Positions 1 through 64,000 of a stretch of DNA of 64,000 bases are shown here, in pieces; the first letter of the stretch is position 1, and the number at the start of each line of letters is the position of its first letter. The position numbers and the translations under genes are program-made. This DNA comes from Photobacterium sp. TY1-4. Its GTDB lineage: Bacteria; Pseudomonadota; Gammaproteobacteria; Enterobacterales; Vibrionaceae. The notes under the pieces are model-generated. The model was not told the DNA's origin, did no database searches, and was given only the letters and a program-made list of their open reading frames with translations. The stretch spans positions 1,736,001 to 1,800,000 of the forward strand of contig NZ_CP099734.1 of the NCBI RefSeq assembly GCF_025398175.1. The letters are read 5' to 3'.

Positions 1-606
1 ATCCGTGATTTGCCTGATATTTACCGTCTCTACAGTGAGCGTTCTTTTACCTACAACAATATTACCCAGCGAAACCGTAACGGCTTGCTGGGCGATCGCA
101 GCATGAATGTCGATGGTATGAAAACCGGCTATACCAGCGGCGCGGGTTACAGCTTGGCGAGTTCGGCAACGGAAGGCAACATGCGACTCATTGCGGTCGT
201 CATGGGAACGAAAAGCGCGAAAGCCCGCGAAGCGGAAAGCAAGCAACTGCTGAACTATGGTTTTCGATTCTTTGAAACCTTGTCGCCACATCATCAAGGT
301 GAAGAAGTCCTTAAAGAGCGGATCTGGAAGGGAGAGAGCGCTTCGATTTCGCTGGGAACAGCGACAAATACTTACGTGACCTTGTCACGGAATGACAAAG
401 ATAAACTGACTGCCAGCATTGAACTGAAAGGCAAATTGATGGCGCCGGTACAAGAAGGCGATGTCGTCGGTCAGATCCTGTACCAAGTGGATGGCGAAAC
501 CGTGGCGCAAGCCCCGTTGGTGGCCTTAGAGACTGTGACTGAAGGCGGCTTCTTTAGTCGGCTTTGGGATTCGATTCATTTGTTTTTCGTTGGCTTATTC
601 AGTTAA
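1..606 (+). CDS. D-alanyl-D-alanine carboxypeptidase, PBP5/6 family (3' part)
   Basis: The gene is open at the left window edge, so only about 201 C-terminal residues are visible. The reading frame contains the KTG triad of penicillin-binding proteins (VDGMKTGYTSGAGYS, codons near 112-156), followed by the beta-rich PBP5 C-terminal domain. It ends in an amphipathic, aromatic helix (FFSRLWDSIHLFFVGLFS) of the kind that anchors these periplasmic enzymes to the inner membrane. The family trims the terminal D-Ala from peptidoglycan pentapeptides. The SxxK and SxN motifs must lie upstream. Whether this is the dacA, dacC or dacD paralogue cannot be decided from the fragment. A strong terminator follows directly. 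Confidence 0.93.
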   Translation: MRDLPDIYRLYSERSFTYNNITQRNRNGLLGDRSMNVDGMKTGYTSGAGYSLASSATEGNMRLIAVVMGTKSAKAREAESKQLLNYGFRFFETLSPHHQGEEVLKERIWKGESASISLGTATNTYVTLSRNDKDKLTASIELKGKLMAPVQEGDVVGQILYQVDGETVAQAPLVALETVTEGGFFSRLWDSIHLFFVGLFS

Positions 607-631
607 CGGTAAGTCACTTGTGAAATCACAG

Positions 632-659
632 AAACGCTCCCTATTGGGAGCGTTTTTTT
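632..659 (+). terminator. Rho-independent terminator of the carboxypeptidase gene
   Basis: Perfect stem AAACGCTCCC / GGGAGCGTTT with a TATT loop and a run of seven T residues, 25 bp after the stop codon. Confidence 0.9.
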
Positions 660-661
660 GT

Positions 662-1687
662 TCATTCTGCACCTTTGGTCGCGACGATCAGGGTCATTTC
701 ACCAAACGGGGTCTTGAGCGGATATGTGCTAAGTGATACCGGGTTGTTGGCTGCCAGTGTAGCTTCTAGCTGACCGTGACTCAGAGAAAGTGGGCCATTT
801 GCCAGCTCTGCAGGTAATCGGCCTAAGACATGATAGAGGGGCTGGGTTCTGGTTGTGTTCAGTGCCTCATGAAAGCTAATGAAAGTGCCACCTGGTGCCA
901 GTGACTGCCAGAGATCATCAATACACTGCGCTAGATCCCGGGCAAAATAGAGCGACATTGCTGCAATCATCAGTTGATACGGTCCACCGAAATCTCCCTG
1001 GTTCATATCACCCGGGCGTACCGAAACGTGTGAAGCCAATCGTGTATCGGTGAGCACCTCTTTTTGGAGGACTTCGCAGCAGGGTGGCAGGTCAAATAAG
1101 GTGATTTGACTGTTCGGTGACTGCTTCAAAATATCTCTGGCAAGCTGAACAGAACCTGCTCCCAAATCTAAAATCGTGAGTCCGTCACGCCAATGGGGGA
1201 TGTCCCGTATCAAGGGCAAGAGGATAGGGTTGCGGATACTTTGATGAAAAGCTTGTAATCCTGAGGTCGCATTCTGCCAGAATTGTTCATTTCTCATATT
1301 CAGAACCGCGTGCTGTTCCTGTCGCGGACTGAGCCAGGTCAGCATGGTCTCCGGTGTGAGTTGTTTTATCCGTGAGAGATGAAGTAAAGTCTCACCAAGA
1401 TATGATTCAGAATCACTGAGCAATAAGGGCCGATAGCTGTTTTTTACGGTATAGCCGGCGTTTTTTTTGTGCATGAAACCCAACGCGACACAAGCATTGA
1501 GCAGCAGCTCAAGTCGATCCGGGCGCCAGTTCAGGTCATTTCCAGCTTCCTCCGCAGAAGTACATTGTTGAAAGCGATCAAACAACTGATGAGTGAAAGT
1601 AAACTCAAGTAATTGCCAATGGATAGGACCTAACAGTGCCGAAAATAGCTTACTTTGTTCTGGGGTGCCGCATTGGGTTGTTGTCAT
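662..1687 (-). CDS. SAM-dependent O-methyltransferase (acetylserotonin-MT-like), in operon with a TonB receptor
   Basis: 341 residues. The N-terminal 90 or so residues look like the winged-helix dimerisation domain of plant/bacterial O-methyltransferases (LLNACVALGFM). A class I Rossmann domain follows, with motif I as LDLGAGSVQLA and later acidic and aromatic motifs (VRPGDMNQGDFGG, LMIAAMSLYFARDL, PGGTFISFHE). Motif I has SV where GxGxG is more usual. The start lies 7 bp after the stop of the TonB-receptor gene, so the two are cotranscribed. Inferred role: modification of the imported siderophore or of a related catechol/phenolate; the substrate is unknown. No siderophore synthesis genes are in the window. 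Confidence 0.8.
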   Translation of the reverse strand: MTTTQCGTPEQSKLFSALLGPIHWQLLEFTFTHQLFDRFQQCTSAEEAGNDLNWRPDRLELLLNACVALGFMHKKNAGYTVKNSYRPLLLSDSESYLGETLLHLSRIKQLTPETMLTWLSPRQEQHAVLNMRNEQFWQNATSGLQAFHQSIRNPILLPLIRDIPHWRDGLTILDLGAGSVQLARDILKQSPNSQITLFDLPPCCEVLQKEVLTDTRLASHVSVRPGDMNQGDFGGPYQLMIAAMSLYFARDLAQCIDDLWQSLAPGGTFISFHEALNTTRTQPLYHVLGRLPAELANGPLSLSHGQLEATLAANNPVSLSTYPLKTPFGEMTLIVATKGAE

Positions 1688-1694
1688 GATTTAA

Positions 1695-3725
1695 TTACCA
1701 CTGATAATTCGCTGAAATCGAGAACGTTCGGGGCTGGGTATCTTCAACAATGATTCCAGCTGGCGTATTGACGGCTCGGCTAAAGATCGATTTATCGAAA
1801 ATATTGTTGATGGCGAAGGCAAGCGTAAGCGAATCAATTTGATAGTCTGCACTGAAATCGACGATTTCATACGCGTCTTGTTTTAATGTGTTTTTACTGT
1901 CGAAGTAATAATCATCACTGCCACGGATCGCCAGCTCCGTCGAGACAGCCAGAATTGGCGCATAGCTTAATCCGACCGACCAGGTGTAATCCGGCGTGTT
2001 TGGTAAATCATTGCGGGATTGCCCCGGCGCGATAGGGGAGCCTGATGAGAATTTGCTTTCACCCTGCTGCAGACCGACTTGAACGTTTAGCCCCCATTGC
2101 TCATCAATTTGCCAGTTCAACAGTCCTTCAATGCCGTAGATATCCGCTTCTGAAGCATTTGATACTTTCTGAACCATCCCCGGCAGGATATCAATCATTT
2201 GCTTGTCATTGATCTGGTTGTAGAACAAGGCAAGATCTGTTTGGAGATTTTGGTCGAACCAATGACTCTGGTAACCCAGCTCAAAGCTATGCGTATATTC
2301 CGCTTCATAAGTAAAATTATCCCTTGAAATGGCAGAGCTGTAGTTAAAGCCTCCGGGTAAGTAGCCAGTCGACCAGCTGGCATAAGTCATTTGTTGTGGG
2401 TCAAGTTGGTAGCTGGCAATCACATTGGGTAGCCACTGCACTTCGCTGAGGTTGGCTGTGATCGGCTGTGGGCCAATACCGCTCATACTGCCGTCCTGAT
2501 CGGTGTGTTCTACGCGCAATCCGGCGGTGACAGTAAGCGCGTTACCAAGCGGCACCTGAAGATGACCGAAGCTGGCAATGCCCCATTGTTCAATGTCTGT
2601 TCGACGGGGAGGGCCTGAAAAACCCATCGTGAAATCAGTATGGGTATCTTGCTGGTAAAGGTAGGTTCCGGCCGCCCATTGGATACCTGAGGTATGGCGG
2701 CTGACCAAACGGATTTCCTGAGAGACTGTGATATCGTGTAAATGTGATGTCGTTGCAGGGACCGGGCGAGGGCCGGTATCGGCATCAATCGTGAAGTCCT
2801 GCAAATAGTCCGTATAGCCGGTAATGGCTGTCAGCATGGTCTCATCAAATTCATGATCGACACGTAAAGCGTGCAGCGACGTGGTTTTGTCCTCATTGGA
2901 CAGGGTGTTTTGATTGACGGTAAAACGGTCTGTTTTCATCGGGCCGGAGAGAAAACGCATAGTCGCTCTGCCGTTATTGCTGTCTTGCCAGCGGCTTCGG
3001 AGCTCAATCGTGGTATTTTCGCCTGGCGTATAGTTGAACCCGGTCATGACGTGCAAACGGTCATGATCATTTTCATCCGCGGACTGACGGAATGCGTTGT
3101 AGTAAGGACTCTCTGCATCAACGGCACGAATCGCAATTAAGGCAGCAAGACTATCGGTCCCTCCCTGAACGCCGGCTTCGAGCTGGTGGCCGGCCGCATG
3201 CCCTTTTCCGGCTTCTGATAGCAGATAGCTATACTCCCCCCAGCCTGAAGTCATATTGCTTGGCGCCAAGCTACTGATTTTGATCACACCGGACTCCGAA
3301 TTACGTCCATAATAGCTTCCCTGCGCACCTTTGATCACTTCAACGTTCTCAATACCAAGAAAGTCAGGGGCCTGCCTGATACCCAGCGGTAACGATACGC
3401 CGTCAATCATATAGCCGACCGGGCTACTCAGGGCGGTATCGAAGGATGACTGACCACGAATAATCACTCTGGGTTGCACCGATGAGTTTTCCACAATAGT
3501 GTTCGCAACATACTGGCTCAGGCGTTCAATATTCTCCAGGGCCGGGGAGGCAAAGGCTTCCGCAGGAATTGAATGGCGCGTGGCCGGAATATTTGCACCA
3601 GACTCCGGCCAGTATTTTGCCTCGACAACCATGGTTTCATCCGGGGGGGGATGACTGATTGCATCTTGAGCATTCACGCAGGTTGCTTGCAGGATGCCAA
3701 TCCAGATGAAATTCCTTTGTTTCAT
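1695..3725 (-). CDS. TonB-dependent outer-membrane receptor (FyuA/PsuA-like siderophore receptor)
   Basis: 676 residues from the start at 3725, which has GGAGAGAAG just upstream; a longer reading from 3788 lacks a ribosome site. The chain has a short signal peptide ending near VNAQ, and a plug domain with GYMIDGVSLPLG and NVEVIKGAQGSYYGRNSESGVIKI segments, a pattern typical of FyuA-type receptors. A 22-stranded barrel follows, ending in aromatic W (SISANYQW). It should import a ferric siderophore across the outer membrane using TonB energy. It heads an operon with the methyltransferase and is divergent from an MFS transporter. Repeated TTTGATAT boxes upstream suggest activation by the AraC-type protein at 6467-7477. 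The exact ligand is unknown. Confidence 0.9.
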   Translation of the reverse strand: MKQRNFIWIGILQATCVNAQDAISHPPPDETMVVEAKYWPESGANIPATRHSIPAEAFASPALENIERLSQYVANTIVENSSVQPRVIIRGQSSFDTALSSPVGYMIDGVSLPLGIRQAPDFLGIENVEVIKGAQGSYYGRNSESGVIKISSLAPSNMTSGWGEYSYLLSEAGKGHAAGHQLEAGVQGGTDSLAALIAIRAVDAESPYYNAFRQSADENDHDRLHVMTGFNYTPGENTTIELRSRWQDSNNGRATMRFLSGPMKTDRFTVNQNTLSNEDKTTSLHALRVDHEFDETMLTAITGYTDYLQDFTIDADTGPRPVPATTSHLHDITVSQEIRLVSRHTSGIQWAAGTYLYQQDTHTDFTMGFSGPPRRTDIEQWGIASFGHLQVPLGNALTVTAGLRVEHTDQDGSMSGIGPQPITANLSEVQWLPNVIASYQLDPQQMTYASWSTGYLPGGFNYSSAISRDNFTYEAEYTHSFELGYQSHWFDQNLQTDLALFYNQINDKQMIDILPGMVQKVSNASEADIYGIEGLLNWQIDEQWGLNVQVGLQQGESKFSSGSPIAPGQSRNDLPNTPDYTWSVGLSYAPILAVSTELAIRGSDDYYFDSKNTLKQDAYEIVDFSADYQIDSLTLAFAINNIFDKSIFSRAVNTPAGIIVEDTQPRTFSISANYQW

Positions 3726-3756
3726 GTTCTTCTCTCCGTAGTACATCGAATGCGTC

Positions 3757-3896
3757 ACTATAGAGGTTCTGTTTTTTTGCGATATCAAACGCAGAACAAA
3801 CCAATATCAAAAGATGAACATGCCGAACACCTGTTCGCGCTTTGATAGAAAATAGCTCGCCGTTTGATATTGTTTGCAGGCTTTTTTCTCTATTAC
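3757..3896. promoter_or_regulatory. Divergent promoter region with mirrored AraC-type operator repeats
   Basis: Facing left, TATCAAA boxes lie at 3783-3789 and 3805-3811. Facing right, TTTGATA boxes lie at 3841-3847 and 3863-3869. Each pair is exactly 22 bp apart. The box nearest each gene lies about 20 bp from a plausible -10 (TATAGT, complement of 3757-3762; TATTAC, 3891-3896), so it overlaps the -35 position. This layout fits class II activation by an AraC-family dimer at both promoters. No good Fur box was seen in this gap. Confidence 0.65.
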
Positions 3897-3971
3897 TGTC
3901 CGGAAAATCTTTATTAGCTGCTGAAATTTGCAACGCTAACGCACGTGAATACCACCATAGGAGAATCAAAA

Positions 3972-5183
3972 GTGAGTCAATTGCGTGATACATCCGTCAG
4001 TCAACAGCGTCCGGTTACGAACCAGAATCTCGACCTTCCCCTGGTACTGATCCTGCTTATGGCAATGGCATTGCCAATGCTTGTGCTATACGCCAACGGC
4101 GCACTGGCATCTCTGATGCTGGTCGAAAACTATATCAACCCGACAATACTCGGCACGTTTACGTTGTCAGCCTTTGGGGTCGCCGCCATACTCTCGCTCA
4201 ATGCCGGACGTTGGGTAAAGAAATGGGGGATTCGCAGCGCGATGGTGTCTTTATTTCTTCTAACCGGGCTGTCGTTTACAGTATTAATTTGGGTGGAACA
4301 CTGGCTGGGAATGGCCTTGGCCATTGCGGTCTGCGGTATTGCTCAGGCCCTTGCGAACCCGGCGACGAATCAGGCGATAGCGGCTCAGGTTCCGGCTCCT
4401 CAGAAAGCGTTGATGGTCGGCGTAAAGCAATCCGGTGTACAGCTATCAGCGTTGGCAGCCGGCTCTGTGCTGTCCATGGCGGCCATTACATGGGGCTGGC
4501 GGGCGGCGTTTGCATTGATGATTCCGCTTTGTCTCGGGATGGCTGGCTTGGCGGCCGGAAAGAACTGGCAAGCGAAAGTACCAGCACAGCGCGTTTCTGT
4601 CCGGGGAAAAGGAGACCAGCGCCTGCTGGCATCTTTGATGATCATGCAGGCGGGCGTCGGCATCACGCTGGCTGCATTTATTACTCAAATCCCGCTGATT
4701 GCAGCCCAGATAGGGATGACCACGCAACAAGCAGCATTCCTGATCACCTTATTTGGCGGGATGGGCATTGTGTCCCGCTTGATACTCACCCCGTTGGCAA
4801 GCAAATTTCGTCACGAATCTGAGCTGTTGCTAAGACTGTATCCTGCTGCCGGTTTAGCACTGTTGTGCGCATTTAATGCAACAGATGAGCTGCTATGGCT
4901 AATTCATGCTGGTGTTGTTGGCATCGGCATGACTTTGGTCGCCAGCAATGCGGTCGCGATGGCGATGGTGATTAAATATCCGGCTTTTGGGGATATTCCC
5001 ACAGCATCGGGACGTGTTTCGGCGGCGTTCTTTGGCGGTTTGGCCATCGGCTCCCTTTTGTTCCAGATGGCCACAAATCTGACCCCGTTATTTCACGCGG
5101 GTCTTGGGCTGTTGCTGCTGTGTATGGCAATTTGTGGGGGCGCTGCGGTGTTTTTGCGGAACGCAACAACGCGGGATTCCTAG
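3972..5183 (+). CDS. MFS transporter, siderophore locus
   Basis: 403 residues from a GTG start at 3972. That start is preceded by TAGGAGA at the right distance, while the in-frame ATG at 3945 has no ribosome site. About 12 hydrophobic segments are visible, with an MFS-like basic loop (GRWVKKWGIRSAM) after the second helix. It is divergent from the TonB receptor and shares its operator array, so it probably moves the same siderophore or a breakdown product across the inner membrane. Import (YbtX/FptX-like) and export are both possible. It ends at a convergent terminator. Confidence 0.8.
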   Translation: MSQLRDTSVSQQRPVTNQNLDLPLVLILLMAMALPMLVLYANGALASLMLVENYINPTILGTFTLSAFGVAAILSLNAGRWVKKWGIRSAMVSLFLLTGLSFTVLIWVEHWLGMALAIAVCGIAQALANPATNQAIAAQVPAPQKALMVGVKQSGVQLSALAAGSVLSMAAITWGWRAAFALMIPLCLGMAGLAAGKNWQAKVPAQRVSVRGKGDQRLLASLMIMQAGVGITLAAFITQIPLIAAQIGMTTQQAAFLITLFGGMGIVSRLILTPLASKFRHESELLLRLYPAAGLALLCAFNATDELLWLIHAGVVGIGMTLVASNAVAMAMVIKYPAFGDIPTASGRVSAAFFGGLAIGSLLFQMATNLTPLFHAGLGLLLLCMAICGGAAVFLRNATTRDS

Positions 5184-5226
5184 GATGTTACTGATGCGTG
5201 TTAGTTCAATGGCTTTGTTGCGGATG

Positions 5227-5260
5227 CACGGCGAGGGAGCTGGACTCCCTCGCCGTGTTT
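5227..5260. terminator. Terminator between two convergent MFS genes
   Basis: 13-bp stem CACGGCGAGGGAG / CTCCCTCGCCGTG followed by TTTA. It stands between the + strand MFS gene and the end of the - strand MFS gene. Confidence 0.8.
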
Positions 5261-5268
5261 AGTCATGT

Positions 5269-6474
5269 TTAACTGATAGCGACGGCGGGGATGGGTTTGA
5301 CTCGAATCAAGATGGGGACGATACCCAGCAGGAAGAGGGAAATGCCCAGAGGCACGGTCGGATGCCATTCATAGAGCAAGGCGCCGAGCAAAGGGCCAAA
5401 CGCCATGCCCAACCCTTTGCCAATGATGTTGATTGATGCGGCGTAAGCCTGATGTGACGGGCCTGCGACTTTGCTGAGCAATGCGAGGTTGGCGGGGAAC
5501 AGACATCCCATCGCGAGCCCAACCATGGTTATCCCCAGCAGTAAACCGATAAACATCTGAGTCTGAATCAGCGTAAACAAGCCAATACAACCGAGGCATA
5601 CGCCTGCCAGTAAGAGCCGCACCGGATGGCGGATAGTCATGAAAGATATGATGCCCTGACAAACAGCCATGGCGGCCATAGCTGCCGTCAGCAGGGCTCC
5701 GCTTCGTTGGAGGGCATCTTGTGGTGTGAAACCAAATTGATCCTGTAATCGCAATCCCAGCGTCTGCTGCAGCAGACTGTAGATCAGGATCACGGTGAAA
5801 GTAATCAATACAAATGGGGCGATGACCGACAAGGGAAGCCGGGTATTGGCGGTGGCACACTGCGCTTGGGCAGGTTGATGGGTTTCTTTCCAGGCCGGGA
5901 TCAAGCGCCAGTAGCTGATCAACATCAGGGCTGCGACGGCAATCAGGGCGTGCGGCAGAAAGGTGACGCCCATCGCCATGGCCAGTGTCCCGCCGAGTAA
6001 ACTGCCGATGCCAAAGGTTGCTCCCATAAGGCCCATTCCGGAAACCCGATTCTGGGTACTGGTCATGTCCGTAATTTGCGCTTGTGCGCTGGGCATCAGG
6101 CCCGCGACAGTCACAGACTGACCCACCCGGATCACGAGAAAGACCACAAACATCGTCAGCGGCGCGAGTGCCAGCATGGGCTGCAAAGCGAATAACCCGG
6201 CAGAGAGCACCAAAAATAAGGCTGTGCCCACAATACCGTATTGAATCGCAGGTTTTCTGCCTCGCCGGTCAATTTGCTTTCCCCACGCCGGGGCAACCAG
6301 CAACATCGTCAACGCCGATAAAGACAGGACAGCTCCGGTTTGCCAGTCACTTAATCCAGCTACTCTGCCGGCAATCGGGAAACTAATCATAAAGATGCTG
6401 TGGGCAATCGCATTGCCGATCAATAACACCATTAACGGCATTAAAGTTTTTAAATGGGTTGGTTTTCTAATCAT
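5269..6474 (-). CDS. MFS transporter, second copy in the siderophore locus
   Basis: 401 residues with about 12 membrane segments and the MFS loop 2-3 motif (GKQIDRRGRKPAI, near residue 65). The start overlaps the last codons of the upstream AraC-regulator gene by 8 bp, so translation is probably coupled and the regulator and transporter form one operon. It resembles drug/H+ or siderophore exporters in general layout; the substrate is not visible. Having two MFS genes with one receptor and a regulator suggests that one handles inner-membrane uptake and the other efflux. Confidence 0.8.
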   Translation of the reverse strand: MIRKPTHLKTLMPLMVLLIGNAIAHSIFMISFPIAGRVAGLSDWQTGAVLSLSALTMLLVAPAWGKQIDRRGRKPAIQYGIVGTALFLVLSAGLFALQPMLALAPLTMFVVFLVIRVGQSVTVAGLMPSAQAQITDMTSTQNRVSGMGLMGATFGIGSLLGGTLAMAMGVTFLPHALIAVAALMLISYWRLIPAWKETHQPAQAQCATANTRLPLSVIAPFVLITFTVILIYSLLQQTLGLRLQDQFGFTPQDALQRSGALLTAAMAAMAVCQGIISFMTIRHPVRLLLAGVCLGCIGLFTLIQTQMFIGLLLGITMVGLAMGCLFPANLALLSKVAGPSHQAYAASINIIGKGLGMAFGPLLGALLYEWHPTVPLGISLFLLGIVPILIRVKPIPAVAIS

Positions 6475-7477
6475 GGTGATGTTTCATCTGTTGTGAGCGA
6501 TAGTCGATCGGCGTCAAGCCTTCCTGCTGCCTGAAAGCCTGCGTGAAATGGCTGGCACTGCTGAAGCCGCACAAGTGGGCAACCTCTGTAATACTGTGTG
6601 CGACATCGCTCAGGTAAGATTTCGCGAGCTCTAATCGATAGGCTCTGAGCCAGCTGAAAACCGTTTTGCCGTATGTCTTTTTGAAGTTTCTGTTGAGCCG
6701 GGTGTGGCTCATGCCGACGTCTCGGGCCAGGGCATCGAGTGTGGGCGGGTTAGTAATGGCGGTGATGAGGATCTGTCTGGCGCGCTCAACAGGATTGCTA
6801 TAGGTGGGGGCTTTGCTTTGCGTCAGGTATACGGATTGGGCGAGGGGAACCAGCCAGTGGGCTAACAGCTCCAGTGCTCTGCCTTCAGCTTTCATGCGAT
6901 CAAACGGATTATGGAGCGGGTTATCAATCAGAGGGGCAATCCAGCGGCTGTTTTCTTGCCGGGAAGCCACTTGTGCATGATCCATGGTAAAAATGGCATC
7001 AAACAGACGATCCTGATCGGAATAGGCGCGTTTCAGGCGGCTTGTGGGTATTTTGAGTACGGCCATTTCATGGCGGGTGTTGGCGCAGCTATAGCGGTAA
7101 AAGGTTCTGCCGTTGAGGTTAAATAGCCAAATATCACCGGCTTTAATCGTGTTGAGTGAGTTTTCGCTAAATCCTAAGCGACTTTCACCCGTGAGGCCGA
7201 ATACCAGAAGGGTTGTCTCTACCGGATAGTCAATTTCGGACTGCAGTGGGGTTTCACTCTGGTATGTGCTTTTGGTAAAGCAAATATCTTCTGCAAGCTT
7301 GAAGCATCGGAAATGATTGCTTCCTTTTGGATCAGGGAGCTGAAGGTTATACCAACACATAGAGCCGGCATCGCCGGCAGCATGCATCTGGGGAGTGATC
7401 TGTTGCACCGACATAAGCGCAGGTACAGCCGCAGGTGCCCCGATGCTCGGCCGACTCAGCCCGAAGGTTTGATTCAT
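6467..7477 (-). CDS. AraC-family regulator (PchR/YbtA-like)
   Basis: 336 residues. The C-terminal 100 residues contain the two helix-turn-helix units of AraC proteins (LDALARDVGMSHTRLNRNFKK and SITEVAHLCGFSSASHFTQAF). This sequence style is that of the PchR/YbtA group, which bind ferric siderophores and activate receptor genes. The N-terminal domain is the variable ligand-binding part. It is the first gene of an operon with an MFS transporter. Its promoter overlaps a Fur-box-like palindrome at 7502-7522, which fits iron repression. It probably acts on the repeats at 3782-3870. Confidence 0.87.
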   Translation of the reverse strand: MNQTFGLSRPSIGAPAAVPALMSVQQITPQMHAAGDAGSMCWYNLQLPDPKGSNHFRCFKLAEDICFTKSTYQSETPLQSEIDYPVETTLLVFGLTGESRLGFSENSLNTIKAGDIWLFNLNGRTFYRYSCANTRHEMAVLKIPTSRLKRAYSDQDRLFDAIFTMDHAQVASRQENSRWIAPLIDNPLHNPFDRMKAEGRALELLAHWLVPLAQSVYLTQSKAPTYSNPVERARQILITAITNPPTLDALARDVGMSHTRLNRNFKKTYGKTVFSWLRAYRLELAKSYLSDVAHSITEVAHLCGFSSASHFTQAFRQQEGLTPIDYRSQQMKHHHD

Positions 7478-7501
7478 TGTAGCAATACGTCCATTTGATT
7501 T

Positions 7502-7522
7502 AAGTGAGATTCATTCTCACTT
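7502..7522. promoter_or_regulatory. Fur-box-like palindrome in the AraC-regulator promoter
   Basis: Perfect inverted repeat AAGTGAGA - TTCAT - TCTCACTT. Its inner 15-mer matches 11 of 15 positions of the 7-1-7 Fur consensus. It lies 25 bp upstream of the AraC start, next to a TATATA sequence usable as a -10 on the minus strand. Confidence 0.55.
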
Positions 7523-7648
7523 GAGAACTATATATAAACCTTGGCTCATATTCAATACTGAAGCGTTAACGTAGCAAAGCCAGGGGTAGAAGACGTCAAA
7601 GAGGTCGGTTCAGACGGGCAGCGTGGTGATAGCGCTGTCGTAAAATAT

Positions 7649-7676
7649 TTCAACCTGCAAGAAAAGTCCGTATAAT
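7649..7676 (+). promoter_or_regulatory. Sigma-70 promoter of ttcA
   Basis: TTCAAC (7649-7654), 16-bp spacer, TATAAT (7671-7676), 67 bp before the ttcA start codon. Confidence 0.6.
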
Positions 7677-7743
7677 CCACGCCCTATCAAGAATCCAGTC
7701 AGGAAATCTACAGTCGACCCAATCGACAGTGTGAGAAGTCGCA

Positions 7744-8637
7744 ATGAATCAGAAAGATACAAGAAAAGATACACTTGAATTCAACAAACTCCAGAAGCGC
7801 CTGCGGAGAAATGTTGGCAATGCCATCATTGACTACAACATGATCGAAGAAAATGATGTGGTGATGGCCTGTATCAGTGGCGGTAAAGATTCATTTGCGA
7901 TGTTAGATATTCTATTGAATCTACAAAAAGCTGCACCGATTAAGTTTGATGTTGTTGCAGTGAACCTGGATCAGAAACAGCCGGGTTTCCCTGAGCATAT
8001 TTTGCCTGATTATTTCGAAAGCCTGGATATTCCATACTACATCGTCGACAAAGATACTTACTCGGTGGTCAAAGAGAAGGTGCCGGAAGGAAAAACAACT
8101 TGCGGCCTGTGTTCACGCCTGCGTCGCGGCACGCTGTATTCTTTTGCTGAGAAGATTGGTGCGACCAAAATTGCGCTGGGTCACCACCTGGATGATATCG
8201 TCGAAACCCTGTTTTTGAACATGTTCCACGGCTCGCGGATGAAGGCAATGCCGCCGAAACTGCGCTCTGATGATGGTCGGAACGTGGTCATTCGCCCGCT
8301 GACGTATTGCCGTGAAAAAGATCTGATCAAGTATGCGGAGCATAAAGAGTTCCCGATCATCCCATGCAACCTGTGTGGTTCTCAGGAAAACCTGCAACGC
8401 CAGGCGATCAAAGCGATGCTGGTTGAATGGGATAAGAAAACACCGGGCCGTGTTGAGAGCATTTTCAAGTCAATTCAGAATGTCAGCCCGAGCCAATTAG
8501 CCGACAAAGAGCTGTTTGACTTCGTTAATCTCCCGCTGGATCGTGACGGCGAGCGGGAAGAGTATGCTTTCACAGAAGCGGTTGTTTCATCGACCAATAT
8601 CGACGAGTCTATGTTCATTGATGTGACTAACATTTAA
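7744..8637 (+). CDS. ttcA: tRNA 2-thiocytidine(32) synthetase TtcA
   Basis: 297 residues. It adds sulfur to cytidine 32 of certain tRNAs in an ATP-dependent reaction using an Fe-S cluster. The PP-loop SGGKDS lies at residues 45-50, and the paired cysteines C120/C123 (CGLC) and C207/C210 (CNLC) are all present. Length is normal for the family. It is a single-gene unit with its own promoter and a terminator hairpin after it. Its place beside uspE and fnr is conserved in vibrios. Confidence 0.96.
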
Positions 8638-8645
8638 TCCTGAAG

Positions 8646-8683
8646 GGTCAGGAATACGAGCCCTCGTCTTCCTGACCGTCTTT
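8646..8683 (+). terminator. Terminator after ttcA
   Basis: Stem GGTCAGGAA / TTCCTGACC around a 14-base loop, followed by GTCTTT. Confidence 0.65.
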
Positions 8684-8903
8684 CCATCCGACGCGTTACC
8701 AACACCCGCTTTATTCCCTCATTACCTTTCATTGACTTTAGGCGTCTCTGCCTAATTTTGAACTTGATGCCTGTTCCTTTTGTACAGATAACTGAACCGA
8801 ATCATGCGCAACAGAGTTGCTATTTGTGTTCATTTAGTATTGTATGACTTTTCAAGGAGTATTTTGGGCTCGCACTAGACGAGCATCTTGTGAAGGAAAA
8901 CAA

Positions 8904-9530
8904 ATGGACAGAAAAAAAGTTGGGATTTTGATTTTTGATGATGTGGAGGTGCTCGATTATTGCGGGCCTTTTGAAGTTTTTTCGACCACACGGCTGAGTG
9001 AGGATAATCGCCGGGAGTCGCAATCACCTTTTGATGTTGTTCTGATAGCAGAACAGCATGCGCCGGTTGTCACCACGGGCGGGATGCGGGTGCTGCCGGA
9101 TCACGATTTTCATGATTGTCCGGCACTGGATGTGTTAGTCGTCCCGGGCGGATGGGGAACCCGGCCGCAAATGGAGAACCCGCAGCTTTTGACCTGGTTA
9201 AGAGAGAGGGTCCCGACGCTGGAGCTGCTGACATCCGTTTGTACCGGCGCACTGGTACTGGGCAAGGCCGGATTGCTGGAAGGGAAACAGGTCACGACCC
9301 ACTGGCGCTCACTGGACTGGATGCAGGAGCTGTTTCCGCACACAACGGTGCTGAAAAAACAACACGTGGTCGAAGACGGTGATTTGCTGACTTCAGCGGG
9401 CATCTCAGCCGGTATCGATATGGCGTTGAAAGTTGTGTCACGTTACTGTGGTGAGCCGGTTGCACGCGCCACTGCGAAGCATATGGAATATCCTTTCCCG
9501 GATCATAACGAACGTCGCATCGAGATTTAA
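8904..9530 (+). CDS. DJ-1/PfpI family protein (isonitrile-hydratase / AraC-ligand-domain subgroup)
   Basis: 208 residues from the ATG at 8904, which has AAGGAAA upstream; an upstream in-frame start at 8844 has none. The GATase-1-like fold carries the nucleophile cysteine in TSVCTGALVLGKAGLL and a following histidine (THW). The N-terminal KVGILIFDDVEVLDYCGPFEVF motif is typical of the subgroup that includes isonitrile hydratase and the N-terminal domains of GlxA-type regulators. No DNA-binding domain is attached. The specific reaction cannot be read from the sequence. Confidence 0.85.
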   Translation: MDRKKVGILIFDDVEVLDYCGPFEVFSTTRLSEDNRRESQSPFDVVLIAEQHAPVVTTGGMRVLPDHDFHDCPALDVLVVPGGWGTRPQMENPQLLTWLRERVPTLELLTSVCTGALVLGKAGLLEGKQVTTHWRSLDWMQELFPHTTVLKKQHVVEDGDLLTSAGISAGIDMALKVVSRYCGEPVARATAKHMEYPFPDHNERRIEI

Positions 9531-9561
9531 AGGCTCTGCCATCGAGATCCGCTCACTTGTA

Positions 9562-9587
9562 AAACAGCCTCCGAATGGAGGCTGTTT
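9562..9587. terminator. Bidirectional terminator between the PfpI-like gene and uspE
   Basis: Perfect stem AAACAGCCTCC / GGAGGCTGTTT with a 4-base loop, between two convergent genes. Confidence 0.8.
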
Positions 9588-9614
9588 GCTTTCAGGCGAT
9601 CAACGTCAAGTCGT

Positions 9615-10562
9615 TTAATCTTGCTCCGGATGCGGGCTGAGCGGACTGACATAACCTTCCGGTTTTAGTGCCAGTAAATCACAGTTCAGGCGATCAATGG
9701 TATGTTCAGCGGTATTGCCAATGAAGACCGCGGACAACCCGGTTCGCCCGGTCGTCCCCAGGATCACCAGCTCGGCATCCAGCTCTTTGGCCACGCTGGG
9801 GATCACGTCTTCCGGTAAACCTTCCACCACATGAGTTTGTTCTTCCGGCAAACCGTGTTTATGGCGCAGGGCCTTCATGGAAGTCAGGTGGTGGCCCCGG
9901 ACGGCATCGGAGTATGACGCTGGGTCAAACTCCGGCAGCTCAATGGTAATATTGACCGGCGTTGCCGGGTAGGCATTGACCAGATGCACCTCTGCATCCA
10001 GGGTATCCGCCATCGCCAATGCTTCTGCAACAATGGCATCGTTGAGCTTATCGTGAGTTTCGCTGTCCGCTGCCAGATTCACACTGGCGATGATTTTTCC
10101 GTTTTCCGGCCAGCTATGCTCTTTCACCATCAACACCGGGCAGGGGCACTTGCGCAGAAGGTGCCAGTCGGTCGGGGTGAAAATGACCGAACCAATTTTG
10201 TCATGATCATGGGTCGCTTTGATCAGCAGATCATGATTTTTACTGAACACTTCCGCAATGATGGCTTCATATGGACGGTTATGCCATACCACGCTCAAAT
10301 CGATATGAAATCCTTTCTCTTTAAAGGGCTGAATAATATCTTTCAACCACTCTTCACGCTGCATAACGACGCCCCGGCGCATGGCCTGGCGTTCATCAGC
10401 CGATAGCATGGAAGTCATTTCGTACGAGAAATCGTAGATGGCAAGGAATAGGGTGATGGTGACGTCTTGCGAGCGTTTCGCAAGATCGACGGCGCGAGAT
10501 AAGGCTGGTTGGTGATCCTGCTCCGGATCAGCCACAACAAGAATATTATTGTACTTGGTCAT
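9615..10562 (-). CDS. uspE: Universal stress protein E
   Basis: 315 residues from the ATG at 10562 preceded by AAGGGGGC. It has two tandem Usp domains. The second ends in the nucleotide-binding G-x2-G-x9-G(S/T) type motif (LGTTGRTGLSAVFIGNTAEHT); the first domain has a degenerate form. UspE is a cytoplasmic stress-survival protein. The uspE-fnr neighbourhood is conserved across gammaproteobacteria. The gene is read towards a bidirectional terminator shared with the PfpI-like gene. Confidence 0.94.
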   Translation of the reverse strand: MTKYNNILVVADPEQDHQPALSRAVDLAKRSQDVTITLFLAIYDFSYEMTSMLSADERQAMRRGVVMQREEWLKDIIQPFKEKGFHIDLSVVWHNRPYEAIIAEVFSKNHDLLIKATHDHDKIGSVIFTPTDWHLLRKCPCPVLMVKEHSWPENGKIIASVNLAADSETHDKLNDAIVAEALAMADTLDAEVHLVNAYPATPVNITIELPEFDPASYSDAVRGHHLTSMKALRHKHGLPEEQTHVVEGLPEDVIPSVAKELDAELVILGTTGRTGLSAVFIGNTAEHTIDRLNCDLLALKPEGYVSPLSPHPEQD

Positions 10563-10727
10563 AATTGCCCCCTTACACAACAGTGTTGGCATCAAAACCA
10601 GTCTCAGATCCCCTTGAAAGGAATACTACCTAGTTGCCTGAATACCCTTGAAAGCAAATAGATAAATCAGAATGGCTTCATTAACTGTAACGTATCGCAG
10701 CAGTTATGGGGAGTTCAGAAAAGAAAA

Positions 10728-10760
10728 AAAGTGATACGGCGCAAGCTCGTATCACTTTCT
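10728..10760 (-). terminator. Terminator of fnr
   Basis: Stem AAAGTGATACG / CGTATCACTTT. On the minus strand it is followed by a long T run (the A run at 10721-10730). Confidence 0.85.
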
Positions 10761-10782
10761 TATTGAACCGGAATTCAGTGGA

Positions 10783-11532
10783 TCAGTTATTGTTGCTAAC
10801 GCCGGCCAGGCGAGACAGTTCTTCGTGATCCAGAATCGTAATGTACTTACCTTTGACGCTCAGCATGCCTGATTTCTGGAAGCGACCCAGCAGACGGCTG
10901 ATCGTCTCGACGGTCAGGCCCAGGTAGTTACCGATATCGCCACGCGTCATGGTCAGGCGGAACTCACGAGGTGAGAAGCCACGCTGAGAGAAACGCAGAG
11001 AGAGATTGTACAGGAAGGCCGCCAGACGCTCTTCGGCATTCTTTTTCGACAGCAACAGGATCATTTCCTGATCGCCTTTAATCTCGTTACTCATCAAACG
11101 CATAATCTGTTTGCGCAGCTTCGGCATGCGGCCGGATAAGTCATCCAGGATTTCAAATGGGATCTCACAAACCATCGAAGTTTCCAGAGACTGGGCGAAG
11201 CTCGGATGCATCATTTCATTAATGGCATCAAAACCAACCAAATCCCCGGCCAAATGGAAGGCAGTGATTTGCTCATCCCCTTGCTCGGTGATGGTATAGC
11301 TCTTAATTGTCCCCGAGCGGATCGCATAAAGCGATTTCAGCTCATCGCCAGCCTTAAACAGCTCTTGTCCTTTTTGGATCGGCTTTTTACGCTCGATGAT
11401 CTGATCCAATTGATCAAGCTCAGATTCGTTCAGCGTAAATGGAATACACAACTGACTGATACTACAGTCCTGGCAATGAATAGCACATCCACCGGACTGG
11501 ACACGTTTGGTTGGAAGTTTGTCCGAAATCAT
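10783..11532 (-). CDS. fnr: Anaerobic regulator FNR
   Basis: 249 residues. Cysteines C16, C20, C23 and C29 lie in the N-terminus; C20, C23 and C29 match the [4Fe-4S] ligands of E. coli FNR, and the fourth ligand is in SMVCEIPF. A cyclic-nucleotide-binding fold and dimer helix follow, then a C-terminal HTH ([27 protein letters not shown]) with the E-SR recognition pattern. It senses oxygen and controls respiratory genes, including the adjacent cco cluster. A TTGAC-N4-GTCAA site in its own promoter suggests autoregulation. Confidence 0.97.
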
Positions 11533-11549
11533 AAGCCTGTCTAACCGTG

Positions 11550-11563
11550 TTGACGTAGGTCAA
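11550..11563. promoter_or_regulatory. FNR box in the fnr promoter
   Basis: TTGACGTAGGTCAA matches the consensus TTGAT-N4-ATCAA except for one symmetric change per half site. It lies 18 bp upstream of the fnr start codon, a position that would block transcription (autorepression). Confidence 0.6.
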
Positions 11564-11607
11564 TATTTTAACACAATATGAATCGATGTGACGAGAAATA
11601 TAAAACC

Positions 11608-12297
11608 CTACAAAATTTGATTGATTGCGATATAACCAGTATGGACCCCGTACAAGAGGAGCATCAAGGCACTGGCTCGCTTGAAATAGAGATTCTTTAA
11701 AACCTGTTGGAGCTGCTGAGCCAGCGAACCGACGGCGATCATGGCCGGTAAGGTCCCCATCCCGAAAGCCAGCATAACCGCAGCGCCGGAAGACGCACTC
11801 CCGGAAACAGCAGCCCAGCTTAAGGTTGAGTAGACCAATCCGCACGGCAGCCAGCCCCAGAGCAGGCCAAACGGTAACGCGGCAGCAGGAGACTTGAGCG
11901 GCAGCAGGGACTTGGCCTGAGGCGAAATCAGTCGCCACAGATATTGCCCGAGTCGCTCCAGATGAGTGATTGCCTGCCACCACTGACCCAGATATAACGC
12001 CAGCAAGATCATCATGACCGCAGCCAGTAACCGCAGCGAGATCAGGGCAGTGGCATGACCGCTGAGGGCAGCCATGCCGGCAAACGCTCCTCCGATGATG
12101 GCGCCGGCAATCGCATAGGAGATCAGCCGTCCAGCGTTGTAGCAGAGCAGATACGGCCAGCGGCGTGTATCTTGTTGGCCGGGAATGCCGAGCGTGAGGG
12201 CGGCGGCGACCCCGCCACACATCCCCAGGCAATGCCCGGCTCCCATCAGGCCAATCACAAAGGCGGCGATAAAATCAGTTGAGATAGCTGCGTCCAT
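11608..12297 (-). CDS. TauE/SafE-like membrane protein of the cbb3 oxidase cluster
   Basis: 229 residues with about six membrane helices. The first helix contains GAGHCLGMCGG, a Cys-x3-Cys metal-like motif typical of the sulfite-exporter/UreH-related proteins found between ccoS and fnr in vibrios and related bacteria. Location directly after ccoS points to a role in copper or heme handling during cbb3 oxidase assembly; that is inference from context. It starts 5 bp from the ccoS stop codon. Confidence 0.8.
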   Translation of the reverse strand: MDAAISTDFIAAFVIGLMGAGHCLGMCGGVAAALTLGIPGQQDTRRWPYLLCYNAGRLISYAIAGAIIGGAFAGMAALSGHATALISLRLLAAVMMILLALYLGQWWQAITHLERLGQYLWRLISPQAKSLLPLKSPAAALPFGLLWGWLPCGLVYSTLSWAAVSGSASSGAAVMLAFGMGTLPAMIAVGSLAQQLQQVLKNLYFKRASALMLLLYGVHTGYIAINQIL

Positions 12298-12302
12298 GTT
12301 GG

Positions 12303-12482
12303 TTAATCGCGTTTTTTGGCTGGCTTGTCCGTGTTTTCGTTTTCACCCTCGTCAAACAGGATGTCGTAACCGCGGCGCTCCAGATCTTCAAATTGCTCAC
12401 TCCTGACGGCCCAAAGAAAAATGCCGACAGCAATACAAACAAAAATGATCGCGATAGGTATCAACAGATAAAGACTAGACAT
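12303..12482 (-). CDS. ccoS: Cytochrome cbb3 assembly protein CcoS
   Basis: 59 residues, one N-terminal membrane helix (SLYLLIPIAIIFVCIAVGIFL) and a short acidic cytoplasmic tail with the family pattern FEDLERRGYDILFDE. CcoS is needed to insert heme and copper cofactors into the cbb3 oxidase. The start overlaps the end of ccoI by 8 bp, so the two are translationally coupled. The gene is easily missed because of its size. Confidence 0.93.
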   Translation of the reverse strand: MSSLYLLIPIAIIFVCIAVGIFLWAVRSEQFEDLERRGYDILFDEGENENTDKPAKKRD

Positions 12483-14868
12483 TTTCTTTCAACAACCTCA
12501 AAGAGTTAGAGACAACAATGATTGAGCTGGCTGACATGCCTACCACGGCAATGTACGGGGCAACATAACCAGCGACGGCCAGCGGCAGGATCACCAGGTT
12601 ATATCCCAATGCCCAGGCCAGGTTTTCCCGAATGATCTTGCGGGTTTTCAATGCGAGCTGACGCGCACGTAAGATGCGTGACAGCTTGTCGCCCAGCAAT
12701 ACCATATCCGCCGAGGATTTGGCAACATCCGTCCCGCCACCCATGGCAACAGAGAGGTGCGCGCCAGCCAGAACCGGGGCGTCGTTCACACCGTCGCCGA
12801 TCATCAGGGCTACCTGATCTTGATTCAGGCTGCGCAGGTAGGCGAGTTTGCCTTCAGGGCTCGCACCGGCAACCAGCGTATCAATCCCGAGCTTATCCGC
12901 GACGGTCTGGGCATTGGCAGAGTGATCACCGGTCAGCATGGTTACCTTGATCCCAGCCGACTGAAATTGAGCGATAAGCTCTTTGCTGTCTTGGCGAATC
13001 GGATCATCTAGCTTAAAGGCCGCGACCGGTTGCGCATTACAGGTCAGCCAGACCTGGTAGCGGTTGTCGCATTGCATCAGCAGATGTTCTTTCTCCGGAT
13101 GCAAATCCAGCGCAAAAGCAGCCTGGCCGATACGCCATTCGTCATTGCCGACCCAGCCTTTCAGTCCGGAACCTATGATGTTTTCTACATGATCGAATTT
13201 CAGTGCGGCTGAACGATGTTCGCGGAACGCTCTCGCAATCGGGTGGTTGGCGAATCGCTCCAGTTCAGCGGCATATGTCAGGGCATCCTGCTCTGAAACA
13301 TTGCCCAGCAACTTGGTCTCAACCAGCCGGATGTTGCCTTCTGTCAGGGTGCCGGTTTTGTCGATCACCAACTGATTCACTTTACACAGGGTCTCCAGAA
13401 CATGGCCACGGCGCAACAGGATGCCTAACCGACCTAAGCTGGATGTAGAGCAAGTCAGTGCGGTCGGCGTCGCCAGAGAAAGCGCACAAGGGCAGGTTGC
13501 CACCAGAACAGAGAGAGTGATCCACAATGCATCTTCAGGCCGTTGCTGCATCCAGTGCAACCAGGTACCCGCGGAAATGATCAAAATGGCAGCCACGAAA
13601 TAACGGGCGACAATATCGGCGATCTCTGCCACTTTCGGCTTGGAGGATTGCGCTTCGTCTTGCAGCCGCACGATGTTGGAGATCAGCGAGTTTTGCCGAT
13701 CCTGGGTCACTTTGAGGGTGATATTGCCGTCGCCGTTAATGGTTCCGGCAAAAACCTGATCCCCGACGGTACGCGGTACCGGCATGGGTTCACCGGTCAG
13801 CATCGATTCATCGATGGCCGTTTCACCTTGCAGGATTTCGCCGTCAGCCGGCAGGTTTTCGCCCGGCAGGACAATAATGATATCACCGACTTTCAATGTC
13901 TTGGCTGCGATCTGCTGTCCGTCTTCCAGGGTTGCCATTGCCGGCACCAGCTTGAGGAGGTTGGCGCTGGCTGCAGCGGCCTGACGGCGGGCGCGCATTT
14001 CGAGGAAGCGGCCCAGCAACAGGAAGAAGGTGAACATCGAAATGGATTCAAAGAAGACTTCGCCTTTTTCCATGACGGTCGCGTACAGGCTGGCGATGAA
14101 CGCAAACAGTAAGGCAATCGAAACCGGGACATCCATGCCCAAGGTCCGGGCTTTCAGATTCCGCCAGGCATTGAGGTAAAACGGCAGAGCAGAGTAGAGC
14201 AATACCGGCGTGGCAAAGATCAGGCTGACCCAGCGCAGGTAACTTTTGAATTCAGGATCTAGATCCCCGAAAATCTCAAAATACAGCGCGACGGCCAGCA
14301 TCATGACCTGCATGGTCGCAATCCCGGCGATCCCCAACCGGTAGAGATAGCCTTTCATGGTGCGGTGGTATTGCTGCTCTTGTGCATCGGCTTCAAAAGG
14401 CGCGGCTTTGTAGCCTAATTTATGAATGATGCCGAGTAAATGACTGAGTTTGGTTTGGTCTGGATCCCAGACCAGCAGGGCGCGGTGCGTGGTGGTGTTG
14501 ACACGAATTGAGATGACGCCGGGCTCTCGGTTGAGTTGTTTTTCAATCAGCCAGGCACAGGCGGCGCAGGAGACGCCATCAAGAGAAAGGGAAACTTCCT
14601 TGCTGTTCTCAACACTGCGGACGAATTCCTGTTGGACCTCTTCGTGATCATAGAGCAACAGGGACTGTAGTTGTTGTGGAACCAGATCGGCTTTTTCGGC
14701 GGGCGCGGTGCGATATTCGTAATACGATGTCAGACCGCTGTCGACAATGGTTTGGGCCACGGCTTCACAGCCCGGACAGCACATGTCACGCAGCTCGCCC
14801 AGAATTTGAACTTGCTGATGGTAACCCGCCGGGACCGGGTCACCACAGTGGTAACAATCTTTGCTCAT
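12475..14868 (-). CDS. ccoI: Copper-translocating P-type ATPase CcoI/FixI
   Basis: 797 residues. In order: a cysteine-rich N-terminus (CYHCGDPVP, CCPGC), a heavy-metal-associated domain with CAAC, the P1B-ATPase core with CPC in the sixth membrane helix (ATCPCALSLATP), the phosphorylation motif DKTGTLT, and the hinge GDGVNDAPVL. It exports copper from the cytoplasm for assembly of the CuB centre of cbb3 oxidase. It overlaps ccoH by 4 bp upstream and ccoS by 8 bp downstream in the ccoHIS operon. Confidence 0.96.
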   Translation of the reverse strand: MSKDCYHCGDPVPAGYHQQVQILGELRDMCCPGCEAVAQTIVDSGLTSYYEYRTAPAEKADLVPQQLQSLLLYDHEEVQQEFVRSVENSKEVSLSLDGVSCAACAWLIEKQLNREPGVISIRVNTTTHRALLVWDPDQTKLSHLLGIIHKLGYKAAPFEADAQEQQYHRTMKGYLYRLGIAGIATMQVMMLAVALYFEIFGDLDPEFKSYLRWVSLIFATPVLLYSALPFYLNAWRNLKARTLGMDVPVSIALLFAFIASLYATVMEKGEVFFESISMFTFFLLLGRFLEMRARRQAAAASANLLKLVPAMATLEDGQQIAAKTLKVGDIIIVLPGENLPADGEILQGETAIDESMLTGEPMPVPRTVGDQVFAGTINGDGNITLKVTQDRQNSLISNIVRLQDEAQSSKPKVAEIADIVARYFVAAILIISAGTWLHWMQQRPEDALWITLSVLVATCPCALSLATPTALTCSTSSLGRLGILLRRGHVLETLCKVNQLVIDKTGTLTEGNIRLVETKLLGNVSEQDALTYAAELERFANHPIARAFREHRSAALKFDHVENIIGSGLKGWVGNDEWRIGQAAFALDLHPEKEHLLMQCDNRYQVWLTCNAQPVAAFKLDDPIRQDSKELIAQFQSAGIKVTMLTGDHSANAQTVADKLGIDTLVAGASPEGKLAYLRSLNQDQVALMIGDGVNDAPVLAGAHLSVAMGGGTDVAKSSADMVLLGDKLSRILRARQLALKTRKIIRENLAWALGYNLVILPLAVAGYVAPYIAVVGMSASSIIVVSNSLRLLKENV

Positions 14869-15356
14869 CCCTTATCCTGCCCGTACAGCGAAATCGGATC
14901 AGATGATGGCAGGGTAATACGCCCTTGCAGCATCCAGTCACCCTCGAATGGTTCGATTTCAACAAACCAAGGGCCTTGCAGTGGCTCTGGTGCACTGAAA
15001 CGATACGCGCCTTTTAAATCGGGGCTGACCATTTGGGTAAAGTCTTTATTGGCTAGGGTCCGGTGGGTGAAAGTCACTCGAAGGTTCGGGTTGCTTTTCA
15101 GTTCACCTTTGTTGAAATTCACGACAATGTCTGACTCGGCGATACTCACCGATGCTTTTAGTTGCAGTGCATCAGCGACGCGCAAACGCGAAAGGTCAAG
15201 GTTAATGGCTTTCCCTTTCTTGTAATAATCTTCTGCGACGAGATCTACCTGGTTTTGAGAAAAGATATAGACAGCGGTCAGGCTGTAGATAATGGAAATG
15301 GCAGGGATAGAGAAAACGAACCAAGGCCAGAAATGCTTATACCATGGTTTACGCAT
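14865..15356 (-). CDS. ccoH: Cytochrome cbb3 assembly protein CcoH/FixH
   Basis: 163 residues. One N-terminal membrane helix (WFVFSIPAISIIYSLTAVYIF) is followed by YYKKGKAINLDLSR, a FixH signature, and a periplasmic beta domain. It assists maturation of the cbb3 oxidase. First gene of ccoHIS, separated from ccoP by a hairpin at 15387-15409, and overlapping ccoI by 4 bp. Confidence 0.92.
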   Translation of the reverse strand: MRKPWYKHFWPWFVFSIPAISIIYSLTAVYIFSQNQVDLVAEDYYKKGKAINLDLSRLRVADALQLKASVSIAESDIVVNFNKGELKSNPNLRVTFTHRTLANKDFTQMVSPDLKGAYRFSAPEPLQGPWFVEIEPFEGDWMLQGRITLPSSDPISLYGQDKG

Positions 15357-15386
15357 AGTGATTACCTTTGACGCTTTGATGAAAAG

Positions 15387-15409
15387 AGCCCCTGAATGTA
15401 ACAGGGGCT
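15387..15409 (-). terminator. Hairpin between ccoP and ccoH
   Basis: Stem AGCCCCTG / CAGGGGCT with a 7-base loop and CTTTT after it on the minus strand. It probably ends or attenuates the ccoNOQP transcript before ccoHIS. Confidence 0.65.
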
Positions 15410-15476
15410 ATGTATTAAGTCTCAGTTTTTATTACTAATTTATTAGATAATATGTAACTGATTTTAAACCATCCAA

Positions 15477-16457
15477 TTACTTGCTGGTTTCGTTGCTCAG
15501 GCTCCAGACGTAGGCAGAGATCAGCTGAACTTTCTCTTCACCAAGCACGTCTTTCCAAGCCGGCATCACGCCTTGGCGACCGTGGGTAATCGTCGCTTCA
15601 ACTGCACGGCGAGAGCCGCCGTATAGCCAAGTTTGGTCTGTCAGGTCAGGCGCCCCGAAAGCCGGGTTCCCTTTACCATCCGTACCGTGACATGCTGCAC
15701 AGACAACGAAACGTTGCTGACCAGCTGCGGCATCTTTGGCGTTCACACTACGACCAGATAAGCCCAGTACATAGGTTGTTACATCGCGGACACCGTCTTC
15801 GCCCAGGGTATCAATCCAAGCCGGCATCACACCGTGACGACCTTGCATGATTGTGGTTTTGATCGTTTCCGCTTCACCACCATACAGCCAAGCGTCGTCA
15901 GTCAGGTTCGGGTAACCTAGCTGACCACGTGCATCTGAACCATGACATTGCGCACAGTTTTGGATGAACAGACGCTGACCCACTTTAATCGCGTCAGAAT
16001 CGCCGGCGATTTCAGTGATAGGACGTAGTGCATGACCAGACGCATCATAGGCCAGGGTCTTGAACGTTTCACCGAAGGTTGCTTGCGCGTCATCCAGTTC
16101 ACGTGCGTACTGATCCAGGCGTTGATCTTTCTGTGCATTGGCAATGGCGAGTCTAGACTCTTCCACGCTACGCACCGTCTGGTTCGAACTTTGCCAACCT
16201 AACAGGCCTTTAAAGTTACCCAGGCCAGGGTACAGCGCCAGGTAAACCAGGCCGAAGATAATGGTGCCCCAGAACATGTAGGACCACCACTTCGGCAGAG
16301 GGTTGTTGATTTCACGAATACCATCGTATTCGTGGCCCATATCTTCACCTTCCTCAACACCCATTTTGTCTTTGCTACACCAAACAAGAATGGTGGCAAT
16401 ACCGAAAATGGTGCCGAGCGTGATGATTGTAATCCATAGACTCCAGAATGTAGTCAT
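15477..16457 (-). CDS. ccoP: cbb3 oxidase diheme cytochrome c subunit CcoP
   Basis: 326 residues. Two N-terminal membrane segments precede two cytochrome c domains with heme motifs CAQCH and CAACH, plus the distal PAW methionine region in each (HGVMPAW, QGVMPAW). It passes electrons from c-type cytochromes to the oxidase core. The start overlaps ccoQ by 4 bp, and the operon order is N-O-Q-P. Confidence 0.97.
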   Translation of the reverse strand: MTTFWSLWITIITLGTIFGIATILVWCSKDKMGVEEGEDMGHEYDGIREINNPLPKWWSYMFWGTIIFGLVYLALYPGLGNFKGLLGWQSSNQTVRSVEESRLAIANAQKDQRLDQYARELDDAQATFGETFKTLAYDASGHALRPITEIAGDSDAIKVGQRLFIQNCAQCHGSDARGQLGYPNLTDDAWLYGGEAETIKTTIMQGRHGVMPAWIDTLGEDGVRDVTTYVLGLSGRSVNAKDAAAGQQRFVVCAACHGTDGKGNPAFGAPDLTDQTWLYGGSRRAVEATITHGRQGVMPAWKDVLGEEKVQLISAYVWSLSNETSK

Positions 16458-16636
16458 GCTTCCTCGCTCCTGTCTTTCTCACGCGTTGCCAAATCTTGCT
16501 CTTCATCTGCAAACACAAGGTTAGCTGCTTCATCGAAGCGGGATTTTTGGCGTTTACTGTAAGCCCAAAGGACGATACCAATAAAGCTTGCGAACAGAAT
16601 CACTGTCCAAATGCTATGAATGGTTCCAATATCCAT
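16454..16636 (-). CDS. ccoQ: cbb3 oxidase small subunit CcoQ/FixQ
   Basis: 60 residues. One membrane helix (IHSIWTVILFASFIGIVLWAY) is followed by a charged tail. It sits between ccoO and ccoP as in all vibrio cco operons; the subunit stabilises the complex. Confidence 0.92.
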   Translation of the reverse strand: MDIGTIHSIWTVILFASFIGIVLWAYSKRQKSRFDEAANLVFADEEQDLATREKDRSEEA

Positions 16637-16646
16637 TGTGGCCCCC

Positions 16647-17258
16647 TTACTTCATTGCGTGACCGAGAGACTGAAGGTAAGCAATCAGTGCATCCATTTC
16701 AGTCTTGCCTTTCACATCATCACTAGCATTCGCGATTTGCTCATCCGTGTAAGGAACACCGAAGTTGTCGCGGAACAGCGCTAGCTTGTCAGAAGTTAAC
16801 TTGCCATCAAGCTCGTTTTCTTCCAGCCAAGGGAACCCTGGCATGTTTGACTCAGGAACTACAGCACGTGGATTACGAAGGTGAACACGGTGCCAGTCGT
16901 CAGAGTAACGGCCGCCAACACGCGCCAGATCCGGACCAGTCCGCTTGGAGCCCCACAGGAATGGGTGTTCCCAAACACTTTCACCGGCAACAGAGTAGTG
17001 ACCGTAACGCTCCGTTTCAGAACGGAACGGACGAACCATCTGGCTGTGACACACGTTACAACCTTCACGGATGTAAATATCACGACCTTCCATTTCCAAC
17101 GCCGTGTACGGGCGCAGGTTTTCTACCGGCTCAGTTGTTTGATCCTGATACAGGAGCGGCGTGATTTCTACCAGCGCACCAAAACTGATGGCGATGATGA
17201 TCAGAATCGCTAGAAGGCCGACATTTTTTTCTACAATTTCATGACGATTATTAGCCAT
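16647..17258 (-). CDS. ccoO: cbb3 oxidase monoheme cytochrome c subunit CcoO
   Basis: 203 residues. An N-terminal membrane anchor is followed by a single c-type heme site ([14 protein letters not shown]) and the conserved [18 protein letters not shown] segment. The protein faces the periplasm and relays electrons to CcoN. It lies 11 bp from ccoN and 10 bp from ccoQ. Confidence 0.97.
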
Positions 17259-17269
17259 TGTCGAACTCC

Positions 17270-18697
17270 TTATGCTGGCTGCTCAGTTGCTTTCAGGCTT
17301 TCTTTCGGCGCGGCAATAGTCTTGTACGCGTTGTAGGCCATCAGAAGCATACCGAACAAGAACACAGCACCACCCAGGAAGCGAACAAAGTAGAATGGGT
17401 AAGAAGCCTGCAGAGATTCAACGAAGCTGTAGGTCAATGTACCGTCGGTGTTCACCGCGCGCCACATCAGACCTTGCATTACACCGGAGATCCACATCGC
17501 AACGATGTACAGTACCGTACCGATGGTGGCCAGCCAGAAGTGAACGTTGATCAGTTTGACCGAGAACATGCGCTCTTGACCGAACAGTTTCGGGATCAGG
17601 TGGTATACCGAACCGATCGAAACCATGGCAACCCAGCCTAACGCACCAGAGTGTACGTGACCGATGGTCCAGTCTGTATAGTGGGATAGGGCGTTAACTG
17701 TCTTGATTGACATCATCGGGCCTTCGAAGGTCGACATGCCGTAGAAAGACAGGGAGACAACCAGGAAGCGCAGGATTGGGTCGTGACGTAGTTTGTGCCA
17801 TGCACCGGACAGCGTCATGATACCGTTGATCATACCACCCCAAGATGGTGCGAACAGGATCAGTGACATCACCATACCGACTGACTGAGTCCAGTCAGGT
17901 AGTGAAGTATAGTGAAGGTGGTGAGGACCCGCCCAGATGTACAGTGAAATCAGTGCCCAGAAGTGAACGATAGAAAGACGGTAAGAATAAACCGGACGTC
18001 CAGCTTGCTTAGGTACAAAGTAGTACATCATTCCCAGGAAGCCCGCAGTCAGCAGGAAGCCTACTGCGTTGTGTCCGTACCACCATTGAATCATGGCATC
18101 CACTGCGCCTGAGTAAATCGAGTACGATTTAGTCATAGACACAGGAATCGCCATACTGTTCACGATGTGCAGGACTGCTACCGTCAGGATGAAGGCACCG
18201 AAGAACCAATTCGCAACATAAATGTGCGAGGTTTTTCGTTTAATCATCGTTCCGAAGAAGACAATCGCATAGGATACCCAAACCACGGCAATGGCGATAT
18301 CAATCGGCCATTCCAGTTCTGCGTATTCCTTACTCGTGGTCATACCCAGCGGCAGCGTAATTGCTGCAGACAGGATAACGGCTTGCCAGCCCCAGAAGGT
18401 GAACGACGCTAATTTTCCACCGAATAGTCTTGCTTGACATGTACGCTGTACTACGTAGTAGGACGTAGCAAACAGGGCACTTGTGCCGAACGCGAAAATC
18501 ACCGCATTGGTATGCAGTGGTCGCAGACGGCTGTATGTCAACCAAGGTATGTCGAAGTTTAACGCCGGCCACACCAGTTGAGCGGCAATCAATACACCAA
18601 CGCCCATTCCGACAATTCCCCAAAGTATGGTGGCTAAAGTGAATTGACGAACGACCGTATAGTTGTAGTTTTGTTCAAGCTGCTTTACTTGGCTCAT
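17270..18697 (-). CDS. ccoN: cbb3 oxidase catalytic subunit CcoN
   Basis: 475 residues from the ATG at 18697 (TGGAAG upstream). A longer reading to 18772 adds 25 residues not found in the family. About 12 membrane helices carry the heme-copper oxidase histidines ([35 protein letters not shown]). It reduces O2 with high affinity at the inner membrane. First gene of ccoNOQP. The upstream gap has a symmetric TTGAC-GTCAA element that may be an FNR-type site. Confidence 0.97.
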
Positions 18698-18885
18698 GTT
18701 GCATGCTTCCAATTTTAATTGTTCAACTACACTCTCTTTCCTTGTGCGGACAACAAGTTGTCGCAATGCCACCCAAAACCCAATTCAGACGCCATGTTGC
18801 CTTTTTAAACATCATGGTATTTAAATTGCTATTTTGTTGTAAAAGTGGCATTTTCGGTGCACATAATACTTGAGATACAAAGTGA

Positions 18886-18898
18886 TTGACAGGGTCAA
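18886..18898. promoter_or_regulatory. Possible FNR/CRP-family half-site pair upstream of ccoN
   Basis: TTGAC-AGG-GTCAA. The half sites equal those in the fnr promoter but the spacer is 3 bp, not 4, so the match is imperfect. It lies about 190 bp upstream of ccoN and 76 bp upstream of the divergent gene at 18974. Confidence 0.3.
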
Positions 18899-18973
18899 GA
18901 CCACACTCGCTTTACGGTTAAGCAACATTTATGTGAAAACTTTGAACTCTGTAACACGGGAAGCGCGATAAAA

Positions 18974-19417
18974 ATGGCAGCAGAGAAATTGACACGAGCC
19001 AGACTGGTTCAAATTTTAGTCTTAATGATAATTCTCATCACAGCATTTGTATGGAGAACAGTAACCTACGAAAACACTAAGGTATTAGAGGATCATGCTG
19101 ATCGGTGTCAAATTTCGGCAGAATCTTGTGTGTCAAAAAGTGAGGATGACCCGCTGGGACTCTCGCTTTCTCCCTTCCCGGTCAAGGCTAATACCGAGGT
19201 CCTCTTACATGTTCGTAACGCAAATGTAAAGCCTGCTGCAACGGTGGCTGGTGTCGATATGTTTATGGGGATAATCCCGGTCATCTTTGAACAGCAGGCG
19301 TCAGGCTGGGTCGGGCGTTTTCAGGTACCGGAATGTGTTCATAACACCATGAAATGGGCAGTGACAATCCAGGTGGGAGAGCGCAAAGTTATTGCCGATT
19401 TTGTCGTCAAAAAATAA
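18974..19417 (+). CDS. Conserved membrane-anchored protein next to ccoN, function unknown
   Basis: 147 residues. One N-terminal membrane helix (LVQILVLMIILITAFVWRTV) is followed by a periplasmic domain with three cysteines and a beta-rich, Ig-like appearance (VLLHVRNANVKPAATVAGVDMFMGIIPV). I recognise it only as the conserved hypothetical that sits divergently from ccoN in vibrios. The C-terminal half resembles FixH-like periplasmic domains in general layout, so an accessory role for the oxidase is possible but unproven. GGGAAG precedes the start. Confidence 0.7.
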   Translation: MAAEKLTRARLVQILVLMIILITAFVWRTVTYENTKVLEDHADRCQISAESCVSKSEDDPLGLSLSPFPVKANTEVLLHVRNANVKPAATVAGVDMFMGIIPVIFEQQASGWVGRFQVPECVHNTMKWAVTIQVGERKVIADFVVKK

Positions 19418-19498
19418 TCAATTCTGGCTGTTTCTTGGGTTGAAAACTGTGATTTTTCTCACTTTGAAAGGAATTCTTGAGCCAAAGTGTTACTTATT

Positions 19499-19513
19499 TG
19501 ATAATAATTATGT
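19499..19513. promoter_or_regulatory. Fur-box-like sequence upstream of the FIST-domain gene
   Basis: TGATAATAATTATGT matches 13 of 15 positions of the 7-1-7 Fur consensus. It lies 70 bp before the start codon of the nosP-like gene. Confidence 0.4.
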
Positions 19514-19582
19514 CAATTTGCTGATAAAACAGAGAATACTGACTATGATTGTGGCAGTACGACACAAATAAATAAGAAATGT

Positions 19583-20761
19583 ATGGACATCGCTACCAGT
19601 TACTCTGCAATACCTCGGACAAATGAAGCGGTCAATGATGTCATTTGTAAGATAAAAGAGAAGATCGCCAATCCAAAACTGCTGTTGGTTTACCTGACTG
19701 AGCAATATGATGATGCCGTGATCCAACGGGCCCTGGTCGCCGCTTTCCCCGGCGCCCAGATTCTGGGGTGTACTTCCTGCCAAGGCGTGATGACCGATGA
19801 AGGTTACTTTGGCGGCAATGGCCTGGCGGTGTGGGCAATGAGTGATTATTTCGGGGCATTTGGCAGCGCCATTGTCTCGACCCGGCAATCATCCTACGAC
19901 ATGGCCCGTCAGGCACTGCTCCGGGCAATTGCCAACAGCGGCAGGCCTGGGGAGCTGCCTGCATTGATCATTCTACATGCCTGTCCGGGGAACGAAGAAG
20001 AGGTGATCTGGGGCATTGAAGATGAACTCGGCATTTCCGTTCCGATCATTGGCGGAAGTGCCGCCGACGATCATGTTGTCGGGCATTGGAAACTGTTTAC
20101 CCATGAGCAGCGCAGCCAAGAAGGTGTGGGACTGTGCGTAATGTATCCCTCCTGTAATGTCAGCTATTCCTTTCACTCCGGTTATGCCAGCACCGGCCTT
20201 CATGCAGTCGCCACCAAAACAGAAGGTCGTGAACTGATTGAGCTTGATCACCGCCCGGCCATTGAAACCTACCAGGCCTGGATGGGAGAGACCCTTTCAG
20301 GTGAGAACAGCATTATCTCTGAAAGCAGCCTTAACCCACTGGGGAGGATTGCCGGACAGGTGCACGACCTGCCTTACTTCAAGTTATCCCACCCGCTCCG
20401 GGTCACCCCGCGAGGAGGAATTGAGTTGTTTGCCGCCATCGAGGAAGGCGATGTCCTCTATTTTATGAAAGGGACAGAAGAGCAGTTAATCACCCGGGCT
20501 GGCCGGGTCGTGGACGCGGCATTTGATATTCACAATGCCCATCAGAAAATTGATCCGATTGGCGGGATCACCATTTACTGTGCAGGTTGCATGCGACGGG
20601 TGCAGCATCGGATGGATGAAGTCGCCCAATATGTGAATACAGCCATGCATCAAGCGCCATTTGTCGGTCCATTCACATTCGGTGAGCAGGGCCAGTTCGT
20701 CGGTGGCGAAAATGCGCATGGAAACTTGATGATCTCAGCCGTCTTATTTCACAGGGATTAA
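19583..20761 (+). CDS. nosP: FIST-domain NO/heme sensor, NosP type
   Basis: 392 residues. The N-terminal FIST domain (PGAQILGCTSCQGVMTDEGYF; residues about 30-220) is followed by FIST_C with the conserved GGITIYCAGCMRR near the end. In V. cholerae and other species the FIST protein beside a hybrid kinase is NosP, a heme protein that binds nitric oxide and inhibits the partner kinase. The next gene, 2 bp downstream, is that kinase, so the pair is cotranscribed. The heme ligand cannot be assigned from sequence alone. The gene lies next to dif, as does VC1444. Confidence 0.82.
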   Translation: MDIATSYSAIPRTNEAVNDVICKIKEKIANPKLLLVYLTEQYDDAVIQRALVAAFPGAQILGCTSCQGVMTDEGYFGGNGLAVWAMSDYFGAFGSAIVSTRQSSYDMARQALLRAIANSGRPGELPALIILHACPGNEEEVIWGIEDELGISVPIIGGSAADDHVVGHWKLFTHEQRSQEGVGLCVMYPSCNVSYSFHSGYASTGLHAVATKTEGRELIELDHRPAIETYQAWMGETLSGENSIISESSLNPLGRIAGQVHDLPYFKLSHPLRVTPRGGIELFAAIEEGDVLYFMKGTEEQLITRAGRVVDAAFDIHNAHQKIDPIGGITIYCAGCMRRVQHRMDEVAQYVNTAMHQAPFVGPFTFGEQGQFVGGENAHGNLMISAVLFHRD

Positions 20762-20763
20762 GC

Positions 20764-22848
20764 ATGTCGAATTATGATTCAGAAAAATTGCAGGAAACAT
20801 TGCTTGACCTGATGCGCAGCCACGAGCGCGAACAACAGCTGAGAGAAGAAAACGCGGCAATTCTTGCTGGTATTTCCGCTATGGCCGGCGCAAACACAAA
20901 GCGTCAGGTATTTAATAGTTTACTGACCGTATTGCGAAAATATATTGGGTTCGAGCACGCTCTGGTGCTGACCCGGGAAGATGAAACAACCCCGTTACAA
21001 GAGCTGGTAACCACGTGTCCTTTTTTTGAGTCGTCTATCTGGCCGGTAGGGAACACATTTATTCGGGCCCTGAATGGGGAAAGCATCGCTTTATTTGAGC
21101 CGAAGGATGTCGCTGAATTCCAGAACCTGCCGGCAATGATGTTGCATCATTGTCGCTCTGTGCTCCTGACCGGGGTGAAAGTCAGTTCCGGTGATGCGAT
21201 TTTGTTGTTCCTGCATTCTGAACGGGGGCAGTTTGATCCCCGTAGCCGCCGGGTTCTGGACCGATTCCGGCCGTTACTTGAACGGGCCATTATCGACATC
21301 GATTATCGGGAACGACTGCAGTCTCTGGTTTCGGTTCGAACACAGGAATTGATCCACAGTCAACAACGCTTTAAAGATTTCGCGAAAACCGTCGGGGACT
21401 GGTTTTGGGAAATCGATACAGACTATCAGTTCACTTATATTTCAGCGCCACACCTTGCCAACCATATGATCGATAGTGGCAATATGCTGGAAGCCTTCGG
21501 AGACAGTTGTAGTGTCAGCAAGATCCTAAAAACGAAAATAGAACAACAGAAATCGTTTGAAGAGATTGAGTGGCAATTACCAGAGAGAGAAGGGGGGATC
21601 TGGATCAGTCTCAGCGGCACCCCTTATTTTGACAAGCATGGAAATTTACTCGGCTACCGGGGAACTGCAAAAGATATCACCCACAGGAAAAACTGGATCC
21701 GCCAACTCCAGGAAGCCCGTGAGCAGGCCGAATCAGCCAATAAGGCCAAATCCCAGTTCCTTGCTATGATGAGCCATGAAATCCGAACGCCGCTTAACGC
21801 CGTACTCGGATTTATGGATTCACTGGCAGACTCCGGTCTGGATTCCCAACAAGCTTATTTAGTCAATCAAATGGATCAGTCGGCTCAACTCTTGTTGACC
21901 ATTATCAATGATATTCTGGATTTATCCCGCATTGAATCCGGGAGTTTTGAGCTGTTTAACACCGACATGGATATTGCGGACAGCGTTAACCTCGTTGCGA
22001 ATCAGCTTCGTGAACAGGCGGTGAGAAAGAAAATTGATCTCCAGGTTCAACTATCCTCTGATTTGCCCCGAACCATCGTCGGCGATAAAAACCGGATATC
22101 CCAAGTGATGTTTAACCTGATCGGTAATGCAATTAAATTTACCAATCGCGGCCTGGTTTCCATCCAGGTGACGCGGCAACAGCAGAACATCGTGATTGCC
22201 GTGACAGATACGGGGATTGGTATTGCAGATGAAGCACAAAAGAATCTGTTCAATCCATTTATTCAAGCGGACGGTAGCATTACCCGGCAATATGGTGGCA
22301 CCGGATTGGGTCTGGCAATTAGCCAGCACTTGATTGAAAAAATGAACGGGAAAATTACCTTACGTAGCCGACTGAACGAAGGCAGCTGTTTTACAGTTTA
22401 TATTCCCATGATTGAGCAAGCTGAATGTTCCGTATCAGCGCAGCCGGTTATTCCGCCTGAGCCGGGGAAATCTCTGAACATTTTACTGGCTGAAGACAGC
22501 CATACCAATCAGCTCGTCGCCAGAATGATGCTGGAAAAGCGCGGCCATCATGTTGAAATCGCCAACCATGGTCGGGAAGCCGTAGAGAAACTCGAGCAAC
22601 GCCATGAAGAATTTGATTTAGTCTTTATGGATATTTCAATGCCGGTCCTGGACGGCATCGAGGCGACGAAGCAGCTACGGAAACAACAGATCGATTTACC
22701 CATCATCGCGCTCACAGCCAATGCCATGCATTCCGATCAGGTTCAGTATCAACAAGCCGGCATGGATGGGTTTTTGGCAAAACCAATCAACAAAGCTGAG
22801 CTGGATGCCACGCTTCGAAAATACCAGTCGGAGACAGAAACGTTATAG
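20764..22848 (+). CDS. vpsS: Hybrid sensor histidine kinase, VpsS/NahK type
   Basis: 694 residues. It starts with a short coiled coil, a GAF-like domain (about 40-180), a second coiled coil and a PAS domain (205-310). HisKA follows with H338 (MMSHEIRTPLNAV), then HATPase with NLIGNAIKFT, DTGIGIA and GGTGLGL, and a receiver domain with phosphoacceptor D623 (FMDISMPVLDG). No membrane segment and no HPt domain are present, so it must pass phosphate to a separate HPt such as LuxU/VpsU. It forms an operon with the NosP-like gene, its likely regulator. In V. cholerae this pair feeds biofilm and quorum-sensing control. Confidence 0.85.
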   Translation: MSNYDSEKLQETLLDLMRSHEREQQLREENAAILAGISAMAGANTKRQVFNSLLTVLRKYIGFEHALVLTREDETTPLQELVTTCPFFESSIWPVGNTFIRALNGESIALFEPKDVAEFQNLPAMMLHHCRSVLLTGVKVSSGDAILLFLHSERGQFDPRSRRVLDRFRPLLERAIIDIDYRERLQSLVSVRTQELIHSQQRFKDFAKTVGDWFWEIDTDYQFTYISAPHLANHMIDSGNMLEAFGDSCSVSKILKTKIEQQKSFEEIEWQLPEREGGIWISLSGTPYFDKHGNLLGYRGTAKDITHRKNWIRQLQEAREQAESANKAKSQFLAMMSHEIRTPLNAVLGFMDSLADSGLDSQQAYLVNQMDQSAQLLLTIINDILDLSRIESGSFELFNTDMDIADSVNLVANQLREQAVRKKIDLQVQLSSDLPRTIVGDKNRISQVMFNLIGNAIKFTNRGLVSIQVTRQQQNIVIAVTDTGIGIADEAQKNLFNPFIQADGSITRQYGGTGLGLAISQHLIEKMNGKITLRSRLNEGSCFTVYIPMIEQAECSVSAQPVIPPEPGKSLNILLAEDSHTNQLVARMMLEKRGHHVEIANHGREAVEKLEQRHEEFDLVFMDISMPVLDGIEATKQLRKQQIDLPIIALTANAMHSDQVQYQQAGMDGFLAKPINKAELDATLRKYQSETETL

Positions 22849-22865
22849 CCAGTCGAGAACTGGCT
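22847..22865 (+). terminator. Hairpin after the hybrid kinase gene
   Basis: AGCCAGT / ACTGGCT with a 5-base loop overlapping the stop codon, followed by only a weak T run. Confidence 0.4.
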
Positions 22866-22868
22866 CTT

Positions 22869-22943
22869 GTAATTAACACCGGATTTTGAAACGCCAGGCA
22901 AACTGACCATTTGCAGCAGGGTTTAAATATAGGTGTTAATTAC
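22869..22943. repeat. Perfect 12-bp inverted repeat enclosing 51 bp
   Basis: GTAATTAACACC at 22869-22880 and its exact reverse complement at 22932-22943. No gene is inside. The region from here to dif (22944-23070) shows no other feature. Confidence 0.6.
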
Positions 22944-23070
22944 CTATTTTATGGTAAATAGCGAATACTGTTAAATAGCTCAGCTTTGACAAGCGCACTG
23001 CAAAGCGGAGGGGCGAGAAAGCGAGGGGTTGGATGTGGAAAGGCATTAGATTTCATTCTCCGCACGCCTT

Positions 23071-23098
23071 ATTTAACATAATATACATAATGCGCACT
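23071..23098 (-). other. dif: dif site: chromosome dimer resolution site and left junction (attL) of the prophage
   Basis: The 28-bp site reads, on the minus strand, XerC arm AGTGCGCATTA, centre TGTATA, XerD arm TTATGTTAAAT. This is the dif1 sequence I know from V. cholerae chromosome 1. The XerC arm faces the prophage. Since both arms are canonical, the site should still serve XerC/XerD-FtsK dimer resolution even with the phage inserted. Confidence 0.93.
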
Positions 23099-23367
23099 GA
23101 GTGGTACTTTTTTAACATGTAATGAGTCACTTTGGAAACCTGCAATCGATAGCCTTAAAAACCCTTTGGAAACAGTTAGTTAAATGAAGTCTTGGCCATT
23201 TTCGGCTTGTTGGTAACACGGTAATTTCTTGTGCCTGATATCAAGGCTTTGCTGACCATGATGGTAATTATTTGCGGATTCCGCTGTTTGATAGTCGTCA
23301 TGAATCAACACCCTTGCAATCAATCGAAAAAAACTTTGATAAACGAATAATTTTTGCGAGGTTCATC
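23099..23367. other. Non-coding region between dif and the DUF3653 gene
   Basis: 269 bp inside the left end of the prophage. I see no ORF with a ribosome site. It presumably holds the promoter of the regulator at 23368; AT-rich stretches lie around 23330-23360. Confidence 0.4.
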
Positions 23368-23832
23368 ATGCTGCATGAATCATTTAAACGACTCTTTTGG
23401 CGTACTTTCGATGGCATTGACCAAGCGGCAGCATGGTTTCATGTCCGTCCCATTACCGTTAAACGCTGGCTGTCCGGCGAAATTGATGTGAATCCGATGG
23501 CGGAAAAATTACTGATTATCCGGGCCCGTGGCTACCTGCCGGATGATACCCGTTGGCAAGGCTTCCGGATTGATGAAGACTATTGCGTAATTGTCACGCC
23601 TGAGGGTCGCCGTTTCAGCCCCAAGGAATTGGAATCATGGGCACTCCGCTATGATGAGTATCACGCGCTGAAACGGATGTACGAGCTGGACTATGTCCCG
23701 GTGCGAACCAATGTTGTCACGCCGTTGCCGTTTCGTGGTGGTCGTCGCCTGCAATCGCCACAAAGTGACACCGTGACAAAAGATAAAAAGAAGACTTATC
23801 GTAAGGCTAAAGCCAGACGTGTCAGCAAATAA
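23368..23832 (+). CDS. Phage regulator-like protein (DUF3653 family)
   Basis: 154 residues from the ATG at 23368 (GAGGTT upstream); a longer in-frame reading from 23272 has no ribosome site. The HTH-like start (GIDQAAAWFHVRPITVKRWLSGEI) is followed by PMAEKLLIIRARGYLP and PEGRRFSPKELESWA, then a basic tail (KKKTYRKAKARRVSK). I recognise this layout from DUF3653 proteins of Vibrio filamentous phages (VSK/VEJ type), where it is a putative DNA-binding protein. Its presence in a capsid-type phage suggests exchange of regulatory genes between unrelated phages that share dif as integration site. Confidence 0.75.
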   Translation: MLHESFKRLFWRTFDGIDQAAAWFHVRPITVKRWLSGEIDVNPMAEKLLIIRARGYLPDDTRWQGFRIDEDYCVIVTPEGRRFSPKELESWALRYDEYHALKRMYELDYVPVRTNVVTPLPFRGGRRLQSPQSDTVTKDKKKTYRKAKARRVSK

Positions 23833-23856
23833 CTCGCCCGCCTGTAGTTATGAAAA

Positions 23857-23874
23857 AGCCCGCGATTGCGGGCT
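23857..23874. terminator. Bidirectional terminator at the end of the late operon
   Basis: AGCCCGC / GCGGGCT stem with an A run on the left and T-rich sequence on the right, between convergent genes. An 18-bp hairpin with a single changed base recurs at 38145-38162 outside the prophage. Confidence 0.8.
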
Positions 23875-23878
23875 TGTC

Positions 23879-24157
23879 TTAATTGGTGTCGTACAAGTAA
23901 CTTGAAATCAGCTCTGCATGGATGGCCAGCCCTTGCACGGTGCTCAACAGATGCTCTTCGTCCCAGTTCGGGTGAAGCTCTTTTGCAAGTGAATACATCG
24001 CATCTTCAAATGCATCACCATCAATGGCAACACCGTATTTACTGAACGCATCATTCAAAGCGAGATGAAAACGCTTTTGGTCACGTGGGTGTGATGTGTG
24101 CCAAGTTTCAATTTGAAGCCATGGTTTTAAGCATTCCTGCAAGTCTTCGATTGTCAT
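23879..24157 (-). CDS. Hypothetical protein, last gene of the late operon
   Basis: 92 residues from the ATG at 24157 (GAGGGAAGT upstream); an ATG five codons earlier is less well placed. Soluble, acidic and helical, with no membrane segment and no motif that I recognise. It follows a roughly 100-bp gap after the previous gene, so it may be an accessory gene rather than a virion gene. Confidence 0.6.
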   Translation of the reverse strand: MTIEDLQECLKPWLQIETWHTSHPRDQKRFHLALNDAFSKYGVAIDGDAFEDAMYSLAKELHPNWDEEHLLSTVQGLAIHAELISSYLYDTN

Positions 24158-24253
24158 ACTTCCCTCTGACATTTAATCAAAATCAAACACTACACGGGAT
24201 ATTCTCACACCTAACCATAGGAATTCTTTGGTTTTTTATGACCATGGATAACA

Positions 24254-24433
24254 TCACTCTTTTTCGTGACTCCACTCCAACTTCATAAGCCGCTTTTCAT
24301 GCTGAGCCAGCATTTTTTGTAACTCAGCTAACACGGTTTCGTGGGCTTTGACAGCCCGGAACAGCAGATAACACATAATCAGGGTTGGCGGGTCGATACC
24401 CAGCTCGGTGAACAACTTAATCAGCTCGCCCAT
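24254..24433 (-). CDS. Small membrane-associated protein, lysis cluster
   Basis: 59 residues. One hydrophobic segment (PPTLIMCYLLFRAV) is followed by a charged coiled coil (AELQKMLAQHEKRLMKLEW). The ATG at 24433 follows the AGGGGG ribosome site typical of this phage. The layout, one short membrane segment plus a coiled coil beside a holin-like gene, fits a spanin-like or antiholin role, which is inference. Confidence 0.65.
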   Translation of the reverse strand: MGELIKLFTELGIDPPTLIMCYLLFRAVKAHETVLAELQKMLAQHEKRLMKLEWSHEKE

Positions 24434-24842
24434 GTAAGCCCCCTAACCTGTTTTTATGCCAATTTTCGATGGCTTCCCGCAGCATCCGGCGGAATCCAAA
24501 TGAGTCGATGTAGACCATTGCCAAGCCGTACCAGTAGTATTCCGGCACCGTGTTGAGCGCGGCGAATCCGACATCGATATACGGCACCATGCCGGGCACA
24601 AAGCACAAAACCATCGGCGTGGTGGTAATCAACAGCAGGTATTCGTCCTTCCAGCCGCGCTGGGCGATACTGAGCCGGTCAAGCTCGGCGGCGTTGTCGT
24701 CGCTGGTTTCAATCCGGCGGATTTTAGCCTGGGTCTCGGCTTCCCGGATGCGGTCGGTATGCTCCCTCGCCTTTGCTTTGTTGGCCTGCCACTGCTGGAA
24801 CAGCGACAGACCGCCGGAAACCACCAAACTGAATAATCCCAT
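24417..24842 (-). CDS. Holin-like membrane protein (three-helix type)
   Basis: 141 residues from the ATG at 24842, which overlaps the previous stop as TAATG and has AAGGA at good distance; the ATG at 24851 has its ribosome site too close. A first hydrophobic helix (GLFSLVVSGGLSLF) is followed by a charged coiled coil (residues 20-60) and two further membrane segments (LLLITTTPMVLCFVPGM, YYWYGLAMVYIDSFGF). This order resembles the 3-TM holin family. It lies directly downstream of the murein hydrolase gene. Confidence 0.68.
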   Translation of the reverse strand: MGLFSLVVSGGLSLFQQWQANKAKAREHTDRIREAETQAKIRRIETSDDNAAELDRLSIAQRGWKDEYLLLITTTPMVLCFVPGMVPYIDVGFAALNTVPEYYWYGLAMVYIDSFGFRRMLREAIENWHKNRLGGLHGRAD

Positions 24843-24943
24843 TAGAGCCATCCTTTTTGCTTCATGTACTTGAGCGCGTAGGCACCGATAATCGCCCCGG
24901 CGACGCTGACGGCGATAGATGCCGCGGCTTTCTTGGCATTCAT
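24842..24943 (-). CDS. 33-residue hydrophobic peptide of the lysis cluster
   Basis: ATG at 24943 preceded by AAGGGGTG. It overlaps the end of the murein hydrolase gene and itself ends in the TAATG junction with the holin-like gene. One alanine-rich membrane helix (SIAVSVAGAIIGAYAL) between short basic ends. Too short for function assignment; translational coupling on both sides argues that it is real. Confidence 0.65.
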   Translation of the reverse strand: MNAKKAAASIAVSVAGAIIGAYALKYMKQKGWL

Positions 24944-25419
24944 GCGAGTTTCACCCCTTTCATCACATCGCTGATTGGATACCGGTGGCCGACTTCCATT
25001 CGGGCCATGGCCTGAATAATCACCGCTGCGGTATCGTCATTCTCGACGTCAACCACTTGGTGCTTGCCGTAGCCGGTCCAACGGCTGACCATGTTGGCGT
25101 AATGGTCGCTGTTGTTTTCATGGCTGGGTGCGAAGGTATGCACAATGTCGTGAATGGTCTTCACGCCCCGGCGTTTGTAGCTGCGCAGGATGCGGGCCGC
25201 AGCCCGGAATCCCCATTTCGGCTCCTCGAAAATGGCGAACCGGCCGTCGGTGCCGACTTGGCCGCGCCATTGATTGCGCTCGCTGTATTCGATGTTTAGC
25301 GGATTGTGGTTACGGATGCCCCGAGCTTGTCCCATTGTCTTATCGTCCTGTGATTTGTTGCGTGAAATTCCGAAAATCAGCGCCATGGCGGCCATGAGGT
25401 ATAGCGGCCAGTAACGCAT
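24940..25419 (-). CDS. Virion-associated murein hydrolase / transglycosylase-like protein
   Basis: 159 residues. An N-terminal membrane anchor (YWPLYLMAAMALIFGI) is followed by RGIRNHNPLNIEYS and DGRFAIFEEPKWGFRAAARIL, a signature shared by phage structural lysins of the lysozyme-like fold. In PM2-type phages such a protein opens the cell wall at entry or exit. The start codon overlaps the upstream stop as TGATG. Which residue is the catalytic acid cannot be settled here. Confidence 0.75.
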   Translation of the reverse strand: MRYWPLYLMAAMALIFGISRNKSQDDKTMGQARGIRNHNPLNIEYSERNQWRGQVGTDGRFAIFEEPKWGFRAAARILRSYKRRGVKTIHDIVHTFAPSHENNSDHYANMVSRWTGYGKHQVVDVENDDTAAVIIQAMARMEVGHRYPISDVMKGVKLA

Positions 25420-26516
25420 CAGTAAAACCCGATACCGACCGGCATGGTGCTGTACTGAAGCCAGAAGTTAAAACCAAGGCTAAAGCTGGTTAGCAGCGTG
25501 TCGTAATCGGCCTGGCTAAATTGCACTGTGACTGAATCCGGCTTGATGTCAGTCACCACGGCGCTGGTATAACTTCGGCAATTGAGAATGATGTGTTTTT
25601 GAGGATTGAAGTAGTATGGTAAGTACCAATCAAAACCATATTTAACACTGCGGGTCGCGTCGTTTCTCTCAGTCTTAGCACTACTCAGGGAGACAAAATC
25701 CTGAAACATGCCGTAACTGTCAGGCTGATGATGTTCGACAAATCGGGTTGGGCTATCTCCGTCAACGTCACAATGCCAAAGGGCCGCGTTTTGGATATAT
25801 CCGCTGAGACCGCCTTCAATTTTGATGTACAGCGCGACTGTACCCGTTGCAGACTGCCCCCACCGACGGGCTTTAAATTCCCCGGTCTCCAATGTAATTG
25901 GCTCAGTAACAGGCACATTCTGGTCAAACGTGTATGTTTGCTCTGACTGAGACGACCAGTAATTCTTTCTGACTTGGGCATCTGGAAATCCCACTTCGGC
26001 AATGCCGACAGTTACTTTTGTACCGACATCGCCAGCTATCGCAAATCGCCCCTTCAATCGGTTATGTTTGACGCCATTCGTCGGGACGTTTAAGACCTGA
26101 TATAAGGTAAAATCAGAGGCGTAATACCTTACCCCTGCGCTTTCCTTGTCATAGTCACCGATAAAATATTCGGGTAAGCCAATACTGAAAATTCGAGAAG
26201 GCGCTACGGTGCTGGGGACTTCAACCGCCCAATGATTCACAACAAGCATCGAGCCGCGCCCATTACCAATAGTGCGAGACAAGTCCGGTGCCTGACCTGC
26301 AATCATGCAGATGTTTCGCGATGGAAGAGTGCCGCTTTCAGACTCAACGTAAGAAAATTCGTTGAATCGCGGATTCGCAAGCAGGTTTTTTGCCCCTTTC
26401 AGCCCCGCCATTTCCTGATACAGGGCTTCAACGGTCATTTCCATCTGGTCGGCCAGATATTCAATCTTATTGCGGGCGCTGCCTGCTGGCAGCAAGTCGC
26501 GAAGTGGTTTTGTCAT
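25419..26516 (-). CDS. Putative receptor-binding spike tip protein
   Basis: 365 residues. An N-terminal helical stretch (residues 1-40) is followed by NLLANPRFNEFSYVES, the opening strand pattern of carbohydrate-binding-module-like jelly rolls, then a long beta-rich region and a C-terminal domain rich in aromatic residues. No membrane segment. It overlaps the shaft gene at 26513 by 4 bp. Position beside the repeat protein suggests that it forms the distal, host-recognising part of the vertex spike. In size it compares with PM2 spike protein P1 (about 335 residues); homology is not established. Confidence 0.6.
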   Translation of the reverse strand: MTKPLRDLLPAGSARNKIEYLADQMEMTVEALYQEMAGLKGAKNLLANPRFNEFSYVESESGTLPSRNICMIAGQAPDLSRTIGNGRGSMLVVNHWAVEVPSTVAPSRIFSIGLPEYFIGDYDKESAGVRYYASDFTLYQVLNVPTNGVKHNRLKGRFAIAGDVGTKVTVGIAEVGFPDAQVRKNYWSSQSEQTYTFDQNVPVTEPITLETGEFKARRWGQSATGTVALYIKIEGGLSGYIQNAALWHCDVDGDSPTRFVEHHQPDSYGMFQDFVSLSSAKTERNDATRSVKYGFDWYLPYYFNPQKHIILNCRSYTSAVVTDIKPDSVTVQFSQADYDTLLTSFSLGFNFWLQYSTMPVGIGFY

Positions 26517-27337
26517 CGTGTGACCTCAATCATCTGGAGAGTGTCGCCGTCGGTTCCGGTGAACGACAGCGCGGCACTGGTTTCGAGTTTCAGTTGCTCT
26601 CCGGCGGCCAGCTCCCAGCCGGTGCCAAGAACAATAGCGGCAGTGTTGGCCGGACCGGCTTTGAGCAGGATGTGACAGCGTGACGTATTTTCGGCAATGT
26701 CGATTTTCCCAGCGGTCACGGCCAGCGCGCTGCCGGACGCTTGCCCTGCAATCACCGGCTTGGTCAACAGCGGATTTGTCGCATATACCTTCACCGCCTG
26801 CCCGGTTTCGAGCTGCACTTTCGGCAGGCTTTTGACCGCAATTTCCTGCCCGGTGGCCAGCTTGACGTCAGGCAACCCAGTGACGGCGACTTGCTGATTT
26901 TCTTTCAGTGACACCGCCGGAAGTGACGACACCGCGATACGCTGATACTGCGCAATGCGGACCGCAGGCAGTTCCGACACTTCGACGCTCTGATAAGGGG
27001 CAATTTTTACGGACGGTATGGTGCCGATATTGACCTCCTGCTCGGGTGACAATGTCACCGACGGCAGCGTCGTAACCTCAACTTTCTGGCCGTCCGTAGG
27101 CGGGATGTAGCGACCGAAACCACAAATAATGGTGACGGTGCCCGCCTCGCCCATGTTCTCGACCGTGACCATGCCGGTCAGCTTGGGGTCGATAATCTGC
27201 GCGCCCTGCTTGAGCTGATAGCCGCCGCGCTCGGTGGTGACGCTCACCATGTCCGGGCAAGCGTCGATGTAGAGAAACTCCCCCACGGCCTGAAACTGGA
27301 GCCGCTGCCGTGGCTGCATGTATTGATTCAAACTCAT
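26513..27337 (-). CDS. Spike shaft protein with six 16-residue beta repeats
   Basis: 274 residues. Residues 1-80 form a compact beta domain, perhaps the base. Residues 91-186 are six consecutive 16-residue units of pattern (L/I)P-x-V-x-(L/I)-x3-Q-x-(V/I)-x-(V/I)-x2, with a degenerate seventh at 75-90. Residues about 190-274 form a C-terminal beta domain. A regular alternation of hydrophobic residues with P and Q at fixed positions is what fibrous beta-spiral shafts show. It lies between a membrane-anchored coiled-coil gene and the tip gene, so a vertex spike shaft is the natural reading. Confidence 0.7.
   Translation of the reverse strand: MSLNQYMQPRQRLQFQAVGEFLYIDACPDMVSVTTERGGYQLKQGAQIIDPKLTGMVTVENMGEAGTVTIICGFGRYIPPTDGQKVEVTTLPSVTLSPEQEVNIGTIPSVKIAPYQSVEVSELPAVRIAQYQRIAVSSLPAVSLKENQQVAVTGLPDVKLATGQEIAVKSLPKVQLETGQAVKVYATNPLLTKPVIAGQASGSALAVTAGKIDIAENTSRCHILLKAGPANTAAIVLGTGWELAAGEQLKLETSAALSFTGTDGDTLQMIEVTR
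26780..27067 (-). repeat. 48-bp tandem coding repeat (six copies) in the spike shaft gene
   Basis: Six in-frame units of exactly 48 bp encode the 16-residue protein repeat. The units are diverged at DNA level, so the repeat is conserved mainly as protein pattern. Confidence 0.85.
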
Positions 27338-27340
27338 GAT

Positions 27341-27910
27341 TTACCCCTTCAACGTTAATAGGCCCAGAAACCCAAGCACCAACCCGACAGTGATAGTCAT
27401 TTGCTTGGTAGTCGCAATCTGCCCGCCATCGGCATTGACCTCGGCCAGCTCTTTAATGGCCTGCAAATTTTCACTGTTCTGCTGAGCCTGATTGCCTGCC
27501 AGCCCGGCGAGCATTTGCAGGTTTTCGCCGTGCGCGCTGCTCACCTCATCAATGGCCTTGGCGGAAATCTCATTGCTGTACTGCAACGCCTCGCTGCCGA
27601 ACGCGAACGCCGAGTTCAGCGCCTTGTTGTTGCTGTCGAGCGCATCGCGGCCAAAGTCGAGCGAGGCATCAATCGCGTGCTCGCCCATATCGAGCGCGGC
27701 TTTCGAGACTTCGGTGTTGCTTGTTAATGCCAGCTCGCCCAGCTCGGTGGCGGCTTCCATCGCCCCGTGGTCAGTCATTGTGACATTGACGTTAGAGTTG
27801 TTAACGCCGGACACAGCTACCCCGAGGTTGTCGCCACCGATGGCGTTTTGGCCGCTGGTATTGGTTGTGGTCGTAGTGTTCTTACTTGAACTTTTACCGC
27901 CGCCTCCCAT
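27341..27910 (-). CDS. Membrane-anchored coiled-coil structural protein
   Basis: 189 residues. A glycine/serine/threonine-rich start (GGGGKSSSKNTTTTTNTS) and a short beta segment are followed by a long alanine-rich helical region (residues 50-160) with alternating charge. A C-terminal membrane helix (MTITVGLVLGFLGLLTL) ends the chain. Likely a virion protein that bridges the internal membrane and the capsid or spike. The start overlaps the upstream stop. Confidence 0.62.
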   Translation of the reverse strand: MGGGGKSSSKNTTTTTNTSGQNAIGGDNLGVAVSGVNNSNVNVTMTDHGAMEAATELGELALTSNTEVSKAALDMGEHAIDASLDFGRDALDSNNKALNSAFAFGSEALQYSNEISAKAIDEVSSAHGENLQMLAGLAGNQAQQNSENLQAIKELAEVNADGGQIATTKQMTITVGLVLGFLGLLTLKG

Positions 27911-28320
27911 CAGTCCCCCTGCATCATGAGTGACAACACGGCGTCATGCGCCGTCTTGTCGGTAATTGAAAACCCGAACCGCTTGAGGATACGGGTCATC
28001 CCTTGGCGCACGGTATGGTATTTAATTTGGCTGTAGCCCTGAGATTTCACTGCCTCGATAATCGTCGGGGCGGCCGCAACCAGCCCGCGCCCGGTCATCG
28101 CCAGAATTAGGTAGCCATTGTCTTCCGTGACTATGCCCACGAAGCGGACCGAGACGCCTTTTCCCTTGAGGTGATACAAGCTGGCCTGTTTGCGTTTTAC
28201 TGCTTCGCAGCAAAAATCAAACTCCGCCTTGGCCTGATTTACCCCGTTGAACGCCGGACGCAACAAAGCAAGCTGGGCATTGATGTCGGCACGGTTGGGC
28301 CGTATCAGTTGAAAACGCAT
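27910..28320 (-). CDS. GNAT-like fold protein of the virion gene cluster, function unknown
   Basis: 136 residues from the ATG at 28320, which follows AAGGGGGG and overlaps the previous stop as TAATG; an upstream in-frame start at 28347 is less likely. A beta strand with an acidic turn (VRFVGIVTEDNGYLILAMTGRG) is followed by a helix (AAPTIIEAVKSQGYSQI), then HTVRQGMTRILKRFGF, which has the cadence of the last helices of acetyltransferase folds. Acetyl-CoA binding residues are not clear. It could be a structural protein that kept the fold. Confidence 0.5.
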   Translation of the reverse strand: MRFQLIRPNRADINAQLALLRPAFNGVNQAKAEFDFCCEAVKRKQASLYHLKGKGVSVRFVGIVTEDNGYLILAMTGRGLVAAAPTIIEAVKSQGYSQIKYHTVRQGMTRILKRFGFSITDKTAHDAVLSLMMQGD

Positions 28321-28517
28321 TAGCCCCCCTTGCTCGTCAGAATCCACATGCCCGCAAGGACAACAACAAGCAGCAACAGATTCGAGTTGCCGCCGCCCAT
28401 GTTGATAGAACCGACGCGAAAGCCAGACTCGTTATTGGCTTTCGCGCTTGATGGTCCGGCAGCTCCGCCGCCCGCGTTAATCGGCATTGAACCGGAGTTC
28501 GTCACCCCCGGAATCAT
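28320..28517 (-). CDS. Small glycine-rich single-helix membrane protein
   Basis: 65 residues. A glycine/asparagine/serine-rich N-terminal 45 residues is followed by one membrane helix (LLLLVVVLAGMWIL) and a short basic end. Typical of minor proteins of phages with an internal membrane. The start codon overlaps the previous stop as ATGA. Confidence 0.7.
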   Translation of the reverse strand: MIPGVTNSGSMPINAGGGAAGPSSAKANNESGFRVGSINMGGGNSNLLLLVVVLAGMWILTSKGG

Positions 28518-28666
28518 GAGTTACCCCCTGTCACTTTGTTGTAGAGCCACAGGGCAATCAGCACGGCAATCAACAGCTTCACGGTGCGGCTGACCGCCTC
28601 ACCCGTGAACAGGCCGCCGACATAGCCGATACTTCCCGCCAGCAGCGGCCAGAACAATAACGGCAT
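28514..28666 (-). CDS. 50-residue membrane protein of the virion cluster
   Basis: ATG at 28666 preceded by AGGGGG, stop overlapping the next start as ATGA. Two hydrophobic stretches (LLFWPLLAGSIGYVGGLF and KLLIAVLIALWLY) separated by a charged turn. Probably an integral virion-membrane protein. Confidence 0.75.
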   Translation of the reverse strand: MPLLFWPLLAGSIGYVGGLFTGEAVSRTVKLLIAVLIALWLYNKVTGGNS

Positions 28667-28668
28667 GG

Positions 28669-28956
28669 CTATTTCCCCCTTAGCATGAACATCATGAAGA
28701 CCATCAGCACCAACATGCCCCCGCCGAGCAGCATCAACGTGGTGTTGCTGCTCAATCCACCCTGATTGTGGATAGGCTGGCCGGTTGGCTGTTTTGCTGG
28801 CTCCTCATGTTGCGGCGTGCGGTTTTCTTCCGGTGCAGACGAGGCCACATTGTCGGCCTCGTTTTGCATCCATGCGTCAACCCAGTTCCCACCGCCTTCC
28901 ACAGCTGAATCCCAGATACCGCCGAGGGATTCGCCCCAGTCGTCAAGTAAACTCAT
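28669..28956 (-). CDS. Single-helix membrane protein downstream of the capsid gene
   Basis: 95 residues. An acidic, tryptophan-containing N-terminus (DDWGESLGGIWDSAVEGG) and a polar linker are followed by a C-terminal membrane helix (LMLLGGGMLVLMVFMMFML) with a basic end. The start is preceded by TAAGGGGG, 9 bp after the capsid stop. The acidic head could contact the capsid protein. Confidence 0.72.
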   Translation of the reverse strand: MSLLDDWGESLGGIWDSAVEGGGNWVDAWMQNEADNVASSAPEENRTPQHEEPAKQPTGQPIHNQGGLSSNTTLMLLGGGMLVLMVFMMFMLRGK

Positions 28957-28965
28957 GACTCCCCC

Positions 28966-29820
28966 TTAGGCGGCTTTGGACGGTAGCGCGTTCACCTGCT
29001 CCACAGCTTCCACAATCACCGGCACACTGCCGACGGAATTTTTATCCAGCTCAAAGGCCAGCTGGCTGCGGGCGGCGGTATTCAGCATGCCGTCGGCCCC
29101 GAAGCCGTAGCGGATAAAGTCGAGCGAAAACCAGCCGGTATTCTGCTCTTTCTTCGATTGCGCCAAATCGAAGGCGTTATCGGCCTTGGTGACGTTCAGC
29201 TCTTCGTAGCTGTCACGCAGGACGCGAACCCGGTCAATCGAGTCATCGAGGAAGTGAATCCGCTTGAGGTTCAGTGCCGGACTGCGCTCGGCAAAGTCGA
29301 ACGGCGTACGGCCGGTCGCCGAGGCAAACCATGTCAGCTCATAGATGCGCGGCATGTAGTAACGCGTGGCTTGCGCTGGCAAGACATGCGCACGGGCACG
29401 GATTGACGGCGCTGGCGTCGCGTTGCCTTGGGCATCTGCGGCTGGTTTGGCTTTCAAGGTGATGTAGATGAACCAGATTTCACCGGCCAGCGTGACCAAA
29501 TCGGTCTGACGCACACCGATTTTGGTGCGCAGCGTCGGGTCACCAAACGACAGCACGTAGCGGCCCGGCTCAGCGTAGTTTTTGCGGTGGGATTGCAGTT
29601 TGACCAGCGTTTCGCCGGTCACGTTGACCTTTGCAGAACCATTGAGCGAGACTTCAACGCGCTCAATATCTTTCGGGTCGGTGATGTTGGTGACCAGCTC
29701 GATGCTGTGATACGTCGGGCCAGAAACCAGACGCAGCGAGGCACGGTTGCCCCAGCCCACGCCTTCGACCGGGTCCAGCTCTTTCGGGCGTGGTGCAAAC
29801 GGGGTTGCGATAATTTCCAT
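28966..29820 (-). CDS. Major capsid protein, double-jelly-roll type (PM2 P2-like)
   Basis: 284 residues from the ATG at 29820, which follows AAGGGGGC; an upstream reading to 29904 crosses the small gene before it. The chain is beta-rich throughout, without membrane segments. It begins MEIIATPFAPRPKELDP and GNRASLRLVSGPTYHSIELVTNI, and has the short loops expected of a jelly-roll protein. PM2 P2 is of similar size (about 269 residues). Its place after the packaging ATPase and among single-helix membrane proteins supports the call. A structure prediction would settle it. Confidence 0.75.
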   Translation of the reverse strand: MEIIATPFAPRPKELDPVEGVGWGNRASLRLVSGPTYHSIELVTNITDPKDIERVEVSLNGSAKVNVTGETLVKLQSHRKNYAEPGRYVLSFGDPTLRTKIGVRQTDLVTLAGEIWFIYITLKAKPAADAQGNATPAPSIRARAHVLPAQATRYYMPRIYELTWFASATGRTPFDFAERSPALNLKRIHFLDDSIDRVRVLRDSYEELNVTKADNAFDLAQSKKEQNTGWFSLDFIRYGFGADGMLNTAARSQLAFELDKNSVGSVPVIVEAVEQVNALPSKAA

Positions 29821-29830
29821 CAGCGCCCCC

Positions 29831-29944
29831 TTACCCGATTGCGTCTTCGACGGCGTCAACGTTGTTTGACGCCCAAACCACGCCACCGGCGACGACCAAT
29901 GCAATCAGCGCGGTGATTACATACCCTTTGGTTTTTGCATTCAT
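29831..29944 (-). CDS. 37-residue membrane peptide upstream of the capsid gene
   Basis: ATG at 29944, GAGAG upstream. One membrane helix (YVITALIALVVAGGVVWA) between a basic start and an acidic end. It is the first gene after the KAP-gene terminator, so the late promoter must lie between it and 30022 or read through the terminator. Confidence 0.7.
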   Translation of the reverse strand: MNAKTKGYVITALIALVVAGGVVWASNNVDAVEDAIG

Positions 29945-30021
29945 GGTGCTTGCTCTCTGTTGTTGGATGAGAATTCCCCAACAGCAAAGCAAGCGATTTG
30001 GTTTTAAGGCAAACACAAAAA

Positions 30022-30050
30022 AGCCCGCTGAACCTATAGGTTAGCGGGCT
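30022..30050. terminator. Terminator separating the KAP gene from the late operon
   Basis: Stem AGCCCGCT plus AACC / GGTT plus AGCGGGCT with one bulged base and a TATA loop, flanked by A6 on the left and T4 on the right. It lies 26 bp after the KAP stop codon. Confidence 0.85.
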
Positions 30051-30075
30051 TTTGAATATGTGAGGCAAATCAAAA

Positions 30076-31398
30076 TCAGTAAAGGTTTAGAGTCAATGTT
30101 GTCTGAGAGATATAGCGACTAACTAACTTCAAAGATAAAGACCAATCGCCATTCATAATATTCTGAAGGTGGTTAGTCCACTTGATTGCATAATCCTCAT
30201 CCAGATTTAGCCAGCTGGAGTCTTCACATTCAAAGCCTACGACAAAAACTAAGGCCATATGGGCATCAGGGTAGCCAGTATTGATGACTTCTTTTGAAAA
30301 ACTTTCCACACCTAGTACATTAGCAAAATCTTTAGCACTAGCTCTATTTACACACAGCTCCTGACTAAGTGTAGGGTAAAATACCGCGACAAAAATGCTA
30401 ACCATTCTTATAACCACTAAAAACCAATTTTGTGATTTTAGCCCCCCTTGTGATAGCACGTCGTATGTTTCCAAATGCCTTACATAGGTTTCAACTTCTC
30501 TTAGTGATAACTTAGCGTGTTCAATAAGGCGAGAAATAACATCCATTTTCCCCTCATTTAACAAAGAATCTGGAAGTTGGGAGCTACGCTCAACTAAATT
30601 CCTGTAGTGTATCAAAGATGTATTTACAACAGTGTGGCCATCCAAGTACTTATCGGGCAATGTTACTCTATATTTTACAAATTTATCCAAGTACTTTTCA
30701 GAATTAACGCTATCTCCATAACAATGGTTAATAGAAGCTTTTAGTTGATTTAAGTTGGTGACCAAGACAAATTTTACGCCTTTAATGTTAAATGTATGCT
30801 TAATAACTTCAAGCATATTCACAGCAAAGTTTGGTTTGCACCTATCTAGCTCGTCAATGAAGAATATGATTTTTTTATGTTCTGCTAAGCCTTCCAAAGT
30901 GCTCTGTAGTGCATCCAAGCTTTCAGATGCTTTCACATGGTCTTTTAGCATTGACTCTACTGATGCATCTATTGCCTTGTCAGCTACTTGCTTAATTTCT
31001 TTATCAAAGCCGTCTGCGATACTATCAGTATCTTGCTTTAGCAAATGACCAATTCCTGCTTTGATGGTTGTCTTTAAGCCATACCTAATAGCCGGGAGGA
31101 TTTTTTTTATTACTGGTAGCCTTTCATCATCAGGAAGTAGTTTTAAAACTTCCGCAAGAATTGTGAGTAGCGGCTCATCTGCGTGGTCTGCCTTAAAAGC
31201 GTCCACATAAATTATGTGATGCTCATCAGAACCCCATAGTTTGATTAGTTTTTCGCAAAACTCAGTTTTACCGGTACCCCAGCCACCATCAAGGACTAAT
31301 GGTGAAATATCAATATCAGATGAAAGCAAAGAGATTAAGTTCTGAGCTATTTTACGCCTAGCGAACTCATCACGGTTTTCGAATGAATATTCAGACAT
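30076..31398 (-). CDS. KAP-family P-loop NTPase, AT-rich cargo gene
   Basis: 440 residues. Walker A is GGWGTGKT (38-45) and Walker B is IIFFIDELDRCK (177-188), which contains the DELDRC signature of KAP NTPases. A sensor-like FVLVTNLNQLKASI follows (210-222). The usual double membrane insertion of many KAP proteins is not obvious; only a weakly hydrophobic stretch is seen near 340-355. The gene is clearly more AT-rich than its neighbours and has its own promoter and terminator. KAP proteins include phage-exclusion factors such as PifA, so an anti-phage or superinfection-exclusion role is plausible, not shown. It is not a virion gene by any visible criterion. Confidence 0.88.
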   Translation of the reverse strand: MSEYSFENRDEFARRKIAQNLISLLSSDIDISPLVLDGGWGTGKTEFCEKLIKLWGSDEHHIIYVDAFKADHADEPLLTILAEVLKLLPDDERLPVIKKILPAIRYGLKTTIKAGIGHLLKQDTDSIADGFDKEIKQVADKAIDASVESMLKDHVKASESLDALQSTLEGLAEHKKIIFFIDELDRCKPNFAVNMLEVIKHTFNIKGVKFVLVTNLNQLKASINHCYGDSVNSEKYLDKFVKYRVTLPDKYLDGHTVVNTSLIHYRNLVERSSQLPDSLLNEGKMDVISRLIEHAKLSLREVETYVRHLETYDVLSQGGLKSQNWFLVVIRMVSIFVAVFYPTLSQELCVNRASAKDFANVLGVESFSKEVINTGYPDAHMALVFVVGFECEDSSWLNLDEDYAIKWTNHLQNIMNGDWSLSLKLVSRYISQTTLTLNLY

Positions 31399-31425
31399 AG
31401 ATGCACTCCAGTTGTCAGCCCCCTA

Positions 31426-31455
31426 TTTATACTCTATCCACATGAAAATTTGAAA
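31426..31455 (-). promoter_or_regulatory. Promoter of the KAP NTPase gene
   Basis: On the minus strand TTTCAA, 18-bp spacer, TATAAA (complement of 31426-31431), then GGAG a few bases before the start codon. It lies in the 66-bp AT-rich gap after the packaging ATPase gene. Confidence 0.5.
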
Positions 31456-31464
31456 GAATATTAA

Positions 31465-32130
31465 TCACCAAAGAATAACACCCTTCACCCACTCTTTCCC
31501 GTCCTGCAAGATGTACTCGAGCTTTTTCAGCTTGACGATTTCTGTGGCCGGAATGCCGGTTTTCTGCTGTAGGTAGCGGGCGCTGTCGTCGGCCTTCTGC
31601 ATCATCACACAGGCAAACTGGCAGTTGTCGATAATGGTTTTCGACACCTCCTGCCCGCGCTGGAACATGTTCACGGTGTGCAGGCCGTACTTGCGTCCCA
31701 GCCGTAGAATCTTGCCATGGTAGCCAGTTGCTTTGCCCGCGGTATTGGTATGCTCGGCCACTTCCTCGCAAATCACTTTGAGCGGCTTTTTGTGTTTGCC
31801 GTTCCCGGCCCCCCAGACCACCATGCAGAACTTGTCGAAATCGGCTTCGGTGGTTTCGTGGTCAGGGGCATACGCAATCTTGAATCCCTGATTGGTTTTG
31901 CGTCCGGCATACAGCGCCTTGGCAAACTCTCTCAGGTTGGGATAGCTGCGGACCTTGCGCCCGGCCAGCTCGCCGTCGTAGTCCTTGAGCGGGTCAAAGA
32001 TGGCCACTTGGTCGGTTGGTTTGATGAATTTCTTTTTGGCTGCGGAAGTTTTCCCGCAGCCTGACATACCAACCACATAAGCATGATGATTATTCAATGC
32101 GTTGTTTTGGTTGATAGGTTGGAGGCTCAT
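31465..32130 (-). CDS. Genome-packaging ATPase (A32/PM2 P9-like)
   Basis: 221 residues. Walker A is GMSGCGKTS near residue 23. Strand-end LKVICEEVAEHTN fits the Walker B position (ICEE) of FtsK/HerA-type packaging ATPases, and a following FQRGQEVSKTIIDNCQFACVM segment fits the arginine/sensor region. This compact ATPase is the second hallmark of tailless double-jelly-roll phages and pumps DNA into preformed capsids. The ATG overlaps the upstream stop by 4 bp. A degenerate second copy lies at 37087-37305. Confidence 0.85.
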   Translation of the reverse strand: MSLQPINQNNALNNHHAYVVGMSGCGKTSAAKKKFIKPTDQVAIFDPLKDYDGELAGRKVRSYPNLREFAKALYAGRKTNQGFKIAYAPDHETTEADFDKFCMVVWGAGNGKHKKPLKVICEEVAEHTNTAGKATGYHGKILRLGRKYGLHTVNMFQRGQEVSKTIIDNCQFACVMMQKADDSARYLQQKTGIPATEIVKLKKLEYILQDGKEWVKGVILW

Positions 32131-32621
32131 GCCACCTCCTGATTAAAATCATCGTTTGCGGCTTCTTTTGTCCGCTTGGCCTGCTCACGGCGAGCGGCGG
32201 CGAGGTCTTCAGCCTTGAGCTGCTTCACCTGCATATAGCTGGACAGACTCAGCATCCCAATAGCGGCCACGGCCATGATTTCGTCCATGTACTTAGCGAG
32301 CCATGGCGGCGGGTTGCCGCCGTACTTCACAATCAGCGGGGCCACTTTCAGCGCCACCCCTTCGGCCTGCTCGGGGTTGAACGTGAAATCCGGGTGAACC
32401 ATGGTTTTCATGGTCTGCTCGATGGTCATCAGGCCGACAAACACGATTCCGGCAGCAGCTTCCTGCTCGATATTGGCCTGCTCGGCCTTGGCTTCGGCGG
32501 TTGCCGGGTCAAAGTCATCGTCCAGGCTGTTCAGGAAGTCTTTTTCTTCCTGCTCGCAGCGGGTATCCACCGCCTCAGCTTGGCCAGTTTCCGCATCATG
32601 TACGGTCAGTTCATCTTCCAT
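32127..32621 (-). CDS. Phage membrane protein with acidic N-terminus, function unknown
   Basis: 164 residues from the ATG at 32621 (AAGGAG upstream); the frame is open further but without start signals. The N-terminal 60 residues are strongly acidic and probably disordered. Residues about 75-110 form VALKVAPLIVKYGGNPPPWLAKYMDEI, followed by one membrane helix (IMAVAAIGMLSLSSYM) and a basic coiled tail. It precedes and overlaps the packaging ATPase gene by 4 bp, so it may help to dock the ATPase at the virion membrane. Confidence 0.65.
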   Translation of the reverse strand: MEDELTVHDAETGQAEAVDTRCEQEEKDFLNSLDDDFDPATAEAKAEQANIEQEAAAGIVFVGLMTIEQTMKTMVHPDFTFNPEQAEGVALKVAPLIVKYGGNPPPWLAKYMDEIMAVAAIGMLSLSSYMQVKQLKAEDLAAARREQAKRTKEAANDDFNQEVA

Positions 32622-32647
32622 TGCGCTATCTCCTTGCTTGGTTTGGG

Positions 32648-33094
32648 TTACAGTCGGGTAATCGCCCCGCCGGTCAGGCCGCCGAGGATGATGCCGGTTA
32701 AGACGGCTTTCCACATGCTCGGCTTGTTTTCCGGCTCCGGTTCGGGTTGTTTCGGTTCCGCCTTGACCGGGGCCGGTACGGGAATCGCTTCCGGTTCGGT
32801 TAGCTGCGGCGCTGGTTTTGGCTCAGGTACGGGTTCCGGTTTCGGCTCAGAAACCACAGGTTCAGCGGTTTGCCCGGCTTGGTGCAGGGCTTCGAGCGTC
32901 GGGTAATGCACCTTGAACTTGCCCTGCCAATAAGCGCCGGTCTGCTGGTTGGTGCCGCAGTCATCACAAATCGAATACAGGAATTTCGCCCGCTTGCCAC
33001 GGGCGCGATGAATGGTACGGACGTTGCCGCACTCGCAACGGTTAATGCCTTCGACTTTGTTGGTCGAGGTGCGTACCGGCATCACATCAGCCAT
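32648..33094 (-). CDS. Zinc-ribbon, proline-rich, tail-anchored membrane protein
   Basis: 148 residues from the ATG at 33094 (AAGGGGGC upstream). Residues about 17-47 carry CECG and CDDCG, a zinc-ribbon pattern. Then follow roughly 60 residues rich in P, E, K and V (PKPEPVPEPKPAPQ), and a C-terminal membrane helix (AVLTGIILGGLTGGAI). It looks like a DNA- or protein-binding head on an extended stalk fixed to a membrane. No known homologue comes to mind. Confidence 0.68.
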   Translation of the reverse strand: MADVMPVRTSTNKVEGINRCECGNVRTIHRARGKRAKFLYSICDDCGTNQQTGAYWQGKFKVHYPTLEALHQAGQTAEPVVSEPKPEPVPEPKPAPQLTEPEAIPVPAPVKAEPKQPEPEPENKPSMWKAVLTGIILGGLTGGAITRL

Positions 33095-33254
33095 GTTTGC
33101 CCCCTTGCTCCAGCTCGATGAGCTTTTCGTTGACGGTTTGCATCCACACCAACACCAAGCGCAGCGGAGCCATGATTTTGCTGGCAAACGGGTTGCGTTT
33201 GGCCTTCTCTACTTCGCCTTTCAGTTCGTTGGTAATCTGAGTCAGTTTGTCCAT
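33087..33254 (-). CDS. Small helical protein downstream of Rep
   Basis: 55 residues from the ATG at 33254 (AAAGGA upstream); it overlaps the next gene by 8 bp. Two amphipathic helices (KLTQITNELKGEVEKAKR and PLRLVLVWMQTVNEKLIELE). Function unknown. Confidence 0.6.
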   Translation of the reverse strand: MDKLTQITNELKGEVEKAKRNPFASKIMAPLRLVLVWMQTVNEKLIELEQGGKHG

Positions 33255-33270
33255 TGATTGTCCTTTCCGG

Positions 33271-35424
33271 TTAAACCGCAATTTGCAGTTGTTCATAGCA
33301 TTCAAGCTCTGCCATCCAAGCCGATAACTGGCTGGTTAGCTGCTGCTCGGTCGGTACATCCCTGTTGTGTGGTGCAAGCGGGTCGTTTCTCATCCCTTGC
33401 CAGTAGGCCCGGCGCTCTTGGTGGCGCTGGTACTGCGGTGCGTATGCTTTGCGGGCCACCGCACTGGCTTGGGTGTATGCGTTGATGCTGTCGGCATCGT
33501 CGCTGCGCACGGTCATCGACCAACCGCGTGCGCCTGCCGCCCAAAGCAGAAAATCAAACGCTTTGGTTTCGGCTTGCTCGCCATCGAATGACATGCAGAA
33601 AATGTTGCGGGTATGGGCGTAAACCTCCCGGCTTTTGATATGGTCCCGGCTCGCCTTCATTTGGTTCTCAAGGCGGATAATCCGGGCCGTGAGCTTGTTA
33701 ATGTCCTGCTCTGGTTTTTTGGTTCGTTTCGCTATCGCTTTCGCCTTAATGGTTTGGTCTAGTTGCTTTTCCAGCCGCTTGAGGTGGCGGTTAATCGGCT
33801 TGCGCCACTGCTCCAGCTTGTAACCGCATTCTTTGATAATTGCGGCCATGTTATCGGCCTCGAAACTGGCGATACATTCCCACGCCGGGGCGCGGCTGCA
33901 ACGGGCGATGTTGTAGCGGTTGCCCTTAATCAGCCCTTGGTCGGCGTTTTCACCTTTGGCGGCATAGCCCACCGCCTTGATGATGTAGCTGCCGGCGGCC
34001 ATCGGTTTCTTGATGCGCTCAAGGTGGGCAAATCCGTTACCCCATAACTTTTCTAACCGCTGTGCCCATGCCGGGAACAGGTTTTTCGGCACCGACCAGC
34101 GCAGCAACACATGCACATGCGGGTTCGGCTCGCCGTCGTCATTGGCCGGGCATTCCGCCACCCAGATGTAATGAAAATCAGCCGGGAGCTGCGTCGGGCC
34201 GACATTGCTCGGCTGGCTGTGGCCGGGAATGCGCTTTTCCGTCAGCTTGCAGTATTTGGCCCCGGTTTCGGTGTCTTGCTCTACGGTGTATGGGCTGTTC
34301 CAGCCGCGCTGATAGAGTTTCTTGGCCCCGTCGAGAAACCGGGAGACTTCCCGCCCGATGGTGGTTTCGGCCTCTCTAGTGATGGTGAATGCAGGCTCGG
34401 GCTTGAGAAACGTCGGTGTGTACGGCCCGGCAATCTCGCCGTTTTCGTTCATCACCTGCACCGTGCCGTCATCGAGAATCGTCACCGTCATACCGGGGTC
34501 ATCGGCCATGGTGTCAATGGCGCAGTAAGGCCCGGCGATGTCTTCGACAAACGGGGCCATATTGCGCTTGATGCTGACCGGGGTATGGGTGCCGTCGGTA
34601 CATTTAAGCTGCGGGCGGCCTTTGAGCATCGAGCGCGGGCCGCGCGTTTTGCTGGCTGGCAAAGGTGGCTCAGGCAAGGTGCAGTAAGGCGCGGCATCCC
34701 CTTCGACCATCCCGCCCATAATCCGGTTTCGCTCGGCTTGGTCGAATGTCAGGGTCAGGAAAGTGCAGAAACCGCCGTGACACGTGGCGACATAGGCACC
34801 GGCCTCGAAAATCTTGCTTACCGCCCGCTTGGTCAGTTGCTCGGTGTAGCGTTCCCCGGCCTGCGCATCCGGCGCGGCACTGCTCGGAGTCTGGGCGTAA
34901 TGCTGGATTTTGCATTGCCCGGACCACTCCCGTTTCATCAACCGGACGACGCTCGGGTTGAAATCCGGCTCGACGTTTTTCGCCTGGCCCTTTGGCGACA
35001 GAATCCGGGCCTCGGTATCGCCATCCAGCAGGTCATACATGACGTCATGGTTGAAGACAGACTCAGGGTTATCTATCGCGCACTTGCGGCGCTGTAGGTG
35101 CCGCTCCTGTCGCATCAGGCGGTCTAATTGGGCCTGCTGTGGGTGTGTCGGACTTTTGCGCCCTTGGACAAGCCTATTGTTTTCGGCCCTGCGGGCCGCC
35201 GCTTCGCGGAGGTGTTCGGCGTCAATCTTCGGTTGAGATAACACCTGCTTAACCTGCTGACGGGCAAAGAACTGATTCAGCTCATCGAGGCTATGCAAAT
35301 GGTTGCTTTTCTGGTTTTTGGAACCTAAAAAACCAGCTTCATAGCTGGCTAAATTCTTTTTGGTTCGGTCGGCGGGCTGAACGGCACCCGCGACATAGAG
35401 AAAATCGTTAGTTTTGAGTGTCAT
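33271..35424 (-). CDS. Rolling-circle replication initiator, two-tyrosine HUH type (PM2 P12-like)
   Basis: 717 residues. HUH motif 1 is FLTLTF (222-227), motif 2 is PHVHVLL with H436 and H438, and motif 3 is SYIIKAVGYAAK with Y480 and Y487 as candidate nicking residues. The two-tyrosine form is that of superfamily I initiators such as phiX174 A and PM2 P12. About 200 residues separate motifs 1 and 2, more than in compact family members; this insert (about 250-420) contains IDTMADDPGMTVTILDDG. The C-terminus is a long basic coiled coil (540-610). It nicks the origin and starts rolling-circle replication. The start overlaps the RHH gene by 17 bp. Confidence 0.9.
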   Translation of the reverse strand: MTLKTNDFLYVAGAVQPADRTKKNLASYEAGFLGSKNQKSNHLHSLDELNQFFARQQVKQVLSQPKIDAEHLREAAARRAENNRLVQGRKSPTHPQQAQLDRLMRQERHLQRRKCAIDNPESVFNHDVMYDLLDGDTEARILSPKGQAKNVEPDFNPSVVRLMKREWSGQCKIQHYAQTPSSAAPDAQAGERYTEQLTKRAVSKIFEAGAYVATCHGGFCTFLTLTFDQAERNRIMGGMVEGDAAPYCTLPEPPLPASKTRGPRSMLKGRPQLKCTDGTHTPVSIKRNMAPFVEDIAGPYCAIDTMADDPGMTVTILDDGTVQVMNENGEIAGPYTPTFLKPEPAFTITREAETTIGREVSRFLDGAKKLYQRGWNSPYTVEQDTETGAKYCKLTEKRIPGHSQPSNVGPTQLPADFHYIWVAECPANDDGEPNPHVHVLLRWSVPKNLFPAWAQRLEKLWGNGFAHLERIKKPMAAGSYIIKAVGYAAKGENADQGLIKGNRYNIARCSRAPAWECIASFEADNMAAIIKECGYKLEQWRKPINRHLKRLEKQLDQTIKAKAIAKRTKKPEQDINKLTARIIRLENQMKASRDHIKSREVYAHTRNIFCMSFDGEQAETKAFDFLLWAAGARGWSMTVRSDDADSINAYTQASAVARKAYAPQYQRHQERRAYWQGMRNDPLAPHNRDVPTEQQLTSQLSAWMAELECYEQLQIAV

Positions 35425-35623
35425 CAGTGACGGCCCTCTCTAACGATACATAACGCCCGGTTCGTACATCCCGAACCGTATTGATTGAAAAGTGGCGATT
35501 TGAGCAACAAACATCAGCCAACAGCTTAAATTCAGCCTCGACCGACTCAGGCACCCAGACCGTGACTTTCTTGAGTCCGAGCTGCATTTTTCGCTGCTCA
35601 TATTTGGCATTCCGGGAACTCAT
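35408..35623 (-). CDS. Ribbon-helix-helix-type small DNA-binding protein
   Basis: 71 residues. Basic start, then KKVTVWVPESVEAEFKLLADV, the strand-helix-helix pattern of Arc/CopG regulators. It lies directly before and overlaps rep, as copy-control regulators often do, so control of rep expression is a fair inference. It overlaps the upstream gene by 4 bp. Confidence 0.65.
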   Translation of the reverse strand: MSSRNAKYEQRKMQLGLKKVTVWVPESVEAEFKLLADVCCSNRHFSINTVRDVRTGRYVSLERAVTDDTQN

Positions 35624-35820
35624 ATCGCCCCCATCAAGCTCGTTAAGTCACGGCGAGATTGCGAGGCATCATTGAGGAACTGAACCGCCAAACGGTGCGA
35701 GCCCGAAAGGCGGTAGCTGCGGGCCAGATTGATGCTGGCCCGGACTTCATTTTTAAGCAGCCGGTAAACCGCCGCCCCCGCTTGGGGGGCTTTGGTCGCT
35801 TGCTTAGGGATTCTCAACAT
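35620..35820 (-). CDS. Small basic early phage protein, function unknown
   Basis: 66 residues, basic and mostly helical (VYRLLKNEVRASINLARSYRLSG). It overlaps both neighbours (4 and 7 bp), which supports its reality in the compact early operon. No recognised domain. Confidence 0.6.
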   Translation of the reverse strand: MLRIPKQATKAPQAGAAVYRLLKNEVRASINLARSYRLSGSHRLAVQFLNDASQSRRDLTSLMGAI

Positions 35821-36092
35821 GCGGCCCCCTTGCGATACTTCGCTAAGGCAGCCTGCAATTTGGGTGACTGCGGAATTTCGGACTTGCGCTTATTCAAGGC
35901 AACCAGATTGGAGGCTTTACTGGCATCAAACAGCTTTCGTAAAGTGTCGTACTCATGCTGATAAGCATACGCACAACTGATTAGCCGAGTAATGCTAGTG
36001 TAAGCGACGTAGGTGTCACTGGATTCATTGCGGCACACGCGCTGTGAGCGATAAAACTCTTTGAATAGATAGCGAGCGGATAAGTCAATCAT
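35814..36092 (-). CDS. Early phage protein, function unknown
   Basis: 92 residues from the ATG at 36092, which has a strong AAAGGAGG site; longer readings to 36167 lack one. Soluble, helical and basic at the end (NLVALNKRKSEIPQSPKLQAAL). No recognised domain. It overlaps its neighbours on both sides. Confidence 0.62.
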   Translation of the reverse strand: MIDLSARYLFKEFYRSQRVCRNESSDTYVAYTSITRLISCAYAYQHEYDTLRKLFDASKASNLVALNKRKSEIPQSPKLQAALAKYRKGAAC

Positions 36093-36265
36093 GCCGCGCC
36101 TCCTTTCGCCAGAAGTGCGCGGCGGGACTGAACCTGAAAAGATCGGCTGTAGCGGTAGTCTGCGCACCCGCGTGGTAATTTGTTCACTTTCTCCGGTTTG
36201 GGCGTTGTCAGGCGGAGTTGCTTAAACCGAGCTTTGAGTTGTTCAAGATGTTCGAGTCTGTCCAT
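36089..36265 (-). CDS. First gene of the early operon, small basic protein
   Basis: 58 residues from the ATG at 36265 (GGGG upstream); a start six codons earlier is possible. Charged N-terminal helix (DRLEHLEQLKARFKQLRL) and a basic C-terminus. It is divergent from the repressor-like gene at 36411, so its promoter lies in the shared 145-bp gap. Confidence 0.55.
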   Translation of the reverse strand: MDRLEHLEQLKARFKQLRLTTPKPEKVNKLPRGCADYRYSRSFQVQSRRALLAKGGAA

Positions 36266-36410
36266 GTCTGTATCCCCATACAAGCAAGTGCAATTAAGTG
36301 CTTATCATCTTGTGTCAACATTTATTCAACGTCAACTTGAGGGCAACTATGGTTATGAACAAAATGATCGCCTAAAATTTAACAAATACAGGGAATTGGC
36401 AGGCTTATTT
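36266..36410. promoter_or_regulatory. Divergent control region of the prophage
   Basis: 145-bp AT-rich gap between the first early gene (minus) and the repressor-like gene (plus). A short direct repeat AGTGC - AATTA - AGTGC lies near 36287-36301. It is the natural place for the operator of a lysis/lysogeny switch; I could not define a full operator. Confidence 0.45.
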
Positions 36411-36674
36411 ATGACTTACACAAATACATTATTGGATATGGTCAAAAACAGATATGACCTACCCTCAGACTATAAACTTGCCCAGAAATTAGGCGTAAGC
36501 AGGTCACGTGTGAGTAAATGGAGAAATGAGCTAAACTCTATGGACTGGGATGTGGCTTTCCAAATAGCTGATTTACTTGGATTAGACGATCAAAATGTGG
36601 TTCATAGTCTGCTTGAGGACAAATATCAAAACCCTCGCCTAATCAATGCCTTACGAGATAAGCAACTAGCTTAA
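36411..36674 (+). CDS. Repressor-like HTH protein (DUF3693 / Cro-CI type)
   Basis: 87 residues from the ATG at 36411. An XRE-like HTH is clear: LPSDYKLAQKLGVSRSRVSKWRNEL with a following VAFQIADLLGLD. The layout matches the DUF3693 regulators that I know from filamentous phages of gammaproteobacteria. It is divergent from the early operon and the last gene before the right junction, so it is the best candidate for the prophage repressor. Confidence 0.75.
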   Translation: MTYTNTLLDMVKNRYDLPSDYKLAQKLGVSRSRVSKWRNELNSMDWDVAFQIADLLGLDDQNVVHSLLEDKYQNPRLINALRDKQLA

Positions 36675-36689
36675 TATTGCTTGTTCGAA

Positions 36690-36717
36690 TTTTACCCTAC
36701 TATACATAATGCGAACT
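36690..36717 (-). other. Right dif-like junction (attR) of the prophage
   Basis: On the minus strand: XerC arm AGTTCGCATTA (one difference from dif), centre TGTATA (identical), XerD arm GTAGGGTAAAA (7 of 11 matches). The XerC arm and centre are kept while the XerD arm is poor, as expected if the latter came from the phage attachment site. Confidence 0.8.
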
Positions 36718-36733
36718 GGGGGTGTAAGATCTA

Positions 36734-36932
36734 GTTAGAAATGTCAGGTTTGAGCCAGTTAGAAATGTCATGTTGAACTAACTTCAGAGCACTTTTTTCT
36801 AGTGAGTTATCTGGAGTCAATGAGATGTTGCTGACCATGACTGATGATGAATTACTGCGGATTAAACTTATTCAAGGCATTTGTGACAAACGGATCACTG
36901 GTGTTGAAGCTGTGCCCGTATTCTCAGCTTGA
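36734..36932 (+). pseudogene. Left end of a truncated insertion sequence (ISNCY/IS1202-like)
   Basis: Two direct copies of GTTAGAAATGTCA (36734-36746 and 36758-36770) are of the type found at ISNCY-family ends. An ORF at 36825-36932 encodes about 35 residues (LTMTDDELLRIKLIQGICDK and ITGVEA), like the start of such transposases. It then runs into foreign sequence and stops. The rest of the element is missing. Confidence 0.5.
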
Positions 36933-37639
36933 GTACCCGACAAGTTGATGGCCTGCGGGCTGATGATGCCACCGGGCTGCGCTTCACGATTACATGCTTG
37001 CCACGTGTGAGTCTTTTGCTCTGCATGGTAAACCATCGGTCTTTTACAGGATCGCTTAATTCAAGAAATGCGCCTGCTATGCATCGATGTCGATGATGGT
37101 TTTCGAGACTTCCTGACCGCGCTGAAACATGTTCACGGCGTGTAAGCCATACCTTGTGGATTTTCCGTGGTAGCCGTTTGTTTTGCCTGCGGATGCTGGT
37201 ATGTTCGGCCACTTCTTTGCAAATCACTTTGAGCAGCTTTTTGTGCTTACCGTTTCCGGCACCCAGACCACCATGTAGAACTTGCCGAAGTTCGGTGATA
37301 GCAAATAGATTACTCAGGTCCGTATCAATCTCAGCGCTGATTTGTGCGAGTCATTACCGTGTCACTTTTTCACTTTGCGACGATTCCAGCTTTCGGCATG
37401 TCACCTACCCGCCCGATCTGTCCCTGGTACGCTTATAACGAGTGAGCCCCACCATACTATTGTTCAGATGATAAGTGATTTATTGTCATCAAATTTACAC
37501 AAGGTTTGTGTCTGCGACTATTCTATTGATAACGGATACAGTAATTGTCATGAGATGCTGTGCAACCACATCTTCATGAGGTACCAAGGATCGACGTCGT
37601 TTTCTTGGTGAAGTATGAAATCGTGATGAGTTTGTTCAG
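36933..37639. other. Debris region right of the prophage
   Basis: Apart from the ATPase remnant I see no intact gene here. The stretches 36933-37086 and 37306-37639 contain only short ORFs without ribosome sites. Confidence 0.5.
37087..37305 (-). pseudogene. Degenerate second copy of the packaging ATPase gene
   Basis: About 219 bp align, in the same orientation, with 31627-31848 of the intact packaging ATPase gene. Shared stretches include TGGTTTTCGA, AACATGTTCACGG, GGTAGCC, TTGCCTGC/TTGCCCGC and GCAAATCACTTTGAGC. The remnant has an internal deletion of about 20 bp and a broken frame (translated pieces: ICKEVAEHTS). It lies outside the right att site and so records an earlier related phage at the same locus. 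Confidence 0.8.
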
Positions 37640-37822
37640 ATGAATAGCCATAGCTTTGATGCCTTGCTCGGTTCACTGGATTCGCTGACAGAGCGCCAGT
37701 TAGATCAGTTAAGAAGTGAGATTTCGTCCTGTCGACGAGTGACTCGCGATCAAGTCCTATCGGATGAGGAGCTGCTGATGTTTCGAGAAATGTTTGATGC
37801 CTTTGATACCAATGGGCATTAA
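37640..37822 (+). pseudogene. Short ORF resembling the N-terminus of an IS1595-type transposase
   Basis: 60 residues: SFDALLGSLDSLTERQLDQL then EISSCRRVTRDQVLSDEEL. This type of start (short helix pair before a zinc ribbon) is common in IS1595-family transposases, but the zinc ribbon and catalytic domain are absent. The match is from memory of sequence style and is weak. It may alternatively be a small intact gene. Confidence 0.35.
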
Positions 37823-38144
37823 ACGTTCTTGTCCATCACGCCCAATTCATTGTCTGATTAAATGAGGTCTGCTATGTTCTTACGGCCATCTTTTTTGACT
37901 TAGTTTTTACGTCGTTGGCCTCTGTTGATACCGTAATCGGCTGTGGAAATTCATCCGTATTTTCTGTGAAAACCAAACAGTTACAGCGTCACTGAATTGA
38001 TATAACCCGACCTCCCTCCTCATTCCTGTTGCACGTTGTCATCCTGATATACGGTCGTCCCTAAAGATACCGTGTGACACTGTGACGGCGTAGTTCTCCT
38101 AGCGCAACCTAGCCTCGTGTTTTCTCAAATGACAGAGATAAAAA
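37823..38144. other. Intergenic region without recognisable genes
   Basis: Two near-matches to matS lie here: GTTACAGCGTCAC (37980-37992) and GTGACACTGTGAC (38074-38086), each one base from consensus. Nothing else was found. Confidence 0.45.
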
Positions 38145-38162
38145 AGCCCGCGGTTGCGGGCT
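38145..38162 (-). terminator. Terminator of the small gene at 38165
   Basis: AGCCCGC / GCGGGCT stem with six A residues on the left (T run on the minus strand). It differs from the prophage terminator at 23857 by one base. Confidence 0.8.
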
Positions 38163-38164
38163 CA

Positions 38165-38386
38165 TTAACTGACGGCTTCGACAAGTTGACTGAAGCAATG
38201 CGCGCAACCTTCCACATTGGCGTAGATTGCTTTTGCATGCATCAGGGCTTCATCATGATTTCCATAATATCCGACGCAGGTCATTTGTTCAGGCGCTGGG
38301 AGTTGCGTGCAATCGTTTTTGTGAAGCTGATGACGGCGCGTCACACGATCTGGTCTATCGCTGACAAAGTACAAAGAAAAACTCAT
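38165..38386 (-). CDS. Conserved small cysteine-containing protein, function unknown
   Basis: 73 residues from the ATG at 38386; ten more residues are possible upstream. It contains RRHQLHKNDCTQLP and GCAHCFSQL, a C-x2-C pair plus a third cysteine, which could bind a metal. I know similar short proteins (SLYFVSDRP start) from other vibrios but no function. Single-gene unit with a terminator. Confidence 0.65.
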   Translation of the reverse strand: MSFSLYFVSDRPDRVTRRHQLHKNDCTQLPAPEQMTCVGYYGNHDEALMHAKAIYANVEGCAHCFSQLVEAVS

Positions 38387-38539
38387 TGAATCACTCCTTT
38401 CTGTTGGCACATCCATATTGTGTTATTTTTGTGACAATATTATGACAACGAGTGCATTTCAGTATGGACAGTTGCCTTACGATTAAAAATTTAAAATAGT
38501 TTAAATTCAGGGAGTTGATTCAATTTCAGCTTGATGCTG

Positions 38540-38552
38540 GTGACGCTGTCAC
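38540..38552. promoter_or_regulatory. matS site (perfect match)
   Basis: GTGACGCTGTCAC matches the MatP-binding consensus GTGACRNYGTCAC at all positions. Confidence 0.8.
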
Positions 38553-38611
38553 AGTGCGAAGGTCTGGTAATTTCGTGTCGTACAAACGTCTCGACTCGTA
38601 CTTCCCCATCG

Positions 38612-39082
38612 CTAACAATCTTTCAGGTTGATGGTGATTTGGGTTTTGACTGAGTTCGCGATAAAGCAATGTTGGTGTGCCAGATGATGCATCTTTTCCA
38701 GTTGTTTTTTTGTCGGTTGTTTGTCGCCGGAGAAGATGATTTTGGGTCGTAATGTCACTTGTGTCACGGCGCTCTTCCCTTTGCTGTCTTGTTCAAGTAT
38801 TCCCGCAGCATTGTCCTGGTATGCGTCGACAACAAACTGCTTCTTGGCTGCAATAGCCAGGAAAGTCAGCATATGGCAGCTGGATAGAGCGGCGACAAAT
38901 GCCTCTTCCGGATCAACATTCTCTGCGACAGAATATGGCGACGGCACCACATGGGGGGATGACGAAGCTGGTACTTCAACCCCACCATCAAATCCCCACG
39001 TGTGGCCACGGCTAAATTGGTTATCACAAAAATTATCTTGAGCGCCTCGCCGCCATTGAATACACGCAGTGAATTCCGTCAT
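38612..39082 (-). CDS. OsmC/Ohr-family peroxiredoxin-like protein
   Basis: 156 residues from the ATG at 39082 (GGAGTCAGG upstream); the frame is open to 39223 without start signals. The first catalytic cysteine is in ALSSCHMLTFLAIA and the second in HLAHQHCFIANS. These are the paired cysteines of the family, which reduces organic hydroperoxides. Cytoplasmic, monocistronic. Confidence 0.88.
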   Translation of the reverse strand: MTEFTACIQWRRGAQDNFCDNQFSRGHTWGFDGGVEVPASSSPHVVPSPYSVAENVDPEEAFVAALSSCHMLTFLAIAAKKQFVVDAYQDNAAGILEQDSKGKSAVTQVTLRPKIIFSGDKQPTKKQLEKMHHLAHQHCFIANSVKTQITINLKDC

Positions 39083-39290
39083 CCTGACTCCGGTAGAAAA
39101 ATCGTTTATCGTCAGCGCATTAAAACACAAAAGCCAGAAACCAGTAACCAAAATTGGCGCTAACGGGAAATCTGGGATTTCTCCTATCGCATGATCACCC
39201 AAGGTCTTGAATAATATACGCATTTTGTCTACTATGTCGCGCGCACATTGAAGTGGGCAATCATAACTAGAGTGACAAGGAATTCATCGG

Positions 39291-39770
39291 GTGAAGCGAG
39301 ATCAGGGTTTTACATTACTGGAAATGGTCATTGTTTGCCTGGTGGTCGGCATTATTACCGTGACTGCGGCCCCTCGCTTCCTTGGACTGACGGATGATGC
39401 CCGGTATGCCATGCTGCAAAATCTGAAGAGTAATTTAAGGACATCGGTCGATATTTTTCATGGTAAGTGGATGATTGACGGTGAGCCTGATCCGAACGTC
39501 AGTGATGGCGAATGGGGATATCTCATTTCTAATCTACATTTTAACAAGTACGGGTATCCACGTATTATTGCCGAGCTTCAGGAGTGTGAACATATTTTGC
39601 AGAGCCTCCTGCCGGATTCGACTTTCTTACAGGAGAACGCGCTGGAAATCAGCATTGTCGGGGATAGCTTGGATGGCAACAAGTGCGTCTATGCGCTCAC
39701 ATCTTCATCGTTTGAGCTAACTTACTCAGAAACCAGTGGTCAGTTTGCGATCGGCCCAAATTTAAAGTGA
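39291..39770 (+). CDS. Type IV pilin-like protein
   Basis: 159 residues from a GTG start (AAGGA upstream). The prepilin site is very short: KRDQG, then FTLLEMVIVCLVVGIITVTAAP as cleavage motif and N-terminal helix. The globular part has two cysteines near the end region (QECEHI, NKCVYAL), as in MSHA-type pilins. It would be processed by prepilin peptidase and assembled at the inner membrane. No other pilus genes are nearby, so it must use machinery encoded elsewhere. Confidence 0.82.
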   Translation: MKRDQGFTLLEMVIVCLVVGIITVTAAPRFLGLTDDARYAMLQNLKSNLRTSVDIFHGKWMIDGEPDPNVSDGEWGYLISNLHFNKYGYPRIIAELQECEHILQSLLPDSTFLQENALEISIVGDSLDGNKCVYALTSSSFELTYSETSGQFAIGPNLK

Positions 39771-40002
39771 CAGTGTCATGTGGCATCAATCAGCCAAGAC
39801 TCTCCTCCTACGGTTCAATCAAAGCTCATGGCTGGAACACAAAACAGCCATTTGTTAAATTACGTCAGATCAGTACGACATCCACCCTACGCAAAATATC
39901 ACGCCTTGATCATGATTCAGGCAAACCCACTTGTGTCGTGATGGGCAGTGTTCTATCTTTATATGCATGAAAACCAATATGCTATCGGTGGCGTTGGAGT
40001 GG

Positions 40003-40398
40003 ATGAAAAAAATACTGATTGTTGAAGATAACAAGCTTATGGCTGAGATTTTGGCGCAAGTCATTCGCCGCTGTGAGTCTTGTGAGATCGTCAAGGTAAA
40101 TAATATCAACTCGGCCCAGAGATTACTCATCAGTGCAAGTTATCAACTGGATGGCATATTTCTGGATTTAAACATTGAAAAACCGCTGGATGGCTTAGAG
40201 CTCCTGAAATATATCAAGCAACATTTACCGGAAATGCCGACTGCAGTGATTACCTCGGAAAGCCAAGCTGAGGTCGTGAAAGAAGTTCTCACCTTGAACC
40301 CACATGATTACCTTATCAAGCCAATTTCAATGCAAAAAGTTCAACGAAGCTTATCAAAGTTTGAGGCAACGAAAGCTTCAGCAGCCCAGGCTGAATGA
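40003..40398 (+). CDS. Single-domain response regulator (CheY-like)
   Basis: 131 residues from the ATG at 40003. GGAG lies close to that codon; upstream in-frame starts at 39967 and 39979 are possible. Receiver-domain residues are E8-D9, phosphoacceptor D55 (FLDLN), the S/T switch (AVITSES) and K in YLIKPIS. There is no output domain. It has no cognate kinase beside it; the kinase at 20764 and chemotaxis proteins are possible partners. It ends before a PilZ gene on the opposite strand. Confidence 0.85.
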   Translation: MKKILIVEDNKLMAEILAQVIRRCESCEIVKVNNINSAQRLLISASYQLDGIFLDLNIEKPLDGLELLKYIKQHLPEMPTAVITSESQAEVVKEVLTLNPHDYLIKPISMQKVQRSLSKFEATKASAAQAE

Positions 40399-40469
40399 TG
40401 TGTTCTCCCCCTTTTTCTATAACCACAATAGGAAGATCTTTCTGCTATAAAATGCTACCGCATCATAAA

Positions 40470-41195
40470 TTATGACTTAAATGATAACTTAGCTCCATCA
40501 AAAATGAGTTGTGCTAACAGTGTTTTAACCTGCTCTAACCCATACTCATCAAATAATATTCCGCAATTATTGGCACCGCCGGACCTGTGAATACTCTTAA
40601 TATGGCCTGACAGATGGTAAATTTTCAGAGTATTCGGGTTTTTGATGCTGACGGTGAGTTTATGCCCTTCATCGAATTGCGGGCCATTCATATCGTAGCG
40701 GAAGCAACAGCCATTTTTTGACAGATCTTTAAAGTCCACCAGCAAAGCTCTCTGTCCCAGGAGAATCTGCCCCTGGAGCTGTACTTCGTAACGGGCTTCA
40801 CTTCGAAGTTGGAGTAGATCCATTGAACGCGGTAAGTCGAGAATGAGGAATCGGACAGGCTTTTCTACAATATGGGCAATTTGGGTTTTGAATGAGATCT
40901 GTGCACCTTCCCCTTTCTCGGAAATCGCTTTGATTGTGACCCAGAACCCTTCATGAAAGTAATCCATTGACGCTTGCGGGCTGACGACCGGATATTCGAG
41001 GATAATATTGTCTTTACCATTGGAGCCGATGAAAGTCGTTTCCGCTCTTAGTAAGCGGCCTAACGGAGTTTTAATGCTAAATGTCACTTCGCTACCATGA
41101 TTCATCATGGCAATTCCCTGAAGTCCTGTGACGGTTTTCTCTCTTTCCCGACTTGCAAGCAGTCGTTTCTTTAGCAGGTTATCTGTGATGCTCAA
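40470..41195 (-). CDS. PilZ-domain c-di-GMP-binding protein (YcgR-like)
   Basis: 241 residues. An N-terminal YcgR-like beta domain (to about 115) is followed by a PilZ domain with the c-di-GMP motif R131xxxR135 (LRSEARYEV) and D157LSKNG162. Such proteins act as c-di-GMP-dependent brakes on flagella or as regulators of adhesion. With the NosP/VpsS pair and the pilin it adds to a biofilm-related theme in this region, though no operon links them. Confidence 0.86.
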   Translation of the reverse strand: MSITDNLLKKRLLASREREKTVTGLQGIAMMNHGSEVTFSIKTPLGRLLRAETTFIGSNGKDNIILEYPVVSPQASMDYFHEGFWVTIKAISEKGEGAQISFKTQIAHIVEKPVRFLILDLPRSMDLLQLRSEARYEVQLQGQILLGQRALLVDFKDLSKNGCCFRYDMNGPQFDEGHKLTVSIKNPNTLKIYHLSGHIKSIHRSGGANNCGILFDEYGLEQVKTLLAQLIFDGAKLSFKS

Positions 41196-41529
41196 TCTCG
41201 TCCCTATCGAAACATTTCCACCTTGAATGAATTTTAATTGCTGTGGCTGAGATTACAAGCATCTATTAAAGCTTTTAATTCATAGGGTTAGATATGTGTC
41301 TGTATTTGGGGATTGTATTTAAAATTGTTTTTGTATCAATGAAGTTATAGTGCGTTAGGGGGTGTATTAGTTGAAAATCCAAAAAACATTTGGTGCCGTT
41401 GCCCCGCGTGAAATGCTATCAAACACGATGATTTCACAGTCTTCTCTTCAGAAGAAAATCCATCAAAGTAATTGATAAGTGAGTGTTTTTAGTTAGAATG
41501 CGTGCAAAAAACAAAAGTGATAATTTTCT
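41196..41529. other. AT-rich intergenic region with a promoter for the gene at 41530
   Basis: 334 bp. TTGATA (41472-41477), 16-bp spacer and TAGAAT (41494-41499) form a plausible promoter for the plus-strand gene. No other feature was seen. Confidence 0.5.
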
Positions 41530-41775
41530 ATGGCAATTACAATTCGAAATACAGATGAGCATTACTATATGATCCGGGAGCTAAAAGCCCTGACTCAGAG
41601 TAATGTCACCACCAAAGCGCTTATTAAAGGCGGTTACCTCGCCGTTGAGCTGGGACAACAACTTGAAGACGAACGCCAACGACGAATTGAGGCGGAATCG
41701 AAATTGGCGGCGCTCAAGGCAACCGTCAACCAATATCTGGACAGTCACCAAGCTCTGAAATCGGCGGTCGATTAA
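41530..41775 (+). CDS. Small protein with putative ribbon-helix-helix start and coiled-coil tail
   Basis: 81 residues. MAITIRNTDEHYYMIRELKAL followed by NVTTKALIKGGYLAVEL resembles a CopG-like fold. Residues 45-75 form a charged coiled coil (EDERQRRIEAESKLAALKA). Function unknown; a DNA-binding or toxin-antitoxin-like role is possible, but no partner gene is adjacent. Confidence 0.6.
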   Translation: MAITIRNTDEHYYMIRELKALTQSNVTTKALIKGGYLAVELGQQLEDERQRRIEAESKLAALKATVNQYLDSHQALKSAVD

Positions 41776-41840
41776 ACACATCTATTGCGGCATCTCGAAG
41801 CAGCCTTTCCCTGTTGTTGACTGTTCTGAGACTCAAAAAA

Positions 41841-41862
41841 GCCCTCTCATCAATGAGAGAGC
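41841..41862 (-). terminator. Terminator of the chemotaxis-receptor remnant
   Basis: GCCCTCTCAT / ATGAGAGAGC hairpin with six A residues on the left, i.e. a T run on the minus strand. Confidence 0.75.
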
Positions 41863-41883
41863 TCTGGAGTACAAGCTGTCGAA

Positions 41884-42671
41884 TTACAAGATGAAGCGTT
41901 TCACTTCGTTTTCAAGTTGCTGAGAAAGCTCATTGAGACGTTGTGCTGCATTCGCACTTTGAAGCGCTTCCCCCACCAACTCGTCAGAAACACTACGAAT
42001 GGCTTCGGTGTTGCTGTTTAACTCATTGGTTACAGAGCTCTGCTCTTCTGCAGCAGATGCAATCTGGGTTGCCATATCACTGATCGTCTGAACGGATGCG
42101 TTGATCCGCTCCAAACTTTGGCTCGCAAACTCAGCATCCTGAACACTAGTTTCGGCGAGTTGACCACTTTGCAACATCAGGTTCATGGCTTCCTGGGTCG
42201 TACGTTGTAGTGTTTCAATCGTCCCCTGAATCTCTTGCGTTGAATCATGGGTACGCTGCGACAGCACCCGGACTTCATCCGCAACGACAGCAAAACCACG
42301 GCCTTGCTCCCCCGCACGTGCCGCTTCAATCGCTGCATTCAGTGCCAGCAAATTGGTTTGCTCAGCAATGCCCTGAATCGCTGCAATGATGGAGTTGATG
42401 CTCTGAGCGTGGTCGTTCAGATTCTCAATCACCTGGCGAGCACGATTCACTTCATCTGCCAGATTATTGATTGCTGGCTTTTGACCACTTGATCAACCCC
42501 ACTTTGGCTGACCTGCATTGCTTCCTCAGCGTTTTGCGCTGTATTGTCGGCATTACCGGCAATCTCATGGGTCGCAGAAGACATTTCAGTCACGGCAGTC
42601 GCAACCAGGTTAATTTCATCTAACTGTCTGGCCACAGCGTCACTATTTTGCTTCGCGACATCAGCCGATGT
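41884..42671 (-). pseudogene. Methyl-accepting chemotaxis protein gene, 5'-deleted and frameshifted
   Basis: Only the C-terminal signalling domain remains. The hairpin tip ([35 protein letters not shown] is split here for reading: [16 protein letters not shown] and [12 protein letters not shown]) and downstream helix are intact in the frame ending at 41884. The upstream helix (AVARQLDEINLVATAVTEMS) is in another frame that ends near 42447. The two frames meet around 42455-42480, where a shift by one base is needed. The sensor, membrane and HAMP parts are missing: at 42671 the sequence joins directly to the DUF296 gene. A deletion followed by decay is the simplest history. Confidence 0.85.
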
Positions 42672-43057
42672 GCGACAACCAATTCATCAAAACCCGTCTT
42701 TGGATCAAACTCACGCTGAAAGACCAGGTTTTCATAACTGGCCAGGCAAATTTCAGCTGTGTAAGACACTTGCCCTTCAACCAGATGCCCGCCATATACC
42801 CGGCCGGCTTGATCGGCGACCGAGATATGCAGGTGTGCGTGTTTCGGCGTTAATGTGCCGCTCAGCATCAGGATCTCCAAGGGGCCATCCAAATGCAGCA
42901 CCTGCCGTTCATCTGCCAGACGGATCTCGACTTCAGTCAGGCAACCAACCCCGCTGAGCATTGAGCCAGCTTGAATCGTGTGCTGAGAGAGATAGTCGAG
43001 AATGGATTGTTTCAGGGGTTGCCCTTTGCTCAGGCGAAACGCATGCGGAGTCAGCAT
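42620..43057 (-). CDS. DUF296/PPC-domain protein with a replaced C-terminus
   Basis: 145 residues. A PPC/DUF296 fold is visible: GSMLSGVGCLTEVEIRLAD, PLEILMLSGTL, and HLHISVADQAGRVYGGHL with the conserved H-x-H and GGHL elements. Residues after DELVVAH derive from the neighbouring chemotaxis-receptor gene read in the wrong frame (about 16 residues), because a deletion joined the two genes at about 42671. Only the last residues of the domain should be affected, so the protein may still fold. Prokaryotic members are thought to bind nucleotides or nucleic acid; the function is unproven. Confidence 0.75.
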   Translation of the reverse strand: MLTPHAFRLSKGQPLKQSILDYLSQHTIQAGSMLSGVGCLTEVEIRLADERQVLHLDGPLEILMLSGTLTPKHAHLHISVADQAGRVYGGHLVEGQVSYTAEICLASYENLVFQREFDPKTGFDELVVAHRLMSRSKIVTLWPDS

Positions 43058-43093
43058 GATCTTCTTATCCGTTGTCGAGGATGGCTACAAAAA

Positions 43094-43115
43094 AGGCCTC
43101 ATGTCACTGAAGCCT
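43094..43115 (-). terminator. Terminator of the DUF3634 gene
   Basis: AGGCCTCA / TGAAGCCT stem, six-base loop and T run on the minus strand. Confidence 0.6.
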
Positions 43116-43140
43116 CTCTCATGTTCATCGGTTGTCGCCT

Positions 43141-43446
43141 TCAGGCCCTTCGGCCCCGTTTTTTCGTCGAGGAAGCATAAGGGAAAACATTATGGATACG
43201 TTGTTTCACCTTCGCAGGAATCGTCTTGGAAAATACCAACTTGGTGGTAAACCGATTTTTATAGACTTTAATTTTACCGGAAAACGGCTCTTTATGGGCA
43301 ATATCCTTGCACCCAAGCAAAAAACCGTTTGGGATTTGGCCTTTAGAATGCGTCAGCTCACCATTTTCGAATGTCAGCACCATCACCGGGCGATCTTTAA
43401 AGACCAGAAAAACGACTGCAATAGCAAGAAGGATGAGATATTCCAT
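43141..43446 (-). CDS. DUF3634 family protein
   Basis: 101 residues. One N-terminal membrane helix (YLILLAIAVVFLVF), then VLTFENGELTHSKGQIPNGFL and GCKDIAHKEPFSGKIKVYK, a pattern I recognise as DUF3634, common in vibrios close to matP. The tail is basic. Function unknown. Confidence 0.8.
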   Translation of the reverse strand: MEYLILLAIAVVFLVFKDRPVMVLTFENGELTHSKGQIPNGFLLGCKDIAHKEPFSGKIKVYKNRFTTKLVFSKTIPAKVKQRIHNVFPYASSTKKRGRRA

Positions 43447-43557
43447 TTCCGTACTCCTTTCTGTATCAGCATGCTACTTATAGGATAAGCGTAATCGAAA
43501 AAAACTATCTGAGCCGGTTTTCACTGCATGAAAATGGGCATCACCTGCAGCCCGGGA

Positions 43558-44010
43558 TTACTCAAAATCGAGTAACTCATGGAGATCGTTTCTGATATCG
43601 AGTACCTTTTTACTGGCTTCTTCCGAACGATTACTTTCACTGATCAGATATTCAATCGTATCAGACAAGGTGCAATCCAGCATCCTGGACTTTTCTGCCA
43701 GCTTTTCCCAAACCCGGTAATCCAGGTCAATGGACTTTTTGCGAGTATGCTTCTGCTCAGCATTAAAATGGCGTTTGCGCTTGGCTCGGATGGCTTGTTT
43801 CAGCTTTTTATCCAGATCCGGCGCCATATGCTTGCTAATCCACTTGATTACCTTGGTCGGCTCGTGTTCAATAGCAAGTAAGTCCCGCACTGCGGTTTCA
43901 GCCTCACTGGTGTCTATATAGCAGGTGATCACCTCACCTTCTTTCCATTTTTTGACCAGGTACTTCCATTTCCAACCGGCTTCCAGGTTCTCAAGCTGCT
44001 GATATTTCAT
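43558..44010 (-). CDS. matP: Macrodomain Ter protein MatP
   Basis: 150 residues from the ATG at 44010, the same length and start (MKYQQLENLE) as E. coli MatP. It has the basic AKRKRHFNAEQKHTRKKSIDL segment and the ribbon-helix-helix part that binds matS. MatP organises the terminus region and links it to division through ZapB. A matS-like sequence one base off consensus lies 37 bp upstream of its start codon. Confidence 0.96.
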   Translation of the reverse strand: MKYQQLENLEAGWKWKYLVKKWKEGEVITCYIDTSEAETAVRDLLAIEHEPTKVIKWISKHMAPDLDKKLKQAIRAKRKRHFNAEQKHTRKKSIDLDYRVWEKLAEKSRMLDCTLSDTIEYLISESNRSEEASKKVLDIRNDLHELLDFE

Positions 44011-44322
44011 AGTTCGATGATTCTCAAACAAGGCTACAGTTAAACTGTGACAGTGTAACTGTAGATGACTTAAACCTCAATTCCCTTCTACAAATTTACC
44101 GATTGTTTTCAGCGTGTTCCGAGTTATTTCCAACAAATGATGAAATCCATGATACACCGACTCTATGACAACCGACCTCCGGCAACTGAACTTCCAGGGG
44201 CTCGTAAGCTATTGCGAATAAAGCGGCCTAATCCGTAATTCATGCGACGACTACCTATTATGCAGTCATTGATTCCTTTATACTGCTGTCTTTTTCACAG
44301 TAACGACATAAAGCTATAGCCC
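44011..44322. other. Divergent intergenic region between matP and lonH
   Basis: 312 bp. It contains GTGACAGTGTAAC at 44048-44060 (matS with one mismatch), well placed to affect the matP promoter. No ORF or hairpin terminator was seen. Confidence 0.5.
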
Positions 44323-46020
44323 ATGCATGAACAAACCTGGCGTACAATGACTCCAGACTACTCGAAGTTCCAAACTATCCTTGAACAATATGACGATCTG
44401 AGCCCTGCACCAACGGGAACCTTGCAAGATCGCCTCTCGGATGCGATACGCCGGTTTACAGCCGTTGAGTTACAGCCCCGCGTGCTTCGGATCACGGCGC
44501 CAGACAATAAAGTGTATCGTGACTATGTCATCGAATTGCTGACACACTACGAGCCAAAGCAGCAGTCCGCCCCGGAAAACAGCCCGATTATCATCGGCGA
44601 AAATGTGACCGAACAAAGCCTGTTCGGCGCAGTCTACCCGCCGCTTGAAGATAACAAGCTGGTAAAATCTCAAATCAAACACGGCCTCGTCCATCAGGCC
44701 AATCATGGCTACCTGGTTCTCTCTGTCACCAGCATTCTTGCCAACCCGAAGCTGTGGCCACGACTCAAAAGTGTTTTGATGAACGGCATGCTGGACTGGC
44801 AGCCGGCAAGTACGAAAACGTTATACCCCCTGCCGCCAGCTGAACAGCTGAACGTTAAGCTGGTACTAATTGGGGATCGCTATCTAATGGCTGAGCTGGA
44901 GAATGCTGAGCCGGACATCACATCAGGTTTCTCGATGTATGGTGAGTTTGAGCAGGACGTTGTGCTCGACAATCAAACTTTGCCGCTCTATCTCTCTTAC
45001 CTCAAAGCGCTGACCCAAAAAGCGCAGCTGCCTGAGCTTGCCGATCACCACGCACTGCAAGTGCTGATGAAAGCCGGCGCCCGTTTCACTGAAGATCAGC
45101 GTCGGGTGCCATTGTGTCCGATCTGGCACCAGAGCCTGCTGTGTGAAGCTGCCATTGAATCCCAGGGCGAGAGCATCACTGCAGCGCATCTCAAAGCCTC
45201 ATTCAAAGCCCGGGAGTACCGGGAGTCGTATCTGCCTGAGCGCGCGATTGAAGATATTCATCACGGACAAGTAGTGATTGACTGCCAGGGTGAACAAGTG
45301 GGCCAGGTCAACGGTCTGACCGTGGTCGAGATCCCGGGCCACCCGACTGCCTATGGTGAGCCGGCGCGAATTTCCTGTGTTGTCCACTTTGGTGACGGCG
45401 ATATCTCAGACGTTGAGCGTAAAGCTGAACTGGGCGGGAACATTCACGCCAAAGGCATGATGATTATGCAAGCCTTTATCAGTACAGCACTGGATCTGGA
45501 CCAGCCGCTGCCTTTTGCGGCCTCGATCGTATTTGAACAATCTTATTCTGAAGTCGATGGTGACAGTGCCTCGCTGGCTGAACTATGCTCTTTAGTGTCG
45601 GCGCTGGCGGTGCAGCCGATTAATCAGCAAATTGCAGTGACCGGTGCAGTCGATCAATTTGGCCGTGTCCAGGCCGTCGGCGGGATCAACGAGAAAATTG
45701 AAGGCTTCTACAAGGTTTGTGCGTTTCGCGGCCTGACCGGCAAACAGGGTGTCATTTTACCGAAAACAAACCTGGGTAACCTGTGCCTGAACGATGAAGT
45801 GATTGAGGCGATCCGCGCCGGTCAATTCCATTTGTGGGCAGTTGAAAGTGTTGATGACGCCTTACCGCTACTGACCGGACACGTATTCCGGGATGAGAAC
45901 GATGACGCGGAAACCCTACTCAGCCGCATTGCCGAGCGGATTGAGAACATTCACCGCGGCGATCATGATCATCATAATCATTGGGTTACGCGTATTCGGA
46001 ACTGGTTTGTCCAGCACTGA
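44323..46020 (+). CDS. lonH: Lon-related protease LonH (YcbZ)
   Basis: 565 residues. The N-terminal part is a degenerate AAA-like domain without a good Walker A. The C-terminal S16 protease domain has the catalytic serine in VDGDSASLAEL and the lysine in GGINEKIEGFY. I kept the start at 44323 because TWRTMTPD corresponds to the start of the E. coli protein. The shorter start at 44347 has no better ribosome site. ATP-dependence is doubtful for this group. Adjacent to fabA, as in other gammaproteobacteria. Confidence 0.92.
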   Translation: MHEQTWRTMTPDYSKFQTILEQYDDLSPAPTGTLQDRLSDAIRRFTAVELQPRVLRITAPDNKVYRDYVIELLTHYEPKQQSAPENSPIIIGENVTEQSLFGAVYPPLEDNKLVKSQIKHGLVHQANHGYLVLSVTSILANPKLWPRLKSVLMNGMLDWQPASTKTLYPLPPAEQLNVKLVLIGDRYLMAELENAEPDITSGFSMYGEFEQDVVLDNQTLPLYLSYLKALTQKAQLPELADHHALQVLMKAGARFTEDQRRVPLCPIWHQSLLCEAAIESQGESITAAHLKASFKAREYRESYLPERAIEDIHHGQVVIDCQGEQVGQVNGLTVVEIPGHPTAYGEPARISCVVHFGDGDISDVERKAELGGNIHAKGMMIMQAFISTALDLDQPLPFAASIVFEQSYSEVDGDSASLAELCSLVSALAVQPINQQIAVTGAVDQFGRVQAVGGINEKIEGFYKVCAFRGLTGKQGVILPKTNLGNLCLNDEVIEAIRAGQFHLWAVESVDDALPLLTGHVFRDENDDAETLLSRIAERIENIHRGDHDHHNHWVTRIRNWFVQH

Positions 46021-46089
46021 TCCGAGTTGTTAGGCGTACATGTGTAAGCTAAATTGCCTCCATACATTTCAAGGAGCTAAATAAGTCTG

Positions 46090-46605
46090 ATGAAACGCCA
46101 GCAATCTTATAACTACGAAGAACTCGTTGCATGTGGCAAGGGCGAACTATACGGTCCGGATTTCCCATCCCTGCCATCTGACAACATGCTGATGATTGAC
46201 CGAATCATTGAAATCACCGATGAAGGCGGTGACCACGGAAAAGGCTTCATCCATGCAGAGCTGGATATTAGCCCTGATCTTTGGTTCTTTGACTGCCACT
46301 TCAAAGGTGACCCTGTCATGCCGGGCTGTCTGGGTCTGGATGCTATGTGGCAGTTGGTTGGCTTCTTCCTGGGCTGGAACGGCGGCGAAGGGAAAGGTCG
46401 TGCGTTGGGTGTTGGCGAAGTGAAGTTCACTGGCCAAATCCTACCGGAAGCAAAGAAAGTGACTTATGAAATTCAGCTGAAGCGTGTGATCAACCGCAAG
46501 CTGATCATGGGTGTCGCTGATGGCCGAGTCCTGGTCGATGGTAAAGAAATCTATGTTGCTAAAGATCTGAAAGTTGGCCTGTTCAAAGACACGTCTACAT
46601 TCTGA
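46090..46605 (+). CDS. fabA: 3-hydroxydecanoyl-ACP dehydratase/isomerase FabA
   Basis: 171 residues. Active-site H70 ([12 protein letters not shown]) and D84 (GLDAMWQ) are at the same numbers as in E. coli. It dehydrates and isomerises the C10 intermediate, giving unsaturated fatty acids. AAGGAG lies 13 bases before the ATG, a rather long spacing. It has its own terminator. Confidence 0.97.
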
Positions 46606-46630
46606 TTCTTGCTCAATGCAGTACATCGAA

Positions 46631-46654
46631 AAGGTCGCTCACGCGGCCTTTTTT
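46631..46654 (+). terminator. Terminator of fabA
   Basis: AAGGTCG / CGGCCTT stem followed by six T residues. Confidence 0.75.
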
Positions 46655-46959
46655 GTGACTGTCTATTTTTTGTGGCTGTCCATTGTGACCCTGTCACTTA
46701 CCCTGTAACGTTGTGTGACGACTTCACCGCCATCAATTCATATCAACAGAAACAACACCCTTGCCCGCCAGCTTGTTGTACTTCATTCGCTATACCATGC
46801 GCTGACTGGACATTCTCCATCTGATAATGACCTCCGGTGCGTTTGGTGGTTCAGGCTATGTCGTGACACCGTCACTCAAGAATACGTGGCAATAGACTGA
46901 GATTTGAGTATGCCGGTATTCCCTATCTTTCCAGGATGCCAGACGCCAGATAACAAAAA
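46655..46959. other. Intergenic region fabA-rmf with matS sites
   Basis: About 305 bp without a supported gene. It contains GTGACCCTGTCAC (46685-46697, one mismatch) and GTGACACCGTCAC (46863-46875, perfect). Confidence 0.6.
46863..46875. promoter_or_regulatory. matS site (perfect match)
   Basis: GTGACACCGTCAC fits GTGACRNYGTCAC fully. It lies about 2.9 kb from matP. Confidence 0.8.
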
Positions 46960-46980
46960 GCCCCTTCTCCTGAAAGGGGC
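46960..46980 (-). terminator. Terminator of rmf
   Basis: GCCCCTT / AAGGGGC stem; AAAAA on the left gives the T run on the minus strand. Confidence 0.8.
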
Positions 46981-47004
46981 CATATAAGGGTGATATGAAG
47001 GGAT

Positions 47005-47178
47005 TTATTTATATAGGCCAGAGTGCAAGTCTTCCCTTGCTTCTCGCCAACCACCTAGCCAATTCGTACGGGCATCCGCCGCCTGATAGGGGCATTCTTC
47101 ACTGGAACGACCATTAATACCAGCTTGATAGCCACGAGCCTGAGCGCGTTCCAAACGATCCCGCTTTTGTCTCTTCAT
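47005..47178 (-). CDS. rmf: Ribosome modulation factor
   Basis: 57 residues from the ATG at 47178 (GAGGA upstream), beginning MKRQKRDRLERA as in E. coli and containing WLGGWREA. It dimerises 70S ribosomes to 100S particles in stationary phase. Monocistronic with its own terminator. Confidence 0.96.
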   Translation of the reverse strand: MKRQKRDRLERAQARGYQAGINGRSSEECPYQAADARTNWLGGWREAREDLHSGLYK

Positions 47179-47298
47179 AGTACAATTCCTCATCCTTATC
47201 TGCGTTTCTTGCAATTAAGTGTCATACTGATGGAGTTTTTGTGACTCCACTCTGTAAGAATTGGCCAAACGGCACTAATGATCAACCCCTGAAACAAG

Positions 47299-47323
47299 AC
47301 AGGCTCACAAAGTGTGAGCCTGT
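47299..47323 (-). terminator. Terminator of the uup-DUF3466 operon
   Basis: ACAGGCTCACA / TGTGAGCCTGT stem with a three-base loop, 28 bp after the DUF3466 stop. The T run is modest. Confidence 0.65.
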
Positions 47324-47351
47324 ATGAAAAATGAGCTTTTTTGACAAAAAA

Positions 47352-49430
47352 CTATTTTTTCCGTCGGAACCCAATCAAGCCGAGCAGCGTCAGGGCCAAC
47401 ATACCCAATGACGCGCCACTGCGTTCCACTGTCGTTGCCTGCGCCGGACGCTGTTCAATTTCACCGCCAACAACAGGGACCAACTTCACGGCGACCACAC
47501 GTTCGTCCGTACTACACTGTGCTTCTTTGGTTTGATCCTGATAACCGCCGTCACACTTAAATGCAGTGGCAGAGATCACCCCGGCGTCATTAATATCAGT
47601 GGCCTGCGCAATCCGGTACACATTGTTCGCATCACCGACATTCCCGCCATAGGTTAGATCATCAAGCATCCAGGCCGTGTTACCCTGTAATGGTGAACCT
47701 TCCACATCGCTACCCGCCAAATAGGTAAAGCCACGTTGACGACGTTGACGACCATTGGCCTGGTTCACGCTTTCAGAGTCAACCCAACCTACCATCTGAT
47801 CCTTGTTATTGATCGCGGCCGGGAAGCCGTTCACACCGGTAAAGAAAATTGATGGGTTAATCGTAGAAGTCAGCTGAGTCAGACTGCCATTGGTATGGTC
47901 ATAGACAAACATGGTTTCCGCGAATGAGCGGTTTTCAGAGTTCACACTCTTGCTCAGGCCAATCACCTTGTTATTAGCATTAATATCGGTCGCAGCAGAG
48001 AACAACAGCTTGCGCTCATTGCCTTGCTCGATATCCAATCCCGGGATAATCGTGCGATCCCACTGACCTTCACCCTTTGTCGGATCGAAGTCTGCCTTCG
48101 GCGTATAGATGGCAGCGCGGATCGCGTAATAATCCCCATTCACCGTATTTACAGCATTGTTGTTGATGGAGTCAGTTGAGAAGCCAGCCACCACCGGTTT
48201 GCCGTCAATCAACGCCACAGCACGAGCTGAAGCCTGGAAAGAGCGCTCTTGCGAACCATCCGGGTCCTGCGCCGGGTAGCTGTTGTTACTCCCGTCTACC
48301 CGCTGTGCCAACGGCACGGCGTTGCCGGATACAGCGCCGGCATTATCAACCGTCCAGAACACCGCATCATTGGCAAACACCGAGAACTGGCACTCCCGCG
48401 TATTGTACAGGGTATTCAGGTTATTCGTGGCGTAATCGCCACACTGAGAAAACAGGGAGCCATTCAGGTTCAGACGATCGTCGCCGTTACTGTCTGAAGG
48501 CAACTTGTCCGTGTCAGCTAGCTTGCTGGTGCTAAATGCGGCGCTGCCGACCACCAACAGCTGGCCGTTATACTCCACGGCATCCCAGGCCAGCGTCTGG
48601 CCCATCTGCGCCACCAGCCCTTCCGAGCTGTTCACCGGATTCAAACCTTCGCTCGCCCCAGCCGCATTTACAAACCCACGTTTGTTAAACTGGCGGGCGT
48701 AACGGTTGTTGCTCTCAAAGAAAGCGGAGCTGGTGATGCCCAGCTGATACGGATTCCCGGAAAACTCACCGATACGGTTCACCACGGCGTTGGTGGTGCT
48801 GTGTGAACCCACCAGCGTTCCCAGCTCGGCAACCGCAGCGGTGTCGTATTTCGACGCATCACCAGCAAAGGTTGTAATTTGAGACAACGCCCCAGCGGTG
48901 GTTTCTACCAGTGGGTAAGCATTACTGTAGTAGTTGTCGCTCCAGGCAACCTGTTCGCGATGCAGGCCTCCGAAACCACTGCCATCGTGGGGTTGGTTTT
49001 CATTACTGAACAAGCCGTAATAATTATCACGGGCCCATTCGTCACAGGTATTGAAGCCCAGATTATTGTTACAGTACGAACGCAGCGAAAACTTATCATT
49101 AATTTCCTGATAATTATCACTCAGGAAAGCCACTTCATGGCGATAGTCAACCCCGTCGGTCCCGAACCGACTTTCACCGAATACTGAATAAGTCCCGGCA
49201 TCACAAGCCGTCGCAAAGCAGTTTTCCGTCCCGGTGCTCGGGGAAACCCCCTGAGCATAGAATTCAACACGTGACTGTAAATCCGACGTGTTCTTATCGT
49301 AATACTGCGCAGAGCCGACACCACTGCTGGCCCCATCAACTTCAACAACCTGATACACCGCCGCTTGCGCCTGCGTGGCACTGGCAATCAGTGCAGCGAG
49401 TGTCGATAACTTTAACGTCTTATGTTGCAT
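47352..49430 (-). CDS. DUF3466 family secreted protein with C-terminal sorting-like tail
   Basis: 692 residues from the ATG at 49430 (AAGGAAT upstream), which overlaps the uup stop as TAATG. An N-terminal signal peptide (LSTLAALIASATQAQA) is followed by a long repetitive beta domain with many asparagines and several cysteines (HAF-repeat-like phrases such as ATDINDAGVISATAF). The end is SGASLGMLALTLLGLIGF plus RRKK, i.e. glycine-containing motif, membrane helix and basic cluster as in GlyGly-CTERM/PEP-CTERM-type sorting tails. Function unknown; surface location likely. Confidence 0.8.
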   Translation of the reverse strand: MQHKTLKLSTLAALIASATQAQAAVYQVVEVDGASSGVGSAQYYDKNTSDLQSRVEFYAQGVSPSTGTENCFATACDAGTYSVFGESRFGTDGVDYRHEVAFLSDNYQEINDKFSLRSYCNNNLGFNTCDEWARDNYYGLFSNENQPHDGSGFGGLHREQVAWSDNYYSNAYPLVETTAGALSQITTFAGDASKYDTAAVAELGTLVGSHSTTNAVVNRIGEFSGNPYQLGITSSAFFESNNRYARQFNKRGFVNAAGASEGLNPVNSSEGLVAQMGQTLAWDAVEYNGQLLVVGSAAFSTSKLADTDKLPSDSNGDDRLNLNGSLFSQCGDYATNNLNTLYNTRECQFSVFANDAVFWTVDNAGAVSGNAVPLAQRVDGSNNSYPAQDPDGSQERSFQASARAVALIDGKPVVAGFSTDSINNNAVNTVNGDYYAIRAAIYTPKADFDPTKGEGQWDRTIIPGLDIEQGNERKLLFSAATDINANNKVIGLSKSVNSENRSFAETMFVYDHTNGSLTQLTSTINPSIFFTGVNGFPAAINNKDQMVGWVDSESVNQANGRQRRQRGFTYLAGSDVEGSPLQGNTAWMLDDLTYGGNVGDANNVYRIAQATDINDAGVISATAFKCDGGYQDQTKEAQCSTDERVVAVKLVPVVGGEIEQRPAQATTVERSGASLGMLALTLLGLIGFRRKK

Positions 49431-51352
49431 TAGGATTCCTTCTGCATTGCTTCCAGCTCTTCCCACCGCTCAAATGCCTGCTCAAATTCAGCTTCAGCCT
49501 CAGCAAGGCGGTTCAGCGTCGCTTGGGTATCATTTTTCACATCTTGGAAGAAGGCAGGATCGTTAATCAGTTCCTGCAGCTGGGCAATTTCGTTTTCCAA
49601 CTCTTCAATTCGCTGCGGCAGGTCTTCCAATTCCTTCTGAAGCTTGTAAGACAACTTCTTCCCGGAACGGGCACGGCTCGCCTGCTGCTTGTTCTCTTCT
49701 TTTTTCTTGGCTGCTTCGATTTGCGCGGCCTGCTCTTTAGCAAGCTGCGACAATGAATTGGCCCGCTGCTCCATGGCATCGTGGTAACCGCCGACATACT
49801 CGTCAATCACCCCGTTTCCTTCAAACAACCAGCTTGTTGTCGCCGTGTTATCAACAAATTGACGGTCGTGACTGACCAAAAGCAGCGTCCCCTGATAATT
49901 GGCAAGAATTTCTTCCAAAAGTTCCAAGGTTTCGATATCCAAATCATTGGTTGGCTCATCGAGTACCAACAAGTTGTTTGGTTTCAGGAACAGTTTGGCC
50001 AGCAGGAGTCGGTTTTTCTCGCCCCCGGACAGGGCTTTCACCGGCGTACGGGCACGGCGCGGATGGAACAGGAAATCCTGCAAATAACCCAACGCATGGC
50101 GGGTCCGGCCATTCACCGTCACTTCTTGCTTCCCGTCTGCCAGGTTATCCATCACCGTTTTTTCCGGATCCAGAATTTCACGGTACTGATCGAAGTACGC
50201 GACTTCGAGTTTGGTCCCGCAATGTAAGTGACCCTGTGACGCCTCCAGCTGCCCCAACAACAGTTTCAACAAAGTACTCTTGCCGCAGCCATTCGGGCCA
50301 ATCAGCGCAATCCGATCGCCACGCATGATGTTAAAGCTGAAGTCTTTCACAATCGGCTTGTCGCCATAGCTGTAGGACAGATGTTCGGCTTCAAAAACAA
50401 TTTTGCCCGAGCGCTTGGCTTCCTGAAGCTGCATATCCGCCTTGCCAACCACTTCCCGTCGTTCGCTGCGTTCGCGACGAAGCTGCTTCAGGGCTCTGAC
50501 CCGACCTTCGTTACGGGTTCGGCGTGCTTTGATCCCCTGACGGATCCACACCTCTTCCTGAGCCAGTTTCTTATCAAATTCCGCATTCTGCTCCGCTTCA
50601 ACGCGTAACAGCTCTTCTTTATCTTCCAGGTACTTTTCATAGTCACCCGGGAAAGAAACCAGCTGACCGCGATCCAGGTCAACAATACGGGTTGCCATCG
50701 ACTGAATAAAGGCCCGGTCGTGAGAAATGAAGACTATAGAGCCACGGAACTCTTTCAGGAAACCTTCCAGCCATTCAATGGTGGCGACATCCAGGTGGTT
50801 GGTCGGCTCATCGAGCAACAGAATATCCGGATCGCACACCAGTGCTCGGGCCAGTGCGGCTTTACGCTGCCAGCCACCGGACAAGTCTTTGAGCTGAGTA
50901 TTCGGCTCCAGTTGCAGATGCTCAAGCACCGCCGTGATTTTGTTGTCAAACTGCCAGGCATCGGCGTGATCGATTTTCTCCTGCGCTTTCGCCATTCGGG
51001 CAAAGTTCGACTCGCTCGGATCATGGCTGACCAGATCCAGCAGATGGTGATACTCACGCAGTACCTGACCCACTTCTGCCAGCCCTTCGGCCACAAAATC
51101 AAACACGCTGCCTTCGGCGTCACGCGGCGGATCCTGCTCTAAGCGCGATACACGCAGTTCAGACTGACGCTGGATCGTCCCGTCGTCCAACAGGACATCG
51201 CCGGCAATGATCTTCATCAGGGTCGACTTGCCGGCGCCGTTGCGACCGACCAGACAGACACGTTCATTCGGTTGAAGCAGAAATTCGGCGCGATCAAGCA
51301 GTGCATGATCGCCATACGCCAACTGCGCGTTACTGATTTTAATTAATGCCAT
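49430..51352 (-). CDS. uup: ABC-F ATPase Uup
   Basis: 640 residues. Two ABC domains have Walker A GRNGAGKST and GPNGCGKST, signatures LSGGWQRK and LSGGEKNR, the linker between them, and the C-terminal coiled coil (from about 545) that marks Uup. It has no membrane domain; Uup is tied to ribosome function and to suppression of transposon excision. It overlaps the glutaredoxin-like gene (14 bp) and is coupled to DUF3466. Confidence 0.95.
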   Translation of the reverse strand: MALIKISNAQLAYGDHALLDRAEFLLQPNERVCLVGRNGAGKSTLMKIIAGDVLLDDGTIQRQSELRVSRLEQDPPRDAEGSVFDFVAEGLAEVGQVLREYHHLLDLVSHDPSESNFARMAKAQEKIDHADAWQFDNKITAVLEHLQLEPNTQLKDLSGGWQRKAALARALVCDPDILLLDEPTNHLDVATIEWLEGFLKEFRGSIVFISHDRAFIQSMATRIVDLDRGQLVSFPGDYEKYLEDKEELLRVEAEQNAEFDKKLAQEEVWIRQGIKARRTRNEGRVRALKQLRRERSERREVVGKADMQLQEAKRSGKIVFEAEHLSYSYGDKPIVKDFSFNIMRGDRIALIGPNGCGKSTLLKLLLGQLEASQGHLHCGTKLEVAYFDQYREILDPEKTVMDNLADGKQEVTVNGRTRHALGYLQDFLFHPRRARTPVKALSGGEKNRLLLAKLFLKPNNLLVLDEPTNDLDIETLELLEEILANYQGTLLLVSHDRQFVDNTATTSWLFEGNGVIDEYVGGYHDAMEQRANSLSQLAKEQAAQIEAAKKKEENKQQASRARSGKKLSYKLQKELEDLPQRIEELENEIAQLQELINDPAFFQDVKNDTQATLNRLAEAEAEFEQAFERWEELEAMQKES

Positions 51353-51590
51353 TACTTTCTAACCATGCTGCAAGCTCAGCGGCATCAAACGGCCAGCCAA
51401 GTTCAGAAATTGAATCGTCGTGAAGTTGAACAGAGAGCACCGGAATGGTGACGCCGTAACGGGAAAAGAGCACATCATCGAAAGCGATATCCACCACTTG
51501 CACGCGCTCTTTCATCCCGGCATCCAGGAGCAGGCCATAGGCCTGCTCACAGAGATGACATCCTTCCGTGCTATATAACGTGATAAGCAC
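51339..51590 (-). CDS. Glutaredoxin-like protein
   Basis: 83 residues. CHLC active site at 11-14 in STEGCHLCEQAYGLL, with the TIPVLSVQL cis-proline segment. DUF836-type glutaredoxin fold. It starts 1 bp before the rlmL stop and overlaps uup, so the operon is rlmL-grx-uup-DUF3466, as in V. cholerae. Confidence 0.9.
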   Translation of the reverse strand: MLITLYSTEGCHLCEQAYGLLLDAGMKERVQVVDIAFDDVLFSRYGVTIPVLSVQLHDDSISELGWPFDAAELAAWLESNGIN

Positions 51591-53729
51591 TTAGTCTTCC
51601 TTGTGTGTGATAATCCAACAGTTGTGGATCTGCTTGTTGCGGGCAAAGTCCAGCGGCAACGTTTTATCAGAGATATTTTTAGCCGTCAGGCCCAGCTCTG
51701 CCAGTTTGTCGAAGTCCATTTTGAAGTGGCGCTTGTTGTTGGAGAATACAATCTGGCCACCCGGACGCAGCATCCGCTTGAGGTTTTCCATCAGCATGAT
51801 GTGATCACGCTGGACATCAAAGCTCTGCGTCATACGCTTCGAGTTCGAGAACGTCGGCGGATCGATAAAGATCAGGTCAAAGCTTTCATCGACTTCCTGC
51901 AACCACTGCAAGCAATCCGCCTGGATAAACTGATGCTGGCGGCCAACCTGACCGTTCAGCGCCATGTTATCCTGCGCCCAACGCAGGTAAGTATTAGACA
52001 TATCGACGGTTGTGGTCGACTTCGCACCACCACAAGCGGCATGCACCGAGGCCGAGCCCGTGTAAGCAAACAGATTCAAGAAGTCTTTCCCCTTGGCCAT
52101 CTCACCCAATTTACGACGGGTGATCCGGTGATCCAGGAACAAGCCGGTATCCAGATAATCATACAGATTCACTTTCAGCTGCACGCCATATTCGTTCACA
52201 TTCATGTGACGCTCAGCGCTGGACAGCTTCTGGTACTGGCTCTTCCCTTTCTGGCGCTCACGAACCTTCAGAATGACTTTGTCATTTTCCACACCCGTGA
52301 CCTGAATCGTCGCACGAAGGATATCCATCAGACGGCGACGTGCCATTTCTTCCGGAACCGACTTCGGCGCGGCGTATTCCTGAATCACCAGAAAATCCTG
52401 ATATTTGTCGATAGCCGCATTGTAGTTCGGCAGATCGGCATCATACAGGCGGTAACACTCGACGCCTTCTTTCTTCGCCCACTTGCTCAGCTTGGCAATA
52501 TTCTTCTTCAGGCGGTTGGCGAAATCCGGCGCGACTTCGGTCTCTTCCAGTTTGCCTTCTGCTTCCCCTTCAACCTGCTGAACGCCGCCACCGGTGATCA
52601 GGTAAGTTTTCAGGACACAATCCAGGGCGCCGTTCCGCAGCTTGAATTGTTTGTCGGCACGCATCCGCAGGCAGCTCAACAACTCATTCGACGCCGAATA
52701 AATAGCCGCGCTTGAACCGGTAAACGCCAGTTTCAAACGCTTACCAAATTCTGTATACAGGCTGATCAGCTCCGGCGTTGTTCCCAGACGCTCACCATAA
52801 GGCGGGTTACACAGGATCACGCCATTTTCAAAACCAGTCGGACACATCAGCTGCGTCGCATCACCATAATCGAAGTCAATCAGCTCACTGACGCCGGCAC
52901 GGGCGGCGTTCGCACGGGCAATACTCAATACTCGACGGTCCTGCTCACGGCCAAAGAACTTGGTTTCGACCTTCGCCGGGCCACGACGGGCTTTGACATT
53001 CGCTTCGGCGTGAATTTCCAGCCAGGTTTCACGGTCGAAATCTTTGATCGACTCAAATCCCCAACGTTTACGCTTGATACCCGGCGCAATATCCGCCGCG
53101 ATCATTGCCGCTTCAATCAGCAAAGTACCGGAACCACACATCGGATCGAGCAGCGGTTTCTCCGATGTCCAGCCACTTTTCATCACCAGCGCAGCAGCAT
53201 GGGTTTCACGCAGTGGCGCTTTACCTGCATCGGTACGGTAACCCCGTTGATGCAGGCCACTCCCGGCCATATCCAGACCCAACACCCCTTTTTCACCAGA
53301 CAGGCGCATATGGATGCGAAGATCCGGGTTCTGACGGTCAATGTTCGGGCGTGGCATATCCGCTTTGGTAAAGCGGTCCACAATGGCATCTTTAACTTTT
53401 AATGCGCCGTACTGACTGTTACGGATTTCACGGTTGGTCCCGTTGAAATCGACAATAATGCGGGTATTGCTGCTGAAGTAATTCGGCCAGTTGATTGCCG
53501 TCGCACCCAGGTAGAGATCCATATCGTCACGAACGTCAAATTCGCCCAGCACCTGGATGATACGGGAAGCGACACGCGTCCAGAGACAACAACGATACGC
53601 TTCTGCCTGCGCAGCCTTAAAACGGACGCCGGCATGGACAACCTGGATCTGCTGTGCGCCAAGTTGTTCTAATTCTTCTGCAAGGAGGTTCTCAAGACCT
53701 CGGGAAGTGATAGCTAGATATTGATTCAT
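51591..53729 (-). CDS. rlmL: 23S rRNA methyltransferase RlmL (RlmKL)
   Basis: 712 residues. An N-terminal THUMP domain is followed by the RlmL domain ([26 protein letters not shown]) and the RlmK domain ([25 protein letters not shown]). It makes m2G2445 and m7G2069 in 23S rRNA. Length is normal. It heads the operon; its promoter lies in the long gap upstream. Confidence 0.97.
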
Positions 53730-53752
53730 GGGGTTCTTTTCACATATATGTT

Positions 53753-54852
53753 GCCGGGAATTATAACCGAAATCAGACCAAATACCTTGCGCTAAACCGC
53801 CCCGAACTGACTGTTTAACTAAAAAAGCGCCAACCCTTTCAACACACCATGTTTTTGAAGCGCCTCAGGTTCGCCCAACGGGAAACAATCCCGCATCGTT
53901 TAACGCGTTTCCTGATAAACACAATCTGAATTACCTGCAGTCCAGCATTGTTGATGTGAGTACACACTGCTGCATTTGTCAGCTGTTCCCATTCATCAAC
54001 AATTGCCCCGCAACATTATCCACACACAGAAACAGTATCTTATACAATTGATTTTAAAAGAAAATAGTTAATCCACTCATCTCATCAAGTTGTTAACACT
54101 CAAGTTATGCGTGATTACTTACCAACCCAAGCGCCTTCTGGGCACGAATATAAAACCAATTCTTTCCTACCTGGAAACTATTTCCTGACGGGAAAATATG
54201 GCACCTGTTATTCGATTTCAGGATTGGGGAAATTGGGGAAGATCTTCATAAATACTTTAAAAATCAGCGCTAAAATAGTGGTACTTTTTTGCTCAATTTT
54301 GACAAAAAGAGGCAAAAAAAAAGTGCTAATTTTTTGGAAATTTCGAATTAAAGTCACTTAATTTGTTCAAAAATAAACCTTATTTTCGTTACAAATAAAT
54401 GCCCTTATAAAAGTAGTGGATGTTTATTGCGCGGTTTAATTTCAGTGACTTCCCGATCTCAAACGTCGGAGACTCTCCTCTCCAGCGCTCAACAATAAAG
54501 CGCTTAATCATCGTCATGAGCTGGTCGGGGAAAGGAGCACGTCAGTGATGTTTGTTAAACGTATCCAGGAGACATTTGAAGGCACGTTTGCCCAATGGGG
54601 CATATCGTCAATTGGCCACACGACAGAAATCCATCCTACCGGCTCAGGCATTCATGGAAAGAGGACAGGGAGCGGTAGCGGCGATTCATCGCAGAGGTAG
54701 CGTCTGACAGCGTATTTGAGAGCAACTTAATGGGGACTGAGAGTGGACGTATCGCAGGGGACAGATGTTTTTAAATTGGAGGTAATGGCACCGGCCCAAG
54801 GCGGGCCTCGTTCAGCAGGAGAGATTTACCGGATGGGAATCATCCCCTGCTG
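53753..54852. other. 1.1-kb intergenic region between rlmL and zapC
   Basis: Very AT-rich between 54040 and 54430 and more balanced afterwards. An 84-codon ORF (54107-54361) lacks a ribosome site and looks like chance. A hairpin AGCGCT - N9 - AGCGCT lies at 54483-54503. A 50-codon ORF with a good ribosome site is at 54548-54700. Otherwise I see nothing that I can name. Confidence 0.5.
54548..54700 (+). CDS. Possible 50-residue ORF of unknown function
   Basis: ATG at 54548 (GTG three bases earlier) preceded by AAAGGAG. Sequence MFVKRIQETFEGTFAQWGIS, then a glycine/serine-rich basic end. No similarity that I recognise. It could be a real small gene or a remnant. Confidence 0.3.
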   Translation: MFVKRIQETFEGTFAQWGISSIGHTTEIHPTGSGIHGKRTGSGSGDSSQR

Positions 54853-55392
54853 TTAGCCAACAAGCGCAAAATTGACATGTTTTTCAATTATATAGGCTTG
54901 CATACGATCGTTCATCACCTTGATAGTGTCGCAAAATGCCATCTCTTTAGTACTGGTCAGTGACAGCGGCGACTCTTCCGCCAGCATACAGAGGCTGGCA
55001 CAACCACTATTTTCGATCACCAGGTATTTTGCTGTTCCGAACTCGGTTTCCAGCGTCACGATATCCGCTTCTTGCGGTTCGCACGTCTCTCCCTGAGTGT
55101 GGAAAAACCAGCTTTTCGGCATCATGGGCTTGTGAAAACGACTAGCGGCCACCGCATTGAGGGCCAGTTCGGCTTTGCGGGGCTCGGAAAGCTCCAGATC
55201 CGCAATACTCTCCACAAAAGTCTGATACACACTGGCATCATCAACGGTAAAGTCTGTCCGTTCATAGGCAGCGGTGATCAGGTGCTTCGTCGGAATAGAG
55301 ACCCGAAAAATCATTTCATCGCCCAAATCTAACATCAGGGAATCATGCCTTGAGTCAAAATACCATGTCCATGAGTTGTTAGGCTTCAGCAT
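54853..55392 (-). CDS. zapC: Cell division protein ZapC
   Basis: 179 residues, typical length. It starts with WTWYFDSRHDSLMLDLGDEM and contains PMMPKSWFFH, both typical for ZapC, an FtsZ-ring stabilising protein. It lies between pyrD and rlmL as in E. coli and vibrios. Confidence 0.9.
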   Translation of the reverse strand: MLKPNNSWTWYFDSRHDSLMLDLGDEMIFRVSIPTKHLITAAYERTDFTVDDASVYQTFVESIADLELSEPRKAELALNAVAASRFHKPMMPKSWFFHTQGETCEPQEADIVTLETEFGTAKYLVIENSGCASLCMLAEESPLSLTSTKEMAFCDTIKVMNDRMQAYIIEKHVNFALVG

Positions 55393-55578
55393 GTAACTAC
55401 TCCAAAATCAGTTCTTTATACTGCTTATCCAACGACATAGAAAAAACTTTAGGAGAATTTTACTGTGCCGATATCAAAATAAAAGGGGAAATAAACTGCT
55501 GATCTTGATGAGATTCTGCTGAAAGTTTGACAAAAATCAGGCTTATTCGGATCTTGGGATAGTTACAGACAAAAATAA

Positions 55579-55605
55579 AGCCCCTCAATGATCATTGCAG
55601 GGGCT
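55579..55605 (-). terminator. Terminator of pyrD
   Basis: AGCCCCTCAATG / ATTGCAGGGGCT hairpin with one mismatch, 28 bp after the pyrD stop and followed on the minus strand by TTTATTTTT. Confidence 0.85.
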
Positions 55606-55632
55606 CTTCGAAATACGCTATCGAAACAATGG

Positions 55633-56643
55633 TTAAATATTGGTCACGATATCTTTCACCAGCTTCGGACCGTGATAGATGAAGCCGGAATAGACCTGCA
55701 CCAGCTGCGCACCGGCCATCATCTTCTCTCTTGCCGCAACAGCAGAGTCGATACCGCCGACACCAATGATTGGTAGCGCGCCATCCAGCTCTTCAGCAAG
55801 ACGACGAATCACTTCGGTACTGCGATTCTGTAGCGGACGTCCACTCAGCCCCCCTGCCTCATCACAATGCGGCATGTCTTTGACTAATGCACGATCTAGC
55901 GTGGTGTTGGTCGCAATAACGCCATCGATATCATTCTTGATCAGTGACTGGGCAATCTGGCTGATCTCATGATCTTCAAGATCCGGCGCGATCTTCAGCG
56001 CCAGCGGGACATACTTACCATGCTTCTCGGCCAGCGCTTTCTGTTTTTGCTTCAGTTGAGACAGGAGATCATCCAAGGCTTCACCGTACTGCAAGGAACG
56101 CAGCCCCGGCGTGTTCGGCGAGGAAATGTTTACCGTGATGTACCCTGCATAAGGATAAACTTTATCCATACAGATCAGGTAATCTTCTGCACCTTTCTCT
56201 ACCGGCGTATCTTTATTTTTACCGATGTTGATCCCGATGACACCGTCATACTTGGCTTTTTTGACGTTCTCTACCAGTTGATCAACCCCGAGGTTATTGA
56301 AACCAAAACGGTTGATAATCCCTTCTGCCGGAATCACCCGGAACAAACGTGGCTTGTCATTACCAGGCTGCGGACGCGGAGTGACGGTGCCCACTTCGAC
56401 AAAGCCAAATCCCATGGCGCCGAAGGCATCAATACATTCACCGTTCTTATCCAGACCTGCAGCAAGGCCAACTGGGTTTTTAAATTTGATTCCCATGACT
56501 TCGACGGGACGATCAGGAACGTGTTGTCGGTAGAGAAGATCGAGAGGAGTGCCAGTAAAGCGAGAAAGATTTTTGATTGCCAGATCATGTGCTTTTTCAG
56601 CGTCAAGCTGAAAGATTGCGGATCGAGCGAGGCGGTAAAACAT
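55633..56643 (-). CDS. pyrD: Dihydroorotate dehydrogenase (quinone), class 2
   Basis: 336 residues. An N-terminal membrane-associated helix is followed by the FMN barrel with [11 protein letters not shown], catalytic serine in [14 protein letters not shown] and GVGGIDS near the end. It oxidises dihydroorotate to orotate in pyrimidine synthesis, passing electrons to quinone. Monocistronic. Confidence 0.97.
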
Positions 56644-56916
56644 TGTACCTCCTAATAAAAGCCCCGTATAAACGGGATGACATTATTCACAGAAATATCG
56701 CTAAATACAACGACTATTTTCGATTTTCTTCATCAAAAACAGCCCTTTTCTTCAATTACGCACCGTGATTGCATAAAAGTAACAGTTTTCAGGCAAACGA
56801 TTACGCTATGGTAACAGGAAGATCACGCCGTCACGCTTCAGGTTCCCTCCCTTCGTTATACAATCGCCAAGCATGACAGCAAGATATAGCTTCCCTCCAA
56901 ATCATAGCCATAAAAA
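56644..56916. other. Intergenic region between pyrD and gdhB
   Basis: About 270 bp with the pyrD promoter presumably inside (AT-rich 56690-56770). No other gene or site found. Confidence 0.5.
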
Positions 56917-56942
56917 AACCGCTATGCCGGAGCATAGCGGTT
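56917..56942 (-). terminator. Terminator of gdhB
   Basis: AACCGCTATGC / GCATAGCGGTT stem with a four-base loop and a T7 run on the minus strand. Confidence 0.9.
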
Positions 56943-56981
56943 TCATTCAGTTCAGCGTCAATGTCGCTGTGCCTGGGGGCC

Positions 56982-59900
56982 TTACACGGCCGGACGGCAG
57001 TTCAGGTTCAGCAACATCAGCTCACGCAGGGCAACCGAGAACTTGGCGAACTCATGGGTGGTGCCCACTTTGAATTCAGCCAGCACGGTGTTCCAGCGCT
57101 GAATTGCAACCTTATGCTCAGCTTTCCAGTCTTTAATCAAGACTTCAGCTTCCTTCCCTTCCGGACATGCCGTGATCACTGCAGAAGTCAGCTGGCGTTG
57201 CTGCCAATCCAGATCTTCGCGGAACGAAGCGCGTGCCAGGGCCTGCCAGTGGTTCTCAACCGGCTGATTATGAACTTGCTGCAAGAACCAGTGTAGAGAC
57301 AGGTCCGCACCCACCACAAAGTACACGCGGGAGATAAAGTTGATGTCTTTATCCAGCTCTTTGGTGATCTGGGCGATATCCAGCGCAGAGTACAGACTGC
57401 TCAGGCGGGCAATACCGTGTGCCAGCGCTTCAGGTACACCCTGTTCAATCATAACATTCGCTTGATCATCATGCTCTTTCACTTCTTCAGTGACAAGGTA
57501 ACTTTCCAAATTATCCTGTAGTTTCTGGACAACTGGCTGGTAAAACGCAATTTGCTGTTCGATACCCAACTGGCGGTCACGGTTACGCAACATCCAGCGT
57601 GTGACGCGGCGCAGCATACGACGACAACGATACAGCATGTCGTATTGCACCTGGGCAGCAACCTCGTTATCCAGTTCACGGATCTGGTCGAAGAACTTGT
57701 CAAAGCCGTAAATCTCACGACCGACAGCATAAGCAGAAGCGATTTCGGAGACCGATGCCCCTGTCTCTTCCTGCAGGCGCGTCACAAAGTTACAACCCAT
57801 CTCGTTAGACATTTGATTTGCCAGCGAGGTCGCAATCAGCTCCTGACGCAGCGGGTGCAGATCCATCTTATCGCTGTACTTCTCTTGCAGCTCTTTCGGG
57901 AAGTAAGCCGGCAACAGACGGGCATGGTAAGGATCGTTGGCGATCTCGTCAGTCACCATCTCCTCTTTCAGAACCATCTTGCCGTAGGCGACCAGAACCG
58001 CCAGCTCCGGACGTGTCAGGCCCATGCCTGATTTTTCACGCTCAGCCAGGGTATCGTCATCCGGCAGGTATTCCAGGTTCCGATCCAGCTTGCCTTCTTT
58101 TTCCAGGTGATGAATAAAGCGAATCTGCTCTTTCAGCAACTGAACTTGCTGCTGCTGCGTGACAGAAATTGACTCACTCTGGCAATAGGCATCATCCAGA
58201 ACAATCTCGCCGACTTCATCTTCCATTCGCACAAGCAGTTCGTTGCGCTGCTTGTAAGTCAGGTCACCGCTGGCGACCAGACCATTCAGCAGGATCTTGA
58301 TGTTGACTTCGTTATCTGAACAGTCAACACCACCCACATTATCCACAAAGTCGGTATTAACCAGACCACCGGTCTTCGCAAATTCAACACGGCCCAGCTG
58401 GGTCATCCCCAGGTTGCCGCCTTCACCGACGACCTTAGCACGCAACTCACCGCCGTTGATCCGCAGCACATCATTCGCACGGTCGCCTACATCCGCATTG
58501 GTTTCACTGGCCGCTTTGACGTAAGTCCCGATCCCACCGTTCCACAGCAGATCCACTTCCATTTTCAGGATCATCTGGATCAACTCGTTCGGCGGTACGC
58601 TCTGCTTACGGGTACCCAACAGTTTCTGGATTTGCGGTGTCAGCTTGATCGACTTGCTGCGACGGGAGAAGATACCGCCCCCTTCCGAGATCAGGCTCAT
58701 GTCGTAATCTTCCCAGCTTGAACGCGGCAGGTTGAACAGACGGTTCCGCTCTTCCCAACTGCTCGCTGAATCCGGATTCGGATCCAGGAAGATATGCATA
58801 TGGTTGAATGCTGCGACCAGGCGAATGTGTTTCGACAGCAGCATCCCGTTACCGAAGACGTCCCCAGCCATGTCACCGATCCCCGCACAGGTGAAATCAG
58901 TAGTCTGGCAGTTGATGCCCAGCTCACGGAAGTGACGCTTCACTGATTCCCAACCACCGCGGGCCGTGATCCCCATTTTCTTATGGTCATAACCGTTCGA
59001 ACCACCGGATGCGAATGCATCGCCCAGCCAGAAGTTATAATCATCAGACACTGAGTTAGCCAGATCCGAGAACGTTGCCGTCCCTTTATCTGCCGCAACA
59101 ACCAGATATGGGTCGTCGTCATCATGGCGGACCACGTCGGCTGGTGGCAGTAGGTCACCATCAACGATATTGTCGGTTACATCCAGCAGCGCACGAATAA
59201 AGCGCTTGTAACAACGTTGTCCTTCCGCCCAGATTTCTTCACGCGTCGTCAGCTGTGGCTGACGTTTACACACGAAACCACCCTTCGCGCCGACCGGCAC
59301 AATCACCGTGTTCTTCACCTGTTGCGCTTTCACCAGACCCAGAATCTCAGTCCGGAAATCTTCCTGACGGTCAGACCAACGCAGACCACCCCGGGCAACT
59401 TTACCGCCGCGCAGGTGCACGCCCTCAATGTCCGGTGCGTACACGAAGATCTCGAAGAATGGGACCGGTGCCGGGATTTCCGGGATCTCAGACGGACGCA
59501 GTTTCAATGACAGCCATGGTTTCGGCTTGCCTTGCTCATCTTTCTGATAGTAGTTGGTGCGCTGGGTCGCCAGGATCATTTCCATGTAGCGGCGAATGAT
59601 CCGGTCGTCATCCAGGCTTTCTACTTTATCCAGTTTCTTGTTCAGCTTCGCAATCAGATCCTGCTCAGCTTTTTCCGTGTATTTCTTCTTCGGATTGAAA
59701 CGCAGCGCAAACAGGGACACCAGATCACGCGCCAGATCGCTGTGATTTGACAGCGTCTCTTCAATGTAGTGCTGACTGAACGGGAATCCGACCTGACGCA
59801 TATAACGGGCGTAGCTTCGAACGATCGTGACTTGGCGACCAGTTAAACCGGCACACAGCACGAGGCGGTTAAAACCATCGCTTTCAATATCGTTATGCCA

Positions 59901-61811
59901 GATGGCTGAGAACGCTTCCTGGAAACGATCGCGCGCTTCCGTCAGATCGATTTCGTCACAGGCATTGAGCAACATCGCGAAGTCAAGGATCCAGTAGACT
60001 GTGCCGTTGGCAGTCACGATCTCGTACGGCGACTCCCCAATCACGCGCAGGCCGAGGTTTTCCAACATTGGCATCACATCCGACAGATGGATTGGCTCAT
60101 CGCGGTGGAAAAGCTTGAGCTTCACAAAGTTGGAGTTCACGCTTTTTTCCTGAGGACGGTAGAACAGCATCCCCAGTTTGTTGTCTTCGCTCAGGCTTTC
60201 CAGTTGCTCGATGTCGGCAACCGCAGAGCCCGGCAGCATTTGTTCTTTATACGAGCGAGGGAATGCGCGCGCATAGTTCTTCGCCAGTGGCGTGCCTTTG
60301 TTTTCACCAAAGTTGGCAACTAACGAGGCGCTCAGGCGATCTTCCCAAGCGGCAGCAGCTTCAACCAGGTTGTGTTCGATGGCTTTGACGTCCACATCAA
60401 AGTTATTGTTATCTACGCGCACGATGTAATGAGTTCTCGCTAGCGGACTTTCAGAGAAGAAAGTCGTAAATTCGACATCTTGATCCGAACCGAAATACTC
60501 TTTTAGGATCATCTGAGTTTTACGGCGCAATTCAGTGTTGTAGCGCTCTTTGGTGACATACACCATGCAGGAGAAGAAGCGGCCGAATGGGTCGCGGCGC
60601 ACAAACAGGCGCAGCAGATCACGGTCTTGCATGCGGACCACACCGCAGCCGACATCCAGCATTTCTTTCTCGTTGGCCTGGATCAGCTCATCGCGCGGAT
60701 AGGTTTCCAGCAGGTTGTTCAGGGCTTTCCAGGAATGAGAACCTTCAGAATAGCCACTGGCTTTGAGGATCCGCGAGACCTTGTTGCTGATCAGCGGGAT
60801 ATTCATTGCCGTCTGGTGATAGGCCGTGGATGCGTACAAACCGGTGAAGCGATGCTCGCCGACCACATTGCCGTTCTTGTCGAAGCGACGAATACCAATG
60901 TAATCGGTGTAAGCCGGACGATGGACCTTCGACTTGCCGTTGCTCTTCGTCAAGATCAGCAGATCAGTTTTACGGGCTTCGAGGCGGGCAGATTCCGGCA
61001 GCTCAGATAATGTCAGGGAGCGGGCTTTGCCTGATTTACTCAGCAGACCCAAACCAGTCCCTTCGCAAGGGAGCAGCTCGTAGTCCCCTTCAATCGGCAA
61101 CAAATCGTACTGATGGTAACCCATGAACGTGAAGTTATGACGCGTGACCCAATCCAGGAAGGCGATCGCCTCATCACGCTGTGCATCGTCAACCGGCAAA
61201 TCAGCCGCTTTCAGTTCTTTGACGATCTCCTGCATTTTACCCTGCATGGCGTGCCAGTCATTGACCACCAGATCGACATCTTGCAGCACTTGTTCTAGTT
61301 CTTCTGTCAGTGCTTTCATTTCCGCCTTATCGTTCAGGCGGTCAACTTCAATATGGAATAGGGTCTGCAGATCACCATCCTGGCCACAAGCCTCAGTGAT
61401 CACGCCCTGTTCATTGCGCTTGAAGTAATACGGGCCATTGAGCATCAGGTGGCTGGTGATCCCAAGGCGGGTCAGGGTCATGCGAACCGAGTCCACCAGG
61501 AATGGGCGATCCGGGGTCACAATTTCAACCACGGTGTGGGTCGATTGCCAGCCGTAACGGCTGAGGGTCGGGTTATATACCCGAACAGAGATTTGATCCG
61601 GTTTGTTTTGCACAAGGTGATGCCAAAGGCTCAGCACAGCACCATATAAGTCAGATTCATTCCTTTGCAGCAGATCGTCGTCTGCCAATTGACCTAATAA
61701 TTTTTGAGCAAAAACTTCTACTAATGACTGCTGCGGGGTCTCAATCTTGTCCTGGATTAAGCCATACACTTTTTCAAGCAGTACCGGCACTATAGGGTCA
61801 GGTGCGGTCAT
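56982..61811 (-). CDS. gdhB: NAD-specific glutamate dehydrogenase, large (180 kDa) type
   Basis: 1609 residues, normal for the family. N-terminal ACT-like regulatory repeats (about 1-500) precede the catalytic domain with the glutamate-binding lysine region (LRGGKVARGGLRWSDR, VPVGAKGGFVCKR) and the NAD-binding GEGGNLGMTQLGR. It deaminates glutamate to 2-oxoglutarate. Monocistronic, between pyrD and DUF2835/pepN as in V. cholerae. Confidence 0.96.
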   Translation of the reverse strand: MTAPDPIVPVLLEKVYGLIQDKIETPQQSLVEVFAQKLLGQLADDDLLQRNESDLYGAVLSLWHHLVQNKPDQISVRVYNPTLSRYGWQSTHTVVEIVTPDRPFLVDSVRMTLTRLGITSHLMLNGPYYFKRNEQGVITEACGQDGDLQTLFHIEVDRLNDKAEMKALTEELEQVLQDVDLVVNDWHAMQGKMQEIVKELKAADLPVDDAQRDEAIAFLDWVTRHNFTFMGYHQYDLLPIEGDYELLPCEGTGLGLLSKSGKARSLTLSELPESARLEARKTDLLILTKSNGKSKVHRPAYTDYIGIRRFDKNGNVVGEHRFTGLYASTAYHQTAMNIPLISNKVSRILKASGYSEGSHSWKALNNLLETYPRDELIQANEKEMLDVGCGVVRMQDRDLLRLFVRRDPFGRFFSCMVYVTKERYNTELRRKTQMILKEYFGSDQDVEFTTFFSESPLARTHYIVRVDNNNFDVDVKAIEHNLVEAAAAWEDRLSASLVANFGENKGTPLAKNYARAFPRSYKEQMLPGSAVADIEQLESLSEDNKLGMLFYRPQEKSVNSNFVKLKLFHRDEPIHLSDVMPMLENLGLRVIGESPYEIVTANGTVYWILDFAMLLNACDEIDLTEARDRFQEAFSAIWHNDIESDGFNRLVLCAGLTGRQVTIVRSYARYMRQVGFPFSQHYIEETLSNHSDLARDLVSLFALRFNPKKKYTEKAEQDLIAKLNKKLDKVESLDDDRIIRRYMEMILATQRTNYYQKDEQGKPKPWLSLKLRPSEIPEIPAPVPFFEIFVYAPDIEGVHLRGGKVARGGLRWSDRQEDFRTEILGLVKAQQVKNTVIVPVGAKGGFVCKRQPQLTTREEIWAEGQRCYKRFIRALLDVTDNIVDGDLLPPADVVRHDDDDPYLVVAADKGTATFSDLANSVSDDYNFWLGDAFASGGSNGYDHKKMGITARGGWESVKRHFRELGINCQTTDFTCAGIGDMAGDVFGNGMLLSKHIRLVAAFNHMHIFLDPNPDSASSWEERNRLFNLPRSSWEDYDMSLISEGGGIFSRRSKSIKLTPQIQKLLGTRKQSVPPNELIQMILKMEVDLLWNGGIGTYVKAASETNADVGDRANDVLRINGGELRAKVVGEGGNLGMTQLGRVEFAKTGGLVNTDFVDNVGGVDCSDNEVNIKILLNGLVASGDLTYKQRNELLVRMEDEVGEIVLDDAYCQSESISVTQQQQVQLLKEQIRFIHHLEKEGKLDRNLEYLPDDDTLAEREKSGMGLTRPELAVLVAYGKMVLKEEMVTDEIANDPYHARLLPAYFPKELQEKYSDKMDLHPLRQELIATSLANQMSNEMGCNFVTRLQEETGASVSEIASAYAVGREIYGFDKFFDQIRELDNEVAAQVQYDMLYRCRRMLRRVTRWMLRNRDRQLGIEQQIAFYQPVVQKLQDNLESYLVTEEVKEHDDQANVMIEQGVPEALAHGIARLSSLYSALDIAQITKELDKDINFISRVYFVVGADLSLHWFLQQVHNQPVENHWQALARASFREDLDWQQRQLTSAVITACPEGKEAEVLIKDWKAEHKVAIQRWNTVLAEFKVGTTHEFAKFSVALRELMLLNLNCRPAV

Positions 61812-62271
61812 AGCAAATGCTCCATCGTCATATTCTATTATCGATCTAGTATAGGGTTTTTATAACAATCCCATGGGCCAATCGAGGTGTATTGGCACAC
61901 GGTATCGGTATTCGTTCTGTGAGGGCTATTGTAGGGTGTTTTGTTGCGAAAGGGTTACGATAATAACTCTGGAACAGAAAGAAAAAATCGAATATGTGAC
62001 TAAGGTTAAGATTTTGACTGGTCGGAACATCTGGCGGTGGTGAAAAGAGCAGCGGCGCCCCTGAATAACGCGGTTCATTGGTCTAACCAATTATTAATAC
62101 TATCAATTTTTGTAGTGGTAAATGGCTGAAAAATAGATGCCCTATTCGTTTAAAAACCACCCAACGCTATCCCGGTGAACCCATTGAACACATGCAGATG
62201 TTAATAAAAGGTAAATCAAAATATCCTGAACCCATCGTTCGGTGGCAACGACTCATGTTCAGACGAATCGT
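61812..62271. other. Intergenic region upstream of gdhB
   Basis: 460 bp. It must contain the gdhB promoter (reading left). AT-rich around 62080-62230. I found no gene, RNA or clear operator. Confidence 0.5.
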
Positions 62272-62493
62272 TCAGGTCATTTGTTCAATCGCTTCAATTC
62301 GGTTCTGGGCATTCACCGTCACCCGAAACCGCCCTTTGACTCCCAACTGGCTCAGGAACGGCCGAAACCGGGATGCCGGCAACTGGAGCTTCAACCCGTT
62401 ATCAGTCACAACCAATACGGTGCTGGCCGCGCCTGAGTAATGATCCAGATATGACTGGTAACTGATGTACATTGAAAAGGTATAGTGTCTCAT
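62272..62493 (-). CDS. DUF2835 family protein
   Basis: 73 residues from the ATG at 62493 (AAAGTGAG upstream); the adjacent ATG at 62496 is possible. FSMYISYQSYLDHYSG and LQLPASRFRPFLSQLGVKGRF are the family pattern. The gene next to pepN is a conserved neighbour in vibrios and pseudomonads. Function unknown. Confidence 0.88.
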   Translation of the reverse strand: MRHYTFSMYISYQSYLDHYSGAASTVLVVTDNGLKLQLPASRFRPFLSQLGVKGRFRVTVNAQNRIEAIEQMT

Positions 62494-62537
62494 CATCTCA
62501 CTTTCAGCGGTCTTACTCGTCTGCTTTTGAATAAAGC

Positions 62538-62559
62538 AGGCCCCCGTCTCCGGAGGCCT
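62538..62559 (-). terminator. Terminator of pepN
   Basis: AGGCC-CCC / CCGG-AGGCCT imperfect stem with a GTCT loop, then GCTTTATT on the minus strand. Confidence 0.55.
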
Positions 62560-62584
62560 AATCCATATATGACTGACGGCTGGC

Positions 62585-64000
62585 TTACTGATCCAGTGCT
62601 TTTTGCACTTTTTCGTACAGATCTTTCGCCAGGTTCTCCAACCCTGCCAGTTTTTCCAGTTCAGCACGCATCAGCGCCTGGCGCTGCGTATCATACTGAC
62701 GGTACTTCAGGAAAGGTTCGATCAACCGCGATGCCACCTGCGGGTTGCTGGTGTTCAACGCCGTCAGGATTTCAGTCAGGAACTGATAGCCGGAGCCGTC
62801 TTTGGCGTGGAAGCGTACCGGGTTGTTGGCACAGAAACTGGCCACCAGGCTGCGGGTCCGGTTCGGGTTCTTCAAATCAAATGCCGGATGTTTCATGGTT
62901 GCCCGGACATTGTCCAGCGCATTCTCAGCAGGGTTTTTACCTTGCAGAATGAACCACTTATCCATGACCAGACCATCATGCGTCCACTTCTCACTGAAGT
63001 CAGCCATCTGTGCTTCGCGGCACGGCAACTGCGCGTCATTCACCGCGACCATGGCCGCCATGGTGTCCGTCATGTTGTCAGATTGCTGATACTGAGCCGT
63101 CGCCAGCTGGTCGCCAAGCTCGGTGTTCGCCAGGAAGGCCAGGCAACGATTGCGCAGCGCACGTTTTGCCATCGCATCGTGGTCAATCGTATAAGCTGGT
63201 TGCGCCAGTGAATGATAAATGGCCGAGAACTCATCAACCATTTCGGTGGCCAGCACTTTTTCCAGCTCACTGACGACGTGGTGAATCGCGTCCACATCGA
63301 CAGTGTTATACCAACCGGCAATTTCATTCTCGCTTGGCAGCGTCAGCACTTCTGCAATAAACGCAGGATCCAGGGTCTCATCCAACAGGACACCACGGAA
63401 CGCATCCACCACAGATTCAGGCAGCGCGAAGGCTTCGCCCTGTTGTACACGGCTGACGTTTTCGCGGATGTATTTCGCCAGCAGGCTCTGACCGGCATCC
63501 CAACGGGCAAAGGCATTGCGGGCATGCACCATCAGGAAGATCAGATCTTCATCACGGTAATCGTATTCCAGAATCACCGGCGCAGAAAACTCACGCAGCA
63601 TGGAAATGACCGGCTCATCATCGATTTGGTCAAACTCGAACACCTGCTCAGCTTCCGTCACATCCAGCACATGGTGAATGGCTTCGCCGTTACACTGTAA
63701 TGCAATTACTTCGCCCTGGCGGTTATACAGCTCGATATCGAACGGAATATGCAGCGGTAATTTCTCCTCCTGACCCGGAGTCGGTGCTGTTTGCTGTTTA
63801 ATCGTGACGCGGTAACGATTTTGTGCCGCGTCATATTCAGTTGCGACACTCACCACCGGTGTCCCAGCCTGGCTGTACCAGCGACGGAAACGCTCCAGGC
63901 TGATCCCGGACGCATCTTCCATCGCCAGAACAAAATCATCACAGGTTGCAGCCGTACCGTCGTGGCGCTCAAAATACAGCTTCATTCCGGCCTGGAAGTT
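62585..64000 (-). CDS. pepN: Aminopeptidase N (C-terminal part)
   Basis: About 471 C-terminal residues; the gene continues beyond the right window edge. It begins inside the segment NFQAGMKLYFERHDGTAATCDDF and has the ERFRRWYSQAGTP and helical C-terminal domain of gammaproteobacterial PepN, ending DLYEKVQKALDQ. The zinc-binding HExxH site lies outside the window. An apparent start at 63985 is an internal methionine. Confidence 0.96.
   Translation of the reverse strand, partial: NFQAGMKLYFERHDGTAATCDDFVLAMEDASGISLERFRRWYSQAGTPVVSVATEYDAAQNRYRVTIKQQTAPTPGQEEKLPLHIPFDIELYNRQGEVIALQCNGEAIHHVLDVTEAEQVFEFDQIDDEPVISMLREFSAPVILEYDYRDEDLIFLMVHARNAFARWDAGQSLLAKYIRENVSRVQQGEAFALPESVVDAFRGVLLDETLDPAFIAEVLTLPSENEIAGWYNTVDVDAIHHVVSELEKVLATEMVDEFSAIYHSLAQPAYTIDHDAMAKRALRNRCLAFLANTELGDQLATAQYQQSDNMTDTMAAMVAVNDAQLPCREAQMADFSEKWTHDGLVMDKWFILQGKNPAENALDNVRATMKHPAFDLKNPNRTRSLVASFCANNPVRFHAKDGSGYQFLTEILTALNTSNPQVASRLIEPFLKYRQYDTQRQALMRAELEKLAGLENLAKDLYEKVQKALDQ

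Follow-up and report, generated by a model that had tools for sequence, protein, structure and literature searches.

A Double Jelly-Roll Prophage at dif in Photobacterium That Probably Uses Host XerC/XerD with a Phage-Encoded Candidate Activator

The window, a 64,000-nucleotide stretch of DNA from Photobacterium sp. TY1-4, contains a 13.6-kb corticovirus-like (PM2-type) prophage at 23071–36717, exactly between two dif-type sites. This is probably a temperate, membrane-containing double jelly-roll (DJR) phage like PM2 and NO16, and it probably employs the host recombinases XerC and XerD together with a candidate Xaf-like XerD activator of its own. Across its relatives, the balance of the evidence leans toward a portable Xer cassette (attP plus Xaf) that DJR membrane viruses carry interchangeably with a tyrosine integrase, one or the other, and have swapped many times; the Xaf subfamily would follow the attP grammar, and Xaf would act as a general licence for recombination of imperfect sites with dif outside FtsK control.

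Results

Boundaries and dif Sites

The left site (23071–23098, minus strand) reads AGTGCGCATTA TGTATA TTATGTTAAAT, a perfect dif and the sole dif match at ≤3 mismatches in the window (0 of 100 shuffles had a match). The right site (36690–36717, minus strand) reads AGTTCGCATTA TGTATA GTAGGGTAAAA and departs from dif at one position in the XerC arm, none in the center, and four in the XerD arm. The XerC-arm mismatch probably derives from an older element. Debris outside the prophage includes transposase pieces (E = 1.7e-4 and 0.006) and the ATPase remnant of an older related element (52.8% over 72 aa, E = 5.8e-17). A looser dif pattern matched three times in the whole genome, at the two window sites (C1) and once on C2, where the dif holds a decayed copy of the element with a truncated capsid gene.

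The initial annotation had placed a corticovirus-like prophage at dif between these coordinates. Both dif-type sites support the placement, as does an empty site: in the congener G045 (P. atrarenae, name inferred) dif is uninterrupted; its left flank aligns to window positions 21366–23099 and its right flank to 36691–36955, with the overlap confined to the site, so that the att junctions map to dif and not elsewhere. The predicted circle of 13,619 bp would carry a single attP in which the XerC arm is good, the center is that of host dif, and the XerD arm is degenerate. A capsid profile search of the strain's own assembly returned only the window and the degraded C2 copy, and no free circle of the element. 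An Rfam search of 22500–38500 gave no match above the gathering score. The features are as follows.

23071–23098 (−): left attachment junction, intact dif; XerD arm on the outer, host side, TGTATA center, XerC arm toward the element
23368–23832 (+): Xaf-like gene encoding a DUF3653 protein, a candidate Xer(D) activation factor (PF12375, NF040522)
23879–24172 (−): small gene, phrog_3439 (PHROG match)
24254–24433 (−): small ORF, no family match in Pfam/PHROG scans
24417–24851 (−): phrog_2524 protein (PHROG match), lysis region by position
24940–25419 (−): endolysin-like protein (phrog_873 endolysin, 9.1e-50)
25419–26516 (−): putative spike/receptor-binding protein, by position only (weak phrog_12976, 2.2e-5)
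26513–27337 (−): structural-region protein, phrog_12829 (PHROG match)
27341–27910 (−): structural-region protein, phrog_12546 (PHROG match)
27910–28320 (−): structural-region protein, phrog_10333 (PHROG match)
28320–28666 (−): a pair of small ORFs (65 and 50 aa) that look hydrophobic by eye
28669–28956 (−): small protein, phrog_12673 (PHROG match)
28966–29820 (−): DJR capsid protein (P2_N/P2_C; phrog_8536, 4e-98; PDB 2vvf top fold match)
30076–31398 (−): KAP P-loop NTPase, cargo between capsid and ATPase genes (PF07693, 4.3e-58; PADLOC PDC-S20, 9.4e-165, candidate defence)
31465–32130 (−): packaging ATPase, P9-like (phrog_2666, 3.9e-38)
32127–32621 (−): phrog_12153 protein (PHROG match)
33271–35424 (−): HUH rolling-circle replication initiator (PF23343, 9.7e-7; phrog_38601, 7e-141; ∼40% to NO16 Rep)
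35408–35623 (−): small protein, phrog_11804 (PHROG match)
36411–36674 (+): Cro/CI-type HTH repressor candidate, adjoining the right junction (phrog_4441, 9.7e-27)
36690–36717 (−): right attachment junction; outer XerC arm, TGTATA, degenerate element-specific XerD arm GTAGGGTAAAA
36733–37292 (no strand): debris outside the element: remains resembling a transposase and, from an older related element, a degenerate ATPase fragment (similarity matches)

Gene Content

The product of 28966–29820, earlier proposed as a DJR capsid protein, matches P2_N (1.6e-44) and P2_C (1.6e-38). Its predicted model (pLDDT 92.2) has PM2 P2 (2vvf) as the best PDB match, with TM scores of 0.80/0.84. A capsid profile that included the NO16 capsid matched chain 9t9v best, which may be the NO16 capsid itself. 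The two Vinavirales features looked for are both present: the major capsid protein is a P2-type DJR, and a P9/A32-type packaging ATPase is encoded near it; 120 of the 124 loci have an ATPase relative ≤6 kb from the capsid gene. For Rep, the Pfam REP_ORF2-G2P match (9.7e-7) is above cut-off, and an HVH motif is visible by eye. The frames of the capsid, ATPase, Rep, Xaf, and endolysin genes are all open, so an intact prophage is plausible. The HUH Rep, the P9-like ATPase, and the open frames of the initial annotation all stood, and so did its claim of a missing integrase: no integrase, recombinase, or transposase was found in the 20 element ORFs scanned with Pfam (over cut-off) and PHROG, some tiny ORFs being left out. 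The HTH gene matches HTH_Tnp_1_2 at chance level (0.092). PADLOC gave it a weak match and gave the Xaf gene none.

A Xaf-like Gene beside the Intact dif

The dif-like sites had been taken as the only recombination signals, which overlooked the Xaf-like gene 270 bp from the intact dif. Its product is a DUF3653 protein (PF12375, 1.2e-21) whose only strong NCBIfam match is NF040522, VC1465 “Xer recombination activation factor,” the XafT of TLCphi (1.1e-11); the score of 44.8 bits falls below the curated cut-off of 70. The family model also matched eight of eight further Xaf proteins drawn from all three att classes described below, and all nine tested score below the cut-off (28–47.5 bits). Because of these scores the protein is treated as a homologue with a possible XafT-like role and is not filed as a family member; we regard it as a candidate XerD activator. 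A PDB fold search gave no convincing match to a solved structure (best E = 0.0061). The protein is 58.8% identical to gene 7 of NO16. In NO16 and other genomes the DUF3653 gene is annotated as “S-adenosylhomocysteine hydrolase,” and Xer activation is the function we suggest for it. The window's own genome encodes XerD and XerC, both above NCBIfam cut-offs.

Integrase and Xaf Genes across Relatives

The survey covered 123 related capsid loci in 329 Vibrionaceae genomes. A tyrosine recombinase alone was found at 64 loci and Xaf without a recombinase in the element at 48, none had both, and 11 had neither, 10 of these being cut at contig ends; recombinases outside the dif-bounded element are left out of this table. 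Among the 103 loci of ≥19 kb the corresponding counts were 58, 44, 0, and 1. The Xaf gene was present at 32/32 Xer-class loci and 0/64 integrase loci.

At 8 of the 48 Xaf loci, a tyrosine recombinase lies outside the element but within the ∼20-kb region, and seven of these eight are relatives (36%–65%) of the recombinase near dif2 of the Photobacterium genome. One seed of the first recombinase HMM was wrong (an L178 antisense ORF), and this HMM found 9 of the 11 own-genome PF00589 loci. A second, built from the true XerC and XerD plus other seeds, also found 9, and the two together found all 11. With the second HMM no locus was lost and seven outside recombinases were added (L073, L079, L088, L090, L115, L136, and L174); these ORFs lie past dif in five cases, past a weaker dif-type site in L079, and past the far site in L174. 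The outside recombinase of L162 was likewise not counted, and a weak PF00589-type ORF of L153, below cut-off, is also outside the element.

On the capsid tree, a quick build with long-branch warnings that left out capsid pieces of <200 aligned residues and L120 (the free contig described below), the integrase and Xaf modules have been swapped at least 15 times. In 15 independent pairs differing in recombinase, Xaf differed in the opposite direction in 11–13 and in the same direction in none (median p = 0.0005). Counting the seven outside recombinases weakened the test to 10/16 opposite (median p = 0.0039, 0.001–0.065).

Attachment Site Classes

Around 40 dif sites, a same-strand partner with an identical center and one kept arm was found in 25. 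Controls on the opposite strand, in reversed sequence, and at 40 integrase loci gave none. The sites appear to follow three attP grammars. Class C6, that of the window, keeps the XerC arm and central region and has a degenerate XerD arm; class D keeps the XerD arm and central region and has a degenerate XerC arm; a putative class C7 has both arms around a 7–8 bp center unlike that of dif, and its far sites could belong to neighboring elements. Sites with 11- and 12-bp centers were also enriched (17 and 12 versus 1 and 2 in recombinase loci), an enrichment that at least partly reflects shadows of dif. The class lists were made by hand with thresholds set while exploring, and 27 of the 123 loci are unclassified (11 have just an attP-like site, 5 a dif without an accepted partner, and 11 neither). 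For the same rows, att class requires 3 changes on the Xaf tree against 9 on the capsid tree; judged from these sequences, att grammar tracks activator phylogeny better than capsid phylogeny.

In G161 (class D), a dif prophage is accompanied by a free contig of 11,916 bp, equal to the site-to-site distance and joined inside the site. This free circle comes from a class D relative, and the window belongs to class C6. Five recombinase loci (L109, L122, L123, L128, and L129) show an attP-like match close to the capsid gene but lack a dif, which was taken as chance; attP-like and dif matches numbered 37 and 39 in real sequence versus 5 and 0 in reversed sequence. Exact terminal repeats of 15–200 bases, as a sign of circular relatives, were absent from all 29 loci examined, many of which are cut stretches.

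A CTX-like folded attP, in which two inverted dif-like sites would lie ∼90 bp apart at the attachment end of the element, was considered and is not favored. Inverted dif-like pairs (≤9 mismatches summed) occurred in 22 loci lacking a recombinase, in 2 recombinase loci, and in none in reversed sequence. Among the 14 class C7 or unclassified loci whose pairs were inspected, most close pairs are at the host dif, where they are a conserved host motif; L154 has one at the far site (7 mismatches summed) and L143 one 1.4–1.6 kb outside it (9 mismatches summed).

Discussion

The either/or distribution of integrase and Xaf, the matched centers, the naturally empty site, and a free contig of exactly the expected length argue for host Xer recombination with a phage activator. 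In the mechanism we propose, the Xaf-like protein would activate XerD so that canonical dif recombines with the imperfect attP without FtsK, as in TLCphi. XerC would complete the exchange, which would leave one side with a perfect dif again. The reverse reaction would excise the element, after which the HUH protein would start rolling-circle replication. Attachment site and activator would form a cassette replacing the tyrosine integrase of related viruses. For TLCphi itself, the order in the literature is XerD before XerC.

A good XerC arm beside a degenerate XerD arm is also what a VGJphi-like route would use, with XerC alone exchanging strands, replication resolving the junction, and the DUF3653 protein serving only as a regulator. 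In class C7, at least the base next to the XerC arm is matched in all nine cases, which would fit XerC exchange there but is a weak point since that base is T in 8. This route is unlikely: the center in the window's class wholly matches dif, a match that XerC-only exchange does not need and that VGJphi lacks beside its XerD arm in the available account (PMC4246890), and it leaves no reason for a Xaf-like gene linked to the att module. Far less probable is a recombinase outside the element acting in trans, such as the tyrosine recombinase near the C2 dif2, whose relatives adjoin dif elsewhere. A PF00589 protein does lie ∼2.6 kb from dif2 (L011 13427–14398), its relatives lie outside the element at Xaf loci, as described above, and the V. 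cyclitrophicus survey reports that tailless prophages targeting dif regularly carry integrase genes (PMC11630473). However, such relatives occur at only 7 of the 48 Xaf loci, none of the 11 own-genome PF00589 matches is in or near the element, and the sites are of dif type with matched central regions. Two of the survey's records (L020 and L017) have HTH transposase-type genes beside att, which, as a guess, were perhaps called integrase. It is also doubtful that the prophage is a dead remnant fixed at dif with excision lost. The older fragment next to it, the decayed C2 copy with its truncated capsid gene, and the lack of a free circle in the assembly would fit such a remnant, but the five open frames and the shared central region speak against it.

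Integration at dif by such phages had been thought much less described; it is in fact published for NO16 of the “Asemoviridae” (PMC9966536), for Jorvik (PMC10589892), for tailless V. cyclitrophicus prophages (PMC11630473), and for PhiCjT23, an ssDNA phage that contains lipid (PMC9719478). The activator/attP cassette in such phages was not found in print. NO16 is a 10.6-kb phage with a DJR capsid and a putative ATPase, and XerCD/dif integration has been proposed for it (PMC9966536, PMC12451628); the available main text mentions no activation factor, attP, integrase, FtsK, or TLC (PMC9966536). Its circular genome has one attP of the window's type beside an HTH-type gene, and it shares Rep (∼40%) and the DUF3653 protein with the window. 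All three kinds of gene in the Asemoviridae set (capsid, ATPase, and “SAH” DUF3653) are present in the window, but the capsids are only 20% identical and the KAP NTPase cargo is in the window. Jorvik (Mestraviridae) and PhiCjT23 are, like the window element, membrane-containing DJR-type phages with dif-like att, in other hosts. Jorvik, described with no predicted integrase, inserts in a RuBisCO operon (PMC10589892); the PhiCjT23 genome is ssDNA (PMC9719478).

TLCphi, a V. cholerae satellite phage whose class is reviewed in PMC4246890 and whose XafT is mentioned in PMC9765430, likewise has a dif-mimic attP on dsDNA and an XafT-type activator gene, and is FtsK-independent. It is described without virion genes in the available review text (PMC4246890), whereas DJR virion genes are part of the window element. 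If our reading is correct, the TLCphi-type mechanism extends to a lineage of viruses equipped with icosahedral virion genes of their own. With respect to IMEX (integrative mobile elements exploiting Xer), the element has, by sequence, dif-mimic attachment at dif, and it has no recombinase of its own and a host with XerC and XerD.

The survey, a 2024 study of prophages in Vibrio, did not decide whether tailless elements at dif depend on recombinases of the host or on integrases that they encode themselves; its authors found the V. cyclitrophicus route inconclusive (PMC11630473). Three of these prophages (PQ189336, PQ189338, and PQ189349) share with the window the capsid (61%–63%), Rep, a Xaf homologue, and an attP-type site, whereas PQ189334 and PQ189346, from the same set, encode a tyrosine integrase and lack a dif-like site. 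Host Xer with a phage-encoded activator would offer a one-gene test of this question. The window's closest capsid relative (95% identity) is an integrase user, the prophage L076 of P. atrarenae (name again inferred), whose integrase (PF00589, 6.4e-21) adjoins a DusA-like gene by eye. The structural blocks share 80%–89% DNA identity and the replication regions have no DNA match, making this a pair with nearly the same capsid and different integration modules.

Organization of the Element

The window lies on chromosome C1 (1736001–1800000) of a 5.6-Mb genome assembled in four contigs, two of them chromosome-sized. Frame and profile annotation places between 23071 and 36717 a compact block of open frames, nearly all on the minus strand:

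23071–23098 (−): dif site at the left end
23368–23832 (+): DUF3653 (Xaf-like) gene at the left end, opposite in direction to the main block
main block (−): endolysin-like, spike-region and small proteins, P2-type capsid, KAP NTPase, packaging ATPase, HUH Rep and small early genes
right end: HTH gene, opposite in direction to the main block
36690–36717 (−): dif-like site at the right end

In Pfam, the capsid protein hits the two halves of the PM2 P2 fold, at 1.6e-44 and 1.6e-38. A capsid profile that includes the capsid of phage NO16 retrieved, among solved capsids, 9t9v (1.3e-102), which may be that same NO16 capsid, and PM2 2vvf (5.3e-33). The double jelly roll (DJR) proposed in the initial annotation was recovered in the predicted model (pLDDT 92.2), whose best PDB match in a structure search is PM2 P2 (TM 0.80/0.84); the best match among viral models is the capsid of Bacillus phage Wip1. 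The KAP NTPase (PDC-S20, 9.4e-165) occupies the gap between the capsid and ATPase genes, where a relative on chromosome C2 has another protein, LmuB-like at 3e-5. This gap exceeds 900 bp in 20/120 loci (10 with Xaf, 3 with integrase, 7 unassigned to either). The closest relatives of Rep in the phage collection (39.8%–47.6%) come from phage records of 32–38 kb (H41–H48), larger than corticoviruses, which suggests Rep exchange with another phage type.

Junctions and the Empty Site

A perfect dif forms the left site. On the right, the central region is retained, the XerC arm has one mismatch and the XerD arm is a different one. P. atrarenae has an uninterrupted dif, whose flanks align to 21366–23099 (left) and 36691–36955 (right); the two alignments share nothing but the site, so the ends of the element fall on dif-type sites, as originally proposed. 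Excision would release 13,619 bp carrying attP AGTGCGCATTA TGTATA GTAGGGTAAAA. These 28 letters recur at one end of another Photobacterium prophage (L080). The circular genome of NO16 has a single site of this form, adjoining an HTH-type gene as in the window. A transposase-like remnant lies past the right junction, together with part of a degenerate ATPase gene from a related element, and the C2 relative, which is decayed, sits at the dif of that chromosome; the dif sites of this genome have thus been used repeatedly by such elements.

HTH/rve-type transposase genes or remnants adjoin dif or attP in the window (∼36733–37090), in the stretch around the C2 copy (L011, 9312–10676) and in two further loci (L020, 1–930; L017, 2065–2379). 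In this placement they recall the dif-targeting IS1202 family.

A Candidate Xer Activation Factor

The dif-like sites had been taken as the sole recombination signals, a view that overlooked the gene at 23368–23832. It lies 270 bp inside the intact dif, is transcribed away from it and encodes a DUF3653 protein (Pfam, 1.2e-21). The sole strong NCBIfam match of the product is NF040522, “VC1465 family Xer recombination activation factor” (1.1e-11), at 44.8 bits under a cut-off of 70 bits; eight more Xaf proteins, from all three att classes and including that of NO16, match the model at 1.7e-6 to 1.6e-12, all under the cut-off. Going by the model name, we take VC1465 to be XafT, the TLCphi counterpart. 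The NO16 homologue (58.8%) is annotated as an S-adenosylhomocysteine hydrolase; the NO16 authors single it out as a signature gene and note a predicted DNA-binding domain. XafT of a V. cholerae IMEX is described as its own XerD-activating factor, which frees it from dependence on FtsK (PMC9765430).

Use of dif by membrane phages, thought at the outset to be little described, is in print for NO16, V. cyclitrophicus, Jorvik and PhiCjT23, and Asemoviridae is an ICTV family. Among the open-licence full texts listed, none was found to tie an activation factor to these phages; three further papers naming DUF3653 or Xaf-type terms treat the typing of V. cholerae, plasmids, and a 9-kb region that encodes DUF3653 and Zot-domain proteins. 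PMC11630473 remarks that integrase genes are a regular feature of tailless prophages that target dif. The sequences of these loci do not bear this out: among seven of its records compared, all three with an attP-type site (L017, L020 and L022) have no tyrosine recombinase. In two of the three, HTH transposase-type proteins adjoin att, and a related full-length transposase at the dif of C2 gives weak rve “integrase core” matches; our guess is that such transposases may explain the “integrase” label.

Integrase and Xaf across Vibrionaceae

A capsid profile search found relatives in 95/329 Vibrionaceae genomes. The 123 surrounding regions used for counts, all outside the own genome, were scored with tyrosine-recombinase and DUF3653 HMMs, recombinases outside a dif-bounded element being left uncounted. 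Recombinase only was found in 64, Xaf only in 48, both in 0 and neither in 11; restricting the table to the 103 regions that reach 19 kb gave 58, 44, 0 and 1, the remaining 10 “neither” regions being shorter than 19 kb and running to a contig end. A host-type dif is present in 37/123 regions: 36 of the 58 without recombinase by the first HMM, plus L162, whose recombinase lies outside its dif, and none of the 64 with recombinase only. With a second HMM, seven Xaf regions gained a recombinase, each time outside the element; all seven are relatives (36%–65%) of a gene near dif2, the dif of C2. Members of this family, perhaps a host gene of the terminus, lie ∼2.6 kb from dif2 (L011, 13427–14398) and outside the prophage near dif-type sites in L073, L079, L088, L090, L115, L136 and L174.

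To allow for repetition among related rows, we used a capsid tree with 131 rows (quick method, with long-branch warnings). Explaining the recombinase label on this tree takes 22 changes, at least 15 of them forced by starred branches. With recombinase and Xaf coded as separate traits and rows with neither retained, 15 independent pairs differing in recombinase had Xaf opposite in 11–13 and in the same direction in 0 (median p 0.0005); with the seven outside recombinases also counted, a median of 10/16 were opposite (median p 0.0039, range 0.001–0.065). The capsid nearest to that of the window (95%) belongs to a P. atrarenae integrase prophage (L076) adjoining a DusA-like gene. The structural blocks of the two are 80%–89% identical in DNA and the ATPase genes 69%, with no DNA match in the rest of the element.

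Three Types of att Site

A partner-site search around dif, with 0 in controls, gave two classes with an identical central region: C6 (17/123 loci, plus the window and L015), with the XerC arm kept and the XerD arm degenerate, and D (6 loci), with the reverse. In C7 (9 loci), the far site combines both arms with a central region of 7–8 bp that agrees with dif in its first base at least; 7-bp centres were counted at 21 sites in loci lacking a recombinase, at 2 in loci with one and at 1 in reversed sequence. The Xaf frame lies 138–253 bp from the intact dif in 16/17 C6 loci (in the exception, L150, the script picked the Xaf gene of a neighboring element), 141–190 bp in 5/6 D loci (11 bp in L099) and, in C7, ∼150 bp from the far site. 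The att classes require 3 changes on the Xaf tree (minimum 2), with C7 as one starred group, and 9 on a capsid tree for these rows, in a comparison that includes D row L151 on a very long branch; site type therefore follows the activator more closely than the capsid.

Three elements of V. pectenicida (L143, L144 and L145; one of them on chromosome 1, the other two on chromosome 2) have identical capsids, and the central regions of their dif-type sites differ. L143 also has an inverted dif-like pair (2925 and 3087; centres of 12 and 7 bp, 162 bp apart) of the kind reviewed for CTXphi-type attP. The pair lies 1.4–1.6 kb outside the far site of the DJR element and belongs perhaps to a neighboring filamentous element. 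Possible tandem arrays are the class D and C6 DJR prophages at one common dif on G072:C2 (L099/L150) and two related capsid genes ∼18 kb apart on G049:C2 (L070/L072).

Route of Integration and Excision

In genome G161, the sites of a class D prophage are 11,916 bp apart, and a separate contig has the same length. After rotation, prophage and contig are mismatched at 8 positions; 7 fall in the XerC half of the junction, the outcome that recombination at the site would give. By this match the contig, which we infer to be a circle, is a naturally excised form of a relative that has no integrase (class D, the window being C6).

The own genome encodes XerD and XerC, both over cut-offs, and a DJR phage that uses these host enzymes with an Xaf-like activator is probably the best explanation. 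According to PMC4246890, CTXphi integrates as folded ssDNA through XerC, VGJphi as dsDNA through XerC with no homology beside XerD, and TLCphi as dsDNA with XerD acting first and XerC completing, all independently of FtsK. Among these routes the TLC-like one would fit the window best, given the fully matched central region, the imperfect XerD arm and the Xaf-like gene: XerD would act first, XerC would complete the exchange and FtsK would not be relied on. A XerC-first exchange, most plausible for C7, is unlikely, and a recombinase outside the element acting in trans is very improbable, even with its odds raised by the recombinases found outside elements. Those same genes slightly lower the odds of XerC-first exchange, of the host XerC/XerD explanation and of a further proposal, for which the balance is somewhat favorable, that attP and Xaf form a portable cassette interchangeable with a tyrosine integrase in DJR membrane viruses.

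The Host Terminus around dif

On the XerD side of dif, 111 bp away, lies the motif ATTTACCATAAAATAnnTAAT (22939–22959, −), which contains an inverted XerD-like arm. The own genome has exactly two copies, one beside the dif of each chromosome (the second at C2:430922–430942). The motif is present in 252/329 Vibrionaceae genomes at one to three copies each (backward-read control, 0), and lies 78–164 bp from dif on the XerD side in 26/38 sites and on the XerC side in 0; six of the 12 sites without it are class D, where the XerD side is the element. It is possibly an undescribed terminus element. The ∼110-bp dif flank (22866–22976; C2 430781–430996) is conserved in Photobacterium, 51/52 genomes matching a 234-bp query, three of them (G083, G084 and G088) in dif itself only. 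The two copies in the own genome are 99% identical over ∼200 bp, which suggests recent exchange between the two termini.
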